Of a DNA stretch of 64,000 bases, positions 1-64,000 are shown piece by piece. The DNA comes from Geobacter sp. FeAm09. Lineage in GTDB: Bacteria; Desulfobacterota; Desulfuromonadia; Geobacterales; Pseudopelobacteraceae. The DNA lies in the NCBI RefSeq assembly GCF_008330225.1, contig NZ_CP042466.1, positions 2,242,501 through 2,306,500 on the forward strand, in the 5' to 3' direction. The first letter of the stretch is position 1. Every line of letters starts with the position of its first letter. The notes under the pieces were generated by a model that saw only the letters and a program-made list of their open reading frames with translations, ran no database searches and had not been told where the DNA came from. The position numbers and the translations under genes are program-made.

Positions 1-921
1 CTCGAGATCTTCGGCATCAGCAAGTACCTGTCGGTCCCCATCAGCGCCGTGGTGGTCTGGCTGTTGATCGTCAAGGGGTCGTACAAGACCGTGGAGAAGG
101 TGTTCCTGGTGGCCTGCATGGTCTATGTCGCCTACCCCATCGCCGCCGTCATGGCCGGCCCCAAATGGGACGTCATCATCAAGGCCAGCGTCACCCCCAC
201 GTTCCGCTCCGACAGCGCCTTCACCATGACCCTGATCGGCCTGGTGGGCACCACCATCGCCCCCTGGATGCAGTTCTACCAGCAATCGGCCGTGGTGGAG
301 AAGGGGATCACCGCGAAACAGTATGCCTTTACGCGGCTGGACGTCATCTTCGGCTGCATCATGGCCATCGTGGTCGCCTTTTTCATCGTGGTGGCCTGCG
401 CCGCCACCATCAATGTCCAGGGGCTCAAGGTGGAGACCGCCGCCGACGCGGCCATGGCGCTCAAGCCGCTGGTGGGCCGCCACGCATCCACCCTGTTCGC
501 CTTTGGCCTCTTCAATGCGTCCCTGTTCGCCGCCTGCATCCTGCCGCTCTCCACGGCCTTCTACATCTGCGAGGGCATGGGGTGGGAGTCGGGGGTGGAC
601 AAGGATTTCGAGCGGGCGCCCCAGTTTTTCTGGCTCTTCACCGTGATCATCGTCATCAGCGCCGGCCTGATCCTGGCCCCCAACGCCCCGCTGCTCAAGA
701 TCATGTTCATCTCCCAGGTGGTCAACGGCGCCATGCTGCCGTTCATCCTGATCTTCATGCAACTGCTGGTGAACGACCGCAAGCTCATGGGCAGTTTCGT
801 CAACGGTCCCGTCTTCAACATCATCGCCTGGCTGACGGTGGCGATCATGATCGTCATGACCATCGTCATGACCCTGGACATGATCCTCCCCGGCGCGCTC
901 AAGGGGCTTGTGACCTTTTAG
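1..921 (+). CDS. NRAMP-superfamily divalent metal transporter, C-terminal part
   Basis: The frame enters from the left edge, so only the last 306 or so residues are present. NRAMP proteins are inner-membrane symporters that import divalent metals with protons. Visible are about seven hydrophobic segments and the family's helix-6 region, here GTTIAPWMQFYQQS followed by VVEKG. In canonical manganese/iron NRAMPs this helix carries an M-P-H-N-like metal-binding stretch; here it reads IAPWM, so this is a divergent branch and the substrate cannot be assumed to be Mn or Fe. The stop codon is followed within 25 bases by a strong terminator. The family assignment is firm; the metal is unknown. Confidence 0.85.
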   Translation, partial: LEIFGISKYLSVPISAVVVWLLIVKGSYKTVEKVFLVACMVYVAYPIAAVMAGPKWDVIIKASVTPTFRSDSAFTMTLIGLVGTTIAPWMQFYQQSAVVEKGITAKQYAFTRLDVIFGCIMAIVVAFFIVVACAATINVQGLKVETAADAAMALKPLVGRHASTLFAFGLFNASLFAACILPLSTAFYICEGMGWESGVDKDFERAPQFFWLFTVIIVISAGLILAPNAPLLKIMFISQVVNGAMLPFILIFMQLLVNDRKLMGSFVNGPVFNIIAWLTVAIMIVMTIVMTLDMILPGALKGLVTF

Positions 922-943
922 CCCCGCGCCCGGCGTACACGGC

Positions 944-975
944 AAAAGGCCCGCCGGATATCCGACGGGCCTTTT
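944..975. terminator. Bidirectional intrinsic terminator
   Basis: AAAAGGCCCG (944-953) pairs with CGGGCCTTTT (966-975), with a further short CGGA/TCCG pairing inside. It is followed by GGGTTTT on the plus strand, and the A-run on the left becomes a T-run on the minus strand. It lies exactly between two convergent genes, so it can end both transcripts. Confidence 0.85.
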
Positions 976-999
976 GGGTTTTCGCTCCCGGGGCAGGTG

Positions 1000-1530
1000 C
1001 TATTTTCTGTACTCGGCGGGCAGGCCGACCTTGTTGGCGGCGTCGTTCAACTCGTTGTACGCCTTGACGGCGTCGTTATAGCGCTTCTGCGTCGCCCGGA
1101 ACTCCTGGGGAAGCCCCTGGATACGCTCGCGGGAGATGCCGACCGGCTTCTTGACGAGCTCTTCCAGCTCCAACAGCTCCTTTTCGAGCTGCTTGACCTC
1201 GGCGTAACGCCCCTTGAACTCCTGCTGCCAGATTTCCGCCTTTTTCCCGCCATACTGGTCGTTGGCGGAGTCCTCCCCCGCACCACCCTTGCCCGCTTCC
1301 GGCAGCGCGGCCTGCTGTCCCGCGCCGGCGCCTTTCCCGCTGTCGGCCGCGGCCGGCTGGGCATCGATGTCCCCCAGCCTGCGCACCTTCTTGCGGTACT
1401 GCTTCGGCACGCTGTAGTAATCGTCGCTGAAGTTGACGGTGCCGCTCCTGTCGGTCCAGGAGTAGGTTTCCGCCATCGCCGGCAGCGACCACAGGAGCGT
1501 CACCGCCACAACCGTTACAATCCGTTTCAT
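1000..1530 (-). CDS. DUF4124 domain-containing periplasmic protein
   Basis: A 176-residue exported protein. The start at 1530 is chosen because it gives a clean signal peptide (MKRIVTVVAVTLLWSLPAMA) preceded by a purine-rich ribosome site; a longer frame to 1665 runs antisense-free but lacks these. Right after cleavage comes ETYSWTDRSGTVNFSDD, the hallmark of DUF4124 (Y-x-W-x-D-x-x-G-x-x-x-F-S-D). The remainder is charged and probably helical/coiled (about residues 80-170), typical of small envelope proteins in this group. The molecular role of DUF4124 proteins is not established. It is the last gene of the minus-strand series beginning with purB. Confidence 0.8.
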   Translation of the reverse strand: MKRIVTVVAVTLLWSLPAMAETYSWTDRSGTVNFSDDYYSVPKQYRKKVRRLGDIDAQPAAADSGKGAGAGQQAALPEAGKGGAGEDSANDQYGGKKAEIWQQEFKGRYAEVKQLEKELLELEELVKKPVGISRERIQGLPQEFRATQKRYNDAVKAYNELNDAANKVGLPAEYRK

Positions 1531-1549
1531 GATCTCAAATCCTCTCTCC

Positions 1550-1894
1550 TTACCCCGGAGGCCAGGTAAAATCACGTCCGGCCAGGAGGTGAAAATGGAT
1601 ATGGAATACCGATTGCCCCACCCCTTCGCCGTTGTTCTGCACCAGGCGGAAACCGGAATCGGCATATCCCTTCTGGCGGGCTATCTCCCCCGCCTTTCTC
1701 ATGATAAAGCCGACCAGGGCGTCGTCCTGCTCGGTCATGTCGAGACAGTTGACGAAATGCCGCTTCGGCAGCAGGAGGAGATGCAGGGGCGCCTTGGGGG
1801 CGATGTCTTCGATGACCAGAATCCGGTCGTCTTCAAACACCTTTTTCGACGGTATTTCACCGCTGATGATCTTGCAGAAGATGCACGCGTCCAT
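1550..1894 (-). CDS. HIT family nucleotide hydrolase/transferase (HinT-like)
   Basis: At 114 residues this is the usual length of HinT-type purine nucleoside phosphoramidate hydrolases. The N-terminus CIFCKIISGEIPSKKV is diagnostic, and the catalytic triad HIHFHLL sits at H98, H100 and H102 near the C-terminus. The family removes amine groups from AMP- or GMP-phosphoramidates in the cytoplasm. The gene lies 6 bases after tlyA in a run of nucleotide-related genes. The second Cys of CIFC, common in zinc-binding bacterial members, is present. Family call is secure; physiological substrate is not. Confidence 0.92.
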   Translation of the reverse strand: MDACIFCKIISGEIPSKKVFEDDRILVIEDIAPKAPLHLLLLPKRHFVNCLDMTEQDDALVGFIMRKAGEIARQKGYADSGFRLVQNNGEGVGQSVFHIHFHLLAGRDFTWPPG

Positions 1895-1900
1895 GGTGGT

Positions 1901-2644
1901 TTATTCCTCCGGTAGTGCCAATAGAATCAAAAACTCCCGGTTGCCGTCCGCCCCCAGGATGGGTGAATCGCAGACCCCGCACACCCGGATGCCCAGATCC
2001 GCTGCGGCTTGCCTGACCCCGGCGATGGCCTGGTCGTGGGCGGCCGGATCGCGGACGATGCCCCCCTCCCCCACGTCGCTTCGCGGCACCTCGAACTGGG
2101 GCTTGATCAGGGCGATGATGCGTCCCCCCGGCCGCACCAGCCCGACTACGGCTGGCAGCACCCTGGAGAGCGGGATGAACGAGGCGTCGATGACCGCCAG
2201 TACCGGCGATTCGTCGAGCCGGTCCGGGGCAAGATGGCGGATGTTGGTCCGTTCCAGATTGACGACCCGCGGGTCCTGGCGCAGGCTCCAGGCCAACTGG
2301 CCATACCCCACGTCCACCGCGAAGACCTTGCGGGCCCCGGCCTGCAACAGGCAGTCGGTGAAGCCGCCGGTGGAGGCGCCCACATCCAGGGCAACCAGCC
2401 CGTCCACGTCCACGCCGAATGCCTCCAGCGCCTTTTTGAGCTTGAGGCCGCCCCGGCTAACATAGGGCAGCGCCTCCCCTTTGATGCGGATCTCAGCAGC
2501 GGCCGCCACCTGCTGTCCGGCCTTGTCGGCGGCATGGTCTCCCACCACCACCCGGCCGGCCATGATGAGAGCCTGGGCCTTTTCCCGGGTGGGGGCCAGG
2601 CCCCGTTCGACCATCAAGGTATCGAGGCGCTGCTTTACCGCCAT
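1901..2644 (-). CDS. tlyA: TlyA family RNA methyltransferase (16S/23S rRNA 2'-O-methyltransferase)
   Basis: A 247-residue protein, typical for TlyA. An N-terminal S4 RNA-binding domain (about 1-60, with PTREKAQALIMAGRV) is joined to an FtsJ/RrmJ-like Rossmann methyltransferase with SAM motif VALDVGASTGGFTD. The expected catalytic K-D-K residues appear in GGLKLKKAL, VIDASFI and LIKPQFE. TlyA proteins methylate cytidine ribose in rRNA; some relatives are called hemolysins for historical reasons only. The start is placed at 2644, where TAATG shares one base with the pyrE stop, implying translational coupling. A longer upstream reading frame overlaps pyrE and is not used. Confidence 0.92.
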   Translation of the reverse strand: MAVKQRLDTLMVERGLAPTREKAQALIMAGRVVVGDHAADKAGQQVAAAAEIRIKGEALPYVSRGGLKLKKALEAFGVDVDGLVALDVGASTGGFTDCLLQAGARKVFAVDVGYGQLAWSLRQDPRVVNLERTNIRHLAPDRLDESPVLAVIDASFIPLSRVLPAVVGLVRPGGRIIALIKPQFEVPRSDVGEGGIVRDPAAHDQAIAGVRQAAADLGIRVCGVCDSPILGADGNREFLILLALPEE

Positions 2645-3184
2645 TACCCTACGATGTCGGACTTGGTGAACAGGGCTTTCAGCCAGTACCCCTCGGCCTC
2701 GATATTCTCCCGGCCGCCTTCCTCCCGGTCCACCAGGGTGACGATGCCCAGCACCTTCAGCCCCTCTTCCTCTGCCCGGCGCACGGCCTTCATGGAGGAA
2801 CCGCCGGTGGTGACCACGTCTTCCACGATCACCACGCCGGTTCCCGGGGGGAGGTTCTTGCGCCCCTCCAGCCACTGGCCGGTGCCGTGCCCCTTGGGCT
2901 CCTTGCGGATGATGAAGGCGTGCATCTTCCGGCCGTCCAGGTGGGCGGCAATGGAGGTCGCCGTGGCGATCGGGTCGGCGCCCAGGGTGATGCCCCCCAC
3001 CGCCTCCACCCCGGCCACGTCCCTGATGGCCTCGTAAAAGAGCTTGCCCACCAGAAAGCCGCCTTCGGCGTGCAGCGTGGTCTGCTTGCCGTCAAAATAG
3101 AAATCGCTCTGCCGGCCGGAGGCCAGGGTCACGAGCCGTTTTTCGTAGGACAGCTCCAGGATGATCTGTTTCAGTTTGTCACGG

Positions 3185-3192
<8 letters not shown>
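2644..3192 (-). CDS. pyrE: Orotate phosphoribosyltransferase
   Basis: At 182 residues, this enzyme converts orotate and PRPP to OMP in pyrimidine synthesis. The PRPP-binding signature [14 protein letters not shown] is intact, and the flexible-loop region carries [17 protein letters not shown], where R, K and K bind pyrophosphate. The start overlaps the purF stop by eight bases and its stop shares a base with tlyA, so purF-pyrE-tlyA are translationally linked. Placement of a pyrimidine gene inside a purine cluster suggests shared control of PRPP use (inference). Confidence 0.96.
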
Positions 3193-4612
<1,420 letters not shown>

Positions 4613-4659
4613 GAATTATGGCTCCTTAAGCTTGAAACAGCACATCAGAAAATCGGTAC

Positions 4660-4767
4660 ATCTGCCACAGAGACACGGAGACACGGAGAAAGGCAGGAAA
4701 AAACCAAAAGCATTTTCGTAAAAGTTGTACACGGTTTTCTCTGTGTCTCAGAGTCTCTGTGGCAGAT
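4660..4767. repeat. Inverted-repeat element, GCCACAGAGACACGGAG type, copy 1
   Basis: Two arms of about 32 bases face each other. The left arm (4660-4691) begins ATCTGCCACAGAGACACGG and the right arm (4736-4767) ends TCTCTGTGGCAGAT. They enclose about 44 unrelated bases, and the right arm is followed by eight T. The element sits between the purQ stop and purF start on the minus strand. Related copies lie at 11178-11383 and 12339-12477. It contains no convincing gene. Confidence 0.85.
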
Positions 4768-4780
4768 TTTTTTTCGAATT

Positions 4781-5608
4781 TTAAATGAGATTTTTCCTCA
4801 CATACTCCGCCGCGTTGCGGTACAGCTTCAGCCCATCCCCCTCTTCCGGCAGTTCTTCCCGGGTCCAGCGGGGATGCTGGGTGTAATGCACAAAGGCCTC
4901 GGGGTGCGGCATCAGCCCCATCAGGCGGCCGGTCGGGTCGCACAGCCCGGCGATGGCATTCTGCGCCCCATTGGGATTCAAGGGAAACTCCATGGTCGCC
5001 GCCCCGTAGTCCGGGCCGGAATACTTGAGCACCGCCAGGTGTTCCCGCTCGATGCGCTCCAGGGTCGCTGCCGAATCGCAGAGGAATTTCCCCTCCCCGT
5101 GGCGCATGGGCAGGTAGACGCCCCGCTCGATCCCCCGGGTAAAGACGCTGGGCGAGGCCGCATCGGTCTTCAGATACACCCACCGGTCCTGAAAGCGTCC
5201 GCAGTCGTTGAAGGTCAGGGTCGTGCGCTGGGTCAGGAAATCGCCGTCGAAGCCGGGCAGCATCCCCATCTTGACCATCAGCTGGAAGCCGTTGCAGACC
5301 CCCAGGATCAGCTTGCCGTCGGCGATGAAACGGGTGAACTGCTCCACCAGCTTCTCCCCCGTGCCGGCGACGCCGGCATGTTTCAGACGGTTGGCCTGGG
5401 CCTTGGCGCTCCCCAGGTCGTCGCCGTCCAGAAAGCCGCCGGTCAGGTTGAGGAAATGGAAGTCGTCCAGCCGGATCTCGCCGGAGAGGATCTCGGCGAT
5501 ATGGGCGATGACCGCCTCGTCGAAGCCTCCCAGACGGCAGGCATGGGCCGCCTCGGTCTCGCAGTTGGTGCCGTTTCCGGTAATGACGATGGCACGGATC
5601 TTTTTCAT
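4781..5608 (-). CDS. purQ: FGAM synthase glutaminase subunit
   Basis: A 275-residue class-I glutamine amidotransferase that supplies ammonia to PurL for the fourth step of purine synthesis. The nucleophile elbow GVCNGFQL places the catalytic Cys at 105, and the His-Glu pair is seen in MPHPEAF near the C-terminus. It starts only two bases after the purL stop with GGGAG upstream, so the two subunits are made from one message. The length is a little above the Bacillus PurQ and close to the form paired with long PurL proteins. The assignment is secure from motif and context. Confidence 0.95.
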   Translation of the reverse strand: MKKIRAIVITGNGTNCETEAAHACRLGGFDEAVIAHIAEILSGEIRLDDFHFLNLTGGFLDGDDLGSAKAQANRLKHAGVAGTGEKLVEQFTRFIADGKLILGVCNGFQLMVKMGMLPGFDGDFLTQRTTLTFNDCGRFQDRWVYLKTDAASPSVFTRGIERGVYLPMRHGEGKFLCDSAATLERIEREHLAVLKYSGPDYGAATMEFPLNPNGAQNAIAGLCDPTGRLMGLMPHPEAFVHYTQHPRWTREELPEEGDGLKLYRNAAEYVRKNLI

Positions 5609-5609
5609 G

Positions 5610-8600
5610 TCACAGCTCCCTCAATGTCTTCTGCCAGGCTTCCTTCAACTCCGCCAGCCCGGCGCGCACGACGGCCGTCCCGCCCAGCCCGGCGATGGCG
5701 AGCACCGGTTCCGCGGTCACCGTGCCAATAGATGCGAAACAATTACCGCTCATGATGTTTTCGAATTCTTCCCGCTGTTCGGGATGGACCGTCACCAGGT
5801 GCCGCGATGCCGATTCGGAGAAGAGCAGCGTTGCATCGGATTTGCCCGCCGCGTCCCCCTTCCAGAGCACCCGGGAGAGTTCCAGGCTCATGCCGTAGCC
5901 TCCGGCAAAGGCCGACTCGGCCGCAGCCACGGCCAGGCCGCCGTCGGAGAGGTCGTGACAGGAGGCCACCAGCCGCCGCGTGGCCGCCTGGTGGTACGCC
6001 TGGTAACGCCGGTAGGCCCGCTCCGCATCCACCAGGGGCACCTTGTTGCCGACGGCGCCCTTGAGGGCGAAATATTCGGAGCCGCCCAACTCGTCGCCGG
6101 TCTTGCCCAAGAGGTACACGATGTCGCCGGGCCGCTTCACGTCCATGGTGACGGCCGTGCGGGCATCCTCGATCTTGCCGATCACCGAGAAAAGCAGGGT
6201 CGGCGGGATGGAAATCTTGGTGGAGCCGTCGTAGAAATCGTTCTTCATGGAATCCTTGCCCGAGATCAGCGGCAGGTTGTAGGCCATGCAGACGTCGTAC
6301 AGCGCCTGGTTGGAACGCACCAGTTGGGCCATCTTGTAGGGGCCGTCCGGGGTTTTCTCCGACAGGACCGGGTCGCACCAGCAGAAGTTGTCCAGGCCGG
6401 CCACCAGGTCGAGGGAGCCGCCCACGGCCACATAGTTGCGCAGCGCCTCGTCGATGGCGTTGGCGGTCATGTGGTAGGTGTCGATGTCGGAATAGCGCGG
6501 ACAGATGCCGTGGGCCGTCACCACCCCCTCGAAGGAGTCCAGGATCGGCCGCACCACGGCGGCGTCGGAGGGACCGTCGTTGGCGACGCCGCTGAACGGC
6601 TTCACCACCGAGCCCCCCTGGACCTCGTGGTCGTAGCGGCGCACCACCGACTCCTTGGAGCAGATGTTGAGCGCTGAGAGCAGGGCGGCCAGATCAGCGG
6701 AGTAATCCCCCTTGATCTGGACGGCCGGCTCGGCATGCCGGGGCGGTTCCCACTTGGCGGGGAGTTGCAGCGGCGGCAGCCCCTCGTGCATGAAGGCCAT
6801 GGGGAGCCAGGCGACGGTGCGGTCGTCGTAGAGGATATGGAACACGCCGTTGTCGGTGAACTCGCCCAGTACCGTGGCCTCGACGCCGAAACGTTCGGCC
6901 ATGACCAGGAATTCGTCGATCCGCTCCGGCGGCACCGCCAGGGACATGCGCTCCTGGGCTTCGGAAATGAGGATTTCCCAGGGGTTGAGTCCGGGATATT
7001 TAAGTGGAGCCTTGGCAAGGTCCATGCGACAGCCGCCGCACTCGCCGGCCATTTCCCCCACCGATGAGGAGAGCCCCCCGGCGCCGTTGTCGGTGATGAA
7101 GCGGTAGAGCGCCTTGTCCCGTGCCCGGATCAGGAAGTCGAACATGCGTTTCTGGGTGATGGGGTCGCCGATCTGGACCGCCGTGACCGGCGAATTCTCG
7201 TTCAACTCCTCGGACGAAAAGGTCGCCCCGTGGATGCCGTCCTTGCCGATACGCCCCCCGGTCATAACGATCAGGTCGCCCGGCTTGATGGATTTCTCAT
7301 GGCTCGGCTGGCCATTGATCTCGCGCGGCATGATCCCGGCCGTGCCGCAAAAGACCAGCGGCTTGCCGGCGAACCGCTCGTCGAAGACCAGCGACCCGTT
7401 GACCGTGGGGATGCCGCTCTTGTTGCCGCCGTGCTCGACCCCCTCCACCACCCCTTCGTAGATGCGGCGGGGATGGAGCAGGCGGCTGGGGAGAGGCTTT
7501 TCGTAAAACGGGTCGGCAAAGCAGAACACGTCGGTATTGAAGATCAGCTTGGCTCCCTGGCCGGTGCCGAACGGATCGCGGTTGACCCCCACGATGCCGG
7601 TCAGCGCCCCGCCGTAGGGGTCCAGGGCCGAGGGGGAGTTGTGGGTCTCCACCTTGAAGACCAGGGACTGCCGGTCGTTGAACCTGATCACCCCGGCATT
7701 GTCCTTGAACACCGACAGGCAGAAGTCCTTGTCGCCCAGCTTGGCGCGCACATCTTTGGTGGTCCGCTGGATGAACGACTTGAACAGGGATTTGATCTCC
7801 TGCTTGTTGCCCGCTTCATCCTCGTACTGCACCGTGCCGGAGAAGATCTTGTGCTTGCAGTGCTCCGACCAGGTCTGGGCCAGGCACTCCAGCTCCACGT
7901 CGGTCGGGCTGGCGCCCAAGCCCACCGTGGCGCGCTCCGCCACCACCTGCGGGTCGCGGTAGTGGGCCTGAATGATCCGCATCTCCTCCAGGGTCAGGGC
8001 CAGCACCCCCTCCTTGCTGATGCGCAGCAACTCTTCGTCGGATACGTTCAGGTCGATCTCCCGCACCTCGGCCTTGACCTCGGCCAGCACCCGGGGGACC
8101 GTTGGCGCGAAACCGCGCCGGGCCATGAAATCGGCCGCCGAGAGCACGCTGTAGCGCTGGATGAGGGTGTTGCACAAGAGGCCGGTGGCGATGCGTTCCA
8201 CATCGGCGGCCCCAAAGGCGCCCTTCAGCAGGTACTGCACCGAGTAGTACACCCCGCAGCCCGCGGCAAAAGGGCGGCCGGTCAGGTATTCCACCGCTTC
8301 CCGGCCGGTGCGGCCCACGTTGTCGGTCACGCCGGGACGGAAACCGACCTCCACGGCAAAATCGAAGCCGGCCGCCAAAGGCCGGTCGATGCTCCACTCC
8401 TGGATAACCGGGTCGCTGAACGGGCCTGCGGCGGCCTGCTGAAGCTCCTCCGGCGCCAGGGCGGCATCCACGGTATAAACGTCGATGGTGCGGACCTCGT
8501 CCACCGCCAGGTGCAGAAAATGTTCGATCTCCCGCTTGATCCGTTCGCCGCGGGCGTCGCGGACGCTCTCCCTCAAGGCCACTTCAATTCTGTATGCCAT
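5610..8600 (-). CDS. purL: FGAM synthase, large subunit with fused N-terminal PurS-like region
   Basis: At 996 residues it is longer than small PurL (about 740) and shorter than the 1300-residue PurL that includes its own glutaminase. The glutaminase is the next gene, purQ. The core (about 230-990) is two ATP-grasp-unrelated AIRS/PurM-like repeats with the family stretches ETHNSPSALDPYGGALTGI and KDSMKNDFY. The first 200 residues contain two segments resembling PurS monomers (YRIEVALRESVRDARGERI and FDFAVEVGFRPGVTDNVGR), so the PurS dimer that normally bridges PurL and PurQ seems to be built in. No separate purS was found in the window. Confidence 0.93.
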   Translation of the reverse strand: MAYRIEVALRESVRDARGERIKREIEHFLHLAVDEVRTIDVYTVDAALAPEELQQAAAGPFSDPVIQEWSIDRPLAAGFDFAVEVGFRPGVTDNVGRTGREAVEYLTGRPFAAGCGVYYSVQYLLKGAFGAADVERIATGLLCNTLIQRYSVLSAADFMARRGFAPTVPRVLAEVKAEVREIDLNVSDEELLRISKEGVLALTLEEMRIIQAHYRDPQVVAERATVGLGASPTDVELECLAQTWSEHCKHKIFSGTVQYEDEAGNKQEIKSLFKSFIQRTTKDVRAKLGDKDFCLSVFKDNAGVIRFNDRQSLVFKVETHNSPSALDPYGGALTGIVGVNRDPFGTGQGAKLIFNTDVFCFADPFYEKPLPSRLLHPRRIYEGVVEGVEHGGNKSGIPTVNGSLVFDERFAGKPLVFCGTAGIMPREINGQPSHEKSIKPGDLIVMTGGRIGKDGIHGATFSSEELNENSPVTAVQIGDPITQKRMFDFLIRARDKALYRFITDNGAGGLSSSVGEMAGECGGCRMDLAKAPLKYPGLNPWEILISEAQERMSLAVPPERIDEFLVMAERFGVEATVLGEFTDNGVFHILYDDRTVAWLPMAFMHEGLPPLQLPAKWEPPRHAEPAVQIKGDYSADLAALLSALNICSKESVVRRYDHEVQGGSVVKPFSGVANDGPSDAAVVRPILDSFEGVVTAHGICPRYSDIDTYHMTANAIDEALRNYVAVGGSLDLVAGLDNFCWCDPVLSEKTPDGPYKMAQLVRSNQALYDVCMAYNLPLISGKDSMKNDFYDGSTKISIPPTLLFSVIGKIEDARTAVTMDVKRPGDIVYLLGKTGDELGGSEYFALKGAVGNKVPLVDAERAYRRYQAYHQAATRRLVASCHDLSDGGLAVAAAESAFAGGYGMSLELSRVLWKGDAAGKSDATLLFSESASRHLVTVHPEQREEFENIMSGNCFASIGTVTAEPVLAIAGLGGTAVVRAGLAELKEAWQKTLREL

Positions 8601-8623
8601 GTCAGTTGGTTCCTTTTTCTATT

Positions 8624-8764
8624 GAGCCTCTTGCATAATATTGCGGGGCCGATCTACTGTGTTGCCACTCGCTCGGAAACTCAACGTACTAAACAGTACG
8701 CCTCGTTCCCTCACTCGCTTGCGCCTTGCATATCCGCCTCCTCATGACGTTTTGCAAGAGGCTC
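8624..8764. repeat. TIR element with central hairpin, overlapping the end of the MscS gene
   Basis: Perfect 12-base terminal inverted repeats, GAGCCTCTTGCA (8624-8635) and TGCAAGAGGCTC (8753-8764), bound a 141-bp segment. Its centre is a perfect CGTACT-aaac-AGTACG hairpin (8685-8700). The last 14 or so codons and the stop of the MscS gene lie inside it. The architecture matches the element at 18137-18260, although the sequences differ. There is no coding capacity, so it is a MITE-like or REP-like palindromic element. Confidence 0.75.
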
Positions 8765-9844
8765 CATGATCACCGTCCTGGTGGGGAACGGGATTTCAAT
8801 GCCGTTTTCGGCAAAACGGCGAATAATCAATGTGTTGACCTTATCGATGGTGCCGAACAGCCGGGAATACTCCTCCACCCAGAAAAAGAGCGACATGTTC
8901 AGGGCCGAGTCGCCGAAGGTGACGAAATACGCCTCCGGCGCCGGGTCGCGCAGCACCTCTTCCACCTCCAGGGCCGTGGCCGCCAGAAGCGCCTTGACCC
9001 GCTCCACATCGCTGCCGTAGGCCACGCCGATATTGACGCGCCCCTTGGCGCGGGCATCCGGGAAGGCCTGGTTGATCAGCATGGTATTGCACAGGTCCGA
9101 GTTGGGGATGATGAGCAGTTGGTTGTCCAGGGTCTTGATCCTGGTGCTGCGCAGGCCGATGCCGGCCACATCCCCCACCTGGCCGCCCGACAGTTGGATG
9201 CGGTCGCCGATCCGGAAGGGCTGGTCGAGCATGAGGGTGAAACCGGAGATCATGTGGGCCAGGGTATCCTTGGCCGCCATGCCGATGGCCAGCGAACCGA
9301 TGCCCAGTGCGGTGACCAGCGAGAAGATGTCGTAGTTGAAGTGCTTGAGGATGACGATCAGCGCCGTGCCCATCAGGAACAGCATGGTGATCTTTTCCGC
9401 AATCGGGATCATGTTGCGGGAGATCAGGGCATCCTTGTCGTGCTGCCGGCCGGCGATATACCACTGCAGCAATTCGTCGAAGGCGTGGTAGATCAGGTTG
9501 AAGACGATGATCACCAGGACGATGTAGAGAGCGCCGGAGCTGATCACGATCAGTTTTTCGTGCAGCGGCAGGGAGCGGATCGCCAGGTAGACGCCCGTCG
9601 TGACCAGAAGCCGCGAGACGTGGGGGGTGGTGCGCTGAAGGATGCGGTCGTCCAGGTCGGTGCTGGTGAAGGAGGCCAAACTTTTGCCCCACCTGTTCAG
9701 CGCCATGACGGCCAGTTGGGCCAGCATCCAGAAAATTGCCAGGATCAGGAGCGCGCCCAGGATCTCCTTGGCCCAGAACAGGGTCGGGCCGTCCGTATCC
9801 AGCGGCCGGAAAAGCCCTTGAATGATCCCCAGGATTCTATTCAC
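8711..9844 (-). CDS. MscS-family mechanosensitive ion channel
   Basis: A 377-residue inner-membrane channel that would release solutes on osmotic downshock. Four hydrophobic helices in the first 170 residues precede the pore helix LGIGSLAIGMAAKDTLAHM, rich in Gly and Ala as in MscS TM3. The beta domain (DQPFRIGDRIQLSGGQVGDV) and the soluble alpha-beta vestibule (about 240-360) follow. The start overlaps the purB stop by eight bases, so it is cotranscribed between purB and purL. The C-terminal residues after EPLAKRH are encoded by a repeat element (8624-8764) and are unlikely to be conserved. Confidence 0.93.
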   Translation of the reverse strand: MNRILGIIQGLFRPLDTDGPTLFWAKEILGALLILAIFWMLAQLAVMALNRWGKSLASFTSTDLDDRILQRTTPHVSRLLVTTGVYLAIRSLPLHEKLIVISSGALYIVLVIIVFNLIYHAFDELLQWYIAGRQHDKDALISRNMIPIAEKITMLFLMGTALIVILKHFNYDIFSLVTALGIGSLAIGMAAKDTLAHMISGFTLMLDQPFRIGDRIQLSGGQVGDVAGIGLRSTRIKTLDNQLLIIPNSDLCNTMLINQAFPDARAKGRVNIGVAYGSDVERVKALLAATALEVEEVLRDPAPEAYFVTFGDSALNMSLFFWVEEYSRLFGTIDKVNTLIIRRFAENGIEIPFPTRTVIMEPLAKRHEEADMQGASE

Positions 9845-11132
9845 CGAAGACTCGCTTGAAGATGGTATTCACGTGCTTTAAATGATAGTTGAGATCGAAC
9901 GATTCACGGATCTTGGCCTCGCCCAGGGCGCCGACCACATCCTGGTCCGCCAGCAGCTCCTCCTGGAAGTCCTTGCCCTGCTCCCATACCTTCATGGCGT
10001 TGCGCTGCACCAGACGATAGGCATCCTCCCGGGACACGCCCGCCTGGGTCAGATCAAGGAGGATCTTCTGGGAGAAAACCAGCCCCTTCATCTTGTTCAG
10101 GTTGTCCAGCATGTTCTTGGGATAGACCACCAGGTTCTTGATCAGGCCGCTCAAGCGGCGCAGGGAGAAATCGAGCGCCACCGTGGCGTCCGGGCCGATG
10201 TAGCGCTCCACTGAGGAATGGGAGATGTCCCGCTCATGCCACAGGGCCACGTTTTCCAGCGCCGGGATGCACATGGAACGGATATAGCGGGCCTGACCGG
10301 TCAGGTTTTCCGAGAGGATCGGGTTGCGCTTGTGGGGCATGGCCGACGACCCCTTCTGCCCCTTGCTGAAGAATTCCTCCGCTTCCAGCACCTCGGTGCG
10401 CTGCAGGTGGCGGATCTCGATGGCGATGCGCTCCAGGGACGAGGCGGTCAGTGCCAGAACGCAGAAGTACTCGGCATGGCGGTCCCGGGGGATGACCTGG
10501 GTCGAAACCGGTTCGGGGGTCAGCCCCATTTTCTTGCAGACGTACTCTTCCACGTACGGGTCGATATTGGCGAAGGTGCCCACCGCACCGGAGATGGCGC
10601 CGGTGGCGATGTTCTCGCGGGCCGCGGCCAGGCGCCGGCGGTTGCGCTCCATCTCGGCATACCAGGAGGCCAGCTTGAGGCCGAAGGTGACCGGCTCGGC
10701 GTGGATGCCGTGGGAACGGCCGATGCAGACGGTGTCCTTGTGTTCCAGGGCGCGTTCCTTGATGGACGCGAGCACCGCGTCCAGGTCGGCCAGCAGTTCG
10801 TCGGCGGCCTGGACCAACTGTACCGACAGGCAGGTATCCAGTACGTCGGAGGAGGTCATCCCCTGGTGGATGAAGCGCGCCTCGGGCCCCACATATTCGG
10901 CGACCGAGGTGAGGAACGCGATCACGTCGTGCTTGACCTCGGCCTCGATGGCGTCGATACGGGCAATGTCGAAGTTTCCCTTCTCGCGGATGACCGGCAC
11001 CGCCTCCTTGGGGATGACCCCCAGTTCGGCCTGGGCCTCGCACGCCAGGGTCTCTATCTCCAGCCAGATGCGGAAGCGGTTTTCAGGTTCCCAGATGCGG
11101 GCCATGTCGGGGCGGGTATAACGTGGAATCAT
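9837..11132 (-). CDS. purB: Adenylosuccinate lyase
   Basis: At 431 residues this is the short bacterial form. It cleaves SAICAR to AICAR and adenylosuccinate to AMP. The fumarase/ASL superfamily signature SSAMPHKRNPILSEN is intact, and the substrate-binding HQGMTSSDVLDT and RSHGIHAEPVTFG stretches contain the catalytic His residues. The start is at MIPRYTRPDMARIW, the usual N-terminus. It appears to head the minus-strand run purB-mscS-purL-purQ-purF-pyrE-tlyA-HIT-DUF4124. Directly upstream is the nested inverted-repeat element. Confidence 0.97.
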   Translation of the reverse strand: MIPRYTRPDMARIWEPENRFRIWLEIETLACEAQAELGVIPKEAVPVIREKGNFDIARIDAIEAEVKHDVIAFLTSVAEYVGPEARFIHQGMTSSDVLDTCLSVQLVQAADELLADLDAVLASIKERALEHKDTVCIGRSHGIHAEPVTFGLKLASWYAEMERNRRRLAAARENIATGAISGAVGTFANIDPYVEEYVCKKMGLTPEPVSTQVIPRDRHAEYFCVLALTASSLERIAIEIRHLQRTEVLEAEEFFSKGQKGSSAMPHKRNPILSENLTGQARYIRSMCIPALENVALWHERDISHSSVERYIGPDATVALDFSLRRLSGLIKNLVVYPKNMLDNLNKMKGLVFSQKILLDLTQAGVSREDAYRLVQRNAMKVWEQGKDFQEELLADQDVVGALGEAKIRESFDLNYHLKHVNTIFKRVFGE

Positions 11133-11177
11133 TCAATAACTCCTGATATCGATTTTGGATTCTACCATAGAATTAAC

Positions 11178-11383
11178 ATCTGCCACAGAGACACAGAGAA
11201 AACCGGAAAAAAACAAAATCACTATTTACATGGATGAACAGGATAAAAGGGATGAAACCGTTAACACCTTTGAGTCGTGCAATGAATCCGAGTTTTTATA
11301 TCCTGTTCATCCGGTTCATCCATGTAAAGCTCGCCTGTATATTTCCAGGCTTTTCTCTGTGTCTCTGTGTCTCCGTGGCAGAT
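11178..11383. repeat. Nested inverted-repeat element, GCCACAGAG type, copy 2
   Basis: The outer arms (11178-11202 and 11351-11383) belong to the same family as 4660-4767. Inside them is a different inverted repeat: TTTACATGGATGAACAGGAT (11225-11244) faces its complement at about 11300-11327. The right inner arm has a nine-base tandem duplication (GGTTCATCC). One palindrome therefore appears inserted into another. It lies between the purB start and the stop of the metallo-hydrolase. Confidence 0.85.
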
Positions 11384-11390
11384 TGAGACT

Positions 11391-12161
11391 TTAAATCGTC
11401 ATAACGTCACTTGCTTTGTACTGGTCCCCGATCACGATTTTGGGGGCGCAGACGTTCTGATCGCGCAGAAAGGCCCCGGTGGTGCGGACCACGTGGTCCG
11501 GGTGGTTGTTGACCTCGGACAGGTGGGCCATCACCAGCGCCTCCAGCCCGGCGTGGGCCAGGTCGAAGAGCAGTTCCAGCGATTCCTCGTTGGAAAGATG
11601 GCCGTGGCGCGACTTGATGCGCTGCTTCAGCTCCCAGGGATAGGGGCCGTTCATGAGCATCTCCACGTCGTGGTTCGATTCCAGGTTCAGCGCCCGGCAG
11701 CCGCGCAGCTTTTCCGCCACCAGCCGGGTGACGATCCCCAGGTCGGTGGCCGAACCGCACCGCCCCTCCCCCGACTCCAGGACGAAGCCGACCGGGTCGC
11801 AGGCATCGTGGGTGATGGGGAACGGGTCGATCCGCACGTCGCGCAACGACAAGGCGCAACCGGCCTCGAACTCGATCCGCTGCGTCTTGTGCAGGTATTT
11901 TTCCGCTTTTTCGCACACCAGGTGGCTGGCGACCACCGGCACCTTGAACTTGCGGGCAAAGGCCCCCACGCTGCGGATATGGTCGATATGTTCGTGACTG
12001 ACCAGCACGGCATGGACACGGCCGGCGTCGATGCCCCGCGCCTCCATGCGCAGCAATGTCTCGCGCAACGATAGCCCCACATCGATCAACAGATGCGTGT
12101 CGCCGGTTTCGACGTACAGACTGTTGCCTTTGCTGCCGCTGGCCAGCGAACAGATTTTCAC
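11391..12161 (-). CDS. MBL-fold metallo-hydrolase (YycJ/WalJ-like)
   Basis: A 256-residue cytoplasmic metallo-beta-lactamase-fold protein. The sequence opens with VKICSLASGSKGNSLYVE, the conserved start of the YycJ group, and the zinc motif SHEHIDHI is intact, with later metal ligands in HDACDP, LESNHD and MAHLS. YycJ-type proteins are thought to be nucleases or phosphodiesterases linked to cell-wall signalling or DNA repair; the substrate here is unknown. A GTG start at 12161 is preferred because GGAG precedes it by five bases and the family begins there; an ATG 42 bases upstream would add an atypical leader. Confidence 0.85.
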   Translation of the reverse strand: MKICSLASGSKGNSLYVETGDTHLLIDVGLSLRETLLRMEARGIDAGRVHAVLVSHEHIDHIRSVGAFARKFKVPVVASHLVCEKAEKYLHKTQRIEFEAGCALSLRDVRIDPFPITHDACDPVGFVLESGEGRCGSATDLGIVTRLVAEKLRGCRALNLESNHDVEMLMNGPYPWELKQRIKSRHGHLSNEESLELLFDLAHAGLEALVMAHLSEVNNHPDHVVRTTGAFLRDQNVCAPKIVIGDQYKASDVMTI

Positions 12162-12338
12162 ACGGACTCCAGGATTCCCGGACTGACGAAGCACAAGCCC
12201 CAAAAGAACATAAACAACAGAAGGATTTCAGGCAGTTATAGTTAACGCACGACGGCGTTTATGCGGCGTAATAATAAACTCTATTTATACTCGAAGAGCA
12301 AAATAGTTTCAAGGGTAATCATGGCGGTCGTGTTATAC

Positions 12339-12477
12339 ATTCCTGCCACGGAGCCGCAGAGGCACAGAGGTATCTCAGAGATTTTTCGGGGATAATTCCG
12401 CAAACAAATTTCAAGTTTTGCGATTGCAACCGTACCCAATGATTTTCTCCGCGTCTCTGTGGCTCCGCGGCAGAATC
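12339..12477. repeat. Inverted-repeat element, GCCACGGAG type, copy 3
   Basis: The left arm (12339-12370) begins ATTCCTGCCACGGAGCCGC and the right arm (12444-12477) ends GCTCCGCGGCAGAATCC. They are the same family as copies 1 and 2, with many A/G differences. It fills most of the 328-base gap between xerD and the metallo-hydrolase. The rest of that gap (12162-12338) holds no gene that I can support. Confidence 0.8.
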
Positions 12478-12489
12478 CGGTTATGCCGT

Positions 12490-13377
12490 TTACCCCCGGG
12501 GATGGATCTGCTGGTGCAGCCGTTTCAGCCGCTCCCGGGTGACGTGGGTGTAGATCTGGGTGGTGGAGAGGTCGGCATGCCCCAGCATGATCTGCACGCT
12601 GCGCAGGTCGGCGCCGTTTTCCAGCAGATGGGTGGCAAAGGAGTGCCGCAGGGTGTGGGGGGAGATGTTTTTGCGGATACCGGCCATCGAGGCCCGTTTC
12701 TTGACGATGTTCCAGAACGCCTGGCGGCTCATGTCCGCCCCCAGGCGGGAAAGGAAGAGAAAGGGATTCGCCCCCGGGGGGTCGAGCTTGGCGCGTACCG
12801 CCGCAAGATACGCCCCGACCCTGTCCCGGGCCGACTCGCCGATGGGCACCAGGCGTTCCTTGTTCCCCTTCCCCACCGTCATCAGGTAGCCCGAGTCCAG
12901 GTTGACCTCGCGCAGTTTGAGGCCGACCAGTTCCGAAACCCGCAGGCCGGTGGCGTAGAGCAGTTCCAGCATGGCCAGGTCGCGGACGTTTTCGGCCGAC
13001 GTGCCGGCACAAGCCGCGAACAGGGCGTCCACCTCCTGGGTCGTGAGGAATTCCGGCAGTTTGTGCAGGATGCGGGGCGCCTCGATGGTCGAGGTCGGAT
13101 TGGTTTCGGCGTAGTTTTCCACCATGAGGAACTTGTGGAACATGCGGATGGCCGACAGGCAGCGGGCCCGGCTGCGCGGGCCGATCCCCCGGTCTTTCAG
13201 CCGCCCCAGGAACAGGGCGATATCCGTGGCTTTCACACTGTCGGGAGACACGGTCCCCCGCTTTTCGAGGAAATCCAGGTAGCGCGCCAAGTCCCGGCTG
13301 TAGGCCTCCTGGGTGTTGCCGGAGAGCCCCTTTTCCACGGCCAGGTAGTTTATGAACAGATCGAGGTAGTCGTTCAT
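12490..13377 (-). CDS. xerD: Tyrosine recombinase XerD-like
   Basis: At 295 residues, standard for XerC/XerD. An N-terminal SAM-like core-binding domain (1-90) precedes the catalytic domain. The catalytic set is complete: Arg in YATGLRVSELVGL, Lys in GKGNKERLVP, HTLRHSFATHLL (His-x-x-Arg), LGHADLSTTQ (His) and the nucleophile in TQIYTHV. It resolves chromosome dimers at dif with its partner. The XerD rather than XerC call rests on overall pattern and is less certain. No mobile-element genes flank it, so it is treated as housekeeping. Confidence 0.9.
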   Translation of the reverse strand: MNDYLDLFINYLAVEKGLSGNTQEAYSRDLARYLDFLEKRGTVSPDSVKATDIALFLGRLKDRGIGPRSRARCLSAIRMFHKFLMVENYAETNPTSTIEAPRILHKLPEFLTTQEVDALFAACAGTSAENVRDLAMLELLYATGLRVSELVGLKLREVNLDSGYLMTVGKGNKERLVPIGESARDRVGAYLAAVRAKLDPPGANPFLFLSRLGADMSRQAFWNIVKKRASMAGIRKNISPHTLRHSFATHLLENGADLRSVQIMLGHADLSTTQIYTHVTRERLKRLHQQIHPRG

Positions 13378-13431
13378 GGAACCAGGATCTCTTCCGGGGT
13401 GGCGCCGGGTACGCGGTGGCCGCCGTTCACC

Positions 13432-13656
13432 TTACGGCTCCTCCAGCTTCCAGCGCAGATACAATTCATCCACCTTGTCCCGGGCCCACGGGGTCTTGCG
13501 CAAGAACTTCAGGCTGGACCCCATACTCGGCTCATGGGTGAAACATCTGATGGGGATGCGGTTCCCCAACTCCGCCCAGCCGTAATGAGCCACCAGTTCG
13601 GTCAGCATCGTCTTTAAAGTAATGCCGTGCAGCGGGTCGTTGCAGGACGCTGCCAT
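13432..13656 (-). CDS. VF530 family (DUF2132) small protein
   Basis: A 74-residue protein matching the VF530/DUF2132 family almost end to end: DPLHGITLKTMLTELVAHYGW and LGNRIPIRCFTHEPSMGSS, then LKFLRKTPWARDKVDELYL. The family has a small helical fold suggested to bind DNA, with no firm role. The start at 13656 overlaps the stop of the upstream membrane-protein gene as TGATG, so the two are coupled. A longer in-frame extension upstream is antisense to nothing but overlaps the neighbour entirely and is rejected. Confidence 0.85.
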   Translation of the reverse strand: MAASCNDPLHGITLKTMLTELVAHYGWAELGNRIPIRCFTHEPSMGSSLKFLRKTPWARDKVDELYLRWKLEEP

Positions 13657-14087
13657 CAGTGAAACACCAGCCTGCCGCCATAAAATCCGAGGACGGTGCA
13701 ATCCGCGGCACAGGCGGCCAGCAGGAGCAGGTACCCAAGGCCGGCCCCCTGGAAGGGGTGCAGGAGCAGGTCGGGGTGATACGCGCGCAACAGCACCGCC
13801 GGCAGGGCCAGGGCAACCAGCAGCGCCGAGCCGGCTATCTTGATCTTGAACACCCGGGTCATGGCCCCCTTGAAACGGAGCTTCCAGTCGATGATCCCGC
13901 TCAGGGTCGCCGCCGGCACGGACAACAGGCCGAAAAGGACGCATATATAGGCGCCGACCTCGAACTCGCGGATCCCCAAAGCCAGGTAGGCCACCGCCGC
14001 GGCAAAGGCGGCCGGGAAGAGGGCTTGGGGAAAATGCACGCATATGGGGTGCAGGTGCGGAATCTTCTTTTTCTGGTCGTCGGTCAT
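13656..14087 (-). CDS. DUF2231-like small integral membrane protein
   Basis: A 143-residue protein with four predicted membrane helices. It begins with IPHLHPICVHFPQALF, resembling the HP-x-x-VHFP stretch of DUF2231 membrane proteins, where His residues in the first helix may bind heme or metal (inference from the cytochrome-like pattern). It lies between glnD and the VF530 gene, 24 bases from glnD and sharing one base with VF530, and is probably in the glnD transcript. The function is unknown. Confidence 0.7.
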   Translation of the reverse strand: MTDDQKKKIPHLHPICVHFPQALFPAAFAAAVAYLALGIREFEVGAYICVLFGLLSVPAATLSGIIDWKLRFKGAMTRVFKIKIAGSALLVALALPAVLLRAYHPDLLLHPFQGAGLGYLLLLAACAADCTVLGFYGGRLVFH

Positions 14088-14111
14088 GATCGCTCCCTCA
14101 GCGCCCGGATA

Positions 14112-16820
14112 TCAGACCCATTCGTCGATGGCCCGTATCAGGTGCGGTATGATCTCCTGCAGCTTTTCTTCCGCTACGATCTTCTGGCCGAAAATATCCC
14201 GCACATAAAAGACGTCGGCCACCTGGTCAACCTTGGTGGAGATCTTGGAGACGCCGATGTAGAGCCCCAGATGGGTCAGGGTGCTGGTGATCAGGTAGAG
14301 CAGCCCGACCTTGTCATGGGTGTAGATATCGATGACCGTATAGTCTTCCGACACCTCGTTGTCGATCTCCACGCGGGTCGGAAAACGGGGAATGGGACGG
14401 GCGGTGAGGAGCGAGGGGCGCTGGCGGTTCTCCACAAGCTCCGCCACGCTGACGTCGCCATGAAGGGCCAGGCGCATGTCGTCCTTAACCTTGTGCCAGC
14501 GCTGTTCGTCGGTAATGACCATGCCTTGGGGCGAATTGACCTGGAGTATGTCCAGCACCTTGCCGTTGCGGCTGGTGTTGATCTGGGCCCCCAGGATGTT
14601 GACGCCGTTGGCTGCCATGACGCCGGTGATGCGCGAAAAGAGGCCCGGCATGTCGTGGGTGCAGATGGTGAACTCGGAATAGCCGCTCTCCTGCTGATGG
14701 ACGACCTTCATGAGCATGTCGTTCGTTTCCAGGCCGAGCAGCAGCCGGGCATGGCCGGAGATCAGGGCCAGGTCGTTGGAGAGCAGCAGCCGGACCGGCA
14801 TGGCCTTGAGTTCCTCCCGGACCGTCGCCACCGGAAAATCGTCCTGCAACAGTTCCGTGACCTTCTTGATGACCCCCTTGACCCGCTCGCTGCTGGCCTC
14901 CAGGTGGAAATCGCCCCGTTCCAGAACGTTGAAGGCCTTTTCGTACAACTCCTGGAACAAAAGCGCCTTCCAACTGGTCCACACATCCGAGCCCACCGCC
15001 CTGACGTCGGCAATGGTCAGCAGATAGAGCATTTTCAGATTCTCGCTGGTTTCCATCTGGCGCGCGAACTGGACCACCATCCGCTCGTCGTGCAGGTCGC
15101 GGCGCTGGGAGATGTGGGCGAACAGCAGGTGCTGGCGCACCAGGAACACCAGCCGCTCGGTGCCCTCCTTGGAAAGCCCCATGCGCCGGGCGATGGTGGG
15201 GATCATGGCCGCCCCCTTTTCGGAGTGCCCCCCCCCTTCCCCCTTGCCGATGTCGTGAAACAGCACCGCCAACAGCAAGAGCTCGCGCTTGCCGATCTGG
15301 GAGGCCACCTCGCACGGGAAGGGGATCAGGTCCCTCGACTGGCCGGTCAGCATCTTCTCGGCCTCTTCCACGGCAAACAGGGTGTGGATGTCCACGGTAT
15401 AGATATGATAGATGTCGTGCTGCACCTTGCAGTAGATATGTTCCAGTTCGGGGATGTAGCGGTTGAGGAACTCCAGGTGGTGCATGCTCCGCAGGGTTTC
15501 GGCCACCCCCTTGGGCGAGCGGAGGATCGCCAGGAACGACTGGTTCACGTCGCGGTTGCGGCGGAACTTGTCGTTGACCAGGTGCAGGCTCTTGCGGACC
15601 AGGGCCTTGACGCGGACGTTCAGGGCGACGCCGTGCTTTTGGGCCAGTTCGAAGATGCGCATCAGGACGACCGGGTTTTTCTCCGCCACCGTCTCGTCCG
15701 GGACGATCAACTCCCCCTTGAGCACGAAACAGCCGTCCCCCACCGGGCGGCGCACGAAGTAGCCGAGGATCTTCAGGGCGCCCTCGTCGCGCCAGATGCA
15801 TTGGGACACCAGGCTTGAGGCGAAGTGTTCGACCCGGTTGGCGTGGCGGTAGTAGTCCCGCATGAAATCTTCCACCGCAAGCACCTTGCCGTGGTCCTGG
15901 TAGCCCATGAAACGGGCCAGGTGCACCTGGGCGTCAAAGGTGAGCTGGTCGTTCTTGCGGCCGTTGAAATAGTGCAGTTCGTTGCGGATGCGCCAGAGAT
16001 AGTCGAGGGCGGCGTAGTAGGTGTCCAGTTCCTCTTCCGTCAGTATCCCCTTGATGATCAGCTCCTTGGGACTGGCGAACTTGTATTTGACCCGCGCCGC
16101 CCACATGGCGGTCTGCAGGTCGCGCAATCCCCCCTCGCCTTCCTTCAGGTTGGGCTCCAGCAGGTAGACGGTCGAGCCGTACTTCTCCCGGCGGCTCTTC
16201 ATGTCGGCCATCTTTTCCTTGATGAACTTGTCGCTGGATTTGGTCATGATCTGGGTCAGGATCACCTTGGAAAGGTTATCGAACAACTGCCGGGTGCCGC
16301 TTAAGTAGCGGGCGTCGATCAGGGCGGTCTTGACCGTGCTGTCCGCGGCGGCCATCTCGACGCAATCGGAGATCTGCCGCACCGAATAGCCCACATCCAG
16401 GCGCATGTCCCAGAGGAAATACAGCATCTTCTGGGCCACGTCCTCCACGCGTGCCGCCGGCATGCTGCCGTCGTGCAGAAACATGATGTCGATATCGGAG
16501 AAGGGATTCAGTTCGCCGCGGCCATACCCCCCCACCGCCACCAGGGTGATGTGTTCCATCATGCTGCCGCCATCCGCGTCGTACAGGATGCTCTGGAAGA
16601 GCTTGTTGTTCAGTTCGTCCATCATGTCGCAGATCAGATGGGCCACCTCGCTGCCCGACGCCCCCCCGTCGTGCAGTTTTTTGATCTCCTCGCGGTAGTG
16701 GCCGAGAAAATTCTTGCAGCCGGAAAAATACAACGGCCGTTTCTCTTCGAATCCGGCCATGCCTGCATCGCCAACGGCGTTTATGTCATCGGGGAAGTAA
16801 GGGTCGATAAAGAATTGCAT
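14112..16820 (-). CDS. glnD: Bifunctional PII uridylyltransferase/uridylyl-removing enzyme
   Basis: A 902-residue nitrogen sensor that adds UMP to PII proteins when glutamine is low and removes it when glutamine is high. In order: nucleotidyltransferase domain with AVGGYGRGELNPFSDID (about 90-105); a helical GlnE-like linker; an HD phosphohydrolase domain with LFHDIGKG and the following GGHSEKGA; and two C-terminal ACT domains (THDMPGLFSRITGVMAANG near 715 and THDKVGLLYLITSTLTHLG near 830) that sense glutamine. All domains are intact. GAGAGGAG precedes the start. No PII gene is in the window. Confidence 0.95.
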   Translation of the reverse strand: MQFFIDPYFPDDINAVGDAGMAGFEEKRPLYFSGCKNFLGHYREEIKKLHDGGASGSEVAHLICDMMDELNNKLFQSILYDADGGSMMEHITLVAVGGYGRGELNPFSDIDIMFLHDGSMPAARVEDVAQKMLYFLWDMRLDVGYSVRQISDCVEMAAADSTVKTALIDARYLSGTRQLFDNLSKVILTQIMTKSSDKFIKEKMADMKSRREKYGSTVYLLEPNLKEGEGGLRDLQTAMWAARVKYKFASPKELIIKGILTEEELDTYYAALDYLWRIRNELHYFNGRKNDQLTFDAQVHLARFMGYQDHGKVLAVEDFMRDYYRHANRVEHFASSLVSQCIWRDEGALKILGYFVRRPVGDGCFVLKGELIVPDETVAEKNPVVLMRIFELAQKHGVALNVRVKALVRKSLHLVNDKFRRNRDVNQSFLAILRSPKGVAETLRSMHHLEFLNRYIPELEHIYCKVQHDIYHIYTVDIHTLFAVEEAEKMLTGQSRDLIPFPCEVASQIGKRELLLLAVLFHDIGKGEGGGHSEKGAAMIPTIARRMGLSKEGTERLVFLVRQHLLFAHISQRRDLHDERMVVQFARQMETSENLKMLYLLTIADVRAVGSDVWTSWKALLFQELYEKAFNVLERGDFHLEASSERVKGVIKKVTELLQDDFPVATVREELKAMPVRLLLSNDLALISGHARLLLGLETNDMLMKVVHQQESGYSEFTICTHDMPGLFSRITGVMAANGVNILGAQINTSRNGKVLDILQVNSPQGMVITDEQRWHKVKDDMRLALHGDVSVAELVENRQRPSLLTARPIPRFPTRVEIDNEVSEDYTVIDIYTHDKVGLLYLITSTLTHLGLYIGVSKISTKVDQVADVFYVRDIFGQKIVAEEKLQEIIPHLIRAIDEWV

Positions 16821-16969
16821 GGTACTCCTCTCGGGAAACGATGCCGCCCGGCATGACGGTTATTGATACGGCTGGCATCGTCGGCGTCCGTACGGGAGGC
16901 GATTATACGTCACGTGCGCCGGAGAGTCAAAAGCAATAAGAAGGCGGCCAGCGCCGCCGGGAAGCGATT

Positions 16970-17962
16970 TCACTCCACCCGCATCAAACGGCCGACGCCG
17001 TTCTCGATCTCGGCGTGGGCCTTAAGGCGCAGGCGCCACTCGCCGGGGATGGCGGAAACGCCCAGGGACGCGCCCAGCCAGGCGCCGACCATAGCCGCCC
17101 GGCCGGCGCTGTCGCCGCCCGCCGCCGCCGTTGCTTTCAGCGCGCCGCTGAAATCGCCGGCATGGTGCAGGGCACAGTGGACGGCCGCCGGAAAGCTGCT
17201 GGCCAGGGGGCACGACTGGCCGAACCGGGCCGTTACCGTACGCACCGGCTGGCTGCGGGATGCGACTGCGTCCGTGATCTTCCGGCTCACTTCCGCGCCC
17301 AAGTCCCCCTCCGTCCCGGCCCGCTGCGCCGCCCTTTCGAAAGCCTCCGCCAGGGGGCGGCCCAGGAACAGCTCGCGCAGGATCACGGCATGGGCCTTGA
17401 GGTAGGCCACGGCCCGGTCGTTATTCTGGCAGACCCGCGTGGCCCGTTCCACCTGAAGCAGGTAATCGCCGCTGCGGAAATAATGCGCCGCCAGGGGCGC
17501 CAAGCGGCTGATGGTGGCCGGCTGGTCGTCGTCGGCCCCTTCCTGGAAACTGTAGGCCGCATCGGGATGGGCCTCCCGGAATGCCCGGTAGTTTTCCAGG
17601 GTCCCCTTGGCGGCATGGTCCCGGTACCCCTTGTAGGCGGGGCATTCCATCATGGCCACGAAGCGGCTCCCGAAATCTGCGGCATCGAAGCCGTCCCGCT
17701 CCAAAAGCGACCGGAGCAGCAGCAGCGCGGCGTCGCCGTAGTGGGTCAGTTCCCCCGGCTCCTTGCCGAAGTGGTAGTGCCCTTCTGCCGGCGGGTCAAA
17801 GCCCTGCGGCCCGCCGGGAAAAAAGCGCTCCAGTTCGTTCAGGTCGTAAATCCAGTGACTCCCGAGGCAAAAGGCGTCTCCCACAAACTGCCCCCACACC
17901 GCCCCGGCGATGCGGCCGGCAAGGGAAACATCTTGATTGTTCGATTTTTTTTCACTATCCAT
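16970..17962 (-). CDS. ADP-ribosylglycohydrolase family protein
   Basis: A 330-residue protein of the all-helical ADP-ribosylglycohydrolase/crystallin-J1 fold. The family uses two Mg ions held by acidic clusters. Candidate ligands are LAGRIAGAVWGQFVGDAFC at the start, LTHYGDAALLLL (about 75), EGADDDQPAT and GGDSAGRAAMVGAWLGA near the C-terminus. The substrate could be ADP-ribosyl-protein or another ADP-ribose compound; no DraT or toxin partner is adjacent. The start at 17962 is preferred over 17986 because a GGGAGG site lies eight bases upstream of it. Confidence 0.8.
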   Translation of the reverse strand: MDSEKKSNNQDVSLAGRIAGAVWGQFVGDAFCLGSHWIYDLNELERFFPGGPQGFDPPAEGHYHFGKEPGELTHYGDAALLLLRSLLERDGFDAADFGSRFVAMMECPAYKGYRDHAAKGTLENYRAFREAHPDAAYSFQEGADDDQPATISRLAPLAAHYFRSGDYLLQVERATRVCQNNDRAVAYLKAHAVILRELFLGRPLAEAFERAAQRAGTEGDLGAEVSRKITDAVASRSQPVRTVTARFGQSCPLASSFPAAVHCALHHAGDFSGALKATAAAGGDSAGRAAMVGAWLGASLGVSAIPGEWRLRLKAHAEIENGVGRLMRVE

Positions 17963-18082
17963 GCTCACAACCTCCCGCGACTGCACACTATGGCGTGCTT
18001 TGCTATTTAGTATACCGCTTTCCCGCCACTATGGGAAAAAATGCTGTCGCGCCGCATGAGGAAGCCCCACCTGCAAACAAAG

Positions 18083-18115
18083 AACGCCCCGCCCTGAAAA
18101 CCAAGGCGAGGCGTT
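18083..18115 (-). terminator. Intrinsic terminator downstream of pyc
   Basis: AACGCC-c-CGCC (18083-18093) pairs with GGCG-a-GGCGTT (18105-18115), with one mismatch and an 11-base loop. Read on the minus strand it is followed by CTTTGTTTGC. It lies beyond the TIR element that abuts the pyc stop. Confidence 0.7.
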
Positions 18116-18136
18116 CTGCTTTACATCTAAATCGTT

Positions 18137-18260
18137 GGGAACGCGCAATTTTTCGTTCCGGGTTTGGCAATCAAGGGGTTGCGCGGAGACGTAGCAGCGC
18201 TACGTCGCACAAAGCAAAACCGAAGATTGACGAGGCCAGGGCGGAAAATTGCGCGTTCCC
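18137..18260. repeat. TIR element with central hairpin abutting the pyc stop codon
   Basis: Perfect 16-base terminal inverted repeats, GGGAACGCGCAATTTT (18137-18152) and its complement (18245-18260), enclose 124 bp. At the centre is a perfect eight-pair hairpin, GACGTAGC-agc-GCTACGTC (18188-18206). The right end lies one base from the pyc stop codon. There is no coding capacity. It has the same layout as 8624-8764. Confidence 0.85.
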
Positions 18261-18261
18261 A

Positions 18262-21200
18262 TCAGCCCATGACGATGATCAGGTCCCCCTTCTCAACCTT
18301 CTCCCCTTCCCTGAACTTCACCTCGGCCACCCGGGCATCGGCCTTGGCCTTGATGTTGGTCTCCATCTTCATGGCCTCGGTCACCACCAGCACGTCACCG
18401 CTCCTGACCAGGTCGCCGGCCTTGACGTTGACCTTGAGCACCTTGCCCGGCATGGGGGCGCCCACGTGGCTGGGGTTGCCCCTGTCGGCCTTCTCGCGCT
18501 GTGCTTCGTCGGTCGTGGCCGACTGGTCGCGGATGACCACCGAGCGGTTGTTGCCGTTCAACTCGAAGTACACGGTGCGGGTGCCGTCGGCCTGGACGCG
18601 CCCCACGGCATTGAGCTTGATGATCAGGGTCTTGCCCGGTTCGATCTCGATGGAGGTTTCCTGCCCCGGTTCCAGGCCGTAAAAGAAGATCGGCGTGGGG
18701 ATGACCGAGGTGTCCGAGTACTCCTGGCGGTGGCGGTCGAATTCGGGATACACGTGGGGGTAGAGGATATTGGACACCAGCGCCTTGTCGCTGACCCCGT
18801 GCTCCAGCTTTTCCTCCAGCTTGAGCCGTTCCTCGTCGAAATCCACCGGCTCCAGCAACTCGCCGGGACGGCAGGTAATGGCTTGCTCCCCCTTCAGGAT
18901 GATCCGCTGCAGCTCCTGGGGCCACCCCTGGTAGGGCTGCCCCAGCATCCCCTTGAACATGCCCACCACCGATTCCGGGAAGGCCAGTTCATCCCCCGAG
19001 GTGAAGACATCCGCCGGTTCCAGGTTGTTCTTGACCAGGAACATGGCCATGTCCCCCACCACCTTGGACGAGGGGGTGACCTTGACGATGTCGCCGAACA
19101 GGAGGTTGACCTTGTGGTACATCTCCTTGCACTCGTCCCAGCGCTCCAGAAGCCCCAGGCCGGCCACCTGCGGCTTGTAGTTGGAGTACTGGCCGCCCGG
19201 TATCTCGTGGTGGTAGACCTCGGCCGTGCCGGACTTGAGGCCGGACTCGAAGGGGGAGTAGTAGTCGCGCACCGTTTCCCAGTAGTTGGCCAACTTCTGC
19301 AGGCCGGGGGCGTTGACCCCGGGATCGCGTTCGCTCCCCTCCAGGGCCGCCACCAGGGCGTTCAGGTTGGGCTGGGCCGTAAGCCCCGAGAGGGACGACA
19401 GGGCCGCATCGACGATATCCACCCCGGCCTCGCTGGCCTTGAGCAGGATGGCGCTGCCGTTGCTGGAGGTATCGTGGGTGTGGAGGTGGACCGGGATGCC
19501 GATGTTCTCCTTGAGCGCCCTGACCAGTTTGTAGGCGGCCAGCGGCTTGAGCAGGCCGGCCATGTCCTTGATGGCCAGGATATGGGCGCCCATGGCTTCC
19601 AGTTCCCTGGCCATGTTCACATAGTATTCCAGGGGATACTTGTCCCGTTTGGGGTCGGTGATGTCGCCGGTGTAGCAGATGGCGGCCTCGCAGATCTTGC
19701 CGGTCTTGCGCACCGCCTCCATGGCCACCCGCATGCCGGTGGTCCAGTTGAGGGAGTCGAAGATGCGGAAGATGTCGATGCCCGAGTTGGCGGCCTCCTC
19801 CACGAACTTCTGCACCACGTTGTCCGGGTAGTTGGTGTAGCCCACGGCGTTGGAGCCGCGCAGGAGCATCTGGAACAGGATGTTGGGGATCTGCTCGGAG
19901 AGCTTGTGCAGCCGCTGCCAGGGGTCCTCCCTGAGGAAGCGCATGGAGACGTCGAAGGTGGCCCCGCCCCAGCATTCGAGGGAGAACAGGTCGGCCCCCA
20001 GGTAGGAGGTCGGTTCGGCGATCCTGAGCAGGTCGTAGGTGCGCACGCGGGTGGCCAGGTTGGACTGGTGGGCGTCACGCATGGTCGTGTCGGTCAGAAG
20101 CAGCTTGTTCTGCTCCAGGATCCACTTGGAAAGCCCCTCGGCCCCCAGTGTCATGAACAGGTCGCGGGAACCGGACGGACGGGGCGCGGTCACGTCGGTT
20201 TCCGGCACCCGCGCCTCCAGCAGGTCAGCCGACTTGAGCGGCTTGGCGATGCCGGGCGAACCGTTGACGACCACCTCACCCAGGAATTTGAGCACCTTGC
20301 TGGCCCGGTCCTTTTTCTCCCGGACCTTGAGCAGTTCCGGATGTTTCTCGATGAACGAGGTGTCGCAATCCCCCTTGAGAAAGACCGGGTGGGTGACGAC
20401 GTTCTCCAGGAAACCGATATTGGTCTTGACGCCCCGGACGCGGAACTCCTGCAGGGCGCGGTTCATGATGTGGGCCGCGGCCTGGAAGGTCAGCCCCCAG
20501 GAGCTGATCTTGACCAGCAGGGAGTCGTAATGGGGGGTGATCTTCGCGCCGGTGAAGGCGTTGCCCGCATCCAGCCGCACCCCGCAGCCGGCCGCCGAGC
20601 GGTAGGTGGTCAGGGTGCCGAAGTCCGGGGCAAAGTTGTTGGCCGGGTCTTCGGTGGTGATGCGGCACTGGATGGCGTAGCCGCGCATGTCGATGGCGCT
20701 CTGGCTGGAAATGTTGATCTCCGGGTCGGACAGCTTGTGGCCGCAGGCGATCAGGATCTGGTCCTGCACCAGGTTGCGGCCGGTGATCATCTCGGTCACC
20801 GTGTGCTCCACCTGGATGCGGGGGTTCATCTCGATGAAGTACCAGTTCCCCTCCTGGTCCAGCAGGAACTCCACGGTCCCGGCATTGCGGTACTTGACCT
20901 GGCCGGCGATCTTGAGCGCCGCGTCGCACAACTCCTCGCGGGTCTTCTGGGACAGGGAGAGGGAGGGGGCGAATTCCACCACCTTCTGGTGGCGGCGCTG
21001 GATGGAGCAGTCCCGCTCGTAGAAGTGCACCAGGTTGCCGAAGTTATCCCCCAGCACCTGCACCTCGATATGCTTGGGATTGGCCAGATAGCGTTCCAGG
21101 AAGACGGCCGGATTGCCGAAGGCCGCCTTGGCCTCGCTCCCGGCGGCCACCAGCCCCTCCAGCAGTTCCTTCTTGGTGCGGGCCACGCGCATGCCGCGCC

Positions 21201-21708
21201 CGCCGCCGCCCGCCGCCGCCTTGATGATGATCGGGTAGCCGTGCTCCTTGGCAAACCGTAAGGCTTCCTCCTCTTTGGCGATGGGTTCCTCGGTGCCCGG
21301 CACGGTGGGCACGCCCGCGGCAAGGGCCACCTTGCGGGCCGCCACCTTGTCCCCCAGGGCGCGCTGCATCTCGGCCGTGGGGCCGATGAAGGCGATCCCG
21401 TTGGCCTCGCACCGCTCCGCAAACTCGGCGTTCTCGGCCAGAAAGCCGTAGCCGGGATGGATGGCGTCCACATCGGCCTTGAGCGCCAGGGCAATGATCT
21501 CCTCGATCCCCAGATAGGCGTCGATGGGCGCCTTCCCCTTGCCCACCAGGTAGGCCTCGTCGGCCTTGTAGCGGTGGAGCGACAGCTTGTCCTCTTCCGA
21601 ATAGATGGCTACCGTGCCGATACCCAACTCGGTACAGGCCCGAAAGATACGGATGGCGATCTCGCCGCGGTTGGCGGCCATGACCTTGCGGAACTTCTGT
21701 TTCTGCAT
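18262..21708 (-). CDS. pyc: Pyruvate carboxylase
   Basis: A 1148-residue single-chain enzyme that carboxylates pyruvate to oxaloacetate, replenishing the TCA cycle. Domains in order: biotin carboxylase (about 5-460; ATP-grasp loop AAGGGGRGMRVARTKK), carboxyltransferase (about 530-810; TDTTMRDAHQSNLATRVRT, with metal ligands in HLHTHDTS), the PYC/OADA allosteric region, and a C-terminal biotinyl domain with VTEAMKMETN placing the biotin at Lys1114. Length and order are those of bacterial PYC. GGGAGGA precedes the start. It is transcribed alone, with repeat and terminator downstream. Confidence 0.97.
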   Translation of the reverse strand: MQKQKFRKVMAANRGEIAIRIFRACTELGIGTVAIYSEEDKLSLHRYKADEAYLVGKGKAPIDAYLGIEEIIALALKADVDAIHPGYGFLAENAEFAERCEANGIAFIGPTAEMQRALGDKVAARKVALAAGVPTVPGTEEPIAKEEEALRFAKEHGYPIIIKAAAGGGGRGMRVARTKKELLEGLVAAGSEAKAAFGNPAVFLERYLANPKHIEVQVLGDNFGNLVHFYERDCSIQRRHQKVVEFAPSLSLSQKTREELCDAALKIAGQVKYRNAGTVEFLLDQEGNWYFIEMNPRIQVEHTVTEMITGRNLVQDQILIACGHKLSDPEINISSQSAIDMRGYAIQCRITTEDPANNFAPDFGTLTTYRSAAGCGVRLDAGNAFTGAKITPHYDSLLVKISSWGLTFQAAAHIMNRALQEFRVRGVKTNIGFLENVVTHPVFLKGDCDTSFIEKHPELLKVREKKDRASKVLKFLGEVVVNGSPGIAKPLKSADLLEARVPETDVTAPRPSGSRDLFMTLGAEGLSKWILEQNKLLLTDTTMRDAHQSNLATRVRTYDLLRIAEPTSYLGADLFSLECWGGATFDVSMRFLREDPWQRLHKLSEQIPNILFQMLLRGSNAVGYTNYPDNVVQKFVEEAANSGIDIFRIFDSLNWTTGMRVAMEAVRKTGKICEAAICYTGDITDPKRDKYPLEYYVNMARELEAMGAHILAIKDMAGLLKPLAAYKLVRALKENIGIPVHLHTHDTSSNGSAILLKASEAGVDIVDAALSSLSGLTAQPNLNALVAALEGSERDPGVNAPGLQKLANYWETVRDYYSPFESGLKSGTAEVYHHEIPGGQYSNYKPQVAGLGLLERWDECKEMYHKVNLLFGDIVKVTPSSKVVGDMAMFLVKNNLEPADVFTSGDELAFPESVVGMFKGMLGQPYQGWPQELQRIILKGEQAITCRPGELLEPVDFDEERLKLEEKLEHGVSDKALVSNILYPHVYPEFDRHRQEYSDTSVIPTPIFFYGLEPGQETSIEIEPGKTLIIKLNAVGRVQADGTRTVYFELNGNNRSVVIRDQSATTDEAQREKADRGNPSHVGAPMPGKVLKVNVKAGDLVRSGDVLVVTEAMKMETNIKAKADARVAEVKFREGEKVEKGDLIIVMG

Positions 21709-22085
21709 GAATGTCCTCCCAAGTGTAGGGGTACCGTGGAACCCATCGGGGCGTTTGGCGGGGACTGCCCCCGTCCCTGCGATGGCGATGTTCTCTCTGC
21801 CTTTGCAGACTGCCGGGCAAAGCGAGGTTTAACGGGAATGAAATTTGGCCGTCAGAAACGGCAAAACATTTAGCAAAACTAAATTTATTCAGCTATTTTA
21901 AATAGTTATACCGTAAACAGTGGCGACAATAAACCAGATTGAGGGGGCTTTGTCAACTACGATTTTGCAGGCAGCGCCATTGATACGGGGAAGGTGGTGC
22001 GAACGGAAACACGAGAGGTGGCCGCTTCGCGGCCAAAGGGTGGGAAATTGCTGTGTCCCGCGCGGCAAGCCGCGGAGCACGACGG
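21709..22085. other. Intergenic region upstream of pyc with GC-rich hairpins
   Basis: 377 bases between the stop of the kinase gene and the pyc start, both minus strand. Two perfect hairpins lie near the kinase end: TGGCCGC-ttc-GCGGCCA (22019-22035) and CGCGGC-aa-GCCGCG (22061-22074). They could end the kinase message, although no T-run follows. The AT-rich stretch 21870-21930 is the likeliest place for the pyc promoter, but I cannot pick a convincing pair of boxes. No gene is seen. Confidence 0.5.
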
Positions 22086-23588
22086 TCAGAGTGAAAAGAA
22101 GAACGTAGCGCCTTTACCCGGTTCCCCCTGGGCCCAGATGCGCCCCTGGTGCCGGTCGATGATGCGCTGCACAGTGGCGAGTCCGATGCCGAACCCTTCG
22201 AACGCATCGTCGTCGTGCAGGCGCTGGAAGGTTCCAAACATCCGGTCGGCCTTGGCCATATCGAATCCGACGCCGTTATCCCGGACAAAATACACCGGTT
22301 TCCCATCGGCGGCGGACATACCGAACTCTATCCGCGGCTCGTCCGTGAGGGCGGTGTATTTCCAGGCGTTGCCCATGAGGTTGCTCAGGACGATGTGCAT
22401 CAGCTGCCGGTCGGCGCAGCACGTAACCCCCTCCTGGATGCAAAACCCGGTGTGCCGGTCCGGCTCCTGCATGCGCAATTCAGCCCTGACGCCGGATGCA
22501 ATGGCCGTGAGATCCACCGTTTCCCTGGTGATGGCCTGGTGCGACAACCGGGAAAACGCCATGAGGGCCGACAAGAGCGCCTCCATCTGTCGTGCCGTAC
22601 GGCTGATGATCCCCACGATCTTTTCGCCCTGCTCGTCCAGGTTTGCGCCGCACTTGTCCAGAAGCAACTGGCTGTAGCTGCCGATAATGGTCAACGGACT
22701 GCGCAAATCATGGGAAACCGTGTAATTGAAAGCCTCCAGGTCCACATTGGCGGATTCCAGCTCCCGGGCGCGGTCCGCCAGCGCGGCGTTGAGGGCTTCG
22801 ATCTTTTCCTCGGCACGCTTGCGGGCGGTTATGTCTTCCTTTACGGCAACGTAGTTGGTAATGGCACCGGTATCGTCCATGACCGGAGAGATGGCGGCGG
22901 ACTCCCAGTAGAACTCCCCGTTCTTTTTCCGGTTCAGGAATTCGCCGCGCCACTCATTCCCCGAAGAGATGGTACACCACAGGCCGCCGTAAAAGGCGGG
23001 CGACATGACCCCCGATTTGAGGATGCGCGGGTTCTTCCCCATGACCTCCTGGGGGGAGTAGCCGGTGAGCTCGAAAAACTTGGGGTTGGCATATTCGATC
23101 TGTCCGCGCCCGTCGGTTATCAATACCGTACTGGGGCTCTGCTCGACGGCACGGGAGAGTCTGCGGATAAAACGGTGCTGGGAGGCCACCTGCCGCTTCA
23201 GCGAGATCATGGCGATGCTCTTGTCGATGGCGGCAAAGAGCTTTTCGTAATTGACCGGTTTGAGGACGTAATTGCTTATGCCCAGTTCGATGGAGTCCAG
23301 AAGGTATCTCGTCCCGCTGTGGGCCGTCAGGACGATGATGACCGTCTCCGGGGCGATGTCCCGTATGGCGGCAGCCATTTCAACGCCATCCATGACCGGC
23401 ATGCTGATGTCCGTAATGACGATGTCGTGGCGATGCTCCTTGAAGAGCGCCACCCCCTGCTCACCGTTCTCGGCCGCATCGAGGCGCGTGAAACGGTACT
23501 TGCTTTCAAATACCGAGCAGAGGATTTCCCGGGCGCTCTGTTCGTCCTCAACATAGAGGACGGAAATCTGCGGCTGGTCGTCCGGCAT
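22086..23588 (-). CDS. Soluble receiver-PAS-histidine kinase
   Basis: A 500-residue cytoplasmic signalling protein. It has a receiver domain (1-125, phospho-acceptor D60 in VITDISMPVMDG), a PAS domain with PAC tail (about 150-265, ending VKEDITARKRAEE), a short coiled coil, a phytochrome-like dimerisation helix (FNYTVSHDLRSPLTIIGSY, phospho-His near 298) and an ATPase domain with N box (NLMGNAWKYT), G1 (DNGVGFDM) and G2 (GFGIGLATV). The receiver-first order fits a mid-relay kinase driven by another histidine kinase. It starts one base after the membrane kinase ends, so that kinase is the likely donor. Confidence 0.92.
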   Translation of the reverse strand: MPDDQPQISVLYVEDEQSAREILCSVFESKYRFTRLDAAENGEQGVALFKEHRHDIVITDISMPVMDGVEMAAAIRDIAPETVIIVLTAHSGTRYLLDSIELGISNYVLKPVNYEKLFAAIDKSIAMISLKRQVASQHRFIRRLSRAVEQSPSTVLITDGRGQIEYANPKFFELTGYSPQEVMGKNPRILKSGVMSPAFYGGLWCTISSGNEWRGEFLNRKKNGEFYWESAAISPVMDDTGAITNYVAVKEDITARKRAEEKIEALNAALADRARELESANVDLEAFNYTVSHDLRSPLTIIGSYSQLLLDKCGANLDEQGEKIVGIISRTARQMEALLSALMAFSRLSHQAITRETVDLTAIASGVRAELRMQEPDRHTGFCIQEGVTCCADRQLMHIVLSNLMGNAWKYTALTDEPRIEFGMSAADGKPVYFVRDNGVGFDMAKADRMFGTFQRLHDDDAFEGFGIGLATVQRIIDRHQGRIWAQGEPGKGATFFFSL

Positions 23589-23589
23589 A

Positions 23590-26298
23590 TCAGACCTCGA
23601 TCATGAACTCGGCGCCGACACCCGTATTGCGGACACTGAGCCTGCCGTTCATATTCTTTTCTATGATGGTTTTCGCCATGAATAAACCGATGCCGGTTCC
23701 CTTGTCCGGCCCCTTTGTCGTGAAATAGGGTTCAAACATCTTCTCCATGATATGAGCGGGGATGCCGCCCGCATTGTCGCGTATGGTGACCACGGACACT
23801 CCCTCCCTGCTGAAACTTCTGATCACCACCCTGGCGTCGTCCACGTCCCGCTCCGCAAAGGCGTCGCGCGCGTTCAGCAGGATGTTGAGAACGACCTGGG
23901 AATACTCGTTGGGGAAGCCGAGAACCCGCACATCCCCCTCCGTATCCGCATCGATCTCGATATGGTGGGCCTTGAAGCTCTCGGTGATCAGCGAGACGGT
24001 TTGCAGGATGGTGGCATGGACGCTGAAAAAATTCTTTTCCTTGTCCGGCTTGAAGAAGTTCCTGAAGTCGTCGATGGTCCGGGACATGTGATAGACCAGC
24101 TTCATGGCCTCCTGCGTGCTCTCCTGCAGGAATGCGGCGTCGAACTTGCCCGAGTTGTAAAAAAGCTGCAAGCGTTGGACGATGAGCCCCAGGGTATTGA
24201 GCGGTTGGCGCCACTGATGGGCAATATTGCCGATCATCTCGCCCATGGCGGCCTGGCGGCCCTGAAGCAGCATCAGTCGTTCCTTCTCCCGCAGATCCTG
24301 CTCCGTACGCACGCGTTCGGCGGTTTCCGCCAGCAAGTGCTGTTCGGCCAGTTTCCGCTCGGTGATGTCGGTGTGGGACCCGGCCATGCGGTGGGGGTTG
24401 CCGTCGCCGTCGCGGAAACAGGCGCCGCGCGTCAAGACCCAGCGGTAGCTGCCGTCCTGGTGGCGCAGGCGGTATTCCAGGCAGAACTCGGGGATGCGAC
24501 CGTCCAGGTAGTCGTTCAGGGTCTCCAGTGCGGCCTGATAATCATCGGGATGGATCAGGCTCATCCATTCTTCCATGACATTGTCTATTTCATTCTCGCC
24601 GTACCCCAGCATCTCCTTCCAGCGGGACGAGACAAAAGCCGTATTGGTCTCCAGGTCCCAGTCCCAGATACTGTCGCTGGCCCCCTGGGCGGCAAGCATA
24701 TAGCGTTCGTTGCTCTTGCGCAGCGCTGATTCCGTCTGTTTGAGGGCCGTGATGTCGAACGCCGTGGAGCGGCACATGACGTAGTTGCCGTCCCCGTCCC
24801 GGATGGCAACCGCATTGACCATGACCGACAACCGGCTGCCGTCCTTGCGGACCAGTTCGAATTCCGCCCCCTTTATCTGCCCCTCCCGTTTCAGGCGGGA
24901 GAAGGTTTCCTCGAACACCTCCCTGCTGCCGTCCGCGAGGATGTCGCTGAAGCTCATCCTGCCGATGACCTCATGGCTGCCGTACCCCAGCCAATTGAGC
25001 TCCGTATCGTTGATAAGCACGAAGACACCGTGGTCGTTCAGGGAGTGGTAGCCGCAGGGGGCGTTATTGTACAGGTCCCGGATCTCATCGGACGTCCTGA
25101 CGAGGTACTCCTCGGTCCTCTTCCGTTCCGACACGTCGCGGAAGATGATGCACGCCCTCCGGTTCCCCTCCCTGTCCGCAAAAAGCGACGAACTCAGATC
25201 GCAGGGAACCCTGCTGCCGTCCTTGCGGATGAACATGACCTCCCCGCGCGCCTTGCCGGTGCGCGTCCGCTCCTCGAGCAGGGCCGTTGCCCGCTGGTCC
25301 CCCACATCGACGATGTCCTGCCGGCACCGGCCGCACACCTCCTCTTCGGTCATGCCGAGGATACGGCAGGCCTCGGGATTGGCTTCCAGTACACAGCCAT
25401 CGGAGGTGGCAAGCAGGATGCCGTCGATGCTGTTGTCGAACAGGGAGCGGTAACGTTCCTCATTCTCCCGCAGGGCGTCTTCAGCCCGTTTCCGCTCGGC
25501 GATCTCCGCTTTCAGGACCTGAATCGTATCCGCCAATTCGCCGGTCCGCTCGGCAACCCGCTGTTCCAGCTCTGCATGGGCCCGCTGAAGCTCCGACTCA
25601 ACCCGTTTCCGTTCGGTGATGTCGCTTATGATGGAAAACAGGTGGTCCTTGCCCCGGAAGCTGATGGTGCCGGAAGAGACCTCCACGCTCCGCAGAGAGC
25701 CGTCCGCCCGGCGATGCTGGAAGACAAAACGCGAAGGCGCGCCTTCGCAGGCGTGCTCCATATTTTCCCTGGTCGCGCCCTCATCATTCGTGTTGATGTC
25801 GAAGATGCGCATGGCGGTAAGCTGCTCTTTGGGATAGCCGTAAAACGAAACCGCCGCCGGATTGGCATCCACGATGTTCCCGCTGTGTGGTTCAATTATC
25901 AGCATTGCGTCGTTGCTGCTGTTGAACAGACTGTCGTAACGCGCCTCGCTTTCCGTGCACGATGCCCGCATCCGCGAATGCATCCTCAGGAAAGCGACCG
26001 ACAGCCACAGCACGATCATCGCCAGGATTCTGTTGAAGAGGGAGATGGGGAAATGGGTGGCCGGTGGAGTGGCCAGGAGATCGACGACCATCAGCAGCGT
26101 GCTGACGCCTGCCAGCCATGTGACGGGTCCGGCCCCCAGGCGCCGGAACAGGAGCAGCGGCATGAAGAGGTAGCCGATCCAGACCGCAACGCCGGGCGGG
26201 GTCAGCAGGTCGATGGCGAAAATGACGCCACAGAGCGCGACCGCCGCGGTCCATGATGCAACATGTTGTCGTGTCTCAGTCATGGTCGGATCAGCCAT
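23590..26298 (-). CDS. Membrane multi-PAS sensor histidine kinase
   Basis: A 902-residue sensor. The first 105 residues hold about four short hydrophobic segments with little periplasmic loop, so signals are probably read in the membrane or cytoplasm. Four PAS domains follow, at roughly 118-235, 283-400, 405-525 and 530-655. The transmitter begins at MIGNIAHQWRQPLNTLGLI, the HQWRQPLN subclass of HisKA common in Desulfuromonadia, and ends in an ATPase domain with LLNARDAF, DNAGGIP and GTGIGLFMAK. The start may be the first Met or MTETRQ five residues later. It is paired with the receiver-first kinase downstream and faces the NtrC-type regulator across a divergent gap. Confidence 0.92.
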   Translation of the reverse strand: MADPTMTETRQHVASWTAAVALCGVIFAIDLLTPPGVAVWIGYLFMPLLLFRRLGAGPVTWLAGVSTLLMVVDLLATPPATHFPISLFNRILAMIVLWLSVAFLRMHSRMRASCTESEARYDSLFNSSNDAMLIIEPHSGNIVDANPAAVSFYGYPKEQLTAMRIFDINTNDEGATRENMEHACEGAPSRFVFQHRRADGSLRSVEVSSGTISFRGKDHLFSIISDITERKRVESELQRAHAELEQRVAERTGELADTIQVLKAEIAERKRAEDALRENEERYRSLFDNSIDGILLATSDGCVLEANPEACRILGMTEEEVCGRCRQDIVDVGDQRATALLEERTRTGKARGEVMFIRKDGSRVPCDLSSSLFADREGNRRACIIFRDVSERKRTEEYLVRTSDEIRDLYNNAPCGYHSLNDHGVFVLINDTELNWLGYGSHEVIGRMSFSDILADGSREVFEETFSRLKREGQIKGAEFELVRKDGSRLSVMVNAVAIRDGDGNYVMCRSTAFDITALKQTESALRKSNERYMLAAQGASDSIWDWDLETNTAFVSSRWKEMLGYGENEIDNVMEEWMSLIHPDDYQAALETLNDYLDGRIPEFCLEYRLRHQDGSYRWVLTRGACFRDGDGNPHRMAGSHTDITERKLAEQHLLAETAERVRTEQDLREKERLMLLQGRQAAMGEMIGNIAHQWRQPLNTLGLIVQRLQLFYNSGKFDAAFLQESTQEAMKLVYHMSRTIDDFRNFFKPDKEKNFFSVHATILQTVSLITESFKAHHIEIDADTEGDVRVLGFPNEYSQVVLNILLNARDAFAERDVDDARVVIRSFSREGVSVVTIRDNAGGIPAHIMEKMFEPYFTTKGPDKGTGIGLFMAKTIIEKNMNGRLSVRNTGVGAEFMIEV

Positions 26299-26693
26299 CC
26301 CCCCGGCAGAGATTGCCCCTGCGGTTCCCCACGCATTAAGGACCGCTTTTATCCTGAACGGATCATGCAGTATTCATAGCAAAAGATTGCAACAATTTCA
26401 CCTCTATATTTTTTAATGTCGCAGCCGTAAGCAACGGGGCGGGAACGCCGTGGGCGCAGACACGGCCGGACCGGGTCCCGTCCCCCCGGCAACAGTCCGG
26501 CCCGACAACGGAGAACGACGCCTATCTGTGCAATAAATCCCGCTTATTTATTCCGACGGACAGCCAGACCGATTGAAATGCCGATTCTTTTGATATAGTA
26601 TTCACGACGGCAGTTCAACAGCACCGATTTCCGGAAAAGAGGAATGCATCATTTTCGCATCAAGCTGAAAAATCCGACCACCTGCGAGTGACC
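26299..26693. other. Divergent promoter region between kinase and NtrC-type regulator
   Basis: 395 bases separating two divergent signalling genes. It contains an AT-rich stretch (26375-26410) and a second at 26575-26605 (TTTTGATATAGTATTC). These are plausible promoter zones for the two directions, but no box pair is clear enough to call. No gene or RNA motif is recognised. Confidence 0.45.
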
Positions 26694-28133
26694 ATGGAAA
26701 ACAGGAACAACGGTAAAACGCCCATCATGATCGTGGATGACGACCCCCAGGCCCTGTCGCTGCTCGAATCGCTGCTCCGCCATGACGGGTATGAAAACGT
26801 CATAACCTTTGAAGACAGCCACCGGGCGCTCGATCATTTCAACGCCCGGGAGGCTGCCGCTGTTGTGCTGGACCTCTCCATGCCCAAGCTCCACGGCATG
26901 TACCTTCTCGAGCTCTTCACCAAGAACAAGCCGCATGTCCCCATAATCATCGTGACGGCGGAGAACCAGATCGATTCGGCGATCGAGTGCATCAAGGCCG
27001 GGGCGGTCGATTACCTCACCAAGCCCATATCGATCAACCGTTTCATGGCCAGCATCACCCGGGCGCTGGAACTGCGTTCCCTGAACGACGGCCTGAGCTC
27101 TCTCCGGGACCCGGGGCTGACCGTCGATCTCCCCTCCACCATCGCCTCCCGCCACGCCATCGTGACGCAAAACAAGAACATGCTCTCCCTCATGCAGTAC
27201 GTGGGGGTCATCTCCAATTCCCATCAAGCCGTCCTGATCAATGGGGAAACCGGGGTGGGCAAGGAACTCGTCGCCCGGGCAATACACACCATGAGCAGGC
27301 GCAAGGGGGAGTTCGTCTCCATCAACATCTCGGGGCTGGACGACCTGATGTTCTCCGACACGCTCTTCGGCCACAAAAAGGGGGCCTACACCGGAGCGAA
27401 CCAGGACCGGGACGGCCTCATAAAAAAGGCGGCCAACGGCACCATATTCCTTGACGAGATCGGCGACCTTAACGAGTTGTCCCAGGTGAAACTGCTTCGC
27501 CTGCTCCAGGAAAACGAATACTACCCCCTGGGATCGGACAACCCCCACCAAAGCAACGCCCGCCTGGTGGTCGCCACAAACCACAATCTACGGCACTTGG
27601 TGAACGAGGGCAAATTCCGCAAGGACTTCTACTACCGTCTCTGCACGCATCAGGTGACGATCCCCCCCCTTCGGGACCGCCTTGACGACATGCCGATCCT
27701 GCTGGACCACTTCATTGAAGAAACCGCCAAGGTCTTCGGCAAGGAGCGCCCCACGTACCGGAAGGAACTGGTCGATCTCCTCTGCAGCTACGATTTTCCC
27801 GGCAATGTCCGCGAGCTCAAAGCCATGGTCTTCGACAGCGTGACCAAGACCGCGTCGTCGAAACTGTCGTCCGAGTATTTCTCCGAACTCATCAAGCGGG
27901 AGCGGGACTCGCTCCCGTTCCAGGAGACCTCCGCAACGCCCCAGAACCAGGTGGGGGCCAACGGCGTCACCTTCGACCGGTTCCCGACCCTGAAGCAGGC
28001 CGAGACGGAGTTGATCCGCAAGGCTCTGGAAATCGCCCGGAACAACCAGGGGGTAGCCGCACGGCTGTTGGGCATCACGCGGCAGGCCCTCAACAACCGG
28101 TTGCAACGGATCAAGAAGGGCACCTCTCCCTGA
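26694..28133 (+). CDS. NtrC-family sigma-54-dependent response regulator
   Basis: A 479-residue activator: receiver domain (D60 in VVLDLSMPKLHG; acidic pocket IVDDDP), a sigma-54 AAA+ domain and a Fis-type helix-turn-helix (ARLLGITRQALNNRLQRIK). Walker A is NGETGVGKELVARAIH, Walker B is GTIFLDEIGDL, and the sigma-54 contact loop reads GAYTGA (usual GAFTGA; Tyr is an accepted variant). The arginine-finger region FRKDFYYRL is present. The start is at ATG 26694; a GTG six bases earlier is possible. Divergence from the two kinases suggests they feed it. Targets are unknown. Confidence 0.93.
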   Translation: MENRNNGKTPIMIVDDDPQALSLLESLLRHDGYENVITFEDSHRALDHFNAREAAAVVLDLSMPKLHGMYLLELFTKNKPHVPIIIVTAENQIDSAIECIKAGAVDYLTKPISINRFMASITRALELRSLNDGLSSLRDPGLTVDLPSTIASRHAIVTQNKNMLSLMQYVGVISNSHQAVLINGETGVGKELVARAIHTMSRRKGEFVSINISGLDDLMFSDTLFGHKKGAYTGANQDRDGLIKKAANGTIFLDEIGDLNELSQVKLLRLLQENEYYPLGSDNPHQSNARLVVATNHNLRHLVNEGKFRKDFYYRLCTHQVTIPPLRDRLDDMPILLDHFIEETAKVFGKERPTYRKELVDLLCSYDFPGNVRELKAMVFDSVTKTASSKLSSEYFSELIKRERDSLPFQETSATPQNQVGANGVTFDRFPTLKQAETELIRKALEIARNNQGVAARLLGITRQALNNRLQRIKKGTSP

Positions 28134-28195
28134 CCCTCCCCCCCGGCGCGCACTTGGCCGGCCCGGCGGCCGCCCCGTGACGGGCGGGACGAAAA

Positions 28196-28217
28196 GGCCC
28201 GCCTTGAAGGGCGGGCC
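28196..28217 (-). terminator. Terminator for the cytochrome genes
   Basis: GGCCCGCC (28196-28203) pairs with GGGCGGGCC (28209-28217) around a short loop. On the minus strand the stem is followed by TTTTCGTCC. It lies 28 bases past the stop of the three-heme cytochrome. It may also slow the convergent regulator transcript, but no T-run follows on that side. Confidence 0.75.
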
Positions 28218-28244
28218 GGGAACTGACGGATAACGGAGGAGAGC

Positions 28245-28550
28245 CTACTTTGTATGGCACTGGTGGCACTCCACCGGCCCTTTGTCGTAGAGATCATGGC
28301 AGGAAATACAGATTTTGTGGGCGGTTTCCTTGCCCCAATTCTCGATTTTGCCGTTTTCGCGCGTGTGGCAGTGAAAGCATTCGTTGTTCAGGTCCTTTTG
28401 GTGTTTGCCATGCCGGAACGGCAGCGACATGACCCCCATCTTGAGGTTGATGACCTCCGGTCCGGGATTCGGAGCAGCCCCCGCCGGAACGGCGGCACAC
28501 ATCCCGTACGGCAACAGTGCGATCATCGGCACCACCCATCGTTTCATCAT
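28245..28550 (-). CDS. Periplasmic three-heme cytochrome c (c7/c3-like)
   Basis: A 101-residue exported protein. The signal peptide starts MMKRWVVPMIALLPYG and the start is set by GGAGGAGGGG upstream; a longer frame to 28709 is rejected because it lacks any export signal at its front. Three CXXCH sites occur, CFHCH, CISCH and CHQCH, with extra His residues (FRHGKHQ, ETAHKI) suitable as distal ligands, so bis-His hemes are expected. The spacing resembles the small c7-type electron shuttles of Geobacter. It lies downstream of a five-heme cytochrome on the same strand. Confidence 0.88.
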   Translation of the reverse strand: MMKRWVVPMIALLPYGMCAAVPAGAAPNPGPEVINLKMGVMSLPFRHGKHQKDLNNECFHCHTRENGKIENWGKETAHKICISCHDLYDKGPVECHQCHTK

Positions 28551-28712
28551 CCGTCCCCTCCTCCTCGTGCGGCTTCGATGTACGTTTTTCGACAACCTGC
28601 CAAACCATTTCAATAAAAGAGAGACATTTCCCCTGCGGCACATTGCCACGCCGGCCGGACAGCGGGATGCCTCCCCACCTGCCGTCTTTCCGCTCTCCCC
28701 GGCGATCATGCC

Positions 28713-30167
28713 TCAGAGCGTGCCGCGCAGCTCCGCCATATCGAAGATCGGCAGTTGTGGCGCTTTTGCCCCCAGGAGTTCATCGACCAGCCACTGGGGT
28801 GCGCTTCGATAGCGCATTTTTGCGGCAAAAACCAGGGGGAGGCGGGCGGTTCCCGGCACGGAGAAGGTGAAATCTTCCAGGGAGTGCCCCCTCGGGCGGA
28901 TCCTCTTGTCGGACAGGATCTGCACCGCCGCCGGCAGGAAGAAGGTCGGCTTGCGCTCCCTCCCCCCCTCGCCCAAAACGGTCTTGTAGATCACCGCCCC
29001 TGTGCGGATATTTCCCTTTTCATCCAGGTCCCCCGACCGGTACACGAGCTTGCCGTCCGCATCCGTGACCATGACATCCAGCCACATCTCCCGGACGTAG
29101 GTCAGGCCCGTGGGCAGATAGTGCCCCGCGCCGGAATTGGTGACCTTGAGCGTCAGCGTGGCAAGAGTCCCCTTCTGCACGGGGGAAGCCGAAACCTCTT
29201 CAATGGTGACGGCATTCTTCAGGCGGTCGGCAGCCATGGCGGCCTGGGGATTGTGGCCCAACAGGGCGGTAACTGCCAGGTTGCCCCCGACGAAGTTGTG
29301 CTGCCAGATGTGATCGCGCTTCTTGGCCCCCATCCCCTCGTCCGCCGAAAAACCGGGAAGGTCGGGACGGGGCGTGGAACCCGTGGCCGGGTGCTTCTCG
29401 TCCTGGCGCATATGGCAATCCTGGCAATGGGTCGAGGTCTCGCTGTCGCCCGTGTTATAGGGGCTTTGGCGCCACTCGGTATAGGTGTTCTCGATGGGCA
29501 TGATATTGTGGGCATGCCCCACGTCATGACACATCCCGCACATGTCGGAACGGGTGTGGAGCTGGGAAGGGGCCGAGCCGTGGAATGGCGAGACCGCATC
29601 GCTGCGGGGGCCGAATTTCGTGCCGGCCTCATCCTTTGCGGCGTTGCCGGGCTGCAGTATGAAGGCGCCGTTGCCGGTGCCCGCGCTGGCAGCCACGGAG
29701 TGGCAGACGTCGCAGGATACGCCGGATGCGCTGACCGCCGGCAGTTTGCCCCCAAGGTAGCGGGCCTGGTCATCGTCCAGGTAGCCGATGGGCGTGTGGC
29801 AGCGGCTGCACATGGCGGTCTCGGACTGCTCGTCGTGGGTTTTCGCCCTCTTCAGGTAGGTTGCGTACACCGACAGGAATACCGGATCGTTCCAGGCATT
29901 GCCCATCATCGACCCCTTCCACTGGCCGATGATGGACGCATGGCACCCCCCGCAAACATCGGGTTCGTGAAAGTTGCCGGACTTGTGGCTTCCCGCCATG
30001 TCGGGGACGGTCCACAGCATATTCTGCGGGGCCATCTTTTTGGGGAGAACCCAGGTGGGCGAAACCTTCCCGTGGTCCCGGCTCCAGCCGCGGAAATCGT
30101 CCGCCGCCCAGGCGAGCGCGGAGCCGGTAAGGAGTGTCGTCATCAGCAACAGCATGCTTCGTTTCAT
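28713..30167 (-). CDS. Five-heme periplasmic cytochrome c (c554/multiheme family)
   Basis: A 484-residue exported protein with signal peptide MKRSMLLLMTTLLTGSALA. Five CXXCH motifs lie in the first 270 residues: CGGCH, CSRCH, CDVCH, CGMCH and CQDCH. The intervening WKGSMMGNAWNDPVF and the His-rich GHAHNIMP stretch resemble the cytochrome c554 family. The C-terminal 190 residues have no heme sites and read as a beta-sandwich (TLKVTNSGAGHYLPTGLTY), a common appendage of these proteins. It may pass electrons to the small cytochrome that follows. The terminal acceptor cannot be told from sequence. Confidence 0.88.
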   Translation of the reverse strand: MKRSMLLLMTTLLTGSALAWAADDFRGWSRDHGKVSPTWVLPKKMAPQNMLWTVPDMAGSHKSGNFHEPDVCGGCHASIIGQWKGSMMGNAWNDPVFLSVYATYLKRAKTHDEQSETAMCSRCHTPIGYLDDDQARYLGGKLPAVSASGVSCDVCHSVAASAGTGNGAFILQPGNAAKDEAGTKFGPRSDAVSPFHGSAPSQLHTRSDMCGMCHDVGHAHNIMPIENTYTEWRQSPYNTGDSETSTHCQDCHMRQDEKHPATGSTPRPDLPGFSADEGMGAKKRDHIWQHNFVGGNLAVTALLGHNPQAAMAADRLKNAVTIEEVSASPVQKGTLATLTLKVTNSGAGHYLPTGLTYVREMWLDVMVTDADGKLVYRSGDLDEKGNIRTGAVIYKTVLGEGGRERKPTFFLPAAVQILSDKRIRPRGHSLEDFTFSVPGTARLPLVFAAKMRYRSAPQWLVDELLGAKAPQLPIFDMAELRGTL

Positions 30168-30359
30168 GGCGGCCTCGAAGAATTCGGATCAGGGGTTCAC
30201 AATCGTCGCATCATACACCATTGGATGGTACCGTCAACACGTTCGGCAAATAATTTCAAACAAATAGCGGTGCATCGTGGATGCTTCCCCAAGGGCATGC
30301 TGCGGCACCGCCCGCGGCCATGATGCCGCAACAGCGCCGCAGGGACGGACGGTTGACGG

Positions 30360-30387
30360 TTGAATTTATCGATTTTACGGGTATGAT
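30360..30387 (+). promoter_or_regulatory. Candidate sigma-70 promoter of the dehydrogenase gene
   Basis: TTGAAT (30360-30365) and TATGAT (30382-30387) are separated by 16 bases, and the start codon follows 37 bases after the second box. The match is fair, not strong. Confidence 0.4.
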
Positions 30388-30424
30388 GCTTTCCCAACAC
30401 ATACCATCTACGCGGGTGCAAACC

Positions 30425-31354
30425 ATGAACGTCCAGAACCTCCTCATCCATCTTCACCACAGCATCGATGCCTTCTCCCTCAAACCGCGCCATATCGACC
30501 TGATCCGCGGGATGCTTCCCGACACCCCCCTTGCCGTTGCCGAAGGGAACGGCGATTTCCTGGAGCGGCTCCCGGAGGCCGATTGCGTATTGACCTGGAT
30601 GTTCAAGCCGGACTGGTACGCCGGCGCTCCGAATCTGAAAACGCTCTTTACACCGGCCGCCGGACATGATTGGGTCGCCCCGGACCCGGCCGGCCGGGTA
30701 CGGACATGCTACGGCAGCTTCCATGGCCGCATCATGCGGGAAAGTCTTCTCGCCATGATGCTCCACTTCAACCGGCGTATGGGAAAATCGCTGGCAGACC
30801 AGCGGGCACGGGTCTGGGGCCGCCCCGGCTACAGCGAATGCGTTGCGCTCTTCAGCCAGCGGGTGGTGATCGTCGGATTTGGCCCTTTGGGGCGGTCCAT
30901 GGCCGAACTGCTCTCGGCCTTCGGCGCGCGCGTTACCGCCGTCAAGCGTGATACGAGAGGATTCGAGGGCGTCCCCCACGTGGACCGGCTGATCCCCTTC
31001 GCCAGCCTGGAAGAGGAACTGCCGCGCGCCGATCACGTGGTCCTGGTCCTGCCGGGCGGGACGGAAACCGACGGCATCGTTACCCAGCGCCATTTCAAGG
31101 CCATGAAACCGGGGGCATACCTGTACAATCTGGGACGGGGCACCTGCTACCGGGAGGAAGATCTCATCGATGCCCTCGAAAACGGCCCGCTGGCGGGCGC
31201 CGGGCTGGATGTCTTCGCCGAGGAGCCGTTACCGGCCGCCTCGGCGCTCTGGGGCCGCCCCGACGTGTTGATCACGCCCCACGCCAGCGCCATCAGCCGG
31301 GAATACCTCGATCTCTTCATCCATGAGTGGTTCGGGAAGCTGCGGAATATGTGA
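30425..31354 (+). CDS. D-isomer-specific 2-hydroxyacid dehydrogenase family protein
   Basis: A 309-residue NAD(P)-dependent oxidoreductase. The dinucleotide fold carries VVIVGFGPLGRSMAELL, and the catalytic Arg, Glu and His are recognisable in YNLGRGTCY, DVFAEEPLP and ITPHASA. The N-terminal catalytic half is short, as in the glyoxylate/hydroxypyruvate reductase A (GhrA)-like group. The Arg residue after VKRD suggests NADPH use (inference). The start at 30425 is chosen because family similarity begins at MNVQNLL; the frame extends upstream without similarity. The substrate is unknown and it has no functional neighbour. Confidence 0.85.
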   Translation: MNVQNLLIHLHHSIDAFSLKPRHIDLIRGMLPDTPLAVAEGNGDFLERLPEADCVLTWMFKPDWYAGAPNLKTLFTPAAGHDWVAPDPAGRVRTCYGSFHGRIMRESLLAMMLHFNRRMGKSLADQRARVWGRPGYSECVALFSQRVVIVGFGPLGRSMAELLSAFGARVTAVKRDTRGFEGVPHVDRLIPFASLEEELPRADHVVLVLPGGTETDGIVTQRHFKAMKPGAYLYNLGRGTCYREEDLIDALENGPLAGAGLDVFAEEPLPAASALWGRPDVLITPHASAISREYLDLFIHEWFGKLRNM

Positions 31355-31424
31355 GGCAGGCACGGTGTTTTTTTTGGGGGGGGAGAGAGCCCGGGAACTC
31401 ATCGGGAGCCCGACGAACGTCATG

Positions 31425-32234
31425 TCAACTGACTCCGATGATGACGCTGGAGGCCTCGAACAGGGTGCAGGCGTGGCTGCCGACCTTCAGACCCAGCCGG
31501 TTGGCGCTGTCGTGGGTGATGACGGCGGTGACGGTGGTACCGCCGCCGATCTCGACGGCCACCTCGGTGCTGACCGGCCCGTCGATGATCTTGGTCACGG
31601 TGCCGCAGAAGACATTGCGCGTGCTGACCTTGACGTCATGCACGTCGGTGCCGATCAAGACCGAACTCGCCTTGATGATGGCGTACGCCTCGATGCCGGG
31701 TTTCAGCCCCAGATTGTCGATGGCTCCATTGGTAATGACGGCCGTGAGGGCGATGCCGCCTTTCAGCGTCATCCTGATCTCGGAGTTGACGGCGCCCATG
31801 GCAAGCTCCGTTATGGTACCGATGAAGGTGTTGCGCGCGCTGACCTTCAGGGAAATCCTCTTCAGAAAGCGAAACAGCCGGTCGGTATCGTCGAGCCGGT
31901 CCCCCAGGTTTTCCAGAAACTTGCGGTGTTCCTCCTCAATGATCTTGAACCGCGTGACCACGTTTTTGCCTTCGGCGGTGAGCCTGGTGCCGCCGCCCCC
32001 CTTGCCGCCCGTCAAACGATCGACCAGTGGCCTTTCCGCCATGTTGTTGACCAGATTGACCAGATCCCACGCGGTTTTGTAGCAGAGCCCCATGGCCCTG
32101 GCGGCCTTGCTGATCGAGCCGAGTTCGTCGATCTTTTCCAGCAGGTCGATCCTATCGCTTCCCAGGAACTTGTTCTCCGCGCGGTTAAACCAGAGATTGC
32201 CGGCAAGTCCGACCTTCATGGCATCGGTTTTCAT
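31425..32234 (-). CDS. modE: Molybdate-responsive transcriptional regulator ModE (with two TOBE domains)
   Basis: A 269-residue protein. An N-terminal winged helix-turn-helix of the ModE/LysR type (IDELGSISKAARAMGLCYKTAW) ends in the typical GGKGGGGTRLTAEGK hinge. Two C-terminal molybdate-binding MOP/TOBE modules follow, each beginning KVSARN or KVSTRN (about 130-265). ModE normally dimerises on molybdate or tungstate and binds ATCGNTATATA-type palindromes, repressing modABC and activating Mo-enzyme genes. GGAGGT precedes the start at 32234. No modABC is adjacent; the gene lies downstream of an OprO/P-like porin whose promoter region carries such a palindrome. Confidence 0.93.
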   Translation of the reverse strand: MKTDAMKVGLAGNLWFNRAENKFLGSDRIDLLEKIDELGSISKAARAMGLCYKTAWDLVNLVNNMAERPLVDRLTGGKGGGGTRLTAEGKNVVTRFKIIEEEHRKFLENLGDRLDDTDRLFRFLKRISLKVSARNTFIGTITELAMGAVNSEIRMTLKGGIALTAVITNGAIDNLGLKPGIEAYAIIKASSVLIGTDVHDVKVSTRNVFCGTVTKIIDGPVSTEVAVEIGGGTTVTAVITHDSANRLGLKVGSHACTLFEASSVIIGVS

Positions 32235-32382
32235 AGAGGCACCTCCACCTAAGCTCCTCGGTGACAAAATCCTACTCCCCGCTCCCCCGGGCCTCTCCCA
32301 TGCCGCAAGGGAAAACTATCTTCCCCGGCGGCATGAAAGCGGCGTGCGGACGGCCTGATGATACGCGCTACGCTGCCCTACC

Positions 32383-33723
32383 CTAGAACACCAGTTGCAA
32401 CTGCACCCGGGCCTGATTGTCGTCCGTGGGCTGCATGACTACGCTTGTGGACTGGGATATCAGGTTTCTCTGCTTGTGGATGGCGGTGTAATCGGCCTGG
32501 AGCTTCAGGTAGTGTTCCCTGATGTACCAGGAGACCGCCACGCTGTTCTCGATCCAGTGGTCGTTGAGCGCCAGGGTGTTGTTGTTGATGTTCGGGTCCA
32601 GGTAGGCATAGCGATAGGCCACTTCAAGCGTCTTCGGGATGACCATGTAGCCGGCCTGGGCATAGAAACCCATGGCCCGCTGGCCATACTTGGATTGCTG
32701 GGCATCCCCCTCGCCCCACATATATTCGCCGGAGATGGAGAGCCCGCGCCATTTGAACGCCGCGTCCAGGCCGAGCATGCTGATGTTGACGGACTCGCCC
32801 GACAAAAGCGTACCCCGCTTGTTGAGGGCGAACCACCCGGCCTTGCTCTTCAGGTACCCCAGGCTGTTGTTGGAGGAGGTGCTGTACTCCGTCTCGGTGA
32901 TGGTGTTGCGGTAATAATTGGCGCCGAAGGAGACCAGCGGTTTTTCCGTCTGCTCCAGATCAGCTTCCGTATTCTTCATCTCGCCGAAGGGATTGGCGGT
33001 GATGCGCGCGGACAACGCGTTGTTCCGGGTGGCGCGCACGTAGTTCTGCCCCAGCCCCCCGCTGACCGCCAGGCTATAGGTCACAAGCCCCTTGGGGAGC
33101 TTGCCGAAGAGGCGCACGCCCGTATCGTAGGTCGGCGCAAAAGCGGCCGTCACATGGGACACGTCCACGAATTGCAGGTCGGTGGCGGAAATCAGCCATT
33201 GCCTGCCGAACTGCACCTTCTCCTGGCCGGCGCGCACCTGAAGCTCGTCACGCCACTTATAGTTGATGAAGGCGTTTTCCAACAGGCCTCCGTTCTTCGT
33301 CGAGCCGCCGGCGATATTGGAGAAGTTCGCCGTCACGTTATAGGTAAGGTCCTTGGAGAAGGCGTGGCCGCCAATAACCAGCTTGGCCCGTTTCACCTCG
33401 AACTGGCTGGAAGTGCCTCCCGGGCTGGTGGTCATGCCTACGGAACTGGCTTTGTCATCATTGACATCGTCGGAATTCAGGAACGTGTACCGGGCTTGCA
33501 CGTAGCCGCCGATGGTGGTACTGAAATTCCCGTCGGCCGTGGTCAGGGTGATCCCCTGCCCCGGCTTGTAGCTGACGGCGGGCGTACTCTTCACGATCCG
33601 CTTGTACTCCTCCTCCGTGATCATCCCCTTCTGCTTCAGCACATCCTCCAGGCTCTCCGCCAGGACGGTGCCGGCCTGGGCCATAACCGCGGCGGCACCC
33701 AACAGGATTACCAACTTCTTCAT
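32383..33723 (-). CDS. OprO/OprP-like outer-membrane porin
   Basis: A 446-residue exported protein with signal peptide MKKLVILLGAAAVMAQAGTVLA. It has a short periplasmic helix with EEEYKRIVKS and then a beta-barrel of the phosphate-selective porin O/P family, ending in the outer-membrane insertion signal QARVQLQLVF (terminal Phe). FGRQWLISATDLQFVDVS and the GGYVQARYTF first strand are typical. Family members pass anions such as phosphate or pyrophosphate, so an oxyanion substrate is plausible. A ModE-type palindrome lies about 66 bases upstream of the start, suggesting Mo-dependent control and possibly molybdate as cargo (inference). Confidence 0.9.
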   Translation of the reverse strand: MKKLVILLGAAAVMAQAGTVLAESLEDVLKQKGMITEEEYKRIVKSTPAVSYKPGQGITLTTADGNFSTTIGGYVQARYTFLNSDDVNDDKASSVGMTTSPGGTSSQFEVKRAKLVIGGHAFSKDLTYNVTANFSNIAGGSTKNGGLLENAFINYKWRDELQVRAGQEKVQFGRQWLISATDLQFVDVSHVTAAFAPTYDTGVRLFGKLPKGLVTYSLAVSGGLGQNYVRATRNNALSARITANPFGEMKNTEADLEQTEKPLVSFGANYYRNTITETEYSTSSNNSLGYLKSKAGWFALNKRGTLLSGESVNISMLGLDAAFKWRGLSISGEYMWGEGDAQQSKYGQRAMGFYAQAGYMVIPKTLEVAYRYAYLDPNINNNTLALNDHWIENSVAVSWYIREHYLKLQADYTAIHKQRNLISQSTSVVMQPTDDNQARVQLQLVF

Positions 33724-33788
33724 GTACTACCTCCTTTGTTGTGGCGTTCGCTCTGCGACGCCGTGGTAAATGCACAAAAGCTGCGCAA

Positions 33789-33812
33789 GCTATATAACTA
33801 ATTACATAACGA
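33789..33812. promoter_or_regulatory. ModE-type operator upstream of the porin gene
   Basis: Read toward the porin the site is TCGTTATGTA, six bases, then TATATAGC. This closely fits the published ModE consensus half-sites (ATCGNTATATA and TATATAACGAT in either orientation). It is 66 bases upstream of the porin start and near the expected promoter. Confidence 0.7.
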
Positions 33813-33840
33813 CAGACGCGAACCGGCCCCGTGGATACGT

Positions 33841-33866
33841 AAAAAAGGGGGGGAATGTTCCCACCA
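33841..33866 (-). terminator. Probable terminator of the exbB-exbD-tonB transcript
   Basis: On the minus strand, GGTGGGAACATTCCCCCC forms a short G/C stem and is followed by six T, 100 bases after the tonB stop. The stem is short, so confidence is limited. Confidence 0.5.
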
Positions 33867-33965
33867 CCACATGAAGGAGACCCCAAAATCGAGCCGGTGT
33901 TATACCGCAGAACAGCCATCACGAGCCGGGTGCCTGGTGCGTGGGCGCGGCAAGAGACTGCTGCG

Positions 33966-34733
33966 TCAGGTTTTAACGTCGAAATTTATGTCGACAATCA
34001 GCGGCATTTCGTTTGGAGGTTTCTCGAACGGTGCGCTGTCCCGGGCGGCCTTCAAGGCACTGGCGTCCAGGGCGGCATAGCCGCTGCTCCTTTTCACCCG
34101 CAGGGAACCGTCCTTGATCTGCCCGGATTCCGTAACCCAAAAGTAGATTTGGGTAACAGCCACGATCCCCATCCGCCTTGCTTCCTTGGGGTAGACAACA
34201 TTGCTCCGGAGCCGTTTTGTTACCTTTTCTCCGTACCTTCTTTTCCGGTCCGCCTCCTGTTCCGCCGCCGTCCTGATGCTCTGCTGCCGCTGCCGCTCAG
34301 CGTCGGCGCCCGAGGTAGTCACCTGCGCCGCGGCCACGCTCTGCACCGCCACGGCCGCCGCCGGGGCGGGCTTGGTCTCCGGCTCCACCGGTTTGGGCTT
34401 TTCCTCCGTCTTGTGCACGCTGACCGGGCTCTCCGTGGCCACGGTGCGGTAGGTGACGGTCTTGGGGGGACGGTACGCCTCGCGCCGTTGCGGCGCGGCC
34501 TGCTGCGCCACCTTCTTTTCCGCCACCTGCCGGTCGGCCACCATACCGAACAGCTCGATCTGGAGCCGGGAGCGCATATGCCGCGCCGGCGAGTGCAGGC
34601 TGAACAGGATGAACGGCACGATGAGGCAGGCGTGCAGCAGCGAGGAAACAGAAAGCCACTGGCACATCCCGGAACTACTCCCATAGCGGGGCACGCCATC
34701 GCCCCCGCCGTATGAAGCTGGACACGTATTCAT
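33966..34733 (-). CDS. tonB: TonB-like energy-transducing protein
   Basis: A 255-residue protein with one membrane anchor (about 28-46, VSSLLHACLIVPFILF), a Pro/Lys/Glu-rich periplasmic spacer (PPKTVTYRT to KPAPAAA) and a C-terminal TonB domain (170-255) with YPKEARRMGI and VKRSSGYAALDASALKAAR. TonB passes proton-motive force from ExbB/ExbD to outer-membrane receptors. The start lies 3 bases after the exbD stop. The TonB-dependent receptor at the right end of the window is a possible client, but the tps locus itself encodes none, so the client is open. Confidence 0.9.
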   Translation of the reverse strand: MNTCPASYGGGDGVPRYGSSSGMCQWLSVSSLLHACLIVPFILFSLHSPARHMRSRLQIELFGMVADRQVAEKKVAQQAAPQRREAYRPPKTVTYRTVATESPVSVHKTEEKPKPVEPETKPAPAAAVAVQSVAAAQVTTSGADAERQRQQSIRTAAEQEADRKRRYGEKVTKRLRSNVVYPKEARRMGIVAVTQIYFWVTESGQIKDGSLRVKRSSGYAALDASALKAARDSAPFEKPPNEMPLIVDINFDVKT

Positions 34734-34736
34734 GGT

Positions 34737-35117
34737 TCACGTCCGATTCTTGGTCTGGACGGCCACCTTCTTGAAGCTCAACTGCTTCAGCAGGTCGGCC
34801 ACGTCGATGAAATGCTGCAGGGTGATCTCCCGGTCCGCCCGGATGATGAAGCCGGTATCCTTGCCCAGGGGGGCCAGTTCGCCTCTCATGGAGTCCAGGG
34901 TCACCTGCTTGCTGTTGAAATAGATGCTGCCGTTGGCCCCCAGTTCGATGATGGCCGCCTTGTCCGTCTCCGCCGCACTCTTCGAGGCCTGGGGCAGATT
35001 GACCGGAATGCGGCCGCTGGCGATGAAGCTCGACGTGGTCAACACGATGGTCAGAAGCACCAGCATGATGTCCACGAACGGGATCACGTTCATGGTTTCA
35101 AAGGGTTTTTCGTCCAT
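34737..35117 (-). CDS. exbD: ExbD/TolR biopolymer transport protein
   Basis: A 126-residue protein with one N-terminal membrane helix containing the essential proton-carrying Asp in [13 protein letters not shown], followed by a periplasmic ExbD/TolR domain. [16 protein letters not shown] is the standard opening. The gene overlaps the end of exbB by 20 bases and is followed at once by tonB, so the three form a complete energising module. ExbD rather than TolR is chosen because tonB, not tolA, follows. Confidence 0.93.
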
Positions 35118-35538
35118 TGGCTATCTCCCATTGCAGCATCAGCACCTTGGCCTTGCGCAGCAGCGCGTTGTACAGCACCACCGACACCAGCGCCACCACC
35201 AGTCCCACCGCCGTCGCCTTCAGGGCCAGGGCCAGGCCGGTCATGATCTTGCCCGTGTCCATGGCCGCATCCTGCCCCATGTTGTAGAAGGTCAGCATGA
35301 TCCCGAGCACGGTCCCCAGAAGCCCCAGGTAGGGGGCATTGCTCCCCACCGAGGCGATCACGGAGAGCTTCTCCGTCAGCACCAGTTCCAGGGACTTGAT
35401 ATTATCGAAATCCCCGACCTTCAGCTTGCGGTACAGGCCGTACCGCTCCAGCGCCACGGCCACCACGATCACGCTCAGGAACAGCAGCAGGCCGATAATC
35501 CCGTAATCGATCGTTCCCGACAACCACTTCACCATCAT
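35098..35538 (-). CDS. exbB: ExbB/TolQ-type proton channel protein
   Basis: A 146-residue member of the MotA/TolQ/ExbB family, short relative to E. coli ExbB (244). It has three membrane helices (about 14-32, 66-90, 105-128) and the conserved segments [19 protein letters not shown] and [20 protein letters not shown]. It forms the pentameric channel around ExbD. AAAGGA precedes the start. A 258-base gap with two hairpins separates it from tpsB upstream, so cotranscription with tpsB is possible but not certain. Confidence 0.92.
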
Positions 35539-35703
35539 GTTCTATCCTTTCCTTTGGTATAAAATGCGCAAGATTTCAGGAAACACCCGGGAACTGCACG
35601 TTTTGCCCACCACCCCCTCTCCCCCGGAAGAGGGTGGCCGAAAGCCGAGTGAGGGGCGTATTGCCGGACGCAGGCATCGGGACGAATTGCCGTCCGCCAA
35701 CCA

Positions 35704-35790
35704 GGGCGCATGCAATGCGCCCCTACGCCGGGATGGCCTGCTTGCCCGCCGAAACCGGATGCCCCCGTAGGGGCGTATTGCATACGCCCC
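35704..35790. repeat. Pair of GTAGGGGCG palindromic hairpins
   Basis: Two perfect hairpins, GGGCGCAT-gca-ATGCGCCC (35704-35722) and GGGGCGTAT-tgc-ATACGCCCC (35770-35790), face each other across about 47 bases. Each is bordered by the shared motif GTAGGGG or its complement. They occupy the tpsB-exbB gap, which has no gene, and look like an extragenic palindromic repeat pair. Confidence 0.75.
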
Positions 35791-35796
35791 ATGGCA

Positions 35797-37556
35797 TCAA
35801 AACGCCGCGCCGAACTGCAGCAGGAAACGGGTGCCCGGATCGTTGACGCCGCTGGTTTTCCCCACCGGCTGGGCCACCTGGGCGGTGCAGAACAGCTGCT
35901 TGTAGCCGGCGTAATACCCCACGCCGGCATCGCTCAGGATGTAGATATCGTTGGCGGCGTACTCCCCTTTTTCCGCATAGGCCAGGCCGTGATCGAAGAA
36001 CGCCCCCAGGGAGTGCTTGTAGCCCCCCAGGGACGGCAGGGCGTATTTGACTTCCAGGTTCACCAGATAACCGTTGTCGAAACCGACACTCTCGGAATAG
36101 GCCTTGACGCCGCCGAGCCCGGAGATGAAGAACTGCTCGCTCGAATCGATGTTGGCCGCCGACAGCACCTGCTGCATCTTGAACGACGCCTTGGCGGAGA
36201 TATCCTCGGTCAGTTCCAGGTTGGCGCCCAGCGCCAGGTCGAATTTGGAATAGATGCCTTTCGAATTGGCACCTTTGTTGTTCTGTTCCAGGGTAGTCGA
36301 GTCGGCGTCCGTGAACTCCACCGAACCGACGCTGAAGCTGGCGGTGGCATTGGTGAAGAGATGTTGGCCCAAGAGGCTGCCGTAGGCGTTCCTCTGCATG
36401 GCCACGGTCCCGGCAAAGCCCTCCCTCCGGTTATGGGTGGTTGCCGAGGTAAACCACAGATCGTCCCACAGTTTCTTGTAGGCGAAATTCACGGAGAGGT
36501 CGTAGGCCTCCTCGCTGGTTTTCCTGACCGGATAAAAGACGGTGCCTTCCAGGGAATCCGCCACGCCTACCGCGTTCAGATAGGAGTATTCGCCGCCGAG
36601 CTGGTAATTGGTCCGGGCCGCCGCCACTTCGCCGCGCAGGCCGTTACGGGCCAGGGGAAAGCCGTAGGCCAGCCGGGCGTTCCACAGGTCGGCGTCCTCG
36701 GTGATCATGCCGCTGACCGAGAGCTTGTCGGCGCTGCCGGTGGGCGAATTGAGGTCGATGCCGCCGTAGACGCGATTTCGCCCCGTGAAGCGCGACCCCT
36801 GGTTGTCCGCCATGAGGTAGCCGTTCACGCGCTGCCCGGCGGGCACGTTCACCTCGAAATCGGTGGTGCCCGGCAAGGTGCCCGGCGCCAGGGTGACCGT
36901 GGGGATGGCGCACCCCGGCAGGTCCCTGACCACCAGGATGGCACGTTCCAGACCGGCCTTGGTGACGACCGGAGAGGCATCATCCTTGGTGTTGTCGAAG
37001 ACCCCCTGGAGGAACGAATCTCTCACCGGGGATTTGTTCTTCAGGGCAAAGGTGCCGTAGCTGCCCATGACGATCCTGATGGTCAGAACGCCGTCCCTGG
37101 CGTCCTGCTTGGGGATGTAGGCCTTGGCCACCAGGTACCCCTTGTTCCGGTGGAAGATGGTCAGCCTGTTGGCCGCCTCCGTGATCTCCGTCATGGTCAG
37201 ATCCCGGTTCCGGTACGGCGTCAGCAGGGCCAGCAGTGTGGCCTCATCCCCCTTTTCAGCCCCTTCCAGCCGGAAATCCCTGATGAAGATCTTTTCGCCG
37301 TCGGTCATGGAGAACGGCTTCTCCTCTTCCTGGATAATGACCGGCTTGTCCGGGGCCGGCACCTCTTTTTTGGGCGGCGGGGGGGAGGAGTTGCCTCCTT
37401 CATGGCGCCGCCGATGTTGTAATCGGGGATCGCCGGAGTAGCAGGAGTCACCAGGGGCGCAGGGGCGGCGAAAACGGTGGATGCAGCGATGACGAGCGCC
37501 GGGAGAGTGAGTAACCGCCCTGCGGCTGCCGCCGGGCGACTGGAAAATTTGTGCAT
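35797..37556 (-). CDS. TpsB (ShlB/FhaC/HecB) two-partner secretion transporter, split by a frameshift
   Basis: The outer-membrane transporter that exports TpsA. The long frame (35797-37362) covers a POTRA region (IFIRDFRLEGA, then DGVLTIRIVMGSYGTF) and the FhaC-type barrel ending GTRFLLQFGAAF, with the L6 loop motif DNQGSRFTG and GLGGVKAY. It lacks a signal peptide. That lies upstream in another frame: MHKFSSRPAAAAGRLLTLPA at 37556, preceded by AGGGGA. The two frames meet at a run of seven C (plus-strand G, 37379-37385); eight C would join them perfectly into a PPPPPKKEVPAPDKP linker. So either phase-variable, an assembly error, or recently broken. Confidence 0.85.
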
Positions 37557-37603
37557 GGTGGTGGTCCCCTGTAGTTGGTTGGTATGCCGCGGCGGTGCCG
37601 CCC

Positions 37604-38638
37604 TCAGCTATTCTCCCCGGACAGGCGGATCTCCACCTTGGCCCGGTCCCGCAACTGCTTCACGAAGGGCAGCAGCTCCTTTTCCGTCTTTTCCTGCTTG
37701 AGCGTGGCCGCAATCCGCTCCTTCAGCTCGTCGAAGGTGGGGGTGAAGGCCGCCCTGCTCTCCATTACCTTGATCAGGTGCAGGCCGAAGCGGTCCTCCA
37801 CGACGGCGGACACCTCCCCCACCTTGAGATTTTTGACCTTGGCGTGCATCTCCGCCGGCATCTGCTCCTGGGTAAACCAGCCGATGTCCCCTCCCCGGGT
37901 CCGGTTCTTGGCGTCGTCGGAAAATTGGGCCGCCAGGGCCGCAAAATCGTCGCCCCGGGCCACCCGTTTCTGCACCTCGGCGATCTTCTCCGCCGCCCCC
38001 TTCTTCTGTTCCGGGGCGGCGTCCTTGGCCAGGGCGATGAGCACATGGCTCAGGTGGACCCGGGCGGGCTGGGCGAAGCTCGCCGCGTTGCGCTCGTAAT
38101 AGCCCTTGGCCTCCTCCGGCGTCACCGTGACCTTCTTGCCGATGGCCTCGTCGATCAGGGTGCGGATGGCGATCCCTTGGGCGATCTGCTCCCGCACCTG
38201 GGCCTCGCTCAGCTTGAGGCGCGCCAGGGTCTCGCCGTACTGGCTCTCGCCGGCGAAATTGGCCTTGTACTGCTGGTATTCCCGGTCGATGGTCGCGGCG
38301 TCGATGGCGATGTTCCGCCGCCGGCTCTCCTGGAAGAGCAACTCGCGGGTGATCATGTTGTCCAGGGTTTCCTGTTTCACCCGGGCCATCATGGCGTCAT
38401 GGGCCAGCTTGGCCTTGGCCTCCTGCAACTGGGTGGCGCTTTCCAGTTCCTTCTGGTACGCCCCCATGGTGATGGCCGTGCCGTTGACCAGCACGGCCGC
38501 GGCGGCGGGGTCATCGGGCGCCGGTGCGGAGTGGCCCGGGATGGCCAGGCCCCAGGCGCACAGGGCCAGCGTCAGGAGCCTGGCGGCGATTGAACAGCAC
38601 ACGGTGAAACGGTTACGGCGTTCGCATCTGTCTTTCAT
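37604..38638 (-). CDS. PpiC-type peptidylprolyl isomerase (SurA/PrsA-like)
   Basis: A 344-residue exported protein. It has an N-terminal signal segment (LLTLALCAWGLAIPGHS), a SurA-like helical chaperone domain (about 45-190, LVNGTAITMGAYQKEL) and a parvulin domain (about 195-300) with HLSHVLIALA, GGDIGWFTQEQMPAEM and FGLHLIKVMESR. In the periplasm it would keep unfolded TpsA or the barrel proteins competent for secretion. It starts 47 bases before the tpsB signal peptide, so the two are surely cotranscribed. A dedicated isomerase inside a two-partner locus is seen in several bacteria. Confidence 0.88.
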   Translation of the reverse strand: MKDRCERRNRFTVCCSIAARLLTLALCAWGLAIPGHSAPAPDDPAAAAVLVNGTAITMGAYQKELESATQLQEAKAKLAHDAMMARVKQETLDNMITRELLFQESRRRNIAIDAATIDREYQQYKANFAGESQYGETLARLKLSEAQVREQIAQGIAIRTLIDEAIGKKVTVTPEEAKGYYERNAASFAQPARVHLSHVLIALAKDAAPEQKKGAAEKIAEVQKRVARGDDFAALAAQFSDDAKNRTRGGDIGWFTQEQMPAEMHAKVKNLKVGEVSAVVEDRFGLHLIKVMESRAAFTPTFDELKERIAATLKQEKTEKELLPFVKQLRDRAKVEIRLSGENS

Positions 38639-38755
38639 TGGTACCTCGCATGTATGACGTAGTGAACCGGCAAAGGTCGCTCATTTTGGCGCTGCGGCGG
38701 AACCTGCGGGCCGGTGCCCGTAGACTCTGCCGAGGGGCCAACGCTGGGAGGGGAT

Positions 38756-38837
38756 GACGGCGGCCCGCCGGAGAGCCGTTAACTCTGCCGACGGACCGCC
38801 GTCCTTCCCGGTGCCGGGACGTTCCCCGGAACGTCCC
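38756..38837. repeat. GC-rich palindromes in the modA-like/ppiC gap
   Basis: Two strong hairpins: GACGGCGG (38756-38763) with CCGCCGTC (38796-38803), and the perfect GGGACGTTCC-cc-GGAACGTCCC (38816-38837). The gap also has two related copies of CGGCAGAGT-x-x-ACGG on the minus strand. They may be part of a leader RNA for ppiC or extragenic palindromes. No gene is seen in 38639-38904. Confidence 0.6.
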
Positions 38838-38904
38838 CTGTGTCCCGGCCCTGCTCATGCCGGGGCCGGGTGTGCTGCGTGTTTGTTCCAGCTACCCGGT
38901 TGTG

Positions 38905-39816
38905 CTAGATCGTACCGTAGCAGTGAAGGGGGAGAAAGGTGCTATTCCAGGTACCGGCGCTCATTTGGCCCTGGATGTAGCTATTGAGATTCGCCGCCAC
39001 GGTATCGGACGGCAGGAGCAGGATTGCCTTCTGGTCCAATACATAGTTCGTGTTCGTAAACTCCACATAGGCGACACTGCTTTTTATGTTGCAGATCTGC
39101 GCCAGGGACACGAACCCGTTTTTGGTGGTACCACTGGTGGTTACGGCATCGAAGGTCAGATTGATGTTGGTGTACAGCGGGGAGACGACCCAGGTGGGGA
39201 TCGTCGTGGGCATTGCGTTGGTGCCCGTCAGCGCCTCGATGCTGTTCACAATGGCATGCGCCTTCACCCCATAGGGGGCGCCGGCATTGGCAATGGCCGT
39301 GGAGCCTGCGGTGGTGGTATCGGCGATTGTATATGCGCTCAGATCCGAGCCGGTCAGGGTTGCGTAATAGCTGCTGTGTTTGTCGCTGGCCGCAAGGTTG
39401 GAGATCAGGTTATCCACCGTGCGCGAGGTGCCCCTATAGGTAAAGTATACGGGTACCCCTTTGGCATAGGAATACGCTATGCGGGGGGAAGTGGTATCAT
39501 AATAATTTGCCGTCGTATCGGCGGCAAACAGCATGCTGTAGAGGTTCGAATTGGCGTCGATCTGGCTCCTGAGATTCGTAGTGGAATCGTTGCAAATAGT
39601 GATGGCCGTGTCGGCCCCATCATCCGTCAGTTGAAAGGCGTCCACCATATCCTGGGCCGGGGTCGTAAAGTTGGAGGCAACAGCTATTGTGGTGGTATAT
39701 TCCCCGGTCCCGACGGTTCTGGTGACGCAGGAAGTGGCAGCCCAGCCGCCCGAGGCGGTGAGGGCAAGAACGGCAGCGGCCATGCAACAGGAATGAAGTG
39801 TTATTTTAATGCTCAT
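38905..39816 (-). CDS. ModA-like periplasmic substrate-binding protein
   Basis: A 303-residue exported protein (signal segment SIKITLHSCCMAAAVLALTA). After it, TTTIAVASNFTTPAQDMVDAF matches the VAANFTAP opening of molybdate-binding ModA proteins. The expected later landmarks follow: a Ser/Thr ligand loop NDSTTNL, APYGVKAHAI, and NGFVSLAQI with the closing VLDQKAILLLPS. So the two-lobed type II fold and oxyanion site appear preserved. Two Cys near the ends and many Thr/Ser inserts are unusual. No modB or modC permease is nearby. The start at 39816 is set by GGAGG. Position between tpsA and ppiC suggests a surface or secreted-system role (inference). Confidence 0.75.
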   Translation of the reverse strand: MSIKITLHSCCMAAAVLALTASGGWAATSCVTRTVGTGEYTTTIAVASNFTTPAQDMVDAFQLTDDGADTAITICNDSTTNLRSQIDANSNLYSMLFAADTTANYYDTTSPRIAYSYAKGVPVYFTYRGTSRTVDNLISNLAASDKHSSYYATLTGSDLSAYTIADTTTAGSTAIANAGAPYGVKAHAIVNSIEALTGTNAMPTTIPTWVVSPLYTNINLTFDAVTTSGTTKNGFVSLAQICNIKSSVAYVEFTNTNYVLDQKAILLLPSDTVAANLNSYIQGQMSAGTWNSTFLPLHCYGTI

Positions 39817-40266
39817 TGTTAGTCCTCCATGTTTATTCGGGTTATGTTTCACCTTTGTCTGATTCCACTTCTGCCATAAGGGGCCGGGGTTCCCTCATGG
39901 CAACCTTCCCGGCGTGGATCGGGGGACCTCCCCTTCGGTTGCCGGGTTCCTCGCCTGCGGCGTCGGGCCGCAGATGCCGGTTTTCTTTTGCGGGCTGGTT
40001 CGCCCATCACCCCCTTTCGCCGTGGTCCGTGTACCTCGGGGCCGATGCCCTCAAGGCCCTGTTTCCCGGCCGGGAACGCCGGATCAAGGGGGAACGTAGT
40101 GGCAGCGGCCGCGCGCACCAGGGGGACGGGTACTGCCCGTTCCTCCATGTCCCCTGTCGCGCGCCTCCCCCTCTGCTATCCGGATGTGCGCCACCCCGGG
40201 GGGCCGGCCCCGGGGTCGTGTTCCCGGCCGGGAACCCTGGCGCCGCACCGTGCGGCGCACTCGCCC
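39817..40266. other. 450-base intergenic region between tpsA and the modA-like gene
   Basis: No gene is supported. It contains several perfect palindromes: GCGCCGCAC-c-GTGCGGCGC (40240-40258) just after the tpsA stop, GTTCCCGGCCGGGAAC (40220-40235) and a second TTCCCGGCCGGGAA (40063-40076). On the minus strand a further long stem joins GGCAACC and GGTTGCC near 39900-39950, ahead of the modA-like start. These could form a terminator plus a structured leader, but there is no T-run. GGGAACCGGC-type palindromes recur elsewhere in the locus. Confidence 0.5.
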
Positions 40267-43200
40267 TTACTTCTTCTTGTCCTTCGCTTTGTCGCGCAGG
40301 TCGTACTGCACCCCGTCAACGTTGATGGAATCAATGTCCGCCGAGTAGCTGGCCGAGTCGGCGTACTCGATCTGGTCTTCGACGGACGCGGCGGTCAGGG
40401 GGGCATCGGCCTGGGTGGCAAGGCTTGCCGTACGCTTCACGCTCTGCACCGTCTGCCCCGAGGTTTGGCTCCCCTGCGCGGCGGCTTCTCCGGGCAGGGC
40501 CTCGCGGGCGGCCTCAATGGCCGCTGCGGCGGCGTCGGCACGGTCCTGGAGCACCTGGTTGATGGTGCCGTCGACATAATGATCGGCATCACTCATTTGC
40601 GTGCTGGTAAGGCCTTCATTTTTGTCGCCCGTGACTTGCCCTCCGCTGCCGGCGGCCGAGTTGTTGCTGTCGCCATTCCAATAGTTGTTGTCGCCCGTTG
40701 CATTGCCTCCGCCTATCAGGCCGCCGACCTTTGTCGCGCCGTCGCTGCCGATCACGAAACCGGCGGAATAGGAGTTATCGATGGTCGCCCCGGTCGCGAA
40801 GCCCGCCAGGCCGCCGACCCAATGCGCCCCGGTTATAGTGCCCGTGGTGTGGACATAATTGAGGGCGGTGTTGGTCATGTACCCCACCAAGCCCCCCACG
40901 AAGCCGGTTTTCGAGTAGCCGGTGACGTTGCCGGTGGCGTAGCTGTTAAAAATGCTGTTGCTGCCGTTACTCCGGAGCAGCCCGATCACCCCCCCCACGT
41001 AATCCACAAAGTCGCTGGCCACTACGTTGCCGGTGGCATAGGAGTCGGTGACGGTCAGGGAACCGGTACCGGAAGTTTCCGCCGTGCCGATCAGGCCGCC
41101 GGCTCCGTTATCCACACCATGTTGTTTGTCTAAGTCCGTACCCGTGGCCGTGGCCTCCACGTTGCCGGTGGCGTGGCAGTTGGCGATGGTGGTGCCGTCG
41201 GGGTCAATGGCGAGATATCCCACCAGGCCGCCGACATTCGACTTGCCCGACACACTCCCCTTGGCAAAGGAGTTGACGATGTAGCTGCCGGTGGAGTCGT
41301 CGTTGCCGAAGAAAGACCCGACCAGCCCCCCCACGTTGTAGCCCGTGCCGTTCCCCACGGTGCCGGTGGCGTAACAACTTTCGATGTTGGTACCATAGAC
41401 GGTCCCGATCAGGCCACCGGTGCCGTTCGTCACATCCCCAGTGGCGTGGCAACTCGTCACGGTGGAGGCGCTTGTCCACCCGATCAACCCCCCGCCCGTC
41501 GAACCGTCGGCATCGGAATATGAATAGGAAATGGTGGAGCCCGTGACGTTTCCGAGCAGCCCCCCTGTCCCACCATTTACCTTGCCCGTGGTATAGGCAT
41601 GGCTCACCGTGCTGTCGGTAACCGTACCGGCCAGTATGCCGCCCGCCCCGGAGGCATCGGCATTGACCACGCCGATATCCCGGATGGTGCTGGCGGTGGC
41701 CTGTCCTATCAGGCTGGCATAATCAGTACTGGAAGTAGAGATTTTCAAGTTACTGATGGTATGTCCCAGCCCGGCCAGGGTGCCGGAGAACGCGGCGATA
41801 GGCGAACTGCTGTAGGTGGTGCCCGACGCATCAAGGTTCTGTGCCAGGGCGAAGGAGCCGGTGGCCGTGCCGGTGGCGTCGTCCAGGGCCGCCAGGTCGG
41901 CCATGCTGTGGATGAGCGTGTAGCTGGTGCCGTTCATGGCCAGCTTGGCGTTGGCGCCGCTGAGGGTAATGCCGGCGTAGGTGGTGCCGCTCGGGGCCGC
42001 GTTGGCCACCGGGATGCCGTCCGCATCCAGCACCGCGCCGCTGTAGCTGGCCGGGGTGAGGATGCTGTAGTCGCCCCCGTAGTTCATGGCCAGGGCGGCA
42101 TTGGCGCCGGTGAGGGTGACGTCCGCATCGATGGCGATGTCGTTGCCGGCGGTGAGCGCCAGGGTGGCGTTGGCGCCACTGGCGGTGATGGCCTTGCCGA
42201 TGACGATGTCGCCCCCGGCGGCCAGTGCCAGGGCGGCGTTGGCGCCGCTGCTGCCGATCGTTCCATTGACGGCGAGGTCGCCCCCCGTGGCGGTGAGGGT
42301 CAGCCCGCCGTTGGCGGTGATGGCCCCGTTGACCGTGACGGCGTCGGCAGCGGTCAGGATCAGTGCCGAGCCGTCGCCGGTGGCGGTGAGCGGGGCAGCG
42401 ACGGTGATGTCGCCCCCGGCTGCGGTGAGTGCCAGCCCGGCGGCGGTACCCGTGGCGGCAATGGCCTTGTTGACGGTGATGGCGTTAGCGGCGTTGAGGG
42501 CCAGTTTCGTGTCCGCCGTCCAGGCCAGGGCATCGTTGACGGTGATGTCGCCCTTCGTCGAGGTAAGGATAAGATTGCACAATGCCAGTTCGGCATTGAC
42601 AAGGGTTCCGGTGAGGGTTCCGCCGCCGCCGATGGTGATGCTGCCGTCCTGGGTCCAGAGCCAGGTGTCGGCGGCAACCGCCAGGCCGCTGGCGGCGGCG
42701 ACGGTCGCGCCGGCCGTCTCGATGAGCCCGCCCGTGGCGGTGAGCGTTCCCCCAACCGTGGCGGTGCCGTCCAGCCCGGAGAAGGCATAGCCGGCCAGGC
42801 CGGTGTCGGCCGTATTCAGGGTGAGGGTCATTTGATCCGCCGAGGCCAGCAACACCGTGCCGTCGGTGGCGGTCACGCTGCCCGAGGCGGTGACCCCGTT
42901 GTTGCTGATCAGGGCCAGGAAACCGCCGTCGGCGATGATGATGTCGCCCTTGGCGACCACCGAGCCGCTGGTGCTGCCGGCCACGGTAAACACATAGTTG
43001 CTGTTGAGAAAATCGGCGTCGGTCAGTTGCAGGGCGCTGGCCACCAGGCCGGCCGTATTGACGGTGGAACCGGCCGCGAAGAGGATGCCGTTGGAATTGA
43101 TGAGGAAAACCCGGCCGTTGGAGGCGAGGGTGCCGTTGATCACGCTGGCCTCATAGCCCACGACCCGGTTGAGCACAATGGCGGTGGTGGAGGGCTGGGC

Positions 43201-46200
43201 AAAGGTGACGGTCTCACCGGAAGCGATGTTGAAGCGGGTCCAGTCGATGACCGTCTTGTCCGTGGAGGTGGTGACGGTGGTGTCGGTGCCGCCGTTGGCG
43301 TTGGCGGCCGTGGTGATGGTGGCCGTGCCGCTGGCCACCGAGTTGAGGATCAGGCTGGCGCCACCCACGATGACGTATGAAACGGCGGCGCTCCCCGCCA
43401 CGGTGTAGTTGGGATTGCTGACCGTGAGGCCGCTGGTGTCCGTAAGCGCGTAGGTGGAACCCGACGTGGGCGTGGTGGAGACCGTGGCCGTACCGCCGAG
43501 GGTGACCGTGTCGCCGGCTACGATATTGGAGGCCGTGAGATTCCCCGCCGAGATCGTGGTGACGCCGTCGTCTCCCTTGATGCCGGCAAGCGCCAGCACC
43601 AGGGGGTTGATGGTGGCCGTGGTGGAGAGCGTCGAGGTGGTGCCCAGGGTGTAGTTGCCGCCGTCCGTGCCGCCGAGGGAGAACCCGGAGACGGTGACCG
43701 CCTTGTCGGTGCCGGCGTTCTTGTCGGCAAAGGAAGCGCTGTAGCCCAGGGTGACCGTATCGCCCGAGAGCACGCCGGACAGGATGGAGGAGACCGTGGC
43801 GGTGGTGGTGCCGTCATAGGTCTTGTCGTTGCCCGTGACCGAGACGGTGATCGTCTTCTTTTCGATGCTCGCCGTGGTGGTCGTGGTGGTGCCGTAGACG
43901 TAGTTGCTCGCCTTGCCGGTACCGTCGCCCGCGGTATAGGCAACGGTGACCGTCTTGCCGTCGCCGGCGTTCTTATCGGAAAAAGTCGCTGTGGATGAGG
44001 TGGTCAGGGTCTGATCCCCCACCAACCCGGACAGAACCAAGCTCGTCAGAGTGGCCGTGGTGGTGCCGTCGTAGGTCTTGTCGGCGACCGTGGCCGTGGC
44101 GGTCAGGGTCTTGGGGGTGACCGTGACGATCCCCGCGATGTTGGAATAGGAAGCTGAGGTCAGGACTTCCGAGGCGTCACGAGCGCCCGCATCCACGTAG
44201 CCTGCGTCCGTGACCACGGCAAACGGGTTGGTCGCGGTGGCGGCTATGTTGTCGATGCCGCTTAAAGTAAGTGTTGTTCCAGAGTAGTATCTCAGTCCTC
44301 CCCCCTGGAGGCCGGACGCAGCCAGCCCAAGGGTGGCGATGGCTGCGGTGGCGCTGCCGTAGGTGGCGGCACTGGTGGTGGTGACATACACCAGCATGTT
44401 CTTGAGGATCGGGTTGCCCGCCGTGGACGCCCCCCAAATGTCCGGGTCGAACCCGGCATAACTGGCTATGGAGGTGGCGGCGACATAGGTGGTCAGTTGG
44501 GTTAACCCCGACATGGCGGTTTGGGTGATCGTGGTCGCCCCGGAGGTCTTGGTCAGGCCGTACCAGTAATCGTCCGTGAGGGTGCCGGTATTGGTGCAGA
44601 CGAACCCGCACCTGGTGGCGTTGGTGGTGTTGGGTGAATAGGTGGCGGCGTAGGAGTTGCTGATGGCGCCGTTATTGATGTAGGCGAACCCGGCGAGCCA
44701 GGTAACTGCGGTGCCGCTTAGGAGGGTGGTGTAGGCGTTGGTAATGGTGCCGTCATTCCGGTACACGAATCCGGCAAGTTTCGGGCCTTTGCTGGAACTG
44801 TCGCCGGTTACCATTGCGCTATAGCTCTGGTCGATGGTGCCGGTGTTCAGCCCCGCAAAACCGCCGGACGTCGAGTAGGAGTCCGTCAGGTTCACCCGCA
44901 GAGTGGAGTAGGACCGTTCGATGTCCCCCTCATTCTCCCCTACGAAGCCCCCTACATAGGTGATGCCGGTGGCGCCGGTGGTGTTTAAAACATAGTACGA
45001 GTTGGCAACTCCGCGTGCCGAGCTATCGATAATCTTGCCGGAAGTTTCGTTGATCCCCACCAGGCCGCCGGCGATGTACGATGCGTAGACGATGCCGGTG
45101 AAGTAGCTTTGCGCGATCAGGCCGTAATTGCTGCCCACCAGGCCACCGGCGGTGGAAAACTCAGACTTGCTCGTGGTACCGATAGTACCGGCGGCAAAAC
45201 TGTTGACGATAGAGCCATAGTTGTAGTCAGCCAAGAGCCCAACCGAGTCCATTTTTGTGCCGGAGCTAAGAATAGAGTCGGTTACTATACCCAGATTGCT
45301 GACTATGGAACCGCCGGAAATTTTGTGGATCAGTCCCCCATCAGTAGTCTGCAGCCTGCTGACGTAATGGCCGAAGCCGTTGAGATTACCCGTGAAGGTA
45401 TCGATGCTAGTCCACGAAGCGTAGCCGGCGACCTCTGTATAAGCTATGTTGCTGCCCAACACATAATTGCCGTCAGGATGGGCCTGGATGTAATCCAGCC
45501 CGTAGGTGGCCACGCTGCCGTCCGTATTATAGGTGGTAGTCAGGGCGTTGATGACGATGTAGTTCGCGCCGTTCATAGTCACGGTGCCGGTGCCGCTGAA
45601 ATTGATCTTGCCGGTGTACGCGCCGTTGGTCGCGCTCTGGATGGTGTAGAGTCCGTAGGGGGTGCCGTCGCTGTTGCCGGTGCCGCTCGTCGTGGTGGTC
45701 GGGTTGCCCGAGCTGTCCAGGACATGGCCGTAATTGGCGGCCAGGCTGGCCGAGCCGGTGGCGGTCATGGCGGCGTTGACGTAGATGTTGTTGGTGGCGT
45801 TGAGGGTCAGGGTGTTGGCCGACCAGGAGACCGCCGCGTTGATGTCGATATCGCCGTCCGTGCCGGTCCCCGAGGTAGAGGAGATTGTCACGTTGCCATT
45901 GGCCAGGGCGTTGGTGAGGGCCGTGGCGGTCATGTCGCCATCGGCGCTGGTGGTGCCCACGGTGAAGCCGTCCGGGTCGATGAGCCAGGTGCCGTTTTTG
46001 CCCATGGCCGATTTGGTGGTGATGGTGGCGCTGTCCGCGATCTTGACCGAATCGCCGCTGGTCTCGATCAAGCCGCCGTCGCCCGCCGTGGGGGCCGAGG
46101 CGTCCAGGGTGCCGGCTACGGTGGTGGTGCCGCCATAGGCGTGGAGGTTGATGGAGCCTTTCAGGTCGTCCACGGTGCGGGCCTGGATCAGGCCGCTGTT

Positions 46201-46971
46201 GTTCACCTGGGCCGACAGGAGTTCGTCCGCCGCCTTGGCCGTGAGGATGACCGTGCCGCCGTCGGCGTAGATGGCCTCCTTGTTCTCCACCAGGGCATCC
46301 AGGGTACCTTCATCCACGGTGACGCTGGCCAGGGAGTCGCCGTTGAAGTTGAGGGTGATCTTGTCGCCGCTGGCCAGGGCCACGGTCCCTTTGGTGGCGG
46401 TGATAACCCCCTGGTTGGATACGGAATTGCCCAACATGGCCACGTAGCCGCCGTCCGAGGCGGTGATGGTGCCCATGTTGACCACCGAGCCGGTGGAGCC
46501 GTTGGCCTTGAACACGTAGTTGCCGGCGTTGAAGTCGGCGTCCGTGATGTTGAGGGTACTGGCCACGAATCCGGCGGTGTTGACCGTGGAGCCCTTGGTC
46601 ATCAGGATGCCGTTGGAGTTGATCAGGAAGACCTTGCCGGTGGCGTTGAGGGCTCCCTGCAACACGCTCGCCTCGTTGCCGATCACCCGGTTGAGGGTGA
46701 TGGACGAGGTGCTCGGCTGGTTGAAGTTGACCGTTTCCGTGGGCGCGGTGCTGAAGCTCGTCCAGTTGATGGTGGCCGTGTTGGTGGATTGGTTGACGTT
46801 GGTAACGCTGCCGGATTGGCTGATGGCCGCGCTGCCGCTGGTGACCACCCCACCCGTGGGCGCCCCGTAGACCGTGCCGGTCGCCAGGAGCTGGCACCCC
46901 CACAGTGCAAGGACCAGCCGGGCCGTCACCTTCGTTCCCCATCCCCGGCCATGCCAGGATTTCACATGCAT
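40267..46971 (-). CDS. TpsA: giant two-partner secretion exoprotein with two TPS domains
   Basis: A 2234-residue secreted filamentous-haemagglutinin-like protein. The signal peptide ends at VYGAP. TPS secretion domain 1 (about 40-200) shows NWTSFSTAPTETVNFNQPS and the VFLINSNGILMTKGSTVNT core. GLUG-type repeats (GGLVGSNYGLI, GGLVGINETSGKI; about 550-830) and two YDG/MBG modules (KTYDGTTTATLTS and KTYDGTTTATVSS; about 960-1120) follow. A second full TPS-like domain (about 1200-1345; VIDWTRFNIASGETVTFAQPS, VFLINSNGILFAAGSTVNT) then precedes more beta-helix and a second GLUG block (about 1800-2130). The architecture reads as an internal duplication. It ends with a Lys-rich tail. GGAGAG precedes the start. 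Confidence 0.92.
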   Translation of the reverse strand: MHVKSWHGRGWGTKVTARLVLALWGCQLLATGTVYGAPTGGVVTSGSAAISQSGSVTNVNQSTNTATINWTSFSTAPTETVNFNQPSTSSITLNRVIGNEASVLQGALNATGKVFLINSNGILMTKGSTVNTAGFVASTLNITDADFNAGNYVFKANGSTGSVVNMGTITASDGGYVAMLGNSVSNQGVITATKGTVALASGDKITLNFNGDSLASVTVDEGTLDALVENKEAIYADGGTVILTAKAADELLSAQVNNSGLIQARTVDDLKGSINLHAYGGTTTVAGTLDASAPTAGDGGLIETSGDSVKIADSATITTKSAMGKNGTWLIDPDGFTVGTTSADGDMTATALTNALANGNVTISSTSGTGTDGDIDINAAVSWSANTLTLNATNNIYVNAAMTATGSASLAANYGHVLDSSGNPTTTTSGTGNSDGTPYGLYTIQSATNGAYTGKINFSGTGTVTMNGANYIVINALTTTYNTDGSVATYGLDYIQAHPDGNYVLGSNIAYTEVAGYASWTSIDTFTGNLNGFGHYVSRLQTTDGGLIHKISGGSIVSNLGIVTDSILSSGTKMDSVGLLADYNYGSIVNSFAAGTIGTTSKSEFSTAGGLVGSNYGLIAQSYFTGIVYASYIAGGLVGINETSGKIIDSSARGVANSYYVLNTTGATGITYVGGFVGENEGDIERSYSTLRVNLTDSYSTSGGFAGLNTGTIDQSYSAMVTGDSSSKGPKLAGFVYRNDGTITNAYTTLLSGTAVTWLAGFAYINNGAISNSYAATYSPNTTNATRCGFVCTNTGTLTDDYWYGLTKTSGATTITQTAMSGLTQLTTYVAATSIASYAGFDPDIWGASTAGNPILKNMLVYVTTTSAATYGSATAAIATLGLAASGLQGGGLRYYSGTTLTLSGIDNIAATATNPFAVVTDAGYVDAGARDASEVLTSASYSNIAGIVTVTPKTLTATATVADKTYDGTTTATLTSLVLSGLVGDQTLTTSSTATFSDKNAGDGKTVTVAYTAGDGTGKASNYVYGTTTTTTASIEKKTITVSVTGNDKTYDGTTTATVSSILSGVLSGDTVTLGYSASFADKNAGTDKAVTVSGFSLGGTDGGNYTLGTTSTLSTTATINPLVLALAGIKGDDGVTTISAGNLTASNIVAGDTVTLGGTATVSTTPTSGSTYALTDTSGLTVSNPNYTVAGSAAVSYVIVGGASLILNSVASGTATITTAANANGGTDTTVTTSTDKTVIDWTRFNIASGETVTFAQPSTTAIVLNRVVGYEASVINGTLASNGRVFLINSNGILFAAGSTVNTAGLVASALQLTDADFLNSNYVFTVAGSTSGSVVAKGDIIIADGGFLALISNNGVTASGSVTATDGTVLLASADQMTLTLNTADTGLAGYAFSGLDGTATVGGTLTATGGLIETAGATVAAASGLAVAADTWLWTQDGSITIGGGGTLTGTLVNAELALCNLILTSTKGDITVNDALAWTADTKLALNAANAITVNKAIAATGTAAGLALTAAGGDITVAAPLTATGDGSALILTAADAVTVNGAITANGGLTLTATGGDLAVNGTIGSSGANAALALAAGGDIVIGKAITASGANATLALTAGNDIAIDADVTLTGANAALAMNYGGDYSILTPASYSGAVLDADGIPVANAAPSGTTYAGITLSGANAKLAMNGTSYTLIHSMADLAALDDATGTATGSFALAQNLDASGTTYSSSPIAAFSGTLAGLGHTISNLKISTSSTDYASLIGQATASTIRDIGVVNADASGAGGILAGTVTDSTVSHAYTTGKVNGGTGGLLGNVTGSTISYSYSDADGSTGGGLIGWTSASTVTSCHATGDVTNGTGGLIGTVYGTNIESCYATGTVGNGTGYNVGGLVGSFFGNDDSTGSYIVNSFAKGSVSGKSNVGGLVGYLAIDPDGTTIANCHATGNVEATATGTDLDKQHGVDNGAGGLIGTAETSGTGSLTVTDSYATGNVVASDFVDYVGGVIGLLRSNGSNSIFNSYATGNVTGYSKTGFVGGLVGYMTNTALNYVHTTGTITGAHWVGGLAGFATGATIDNSYSAGFVIGSDGATKVGGLIGGGNATGDNNYWNGDSNNSAAGSGGQVTGDKNEGLTSTQMSDADHYVDGTINQVLQDRADAAAAAIEAAREALPGEAAAQGSQTSGQTVQSVKRTASLATQADAPLTAASVEDQIEYADSASYSADIDSINVDGVQYDLRDKAKDKKK

Positions 46972-47029
46972 CTTGCTCTCCTTTCAGGAACTGTCGTTAC
47001 TGGTTGTAAGCGAGACTATTCGGCAAAGA

Positions 47030-47136
47030 TGGAAACTCGGAAGCGATGCCGACGGCACGGGAGGCCAGCCGCATGTCGTTTTCCCTTGGGGCCGGCGTAG
47101 CTTCGGCGCAGCCTCCCGCAGGGGGACGGCACACAT
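47030..47136 (-). ncRNA. Structured tpsA leader, candidate Moco/Wco-type riboswitch
   Basis: Downstream of the proximal ModE site, the minus-strand leader forms a perfect seven-pair stem GGGAGGC/GCCTCCC (47111-47117 with 47059-47065). It encloses GCCGG, CCAAGGGAAAA and CATGCGGC, and is followed by GTGCC. The string AAGGGAAA near CTGGCCTCCCGTGCC is reminiscent of the Moco RNA motif as I recall it, but I could not align it to a model. The tpsA ribosome site is about 80 bases further on. It could equally be an unrelated leader. Confidence 0.45.
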
Positions 47137-47161
47137 GTTATAAAACTATCTATATAACGAT
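47137..47161. promoter_or_regulatory. ModE-type operator proximal to tpsA
   Basis: Toward tpsA it reads ATCGTTATATA, six bases, then TTTATAAC, a near-exact ModE half-site followed by a good second half. It lies 166 bases upstream of the tpsA start, just before the structured leader. Confidence 0.72.
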
Positions 47162-47188
47162 AACCACGCACTTCCCGGAATGGACGCG

Positions 47189-47216
47189 AAAAGAGGGGGG
47201 CTAACGCTCCCCCATC
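47189..47216 (-). terminator. Intrinsic terminator between the distal operators and tpsA
   Basis: On the minus strand TGGGGGAGC-gtta-GCCCCCC (one A/C mismatch) is followed by TCTTTTCG. It would end a transcript beginning near 47390 before it reaches the proximal tpsA promoter. Confidence 0.6.
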
Positions 47217-47389
47217 GCAGGGAAGGGTGTTATGGATGAATCCGGAAGAGACGGAAAACTGCGTAGAAGTGTTGCTCATCGGAACGGCACGTGCAGCTTC
47301 CCCTGGCAGTTGGCGGACCGGGGAGACCGGGACAAAGCGGCGGCGTTGCCTGCAATGAAGGAGCGGCGGATAATGCGGGCGGCGCACAC

Positions 47390-47414
47390 ATAATATAGTC
47401 TACCACATAACGCA
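47390..47414. promoter_or_regulatory. ModE-type operator, distal upstream of tpsA
   Basis: Toward tpsA: TGCGTTATGTG, six bases, then TATATTATG. Both half-sites resemble those at 33789 and 47137. It precedes the untranslated stretch that ends at the 47189 terminator. Confidence 0.6.
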
Positions 47415-47463
47415 TGGCAGATATTTTCAGTGCAATGTTGAAAAGATGGAAAAGTTCGGCCTT

Positions 47464-47489
47464 TCGATGTATACCTTATTACATAATGC
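47464..47489. promoter_or_regulatory. ModE-type operator in the divergent region
   Basis: TCGATGTATA, six bases (CCTTAT), then TACATAATGCA. A symmetric palindrome with the same half-site spacing as the other sites. Confidence 0.55.
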
Positions 47490-47521
47490 ATACCAAAATG
47501 ACAAAATAATAGCAACTACCT

Positions 47522-47556
47522 GTTATATAAGTCTTTTATACGTTTCACGTTATATA
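47522..47556. promoter_or_regulatory. ModE-like half-sites in tandem
   Basis: GTTATATA, six bases, TTATACG (47522-47542), followed closely by CGTTATATA (47548-47556), whose partner half is poor. These are weaker than the other sites. Confidence 0.4.
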
Positions 47557-48007
47557 CTCACATGACCAAATGTTTTCATATTGATTTTACTGCCCGCATA
47601 ATGTGCAGTAAATATTCGTAATTCGAGCCTCCGCCAGAGGGGCGAGTCCGGGATATTCATTAAAAGAAGAGGTATTTTAATCATTTCCAGGAAAATTATT
47701 ATTTTGATAAGCCATTTTATCATATTGATAGTCTGCTGCCTCTTCAAGAAGCAGCCTGCCTAAAAAAGATCAACCGCCGGCAGCAGAGGCTCCCCCGCCT
47801 GTTGGCACCCGAAAAGCAATTCATTTAATATAAATGCCGGTCCTGGTCGCGCCGGGTACATACAGGCGCAGACGTTCTCATATTCGAGCGGTTATTGAAT
47901 GCTCGGCAAAATTGGGGTGAAAACCAACTACACGGGCAAAGAAACGTAATAAAAAAGCGATATTGTGCCATTGACAATAAAACAACCGGTGCTGTACCTT
48001 CACATCC

Positions 48008-48358
48008 ATGCAAAATGAAATAACGCCATATGATGGTTCCCAAAAACTTCAGGTCTGTGCCAAAGTCTGGTTTGAGTTGGATGGCCGGAGAGTATTCGGC
48101 GAGGGGCGGGCAAAGCTGCTTCGCCTGGTGCAGGAAACGAAATCCATTAACCTCGCTGCAAAGAAAAAGGGAATATCGTTCCGGCGGGCATGGGGGATAA
48201 TTAAGGAAATGGAAGAGATCCTGGGCGTCACGCTCGTGGAAAAAAGAAGGGGCGGGGTTGGTGGCGGCATGGCAATCGTTACGCCAAAAGCGCTAGAATT
48301 GATCGAGAGTTACGAAAAGATCAACACTGAATTCAAACGTTCCATGCAAAAAAAATAA
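48008..48358 (+). CDS. ModE-like winged-helix regulator lacking TOBE domains
   Basis: A 116-residue protein that is essentially only the N-terminal DNA-binding domain of ModE: VWFELDGRRVFGEGRAKLLR, the helix-turn-helix TKSINLAAKKKGISFRRAW, and the hinge EKRRGGVGGGMAIVTPKALE. The molybdate-binding MOP/TOBE modules are absent and no truncated remnant follows, so any metal sensing must come from elsewhere or from partnering with the full ModE at 31425. No clear Shine-Dalgarno precedes the ATG. It is surrounded on both sides by ModE-type palindromes, which it probably binds (inference). Confidence 0.82.
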   Translation: MQNEITPYDGSQKLQVCAKVWFELDGRRVFGEGRAKLLRLVQETKSINLAAKKKGISFRRAWGIIKEMEEILGVTLVEKRRGGVGGGMAIVTPKALELIESYEKINTEFKRSMQKK

Positions 48359-48377
48359 GAGACCGCCAATTTTTTTC

Positions 48378-48406
48378 TTGACCGTTATGCACCTTAGGCA
48401 TAACGT
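48378..48406 (+). promoter_or_regulatory. Candidate promoter overlapping a ModE-type palindrome
   Basis: TTGACC (48378-48383) with TAACGT (48401-48406) at 17-base spacing. The perfect palindrome CGTTATGC, seven bases, GCATAACG (48383-48405) fills the spacer, as expected for a repressor operator. The -10 box is poor. Confidence 0.45.
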
Positions 48407-48411
48407 AAGAC

Positions 48412-48435
48412 GAAATATAACTATCGACATAACGG
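48412..48435. promoter_or_regulatory. ModE-type operator upstream of leader copy A
   Basis: GAAATATA, six bases, GACATAACGG. The right half matches the sites at 33789 and 48551 almost exactly. Confidence 0.55.
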
Positions 48436-48440
48436 CAATG

Positions 48441-48540
48441 GGCATTCCTTACCTCACCCGGACAGTGCAGAAGAAAACCGGGCAACGGGGCGCCGTAAAC
48501 AGCGCTACCCCCCTGTTTGCCCGTGTCCGATGGATGTTGT
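48441..48540 (+). ncRNA. Structured leader, copy A
   Basis: Nested complementary segments can be read directly: CGGACA with TGTCCG on the outside, then CGGGCA with TGCCCG, then GGGG with CCCC, then GCGC with GCGC closing a CGTAAACA-type loop. The CAACGGGG...CCCCCCTGTTTG core also appears, as CAAAGGGG...GCCTCCCTGTTTG, in copy B. No ribosome site or frame follows it; the next feature is another operator. Confidence 0.45.
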
Positions 48541-48550
48541 TCTTCGTACC

Positions 48551-48575
48551 GTAATATAAATGTAAACATAACGAA
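48551..48575. promoter_or_regulatory. ModE-type operator upstream of leader copy B
   Basis: CGTAATATA, six bases, AACATAACGA. It lies between leader copies A and B, so copy B probably has its own promoter. Confidence 0.62.
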
Positions 48576-48589
48576 GTGCGGATATTTTC

Positions 48590-48700
48590 TCTCGCCCGGG
48601 GCAGTACGGCCTGTCGTCCATGCCATGGGAACCGGGCAAAGGGGTGGCGCTGGAAACGGCGTTGCCTCCCTGTTTGGAAAGAAACTAACACCACGGCCCT
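48590..48700 (+). ncRNA. Structured leader, copy B
   Basis: It contains ACCGGGCAAAGGGGTGGCG, a GGAAAC loop, then GTTGCCTCCCTGTTTGG, giving an AGGG/CCCT stem with an inner GGCGC/GCGTTGCC pairing. Position and order of elements match copy A, and it ends just ahead of an intrinsic terminator, as riboswitch leaders do. It is not a c-di-GMP riboswitch by its conserved strings. The ligand is unknown; a Mo- or W-cofactor is a guess from context. Confidence 0.45.
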
Positions 48701-48705
48701 GCGAC

Positions 48706-48733
48706 CGGCGGATGTTGTTTTTCGCCGTTTTTT
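48706..48733 (+). terminator. Intrinsic terminator in the leader of the secreted-protein gene
   Basis: CGGCG (48706-48710) pairs with CGCCG (48723-48727) and is followed by TTTTTT (48728-48733). It is 210 bases upstream of the start codon, so it probably acts as an attenuator or insulates the gene. Confidence 0.7.
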
Positions 48734-48856
48734 GGTACGCGGGACATGCTTGGTGCTGCGAACAGGCAGTGAAGGTGATTTCAGGAGGAGTGGCCAGGGG
48801 CGACAACGGTCGAGGCGGCGATGGGAATCGGTCCGGGAAGATGCGGGTGCAAGTTC

Positions 48857-48902
48857 CTGTTTCAGAAGTGCCGGTTTCTGCAATTTGTTAACCAGACGCT
48901 AC
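48857..48902. repeat. Left inverted repeat flanking the secreted-protein gene
   Basis: 46 bases beginning CTGTTTCAGAAGTGCCGG and ending AACCAGACGCTAC. Its reverse complement recurs, with a three-base insertion and few changes, at 49761-49809 on the other side of the gene. Confidence 0.85.
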
Positions 48903-48942
48903 AGAACACGAATCAAAAAACGTAATGAAAGGAAAAAACTGA

Positions 48943-49752
48943 ATGGGAACTCGTTTTTCGTTATTTGCGCTCATGTTCACCGTCGTCACCTCCATGGCCT
49001 CGATTGCATACGGCGGCTCGTACCTGACTTCGGAAAGTTTCGCGGTCAGCGCCGGCGGTAACCACGCAGGCACCTCGACCACCTGCATGGTCATGAACGG
49101 TGGGTCCACCTGGTCGGGCGGCGCGTCCGGGCTCCAGGGGTCGGACGGCACCAATATGAGTTGCGGCAATTCTTTGGCCGCCAACGTCGCTCTCAAATTC
49201 AACGTGGGCGCGACGGTGGCCGCGCTGAACGCCGCCTACGGGGTTGGTGGCTGGACGATTGAAAACCCGAAACTGACCTTCCAGTACACCCTCTACGCCA
49301 ACAATACCCGCTTCAACGGCGGCGCCGGCGATTTCAACATCTACTGGGTCGGCAACGACGGCTGGTCATACAACTCAAACCCGCCTGTCTATGCTTCCTC
49401 GCCGACAACAGCATTCAGCAGTTGGGCCGGCAGCTATGCCCTTCTTACCGCCAGTGCGGCCAATTACCCCTGGACCACCAGCAGCTACACCGGCGACGCA
49501 TCCGACTGTGCCCAATCCGTTTGGACCACTGACAAGACCGGGAACAAACAGGCCGTCGTCACCTATGACCTCGATGCGGCTTCCGGCTTCGTGGGCGACA
49601 TTACCGGAGCCACGAACGGGGGAGACTACAATAACGTCTCGCTCTACCTGATGCCGGTCAATCCTGCTGCCTCATACCTTGGATTGACCATCTTCACGGG
49701 CGGCGGCACCACGCTCCCGACCCTGAGTTTCGACGTCGTAAGCGTCCCGTAA
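48943..49752 (+). CDS. Secreted protein of unknown function, between inverted repeats
   Basis: A 269-residue protein with a clean signal peptide (MGTRFSLFALMFTVVTSMASIAYG). The mature part is rich in Gly, Ser, Thr, Asn and Trp (TWSGGASGLQGSDGTNMSC, NIYWVGNDGWSYNS), predicted all-beta, with three Cys and no membrane anchor, lipobox or sorting motif. It ends LPTLSFDVVSVP. I recognise no family; it reads like a beta-sandwich extracellular or spore-coat-like domain. It lies behind an attenuated leader with ModE-type operators and is exactly bracketed by inverted repeats of about 48 bases, so it may be part of an invertible or mobile cassette. Confidence 0.8.
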   Translation: MGTRFSLFALMFTVVTSMASIAYGGSYLTSESFAVSAGGNHAGTSTTCMVMNGGSTWSGGASGLQGSDGTNMSCGNSLAANVALKFNVGATVAALNAAYGVGGWTIENPKLTFQYTLYANNTRFNGGAGDFNIYWVGNDGWSYNSNPPVYASSPTTAFSSWAGSYALLTASAANYPWTTSSYTGDASDCAQSVWTTDKTGNKQAVVTYDLDAASGFVGDITGATNGGDYNNVSLYLMPVNPAASYLGLTIFTGGGTTLPTLSFDVVSVP

Positions 49753-49760
49753 TGAAGGTA

Positions 49761-49809
49761 GTAGCGTCTGGTTACCAAACTGCAGAAACCCGGTCGGTCT
49801 CTGAAACAG
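49761..49809. repeat. Right inverted repeat flanking the secreted-protein gene
   Basis: 49 bases beginning GTAGCGTCTGGTTACC and ending TCTCTGAAACAG, the imperfect reverse complement of 48857-48902. It lies 46 bases before the start of the giant repeat protein. Confidence 0.85.
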
Positions 49810-49854
49810 CGCAGATAGTACCGCATCACCCAATATGTCAGGGGGACTTCAAAG

Positions 49855-52800
49855 ATGCCTCAGAAAATGTCAAGAAGGTTACGGAGTTGGAAAAATAATC
49901 TGATGATCCGGTTCTGGCGCAGGCTGTGGAGGTGTATCCCGGCCGCCATGCTGCCGGTCGCGGCGGTGGCGCTCTTTTTCGCGCCGACCGCCTGGGCGGG
50001 CGTGACCTCCAGCGGCGACATCTCTCCCGCCACCGACCCGAGCACCTGGACCTCGAGCACCGCGGCATACATCGGATACAATACGGGCGATGGCTCCCTG
50101 GGCATCGACGGCGGCAGCACCGTGACCGACAGCACGGCACGGCTCGGGTACGCCGCCGGGAAAACGGGAACCGCTACCGTGGACGGTTCCGGCTCCAAAT
50201 GGACCAACTCCAGCGGCCTTACCTTAGGCTATTACGGCACCGGGACGCTCACCATCACCAACGGCGCCTCCGTTACCGGCGGCAGTAGCGGCTTTAGCCT
50301 TGGCCTCTATGCCGGATCAAACGGCAGTGTAACCGTTAATGGTACGGGTTCGACGTGGAGCAGCAGTGGCCCCCTGAACGTCGGCTATTCAGGCGCTGGG
50401 ACGGGGACGGTTGCCGTTACCAACGGCGCAACCGCCGGCAGTGGCTATGGCACTATCGCCAACGGCACCGTCACCGTGGACGGTACCGGCTCGACATGGT
50501 CTACGACTACGATGAACGGGAGCTACGGCCTTTTTGTAGGCTCGAGTGGTACTGGAACTCTCAATATAACCAACGGTTCTGCGGTTTCGGTCGTAGGGGC
50601 GACTACCGTCGGCAGCCTCGGAAAGATCAACTTCGGCACCGCCGGCGGCGCCCTCACCACCGGCATGCTCTACGCCTCGCCGTCGCTGATAACCGGCACC
50701 GGCACGATCAACACCTCCGGTATGGTGAGCGACCTGGACCTGACCCTCGACGCCTCCCACGGCACCACGCAAACGGTCACGAAAAACAATATTGCCTATA
50801 ACTTGACCCTGGCCGCCACCAACCCGCTCGGTTTCGGATATCTCGGTTCGGGAACCCTGAGTATCACGGGGGGCGCCACCGCCACATCCAAGGTCGGCTA
50901 TCTCGGCTACCTGGCCGGCTCCACCGGTGCGGCAACCGTCAGCGGGTCCGGTTCCAAGTGGACCGACAACGCCGAACTGTACATAGGATATTCCGGCGCC
51001 GGGTCGCTTGCCATCGCGAATGGCGGCACGGTCACGAATACCTCCTACGGCTATATCGGCAACAACGCCGGCTCCACAGGCAGCGTCACCGTCGACGGCG
51101 CCGGCTCGACGTGGAACAACTCCAACACCCAATTGTATGTAGGGAGTTTCGGCAGCGGGACGCTTGCCATCACGAATGCCGGCGTGGTCAGCAATCTCGG
51201 CGCCTATCTCGGCTACAACGCCGGCTCCAGCGGCACGGTCACCGTCGATGGCCCGGGCTCGCAATGGAATACCACCGGCGATCTTACCTTAGCTTACTTA
51301 GGCACGGGGAAACTGAGTATTCTCAACGGCTCGAAGGCTACCGTCACGGGCAAGACCACCCTCGGCACCTCGGGGAGTCTCGATTTCGGTCCCAACGGCG
51401 GCACCCTCACCACCGGCATGCTCTACGCTACGCCGGCCCAGATATCGGGCAGCGGCACCATCACCACCAACGGCATCATCAGCGACGTCAATCTCGTCTT
51501 CGACGCCTCCCACGGCGTGAGCCAATCCTTTGCGCAGAACGGCATCGTCTACAACCTGAACCAGTCCGCCGCCAACCCGCTCGGGGTAGGGTATCTGGGT
51601 ACGGGCAGCCTGAACATCTCGGGCGGCGTCACCGTTACATCCTCCAGCGGTTATATCGGCGGCAATAATGCCAGCGGCACCGGCACGGCAACCGTTAGCG
51701 GCGCAAACTCCAAATGGATCAACAGCGGCCTGCTGAACATCGGTACCGCTGGCACCGGTGCACTCAGTATACTGAACGGCGGCTACGTCAGCGATACGGT
51801 CGGTACCGTCGGTTACAAAGGCACCGTCACCGTGGACGGGTCGGCCACCCTGGACGGCACGACCACGCCCTCCACGTGGCTCAACAGCACCAGCCTCACC
51901 CTCGGCAACTATTTAGGCGGCGGAAGGCTCAACATCAGCAATGGTGGTTTGGTGTCCGTCACCGGCGCAACGACCGTCCTGAGCGGCAGCGCCATCAACT
52001 TCACCGGCGGCACCCTCACCACCGGTTCGCTCTTTGCCTCGCCGCCGGCGCAAATGTCGGGTAGCGGCACGATCAACGCCTCCGGCCTGGTCGTGGATGC
52101 GGATCTGGTCTTCGACGCATCTCACGGCGCCACTCAAACCCTGGCGCTGAACGGCGTTACGACGAACCTGACCCAGAGCAGCGCCAGAGAGCTCGGGGTC
52201 GGCTACTTCGGTACGGGGACCCTGAACATCTCGGGCGGTGCCGGTATCGCATCGTCCACCGGCTATCTCGGCTACAATGCCGGGTCGAACGGTACGGCAA
52301 CCGTTGACGGCGCAAACTCCCGGTGGACCAATACGACCCTGAACGCGGGCAATTCCGGCACCGGCACCCTCAGCATCACCAACGGCGGCTACGTCAAAAG
52401 CACCACCGCCGGCATTGTCGGCGTCAGCGCCGGTAGCACCGGCATCGTCACCGTGGACGGCTCGGCCACCGCCGACGGCACGACAACGCCCTCGACCTGG
52501 GAGAACAGCGCCGCCCTCACCGTCGGCTCGGCCGGCAATGGGAAGCTCAACATCACCAACGGCGGCTACGTCAAAAACACCACAGCCGTCATCAGCAACA
52601 GCAGCGGTTCCGCCGGTGCCGTCGTCGTGGACGGCGCCGGCTCGAAGTGGGAGAACAGCAGCACCCTTGCCGTCGGCAGCAGCAGCGCCACCGGGACGTT
52701 CAACGGGTCGCTCAGGGTCGGCAACGGCGGCTACGTCAGCAATACCAACGCAACCATCAACAACTCCGCTGTCGCCGCCGTCGACGGCGCAGCCACGGTG

Positions 52801-55800
52801 GCCGGCGTCACGACCCCCTCCCAGTGGCTCACCACCGGCACCCTTGCCGTCGGCGGCCTGTACGGCGCGGGTACGATCAACGTGACCAACGGCGGGTATG
52901 TCAAGAATACCGGAGCCGCCACGATCGGTTACAACAACAATAACGACAAGAATATCGTCAGCGTGGCCGGAACGGGCTCGAAGTGGGACAACAGCAGCAC
53001 CCTTGCCCTCGGCTCCATCCAGAACAGCAACAAGACCGTGAACGGCATCGGCAGGCTCAATATCGGCAACGGCGGGACCGTTACGACGACGGGCGTCACC
53101 ATCAACAGCACCTCGACCCTGACCACCGACGCAGGCGGTACGCTCACCGTCGGCAGCGGCGGCATCACCAATTACGGTGTCATCCGCATGGTTGCGGGTG
53201 CGGCGACGACGAACGGCGTCTTTACCCCCATCTCCGCCGGCACCTGGGCAAATACCATCACCTATACCACGGTCACACCCAACGTAACGTTCACCGGCAC
53301 CGTTCAGGCCCTGGGAGGGGTGTACGACGCCACCGCCCACACGGTAACCGTTGCTCCGGCGGCAACGACCACTGCCGGCACAGCCTCCACCTTCGACCTG
53401 GCCTCGACCCAGCGCGTGCTGGTCACCGATGCCGGCACGGGCCAGGCGGTCGGAGCAGCTTTCCAGGCCACGACGTCCTCAACCAGCCTGACCTTCAATG
53501 CAACCGCCATCGGCGGGACGGAACTGACCTCACTGCAGGGCACCACCAGCACGCCGGTGCTTGGCGGGTGGGACTTCACCACCGCCGGCTACACCTCCGG
53601 CGACCCGGTCTATCTTTCGTTCTCCGTCAGTTCGGGACAGGATCAATCCGGCCTTATGGTCTGGAAGTATAACAGCGGGACCGCCACCTGGTCGAAGTAC
53701 GCGGCCGGCGACCTGGTCCATGACGGCGCCTATGCCGGCTTCACCGTTACCGACCTCGGCACCTATGCAATAACCAGCGGCTCGGTGGCAGCTCCCGGCG
53801 CGCCCACCGGGGTAACCGCCGTGGCCGGCAACGGCCAGGCCGCCGTTACCTTCACGCCGCCCGCCAACAACGGCGGCAGCGCCATCACCGGCTACACCGT
53901 CACCTCCAGCCCGGCGGGAGGGGTGGACAGCAATGCCGGCTCCCCCGCCACCACCCATATCGTTACCGGCCTGACCAACGGCACCTCCTATTTCTTTACC
54001 GTCACCGCCACCAATGGGCTTTTGACCAGCGTCGCTTCCACGTCGTCGTCAAGCTCCGTCACTCCCACCGCGTCCCTCACCGTACCCGGAGCGCCCACCG
54101 GGGTTAGCGCCGTGGCCGGCAGCGGCCAGGCGGTCGTGACCTTCACCGCACCCACCGACACCGGCGGCAGCGCCATCACCGGCTACACCGTGACCTCCAG
54201 CCCGGCGGGCGGGGTGGACAGCAACGCCGGCTCCACCGCCAAGTATCATACCATCACCGGCCTGACCAACGGCGTCACCTACACCTTCACCGTCACCGCC
54301 ACCAATGCGTTAGGGACCGGCGCCGGCGCAACATCCAACAGCGTCACCCCCACGATGCCTCTCTTTGCGCCCAGCGCCCCGACCGGCGTCACCGCCACAC
54401 CCGGTGCCTCCCAGGTGACCGTGAGCTTCAACGCACCGGTCTCCGACGGCAACAGCGCCATCACCGGCTACACGGTCGTCTCCTCACCCGGCTCCATAAC
54501 CGCCACCGGTACGGCCAGCCCGATCACCGTTACCGGTCTGACCAACGGTACCGCCTATACCTTCACCGTCACCGCCACCAATGCGATCGGAACCAGCGCC
54601 TCCGCAACATCCGGCAGCGTCACCCCGAGCTCCGGCCCCGGCGCCCCCACGGGGGTCAGCGCCGTGGCGGGCAACGGCCAGGCGACCGTGAGCTTCACGG
54701 CGCCCGCCGACAACGGCGGCAGCGCCGTCATCGCCTATACGGCGGTTTCCACACCCGGCTCCATAACCGCCAGCGGCACGGCCAGCCCGATTACCGTTTC
54801 CGGCCTGACCAACGGTACCGCCTATACCTTCACCGTCACCGCCACCAACGCCGTCGGCAGCGGTATCGCTTCCGGCTCATCCAATAGCGTGACTCCGTAC
54901 ACCGTGCCCGGCGCACCCACGGGGGTCACCGCCGTTCCCGGCTACACCCAGGCTGTCGTGAGCTTCACCGCTCCCTCGTCCAACGGTGGCAGCGCCATCA
55001 CCGGCTATACCGTGGTCTCCAACCCAACGGGCGGGGTGGACAGCAACGCCGGCTCCACCAGCCTGAGCCACACCATAACCGGGCTGACCAACGGCACCGC
55101 CTACACCTTCACCGTCACCGCCACCAACGCGGCCGGCAGCGGCGCCGCTTCCGATCCGTCCAGCAGCGTCACCCCCGCTATTCCTTCTACACCGACGACG
55201 GTCACCCTGTTCTCGGACTATCAGACCTACGTGGTTTCCGGCAGCGATGCGCCTTCGAACACCACCGGCGCCACCTATGCCGATACGAGTTTCTACAGCA
55301 AAGGCGCCATGATGATTTCGGCACCGGCAGCCACAACGTACTACCCGAACCCGCGTACCATGAACTCGTTGTTCAGCTTCAATACGGCCGTCGACAAAAA
55401 GGGCAAGGGGGGCACCTACGCCCCCGCCAACGGCAGCACCGACGTGATCGGCGCCGATATCAAATCGGCCTTCAACAGCACGTATGGCACGGGCAACTGG
55501 TACATCTCCTCGGTCAGCATTGCCCTGGCGTCCAATTATACGGAGGAAGGCATTCAGCCCAACAACCCTGATTTCAACAAGGTGGCTTCCGGGCTGTTTA
55601 CCTTCAAACTGTTGGGCGGCAACCCGGAGATCTCCACAACCACCTGGAATACGCTCCAAACGTACCTTGCCCTCCCCACAACCACTGCGACAACCATAGG
55701 GACGTTCCAGTGGAATGCAACCGCGACCGGCACCAACAATACCAGCGCAGAGCCGCAGACGACCTACAGCCTGACGGTCAACGACAGCCTCACCACGGCA

Positions 55801-57519
55801 GTCCTCTCCGGCGAACTGACGCTGCTGGGGGTCGCGGCCGATGACAAGGTCGGCTACCTGTTCAACACCTCCAACAGGCTCGCCCCGCAGATCAGCATCA
55901 CCGCAGCCGCGTTCTCCGCCCCGGGCGCCCCTGGCGGGGTCACCGCCACGGCGGGCAACGCCCAGGCGAGTGTAGCCTTCACCGCGCCCGCATCCAACGG
56001 CGGCAGCGCCATCACCGGCTATACCGTTATCTCAAACCCGGCGGGCGGAGTGGACATCGACGCCGGCACCACCGCCACCACCCATACCGTCACCGGCCTG
56101 AACAACGGCACGGCCTATACCTTCACCGTCACCGCCACCAATGCCAAGGGTACGAGCATCGCTTCAGCCGCATCGAACAGCGTTGTCCCCGCCGTGGCGG
56201 CCGTCCTCACGCCGAGCATCGGGGCACCTTCCGTCACCATCGCAAAATCGGGCACGACCGTGACCTACAGCGTAAGTTACAACAACGCGGACGCCATCAC
56301 CCTGACCGCCGACAACGTCACCCTCAACAAGACCGACTCCGCCACCGGCACGGTGACGGTCAGCGGCAGCGGCACCGTCAGCCGCACGGTCACTATTTCC
56401 AATATCCTTGGGGACGGCACCCTCGGCATCACCATCAAAGAAAAAACCGCCACTGCCGGCGGAAGCGCCACCACCGCCACCCAATCAGCGCCGAGCGCGA
56501 CCTTCACGGTGGACAATACCGCTCCGGAGCTGACGGTTTCCGCCCTTGCCGACGGCACGGTCACCAGCAGCAACACCCTCACCGTCATGGGCACCGTTAG
56601 CGATGCCAACAACGTTCAGAGCCTGACCGTGAACGGGACCGTCGTTACCGTGACCAACGGGGCTTTCAACACGGCCGTTGCCCTTATTCCCGGCACCAAT
56701 ACCATTCTGGTCGCCGCGACCGACCCGGTTGGAAACCAGGCGACCAACAGCCGGGCCATCATCTACGACTACACGGCGCCGACCATCACCTTTGCCGACC
56801 CGACTCCCGCCGATGGCAGCCAGACCAACCAGCAGATGGTCACCATCACCGGCACGCTCAGCGAGGCCGGCACCGTGGATGTCAAGGTGGGAACCGGGGA
56901 CTTCCAGGCCGCAAGCATGAGTAACAGCGGCACCACCTTCACCTACCAGGCCGTGCTGGCATCCGGCCAGAACACGATCACCGTCAGGGCCACGGACCTG
57001 GTGAACGACGGCACCAAAAACAGTGCCACCGTTTCCCGCACGATCACTTCCGACACGGTCGCCCCGACGCTGGCCATCACCGACCCGTCCGGCGACACAA
57101 CCACCACCTTGAGCGTCTACCAACTGAGCGGCACCGTTTCCGACCAGTATACGGGCATCACTTCCGTCGGCCTCACGGTTGACGGGGTGGCGGTAACGCC
57201 GTCGCCAGCGGTAACCAACGGCGTATTCCAGCAGACCTTGACGTTCACCACCGGCAAGACCTACGCCATCGTCGTCACGGCAACCGATGCCGCCGGCAAC
57301 ACCACGACGATCCAGCGCAACATCGTCTTCAGGCCGCTCACCGTAGCCGATCCCCTGCGTGCCTTGCAGATCGCCGTGGGGCTTGTCGCCCAGACATCGG
57401 CCGACAGCGTCCTGGACGTGGGGCCGCTGGTCAACGGCAAGCCCCATGCCGACGGCATCATCGACGTGAGCGATGCCATTGCGCTGCTCCGCCGAGCCGT
57501 CGGGCTTGTGATCTGGTAG
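49855..57519 (+). CDS. Giant secreted repeat protein with Fn3 domains and C-terminal dockerin-like module
   Basis: A 2554-residue protein with a long signal region (LPVAAVALFFAPTAWA). Residues 50-1180 are autotransporter-type repeats (VDGSGSKW, LTITNGA), organised in large blocks each closing with a DASHG segment. Six fibronectin type III domains follow (GAPTGVTAVAGNGQ pattern; about 1315-1775 and 2020-2115), separated by a unique domain (about 1780-2020). Then come Ig-like domains (about 2115-2495). The last 55 residues, ending LVNGKPHADGIIDVSDAIAL and LRRAVGLVIW, form a dockerin-like calcium loop and helix. There is no barrel, so it is not an autotransporter. AGGGGGA precedes the start. It probably docks on the next gene's cohesin. 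Confidence 0.88.
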   Translation: MPQKMSRRLRSWKNNLMIRFWRRLWRCIPAAMLPVAAVALFFAPTAWAGVTSSGDISPATDPSTWTSSTAAYIGYNTGDGSLGIDGGSTVTDSTARLGYAAGKTGTATVDGSGSKWTNSSGLTLGYYGTGTLTITNGASVTGGSSGFSLGLYAGSNGSVTVNGTGSTWSSSGPLNVGYSGAGTGTVAVTNGATAGSGYGTIANGTVTVDGTGSTWSTTTMNGSYGLFVGSSGTGTLNITNGSAVSVVGATTVGSLGKINFGTAGGALTTGMLYASPSLITGTGTINTSGMVSDLDLTLDASHGTTQTVTKNNIAYNLTLAATNPLGFGYLGSGTLSITGGATATSKVGYLGYLAGSTGAATVSGSGSKWTDNAELYIGYSGAGSLAIANGGTVTNTSYGYIGNNAGSTGSVTVDGAGSTWNNSNTQLYVGSFGSGTLAITNAGVVSNLGAYLGYNAGSSGTVTVDGPGSQWNTTGDLTLAYLGTGKLSILNGSKATVTGKTTLGTSGSLDFGPNGGTLTTGMLYATPAQISGSGTITTNGIISDVNLVFDASHGVSQSFAQNGIVYNLNQSAANPLGVGYLGTGSLNISGGVTVTSSSGYIGGNNASGTGTATVSGANSKWINSGLLNIGTAGTGALSILNGGYVSDTVGTVGYKGTVTVDGSATLDGTTTPSTWLNSTSLTLGNYLGGGRLNISNGGLVSVTGATTVLSGSAINFTGGTLTTGSLFASPPAQMSGSGTINASGLVVDADLVFDASHGATQTLALNGVTTNLTQSSARELGVGYFGTGTLNISGGAGIASSTGYLGYNAGSNGTATVDGANSRWTNTTLNAGNSGTGTLSITNGGYVKSTTAGIVGVSAGSTGIVTVDGSATADGTTTPSTWENSAALTVGSAGNGKLNITNGGYVKNTTAVISNSSGSAGAVVVDGAGSKWENSSTLAVGSSSATGTFNGSLRVGNGGYVSNTNATINNSAVAAVDGAATVAGVTTPSQWLTTGTLAVGGLYGAGTINVTNGGYVKNTGAATIGYNNNNDKNIVSVAGTGSKWDNSSTLALGSIQNSNKTVNGIGRLNIGNGGTVTTTGVTINSTSTLTTDAGGTLTVGSGGITNYGVIRMVAGAATTNGVFTPISAGTWANTITYTTVTPNVTFTGTVQALGGVYDATAHTVTVAPAATTTAGTASTFDLASTQRVLVTDAGTGQAVGAAFQATTSSTSLTFNATAIGGTELTSLQGTTSTPVLGGWDFTTAGYTSGDPVYLSFSVSSGQDQSGLMVWKYNSGTATWSKYAAGDLVHDGAYAGFTVTDLGTYAITSGSVAAPGAPTGVTAVAGNGQAAVTFTPPANNGGSAITGYTVTSSPAGGVDSNAGSPATTHIVTGLTNGTSYFFTVTATNGLLTSVASTSSSSSVTPTASLTVPGAPTGVSAVAGSGQAVVTFTAPTDTGGSAITGYTVTSSPAGGVDSNAGSTAKYHTITGLTNGVTYTFTVTATNALGTGAGATSNSVTPTMPLFAPSAPTGVTATPGASQVTVSFNAPVSDGNSAITGYTVVSSPGSITATGTASPITVTGLTNGTAYTFTVTATNAIGTSASATSGSVTPSSGPGAPTGVSAVAGNGQATVSFTAPADNGGSAVIAYTAVSTPGSITASGTASPITVSGLTNGTAYTFTVTATNAVGSGIASGSSNSVTPYTVPGAPTGVTAVPGYTQAVVSFTAPSSNGGSAITGYTVVSNPTGGVDSNAGSTSLSHTITGLTNGTAYTFTVTATNAAGSGAASDPSSSVTPAIPSTPTTVTLFSDYQTYVVSGSDAPSNTTGATYADTSFYSKGAMMISAPAATTYYPNPRTMNSLFSFNTAVDKKGKGGTYAPANGSTDVIGADIKSAFNSTYGTGNWYISSVSIALASNYTEEGIQPNNPDFNKVASGLFTFKLLGGNPEISTTTWNTLQTYLALPTTTATTIGTFQWNATATGTNNTSAEPQTTYSLTVNDSLTTAVLSGELTLLGVAADDKVGYLFNTSNRLAPQISITAAAFSAPGAPGGVTATAGNAQASVAFTAPASNGGSAITGYTVISNPAGGVDIDAGTTATTHTVTGLNNGTAYTFTVTATNAKGTSIASAASNSVVPAVAAVLTPSIGAPSVTIAKSGTTVTYSVSYNNADAITLTADNVTLNKTDSATGTVTVSGSGTVSRTVTISNILGDGTLGITIKEKTATAGGSATTATQSAPSATFTVDNTAPELTVSALADGTVTSSNTLTVMGTVSDANNVQSLTVNGTVVTVTNGAFNTAVALIPGTNTILVAATDPVGNQATNSRAIIYDYTAPTITFADPTPADGSQTNQQMVTITGTLSEAGTVDVKVGTGDFQAASMSNSGTTFTYQAVLASGQNTITVRATDLVNDGTKNSATVSRTITSDTVAPTLAITDPSGDTTTTLSVYQLSGTVSDQYTGITSVGLTVDGVAVTPSPAVTNGVFQQTLTFTTGKTYAIVVTATDAAGNTTTIQRNIVFRPLTVADPLRALQIAVGLVAQTSADSVLDVGPLVNGKPHADGIIDVSDAIALLRRAVGLVIW

Positions 57520-57536
57520 CACGATCATCTTGAAAG

Positions 57537-57575
57537 CCCTTTGGGGGGTGAACCACGTGTTTACCCTCCAAAGGG
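57537..57575. promoter_or_regulatory. Long hairpin between the dockerin and cohesin genes
   Basis: CCCTTTGG (57537-57544) pairs with CCAAAGGG (57568-57575) and pairing continues inward to a CACGTG core with few mismatches. No T-run follows. It may stabilise one cistron's end or limit read-through so the two partners are made in unequal amounts. Confidence 0.6.
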
Positions 57576-57624
57576 AGAGGACATATACCGTATGAGACCC
57601 GGAGAAGTTCAAAGGAGAAACGAT

Positions 57625-58830
57625 ATGAAGCCCAGTTTTATCTTCCGCCTGATACTGATGATGTGCCTGCTCGCCCTGTTCGGCTGTGGCGGCGGCGGTG
57701 GCTCCACGTCGGCCACCACCGTGGCCGGTGTGGTTTCCAAGGGAATATTCACCAGCGGCCAGGTCAAAATCTACGCCTTGAACGCCGACGGCAGCAAGGG
57801 CACCCTGCTGCAGACCGTAAGCGTCGGTGCTGACGGCAGCTACACCGCCAGCCTCGGCTCCTATTCCGGCGCGATCCTTGCCGAGGCGAGCGGTGCATAC
57901 AAGGACGAGGCGACCGGCACGACCATGCAGGTAGCCGATACCGCCCCCCTGCGCACCGCACTGCAAAGCGCCTCGGGAACGATCACGCTCAACATTACCC
58001 CCCTGACGGAGATCGCGGTAACGAAGGCCACGGATGCCACAAGCAAAAAAATCACCGTAACGTCGATCTCCTCCTCCAACACCACGGTAGCCACGGCCTT
58101 CCATGTGGCTGACATTGTGACCACCACGCCGGTGGACGTAACCGGTGCCGCGTCGGCCACGGCCACGGAGGCGCAGAAGGAATATTCCTTGGTGCTGGCC
58201 GCCGTATCCCAGTTGATGCAGACCAGCAGCCAGGACCTGACAACGGTGGTCACGCAGTTGTCCAGCGGCATTACCGGCACGGGCAGCAGCGCCTCACTGG
58301 CCGCCACCACTGCCGCCAGCTTTCAGGCGGCCCTGCAAACGATCGCCGCGGATACGAGCAAGAACAAGACCGGCGTTACCGATGTGACCGCGACACCGCT
58401 TATCAACATCGGCGGCACCACGGCGACCGTCACCCTGAGCACTCTGGGCAGCGCCACGACGCTGAACGGCATTCAGGTGACCCTCGAGTTGCCTGCCGGC
58501 GTCACGGTCAAGGCCGCCAGTTCCGATGCCTCGACTGCCCTGTCGCCCCTGGCCGGACTGGTAGCGGCATCCGGTGTGGTTCCTTCCGGGGCGACCTTTT
58601 TGGCTCACTATGTATCCGCCACCTCGACGGCCGGCGCCCAACTGACCCTGGGGCTGATCAGTACGACAAGTTTTGCCACCGGAGAATTTGCGACGATCCA
58701 GTGCGATGTCGCGCCGGGCGTGACCATCGGCACGTCATCGTTTACCTCGTCCAGCTATTCGAATCTAAAGGTCGTCGATGCGGCCGGAGCGGTCGTTTCG
58801 GGGATTACCGTCAGCGCCGCTGTCAAGTAA
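57625..58830 (+). CDS. Lipoprotein with C-terminal cohesin-like domain
   Basis: A 401-residue protein. The start at 57625 has AAAGGAGAAA upstream and gives a lipoprotein signal with lipobox LALFGC followed by a Gly run. A carboxypeptidase-regulatory-like beta domain (about 35-110, GVVSKGIFTSGQVKIYALN) and a Thr/Ser-rich helical middle lead to a C-terminal domain (about 255-400). This has TLNGIQVTLELPAGVTVKAA and FATIQCDVAPGVTI, the strand pattern of cohesins. Cohesins bind dockerins; the preceding gene encodes one. I infer that this protein, lipid-anchored to the outer membrane, holds the giant protein at the surface. Confidence 0.82.
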   Translation: MKPSFIFRLILMMCLLALFGCGGGGGSTSATTVAGVVSKGIFTSGQVKIYALNADGSKGTLLQTVSVGADGSYTASLGSYSGAILAEASGAYKDEATGTTMQVADTAPLRTALQSASGTITLNITPLTEIAVTKATDATSKKITVTSISSSNTTVATAFHVADIVTTTPVDVTGAASATATEAQKEYSLVLAAVSQLMQTSSQDLTTVVTQLSSGITGTGSSASLAATTAASFQAALQTIAADTSKNKTGVTDVTATPLINIGGTTATVTLSTLGSATTLNGIQVTLELPAGVTVKAASSDASTALSPLAGLVAASGVVPSGATFLAHYVSATSTAGAQLTLGLISTTSFATGEFATIQCDVAPGVTIGTSSFTSSSYSNLKVVDAAGAVVSGITVSAAVK

Positions 58831-58845
58831 GGAAGGCCATCCGTA

Positions 58846-59592
58846 GTGAATGACATGAGAATGCTTATATCCATCGATGATACCGACGACATCGAAAGCC
58901 CGGGAACAGGCGAGGTCGCGGATATTCTGGCCGCAGGCATTGAAGCGCGCGGCTGGGGCCGGTGTGGCCCGGTAACGCGGCATCAGCTTTTGCTTGCCCC
59001 TGAAATCCCCTATACGTCGCACAACAGCTCCATGTGTTTTACGGCTGATGTCTGCGAAGACATGCTGAGCGAGATTGCCGGGTTCTGCGGTTCGGAACTT
59101 GAGGCGCAGAGCGTGCCGGGGTCGGATCCGGGGTTATGCATTGTTCTGCCGGAACGCCTTCCGTACCCGGACCGGTTGATCGAATTCGGCCGGAAGGCAA
59201 AAGAGAGCGTCATCTCAAAAAATGAAGCATACGAACTCTCCGCTTTTCTTGGTGTGCACCTGTCCGAGCATGGCGGCACCGGGCAGGGAGTGATCGGCGC
59301 CCTGGCCGGTGCCGGCCTGCGGCTTTCCGGAAACGACGGCCGGTTCAAGGGCAAGTTTCGCATACCTTCGCGGCAGGGAGTGGCTTCCGTCAAGGACATC
59401 CGCACATCCGGGATCGACCTCGTGCAGGCGCTCGACGGGGAGCAACTGCATGACGACGAGACAGTGCTGGTCGGCGACTGGGTCAAACCGGTGCTCATGG
59501 CGGGAAAAACGGTTCTGCTCGCCGTCCCCCAGATACATGGCGGCAATGTCTGCTGGAAGGCGTGTGAAAGAAAGGTATTCAAAGATTATTAA
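58846..59592 (+). CDS. Short TiaS-like (tRNA-Ile2 agmatinylcytidine synthetase-type) protein
   Basis: A 248-residue protein whose start LISIDDTDDIESPGTGEVAD and the later RHQLLLAPEIPYTSHNSS match the N-terminal kinase-like part of archaeal TiaS. Full TiaS is about 420 residues and adds an OB fold and a zinc ribbon that bind tRNA; both are absent here. Bacteria use TilS for this tRNA step, so a different role is likely. The DDTD acidic motif, presumed to bind Mg-ATP, is intact. GTG at 58846 is used with GGAAGG nine bases upstream; ATG 58855 is possible. It leads the presumed metal-complex uptake genes. Confidence 0.7.
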   Translation: MNDMRMLISIDDTDDIESPGTGEVADILAAGIEARGWGRCGPVTRHQLLLAPEIPYTSHNSSMCFTADVCEDMLSEIAGFCGSELEAQSVPGSDPGLCIVLPERLPYPDRLIEFGRKAKESVISKNEAYELSAFLGVHLSEHGGTGQGVIGALAGAGLRLSGNDGRFKGKFRIPSRQGVASVKDIRTSGIDLVQALDGEQLHDDETVLVGDWVKPVLMAGKTVLLAVPQIHGGNVCWKACERKVFKDY

Positions 59593-59595
59593 ACC

Positions 59596-59847
59596 ATGAA
59601 GCAGTTACTGGACCAAAACGGCACCATCGTGTTCCGCGGGAATCTGGAGTCCGACGACGACCTGGCGGCGGCAGCGCACATCGCCATGGCCTGCCCCTCC
59701 TACAGGACCGACGAGGATGACGAGGACTATCTGGAAAGGGCGACGAGCTGTTTCAACTGCCGGTATCGCCGCTGGTTATCGAGCGGTTTCCTGTGCATGA
59801 AAGGCTTCCCGACCGCACCATCCATCCAGCCCACGGAGCGGAACTGA
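59596..59847 (+). CDS. Small hypothetical protein with CxxC motif
   Basis: An 83-residue protein, three bases after the TiaS-like gene and sharing one base (TGATG) with the next. The first half is acidic (TDEDDEDYLE) and the second has SCFNCRYRRWLSSGFLCMKG, a CxxC with a third Cys 12 residues later, possibly a metal site. I recognise no family. Tight packing on both sides argues that it is real and works with its neighbours; it might supply the metal-binding knuckle missing from the shortened TiaS-like protein (speculative). Confidence 0.65.
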   Translation: MKQLLDQNGTIVFRGNLESDDDLAAAAHIAMACPSYRTDEDDEDYLERATSCFNCRYRRWLSSGFLCMKGFPTAPSIQPTERN

Positions 59848-61742
59848 TGGAAGCCTCGCGACAACTGCTGTGGAACATCGACGACCGGACCTTCATAAAC
59901 ATGGGGGGCATTCTCGTCCTTGCCTCGCTGCTGGTCGGGCTTGCAATGCGGCTTGTCTGCTGGTGCCGCGGCGGAGCGCTCCAAAATGCCGCCCGCAGCG
60001 GCAAGCCGCTATCTGCCACCATCCGCACGATCATGACCCTTAAGGGGATACACCTCGGCTCGTTCCCTCTCCTGATGCATCGGTGCATCCTCTACGGCTT
60101 CATGCTTCTTCTGGCCGGAACGCTTGCGGCCTCCCTTGAGCTGCATGGTGGCTTACGCTTCCTGCGCGGCACCACATACCTCCTTGTCAGCGTGACCCTG
60201 GACCTTGCCGGCGTGGCCTTCTTGGCCGGCATCCTGCTGGCCGCCTGCAAACGCTACATAATCAGGTCGGAGCGCCTCGAAAACCATGCCCTCGACGCCG
60301 CGATACTCGCCATGCTCGGACTGGGCGTGGTGAGCGGGTTTCTTGTGGAGGGGTTGCGGATAACGGCAACAGGCGACCCCTGGGCTCCGTGGTCTCCGGC
60401 AGGATACGCGGTTGCGGCGGGGCTGGGCACCACGATCTCGCCTGTGGAGGCCCGGGTTCTGCATAAAACGATCTGGTACCTGCACGCGGCGTTGTCGTTC
60501 CTGATGCTCGCCATGATCCCATGGACCAAGCTCAGCCACATGCTGGCGCTCCCCCTGAACATCCATTTTGCCCGTCCCCTGTCCCCCAGAAACACGCTGC
60601 TGGCGGTGCCGCAAACGCTCGTACGCGGGACGGCGGACCTGTCCGCCTCGCCGCTTGGGGCCTTGATCGAGATGGATGCCTGTACCCGGTGCGGCAGATG
60701 CAGAAAACAGTGCCCGATACATCTTGGCGGGATCCCCTTTTCTCCCGAGACGCTGCTGCAAGGCCTGGGCAGACTGTTCCATTCGGGAAGGTGGACAAAA
60801 CCCCTGATCGGCGGGGTGATCGATACGGATGCCCTCTGGTCGTGTACGGCCTGCCGTTCCTGCGAGGAGCGCTGTCCCATGGCCGGAGAGCATGTTGAAC
60901 GCTTCGTCGGGATACGGCGGAGCGAAATCGTGCATGACCGCATGCCGGCGCCCCTTGCCGAACGTTTCAAAAAACACGGCGCAATCCCCGTTGAGCCGCC
61001 ACAGCTGCCCTCCGCAGGCGACGCCCCCGGCACCGTCTACGTCTGGCCCGGCTGCCGGAGCGCCGGCAAGGAGACAGATGCGGTTCTCGATGCCCTGCTG
61101 GCGATCATGAACAAGGCAGGCGTCCCGTTCCGGGTGCTCGCCCCGCCGGCGTGCTGCTCCGGCATGGACCGTATCCTCGGCAACGACGCCCTGTTCCATA
61201 GGGCGGCCAGGGCCAATATCGAGTACCTGCAACCGATCAAAGGGGCGACAATCGTTACCCCGTGCCCCCATTGCTACAACACGCTCAAAAACGAGTACCC
61301 CGCCCTTGACGGATGCTTCACCCTGCTGCATCATTCGCAATTTCTCAAGCAACTGGGCGAAAAAGGGCCGCGAGTAACGGCAAAGGGGACCGGGATTACG
61401 GTAACGCTCCATGACCCCTGTTTTCTGGGACGGTACAATTCGGATTACGCGTCATCCCGGGAACTGCTCTGTTCCCTGCCCGGAGTGTCCCTGATCGAGA
61501 TGAAACATTCCCGCAAGAAAAGCTTCTGTTGCGGCTCGGGTGGAGGGAGCGTGGTGACGGCATCCGCCCTGGCAAATGCACGTCAGCGGGTGCGCCAGGC
61601 GGCAAGCACCGGGGCGGACCTGGTGGTCACAAGCTGCCCGTACTGCCGGGAGATCCTGCAACGGGCAGTGGCGGAGTCCGCCGCAGGGGATATCAGGGTC
61701 GCCGATATTGCAGAACTCTACCCCCAAGGAGAATACGTATGA
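59847..61742 (+). CDS. HdrE/HdrD-like fused membrane iron-sulfur oxidoreductase
   Basis: A 631-residue protein fusing a NarI/HdrE-like cytochrome-b-type membrane part (about 1-245, five or so helices with His residues suited to heme b) to an HdrD-like soluble part. The latter has two [4Fe-4S] ferredoxin motifs (CTRCGRCRKQCPI and CTACRSCEERCPM) and two CCG domains (WPGCRS, PPACCSG, PCPHC; then HDPCFLGRYN, FCCGSGGGS, SCPYC). Such proteins move electrons between quinone and cytoplasmic thiol or disulfide partners. It would give a reductase for an imported metal complex or couple to another dehydrogenase. The start at 59847 fits the TGATG overlap. Confidence 0.85.
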   Translation: MEASRQLLWNIDDRTFINMGGILVLASLLVGLAMRLVCWCRGGALQNAARSGKPLSATIRTIMTLKGIHLGSFPLLMHRCILYGFMLLLAGTLAASLELHGGLRFLRGTTYLLVSVTLDLAGVAFLAGILLAACKRYIIRSERLENHALDAAILAMLGLGVVSGFLVEGLRITATGDPWAPWSPAGYAVAAGLGTTISPVEARVLHKTIWYLHAALSFLMLAMIPWTKLSHMLALPLNIHFARPLSPRNTLLAVPQTLVRGTADLSASPLGALIEMDACTRCGRCRKQCPIHLGGIPFSPETLLQGLGRLFHSGRWTKPLIGGVIDTDALWSCTACRSCEERCPMAGEHVERFVGIRRSEIVHDRMPAPLAERFKKHGAIPVEPPQLPSAGDAPGTVYVWPGCRSAGKETDAVLDALLAIMNKAGVPFRVLAPPACCSGMDRILGNDALFHRAARANIEYLQPIKGATIVTPCPHCYNTLKNEYPALDGCFTLLHHSQFLKQLGEKGPRVTAKGTGITVTLHDPCFLGRYNSDYASSRELLCSLPGVSLIEMKHSRKKSFCCGSGGGSVVTASALANARQRVRQAASTGADLVVTSCPYCREILQRAVAESAAGDIRVADIAELYPQGEYV

Positions 61743-62764
61743 AAACGCTGTCGATTACAGCCCTGCTGTCGCTTCTTCTCATGACGATGTCATCGGCGGG
61801 AGCGGCCGACATCACCGATATGCACGGTCGCAAGGTCCAGGTGTCGGCCCGGGTGCAAAAGGTGCTGTGCGCTTCCCCGCCGGTCACGTACCTGTTGTAT
61901 ACCATAGACCCCGCGCTGGTGGCGGGGCTCAATCTTCCCGTGGACGATAAACTGCGCCGCTTCATTCGTCCGGAAACGGCGAACAAGCCCGTTGTCGGAG
62001 CCTTCGGCGGCGGACAGGGAAGAAACTTCAATTCCGAGGTCCTGCTGGCCGTCAAGCCGGATCTCATCGTTGCCTGGCCCCCCCGCTCGGCAGCCCCGAA
62101 GATCGAGCAGATGCTTGCCAAATTCAATATCCCCCTGGCCACCATTTCACTCGACACCATGGATGAGTATCCGACCGCTTACGAATTTCTTGGGGAAGCG
62201 CTTGGCCGCCAGGAAAGATGTAGAGTACTTGCGGAATATTTCCGGACGGAATTGAGGAAACTGAAGGCCTTTTCTGCCGGAATCCCCGCCAACAAGCGAG
62301 TCTCCGTCTATTTCGCCGAAGAAAGGGATGGACTGCTTACGGTGTCTGCCGATTCGGTGCACTCGGAGGCCGTCGCCCTGGCCGGGGGCAGGAACGTCCA
62401 TAAGGGTGCATCCCTAAATCGCCGCGGGAAAGACCGGGTTTCCCTGGAGCAGGTGCTTGCCTACGACCCCGAGGTGATCATCGCCCAGGACCCGACATTC
62501 TTTAACGCCGTCTACAAGGACTCCCGTTGGGCACGGATCAGGGCCGTCCGCAATCACCGGGTGTATCTGGCCCCCAACGCTCCGTTCAATTGGCTGGACC
62601 AGCCGCCGTCATTCCTGCGCTTGCTGGGGGCGAAATGGCTGGCTCACACGCTCTATCCGAGCAGCTTCAAGACGAATATTACCGCCGAGACCCGTCATTT
62701 CTTCAATCTTTTCTGGGGCAGCAGGCTGAGTGAACAAGATGTGCGCACCATGCTCGCGCTGTGA
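61739..62764 (+). CDS. Periplasmic binding protein, BtuF/FepB-like (metal-complex ABC type)
   Basis: A 341-residue exported protein (signal peptide MKTLSITALLSLLLMTMSSAGA). DITDMHGRKVQVSARVQKVL is the usual opening of class III binding proteins for siderophores, heme or corrinoids. LLAVKPDLIVAWPP and LEQVLAYDPEVIIAQDP are the paired lobe motifs. No ABC permease or ATPase is seen up to the window edge, though they could lie beyond. It overlaps the HdrD-like gene by ATGA and is followed 28 bases later by a TonB-dependent receptor. The ligand is unknown; Fe-, Co- or Mo-complexes are all possible. Confidence 0.88.
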   Translation: MKTLSITALLSLLLMTMSSAGAADITDMHGRKVQVSARVQKVLCASPPVTYLLYTIDPALVAGLNLPVDDKLRRFIRPETANKPVVGAFGGGQGRNFNSEVLLAVKPDLIVAWPPRSAAPKIEQMLAKFNIPLATISLDTMDEYPTAYEFLGEALGRQERCRVLAEYFRTELRKLKAFSAGIPANKRVSVYFAEERDGLLTVSADSVHSEAVALAGGRNVHKGASLNRRGKDRVSLEQVLAYDPEVIIAQDPTFFNAVYKDSRWARIRAVRNHRVYLAPNAPFNWLDQPPSFLRLLGAKWLAHTLYPSSFKTNITAETRHFFNLFWGSRLSEQDVRTMLAL

Positions 62765-62792
62765 AGAACCATTCCCGAACGGAGCCATCAAA

Positions 62793-64000
62793 TTGAAAAA
62801 CAAGCTGCTCGCACCTACGGCCCTGTGGCTGGCCCTGCTTCTTCCCGCACCGCTGTTTGCGATGGGGAGCCCCGAAGACCAGAGCGAGGATATCTTCAAT
62901 CTCGGAAAAGCTTCGGTGACGGCAACAACAATGTCCCCCATCGAAGCGGGGGAGACCGTGCATGAAATAAGTGCCGCCCAGATTAAGAACACCAATGCGC
63001 GCACCCTCGACGAGGCGCTGGTGCTGCTGTCGGACGTAAACGTCAAGGTGGGGACGGATGGCGTGCCCCGCATCGAAATCAGGGGGTTCAAGGCACGGGA
63101 CATCCTGGTGTTGCTGGACGGCGTGCCGATCAATTCCGCCTTCGATCAGCAGTTCGATCCATCGATCATTCCGGTCGACAGTATCGAGAAAATCAAGGTG
63201 ACGACCGGGGCCAGTTCCGTCCTGTACGGCACCGGCGGCCTCGGCGGCGTGATCAACATCATCACCAAAAAGGGTCAGCCGGGAGCGCGGGGAACGCTCG
63301 GTTTCGAATCGGGCGACGGTGCGCCGTACCTGGCCAAGGCCAGCCTTTCCGGGGCCAAGGGAAAATTCGACTATTTCCTGAGCGGCAGCGGCTATCACCG
63401 GGACAATTTTCCCCTCGCCAAACCGGTAACCACCGCCACGGAATACAACGGCAAGACCGATGCAATAGAGCCGGTGGAAAACTCCGGATACCGCAAGAAC
63501 AGCGACAACACCCGGAACAACGCTTTCCTGAACCTGGGGTACACCCCCAGCAGCGAACTGCACCTTGCGCTCACCGGCAATTATGTGGAGGGGGGATACG
63601 GAAAACCGGCCAGCGCCATCAACAACACCTTCGACCCCTTCGCCCCGACGCCGCAGTACGCTCGGGTGGACAATTACCAGGGGTTCATGCTGCAACTCGC
63701 CGCCGATTACAGCCCCAGCGATGTCCTGGATGTACGCTCGCGCATCTTCTACAACCGGATCGCCCAGGACAACAACCGCTACGACAATGAAAACTACAAT
63801 TCCTTTGGTGACGAGAAGGTACCCGGTTCCTACCATCTGAGGAACGCGGGGGTCAAAACCGGGGTATCCCTGCAGCCCAGATACGATTTCGGCACAGCAG
63901 GGGCGTTAACCCTGGGCCTTCTGGGAGGATGGGATACCTGGACCTCCTCCGGCGAAAAGAAACCGGGTGGCTATGTCTATCAGAATGTTCCCGGCTCGGG
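62793..64000 (+). CDS. TonB-dependent outer-membrane receptor, N-terminal part
   Basis: A frame running off the right edge, 402 codons visible. It starts with TTG at 62793, seven bases after GGAG, giving signal peptide MKNKLLAPTALWLALLLPAP. The plug domain (about 45-165) has ARTLDEALVLLSDVNV, IRGFKARDILVLLDGVPINS and VTTGASSVLYGTGGLGGVIN, all standard for BtuB/FepA-type receptors, followed by barrel strands. It would import a metal complex using TonB energy; the exb-tonB set at 33966-35538 is the only one in the window. Close linkage to the binding protein supports a shared ligand. Confidence 0.9.
   Translation, partial: MKNKLLAPTALWLALLLPAPLFAMGSPEDQSEDIFNLGKASVTATTMSPIEAGETVHEISAAQIKNTNARTLDEALVLLSDVNVKVGTDGVPRIEIRGFKARDILVLLDGVPINSAFDQQFDPSIIPVDSIEKIKVTTGASSVLYGTGGLGGVINIITKKGQPGARGTLGFESGDGAPYLAKASLSGAKGKFDYFLSGSGYHRDNFPLAKPVTTATEYNGKTDAIEPVENSGYRKNSDNTRNNAFLNLGYTPSSELHLALTGNYVEGGYGKPASAINNTFDPFAPTPQYARVDNYQGFMLQLAADYSPSDVLDVRSRIFYNRIAQDNNRYDNENYNSFGDEKVPGSYHLRNAGVKTGVSLQPRYDFGTAGALTLGLLGGWDTWTSSGEKKPGGYVYQNVPGS

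Follow-up and report, generated by a model that had tools for sequence, protein, structure and literature searches.

The window, that is, the whole stretch of 64,000 nucleotides of Geobacter sp. FeAm09 DNA that was analysed, holds two divergent, adjacent gene modules, both of which carry ModE sites. The left-hand module has the order tpsA-modA-like-ppi-tpsB-exbB-exbD-tonB-porin-modE (G052 and G056 denote here the other genomes that carry the left-hand and the right-hand module, respectively):

31425..32267, minus strand: full-length ModE, with a winged HTH and two Mop/TOBE domains (Pfam/NCBIfam)
32383..33723, minus strand: Porin_O_P outer-membrane porin (Pfam), a putative Mo/W oxyanion porin
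33966..34733, minus strand: TonB (Pfam)
34737..35117, minus strand: ExbD (Pfam)
35098..35538, minus strand: ExbB (Pfam)
35797..37362, minus strand: TpsB, with POTRA_2 and a ShlB/FhaC barrel
37604..38638, minus strand: SurA/PpiC-type peptidyl-prolyl isomerase (SurA_N/Rotamase)
38905..39852, minus strand: ModA-like oxyanion-binding protein of a tpsA-linked branch (by homology, fold and ligand residues)
40267..46971, minus strand: TpsA exoprotein (2234 aa) carrying YDG and GLUG repeats, one TPS domain and a further, partial one

On the plus strand lie a second regulator gene and the right-hand module (a secreted protein, a giant protein, a lipoprotein, a FecB-like protein and a TonB receptor), which extends beyond the window end:

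48008..48358, plus strand: HTH-only ModE-like regulator
48943..49752, plus strand: secreted-looking protein of 269 aa, the first gene of the unit; 72% identical in G056, where it lies behind two sites, and found in 2 of 76 family genomes
49855..57519, plus strand: giant protein of 2554 aa with fn3 and Ig-like domains; its dockerin-like tail is recognised by eye only
57541..58830, plus strand: lipoprotein-like protein of 429 aa, earlier called a cohesin (unconfirmed); 66% identical in G056
58846..59592, plus strand: conserved protein with no hit in Pfam, also present in the G056 unit
59793..61742, plus strand: membrane Fe-S protein (CCG, Fer4, Nitrate_red_gam), assigned to the unit from its position only
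61739..62764, plus strand: FecB/BtuF-type periplasmic binding protein (Peripla_BP_2); 63% identical in G056
62730..64000, plus strand: TonB-dependent receptor (plug domain), continuing past the window end as L292:5230-7416; 83% identical in G056

Most of the parts named in the original prediction, which was made from the sequence by itself, are found by Pfam and NCBIfam searches: the full and HTH-only ModE proteins, the Porin_O_P porin, ExbB-ExbD-TonB, TpsA and TpsB, and the SurA/PpiC isomerase. The full-length ModE, whose orthologue in G052 is 88% identical and occupies the same place, matches Mop with 139 bits and scores under the NCBIfam ModE cut-offs (167.7 versus 369 and 95.3 versus 98.5). 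The HTH-only protein matches ModE_repress with an E-value of 4e-23, which is under that family's cut-off, and has no Mop/TOBE match in the Pfam/NCBIfam search. Because TpsA (with its TPS domain) and TpsB (with its POTRA domain and FhaC-type barrel) are encoded within one locus, they are taken as a two-partner secretion (TPS) pair. In tpsB as assembled, a signal-peptide-like stretch lies upstream and out of frame with the body of the gene, and so the secretion arm of the host may be switched off, phase-variable or mis-sequenced; the G052 tpsB is in frame. None of the window genes searched with Pfam encodes an ECF sigma factor, and scanning the window for tRNAs and Rfam families gave no match.

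The system had first been delimited as 31425..58830, an interval that cuts the right-hand unit short: this unit continues into the TonB receptor gene (62730) and leaves the window. The receptor plug domain and the adjoining binding-protein gene, both conserved in G056, mark a TonB-dependent uptake operon; the giant protein is likewise conserved there (74% identical over 2122 residues), and no counterpart of the membrane Fe-S protein was seen in the G056 unit. The proposed dockerin/cohesin surface pair is unconfirmed: neither the window proteins nor the 429-aa protein together with 15 homologues gave a Pfam cohesin or dockerin match, and the C-terminus of the 429-aa protein yielded a poor single-sequence fold (pLDDT 49).

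In E. coli, ModE-Mo binds its sites and represses. Sites of this kind were defined here by the published E. coli-type core, CGnTATATA-N6-TATATAnCG (24 bp), with at most 4 mismatches in 16 positions. The window contains six, all of them inside three expected intergenic regions; the local Markov expectation is 0.38 on average and 2 at the most (100 runs), and six sites were reached in 0 of 1000 simulations of the three intergenic regions:

33788..33811: ModE site, 64 bp before the porin gene and at the same place in G052
47136..47159: ModE site, 164 bp before tpsA
47389..47412: ModE site between tpsA and the HTH-only modE gene, the weakest (4 mismatches)
47465..47488: ModE site between tpsA and the HTH-only modE gene
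48383..48405: ModE-like palindrome of 23 bp, perfect, its spacer shortened by one base
48411..48434: ModE site before the right-hand unit
48550..48573: ModE site before the right-hand unit, 369 bp ahead of the first start codon

At least seven ModE-type palindromes in front of three transcription units had been predicted. The scan with the published core recovers sites before all three units, with six of the palindromes being standard and the seventh the non-standard 23-bp variant. Significance is attributed to the sites on the basis of the full published core and their position rather than on counts from looser scans: a scan with CGTTAT-n12-ATAACG allowing three mismatches gave 12 matches versus 10.1 expected, which is not above chance, and two further half-site scans at the same tolerance gave 16 versus 9.6 and 14 versus 9.2, which are near chance and were not used as proof. 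Nor was significance taken from our own PWM, which was trained on 12 sites (six of them from the window) and was used to locate sites in further genomes. Most other places in the host genome with such sites are accompanied by Mo genes. Less clearly, the same pattern is in excess over control in other genomes (rows versus control: 16 versus 6 in G052, 14 versus 4 in G056, 18 versus 5 in G027, 4 versus 2 in G049 and 4 versus 4 in G050). Judged from these sequence patterns, the cluster is very probably under ModE control.

The left-hand module with its ModE sites occurs in one other genome, G052, where gene order is fully kept, and the right-hand module with its sites in one other, G056, so that each is rare (2 of 76 family genomes in either case). 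A single system had been envisaged, and conservation of its grouping in relatives named as a test. The outcome is split: there are two modules, each kept with its sites in another species, and the whole was seen only in the host genome. This single occurrence, together with the broken tpsB, would fit the two being chance neighbours--that is, unrelated ModE-regulated islands that happened to be joined, one of them with a non-functional tps cluster. We consider this highly improbable: in G052 tpsB is in frame and the left-hand order is fully conserved, both sides share the same type of site, and their parts are compatible, with TonB-ExbBD on one side and a TonB receptor on the other.

The ModA-like protein, though without a Pfam or NCBIfam match (TIGR01256 included; no NCBIfam family at E 0.1), is recognisable as a ModA from its homology, its fold and its ligand residues, in line with its initial description. 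It retains each of the four residues that serve as oxyanion ligands in P. aeruginosa ModA, with N61, T91, Y194 and I230 corresponding to Asn33, Thr60, Tyr141 and Ile168; across the branch to which it belongs, N, Y and I are found in 12 of 12 sequences, and the threonine in 9 and serine in 3. Its predicted model, which was built from an alignment with canonical ModA rows and is thereby favoured toward that fold, has a type II periplasmic-binding fold like that of ModA; the ModA rows listed by Foldseek have modest TM-scores (by query length, about 0.43-0.59), and pLDDT falls below 50 at residues 143-156, 182-188 and 216-224. Like periplasmic ModA in its fold and ligands, the protein differs in lacking a match to the NCBIfam ModA family, in its C-terminal cysteine pair, in its linkage to tpsA and in having no modB or modC gene beside it, its neighbours being TPS and Ton genes. 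The host genome has a canonical modA, accompanied by modB/modC-like genes, at another locus (L021).

Members of this branch adjoin tpsA in at least three distant lineages. In a tree that includes several long branches and three rows of unusual composition, 11 of the 12 branch sequences group together (94/90) and L075 falls elsewhere; a single origin was not obtained, one origin being found in 3% of bootstrap trees. L071, on a contig of 3.9 kb, shows no tps gene and is placed in the branch by sequence. A scan of genome contigs with the ModA-like protein alone yielded 35 stretches matching a pattern, none of which was confirmed. From a contig scan with A3, 80 of 267 confirmed loci were kept, 70 having modB/modC-like neighbours, five tps neighbours and five neither; of the five tps loci, L159-L161 are the same loci as L032, L069 and L070, L196 alone is new, and L193, a modE-mop-modABC operon followed by tpsB-tpsA, was left out of the branch count. 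No convincing ModE site was found at MAG loci with TPS and ModA-like genes, where the DNA is AT-rich and the power of the scan low (best PWM score 21.9).

The porin provides a further link to molybdenum and tungsten. A ModE site precedes the porin gene at 15 of 30 loci of its homologues (control 0.07), and the neighbours in the loci examined include mod genes, a tupA-like gene and modE, with a Fe-only nitrogenase gene nearby. The suggested link to oxyanion capture is supported both by this porin family and by the ligands of the ModA-like protein. It seems probable, on the evidence of gene content and sites, that the two modules together make up one outer-membrane system, under ModE control, that acquires molybdate and/or tungstate. 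With ample Mo/W, ModE-Mo would occupy its sites and repress, as in E. coli; when it is scarce, the modules would be switched on. The porin would then pass the oxyanion through the outer membrane, and ExbB-ExbD-TonB would power the right-hand TonB receptor, which together with the FecB-type binding protein would import complexed metal. TpsB, assisted by the isomerase, would export TpsA to the surface, and the ModA-like protein might hold the oxyanion, be it in the periplasm or together with TpsA at the surface, before handing it over to the separate ModABC. The giant fn3 proteins may be surface anchors or capture proteins. We know of no requirement for TonB in TPS export.

To our knowledge, the crossing of the outer membrane by molybdate and tungstate is a gap, described uptake starting at periplasmic ModA or TupA. 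The locus offers a concrete candidate porin family whose ModE sites are open to testing across many relatives, a branch of ModA associated with secreted surface proteins, and TonB receptors preceded by ModE sites. Should the acquisition reading prove true, it would bear on nitrogen fixation and on further Mo/W enzymes when the metal is limiting, and Mo/W would join iron and phosphate among the nutrients whose shortage drives TPS systems.

The initial reading had left attachment and oxyanion capture side by side; acquisition is favoured here on account of the TonB receptor and the FecB-type binding protein encoded in the right-hand module. The opposing reading, which we regard as rather unlikely, has ModE regulation but no acquisition: both the giant proteins and the TPS exoprotein would be adhesins or biofilm parts for which ModE-Mo serves as an environmental cue (for N2 fixation or a mineral surface), the porin-modE pair being the sole true Mo gene set and the rest having merely come under ModE sites. 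TpsA does carry adhesin-type repeats, many adhesins appear among the TPS proteins in the available part of a review (PMC5422565), and porin-modE units occur without tps genes in the relatives examined. Beyond the receptor and binding protein, what speaks against it is that ModA-like proteins with intact ligands remain neighbours of tpsA in lineages where no ModE site can be recognised at the locus. An acquisition role appears fairly likely; a surface role for the ModA-like protein and TpsA is speculative and rather doubtful.

No known system joining these parts had been recognised at first, and a description of a ModE-linked surface cluster of this make-up was not found in the literature. The closest architecture is nevertheless a described one, the TPS-ExbB-ExbD-TonB-PpiC cluster of the Pdt locus of Pseudomonas aeruginosa (pdtA; phdA-pdtB-exbB2-exbD2-tonB4-PA0696-PA0701), which is under PhoB and sigma-VreI (PMC2729926, PMC4971064, PMC5422565). 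As far as the consulted portions of these sources go, both loci, compared by gene make-up, combine TpsA, TpsB, ExbB, ExbD, TonB and a PpiC-type isomerase, and scarcity of a nutrient oxyanion, which controls Pdt, would likewise control the host cluster; Pdt differs in its phosphate/PhoB/ECF sigma control, whereas the host cluster has ModE sites, modE, a ModA-like protein and a porin. This shared make-up also lends itself to the reading that another oxyanion is served (phosphate, sulfate, vanadate, chromate or selenite), much as Pdt answers phosphate starvation, with ModE control being secondary. ModA is reported to bind chromate too, and the porin weakly resembles ExtI of G. sulfurreducens, an outer-membrane porin-like protein linked to selenite and tellurite in the part of its description available (PMC5877670), so that the two are alike in being oxyanion-linked porin-like proteins of a Geobacter; their likeness amounts to only 42.7 bits versus a cut-off of 150. 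With porin homologues lying near Mo/W genes in the loci examined, and with the ligand set being that of P. aeruginosa ModA, which is reported to be without apparent interaction with sulfate or phosphate, such an oxyanion is quite unlikely.

Among metal systems, the available portion of the same TPS review (PMC5422565) describes HxuABC of Haemophilus influenzae, for heme-hemopexin uptake, in which a TPS exoprotein likewise works alongside a TonB-dependent transporter; its ligand is heme/hemopexin, whereas the host cluster has a ModA-like protein and places its TonB receptor in a divergent unit. Extending the Mo/W acquisition reading, one may tentatively picture a new metal-acquisition machine--an outer-membrane Mo/W route in which a ModA-type protein with a two-partner-secreted surface filament, an oxyanion porin and a TonB-energised receptor are all under ModE--that would be a molybdenum counterpart of the HxuA/hemophore systems, with the tpsA-linked proteins being a surface-system branch of ModA. 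The predicted ModE regulon of G. sulfurreducens (modE-modD-modABC; PMC2700814, PMC545781) shares the E. coli-type sites; the portions of those papers drawn upon make no mention of a TPS protein, of ExbB/TonB or of a TonB receptor.

The HTH-only ModE, homologues of which occur in Moco clusters, may share the sites of the full-length protein or compete for them. Around its gene, a promoter scan of 46900-49000 found, for the region as a whole, 9 promoter-like sites versus 2.2 in shuffles.

Two gene modules, one on each strand of the window, are considered here within the single 4.10-Mb contig of the source genome (G000), where the window spans C1:2242501-2306500. Their main features are:

Minus strand, in transcription order: tpsA (40267-46971), a modA-like gene (38905-39852), a SurA/PpiC isomerase gene, tpsB, exbB, exbD, tonB, a Porin_O_P gene and modE (the left module)
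48008-48358, + strand: HTH-only modE
+ strand: 269-aa protein, secreted-looking
+ strand: 2554-aa protein, fn3/Ig
57541-58830, + strand: 429-aa protein, lipoprotein-like

Within the left module exbB and exbD overlap, exbD and tonB almost abut, and the remaining gaps are 115-414 bases; the right unit extends beyond the window end (into L292). For the cohesin/dockerin label originally given to a protein pair here, Pfam gave no support, whether these window proteins or 15 homologues of the 429-aa one were searched. At E <= 1e-8 the family of the latter is represented in 29 of 76 family genomes, by at most three matches per genome, and in both G000 and G056, a genome of another genus, two of its members come after giant fn3-type proteins. 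In addition to its N-terminal TPS domain, TpsA has another, incomplete one around residue 1213.

Using the E. coli-type ModE core, which has 16 fixed positions (as described in the available text of PMC545781 and PMC2700814), two sites are found in the window at <=2 mismatches, five at <=3 and six at <=4, for which the locally matched Markov expectations per window are 0, 0.04 and 0.38. All six fall inside the three intergenic regions of interest (1862 bases), and six sites were reached in 0 of 1000 simulations of these regions; the ModE-type palindromes that had been described before three transcription units are thus recovered. The original prediction counted at least seven: six are standard sites, but the seventh (48383-48405) has a spacer one base shorter. 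This last is a perfect 23-bp palindrome, CGTTATGCACCTTAGGCATAACG, directly after the HTH-only modE, and might be a candidate site for that regulator. Across G000, the pattern CGNTATATANNTNNNNACATAACG at <=3 mismatches yields 13 forward and 8 reverse rows versus 0 and 2 for the reversed control--that is, by our count, 15 distinct places, 6 of them inside this 14.8-kb stretch. CGNTATATANNTNNNNACATAACG was composed after the window sites were seen; independent testing comes from the published core against the Markov sequences. In five other genomes the excess of rows over control is less clear (16/6 in G052, 14/4 in G056, 18/5 in G027, 4/2 in G049 and 4/4 in G050).

Each module is rare, and both halves occur with ModE-type sites in other genomes. 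G052, of the same genus, has the complete left module in unchanged order at 69-97% identity, with sites of 2, 3 and 2 mismatches ahead of tpsA and one with 3 ahead of the porin; a 53-kb search there for the right-hand genes gave nothing beyond low-complexity matches between the giant protein and TpsA. G056 keeps the right module behind two sites (1 and 0 mismatches), with identities of 72% for the secreted protein, 74% over 2122 residues for the giant protein, 66% for the 429-aa protein, 66-68% for the counterpart of the protein at 58846, 63% for the FecB-type binding protein, and 83% each for the TonB receptor and a lipoprotein. Its unit continues with a second giant/lipoprotein pair (66%, 58%) and then, by eye, nifHDK-like genes; a tonB gene lies directly upstream of the two sites. 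The ModA-like protein occurs in 2 of 76 family genomes, as does the 269-aa protein; TpsB exceeds 32% identity in the same two genomes as the ModA-like protein, and reaches E <= 1e-40 in 15/76. Each module is found in 2/76, and the full grouping was seen only in G000; conservation in relatives therefore holds for the parts (left with sites in G052, right in G056) but not for the whole.

The firm step in the proposed working is regulation, as predicted from the sites, by ModE. ModE-Mo acts as a repressor in E. coli, and here it would repress the modules. Acquisition is proposed on three grounds: the family to which the porin belongs, the ligands of the ModA-like protein, and the unit with the TonB receptor. 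What TpsA and the giant proteins would do is inferred. The Pdt locus of P. aeruginosa has the same make-up as the left module, which, however, has ModE where that locus has PhoB/VreI (PMC2729926, PMC4971064, available text). In the accessible portion of PMC5422565 the factors named as controlling TPS include iron, c-di-GMP and phosphate, Mo not being among them. Literature searches (two-partner secretion with molybdate; TonB receptors with ModE; two-partner secretion with ExbB and Geobacter), in which subscription journals are sparsely covered, found no such system; the components are thus of known kinds, in a combination not found described.

Homologues of the porin (E <= 1e-30) occur in 26/76 family genomes, and 13 of 31 porin places are, by our count, <=1 kb from a modE-HTH match. 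For the 30 of these 31 with a locus, a site (<=3 mismatches) lies <=1 kb upstream in 15, against a Markov mean of 0.07 and against 3 places with one downstream; the other 15 have no upstream site even at <=4 mismatches. The porin thus belongs, judging from sequence, to a ModE-linked family, the link covering half of that family rather than all of it.

Gene orders at porin loci (names partly by eye; the stretch from within L147 to L149 not used)
porin-modE-modD-modABC: L152, L155
porin-modE, modD and/or modA-type gene next: L153, L154
porin-modE-modABC: L151
modA-type-porin-modB-modC: L146, L150
porin with TupA-like gene (252 bits, under the cut-off of 400) and transporter genes: L156

At L150:7777-18570 (G027), ModE-type sites, modA-type, porin and modBC-like genes lie near a gene for the Fe-only nitrogenase beta subunit (anfK, 952 bits), a set consistent with a Mo-starvation regulon. 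A search of the literature (molybdate, porin, outer membrane, ModE), as far as its texts were available, found no publication describing a porin for molybdate; a porin linked to oxyanions has a precedent in Geobacter, ExtI (PMC5877670, in its available text).

The window's ModA-like protein finds matches in 7/395 phylum genomes at E <= 0.01 (its own counted), and a three-sequence profile in 25/59 genomes of the class of G435. Among 16 loci (a 101-base filler left out), a TpsA gene and the ModA-like gene are same-strand neighbours in 8 (L032, L069, L070, L072-L076), with tpsB between the two in L073. L071 resembles these by sequence, but its contig, of 3.9 kb, has no tps gene; in the remaining seven no tps gene was seen, and L035, L036, L038 and L077 have, by eye, an adjoining modB-like gene. 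L032 and L069-L071 are recorded as deltaproteobacterial MAGs; the same ModA-like/tpsA pair also occurs in one alphaproteobacterial MAG (L196, Xanthobacteraceae). No recognisable ModE sites were found at the MAG TPS/ModA-like loci. G435, G474 and G000 also have a modA with a modB-like gene (L035, L077 and L021, respectively), so that in these three the tpsA-linked form is additional. In a tree of 46 rows, with several long branches, 11 of 12 branch sequences group together (94/90), L075 standing apart. C311, a cysteine in place of the conserved glycine that precedes the last tyrosine, occurs in 11/12 branch sequences and 0/34 other ModA, and C254 in 11/12 and 6/34; the two could form a disulfide. 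The branch is possibly new. Another mod/TPS neighbourhood is L193:8449-20674 (uncultured proteobacterium), in which modE-mop-modABC is followed by a 558-aa protein that matches no Pfam family, and this in turn by tpsB and tpsA.

As assembled, the signal-peptide-like frame and the body frame of tpsB are unjoined at 37363-37560, with a seven-base homopolymer between them; in G052 tpsB has no such run and its frame is intact. Sequencing error, phase variation or decay are possible causes. Both this break and the lack of recognisable ModE sites at the MAG loci speak against the proposed working.

The HTH of the HTH-only ModE has matches (E <= 1e-6) in 44/76 family genomes, full-length ModE included; the HTH-only protein itself showed no Mop domain. 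Its close HTH-only relatives (43-60%) lie near an aldehyde:ferredoxin oxidoreductase gene in G004, mobB and moeA in G056, and molybdopterin genes (by eye) in G021 and G032; on the 9-kb contig of G038 neither oxidoreductase/Moco nor molybdopterin genes lie beside it.

The other nine places in G000 with ModE-type sites
L021 13390: modD-modABC (ModD, ModB, ModC by eye)
L021 10377: nifH (464 bits, cut-off 394)
L021 6523, 6710: methyltransferase-like gene (by eye) beside cobW-type and SBP_bac_6 genes
L023 7213: moeA-like gene (by eye)
L024 6515: two-TOBE Mop gene with Mo-storage genes
L022 8694, 8768: methyltransferase-DUF364-FmdE-TonB (by eye)-FecCD cluster
L022 14960: TonB receptor

At L024:6515-9765 (0.955 Mb), Mo-storage identity is confirmed for one subunit (PDB match, E 1e-128). 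The methyltransferase gene set of L021 lies <7 kb from nifH and modD; we know of no Mo role for it. ModE-type sites adjoin DUF1858/SBP_bac_6, cobW-type GTPase and methyltransferase-like genes at L021:3231-9228, L150:3640-7697 and L155:1851-5064, the set being alike by eye in these three genomes. The cluster and receptor behind sites at L022:8694-17248 (2.74 Mb) resemble a further TonB uptake system under ModE control. In G052 (L291), sites lie ahead of exbB-exbD, which are accompanied by DUF364, a TonB receptor and, by eye, an FmdE-like protein.
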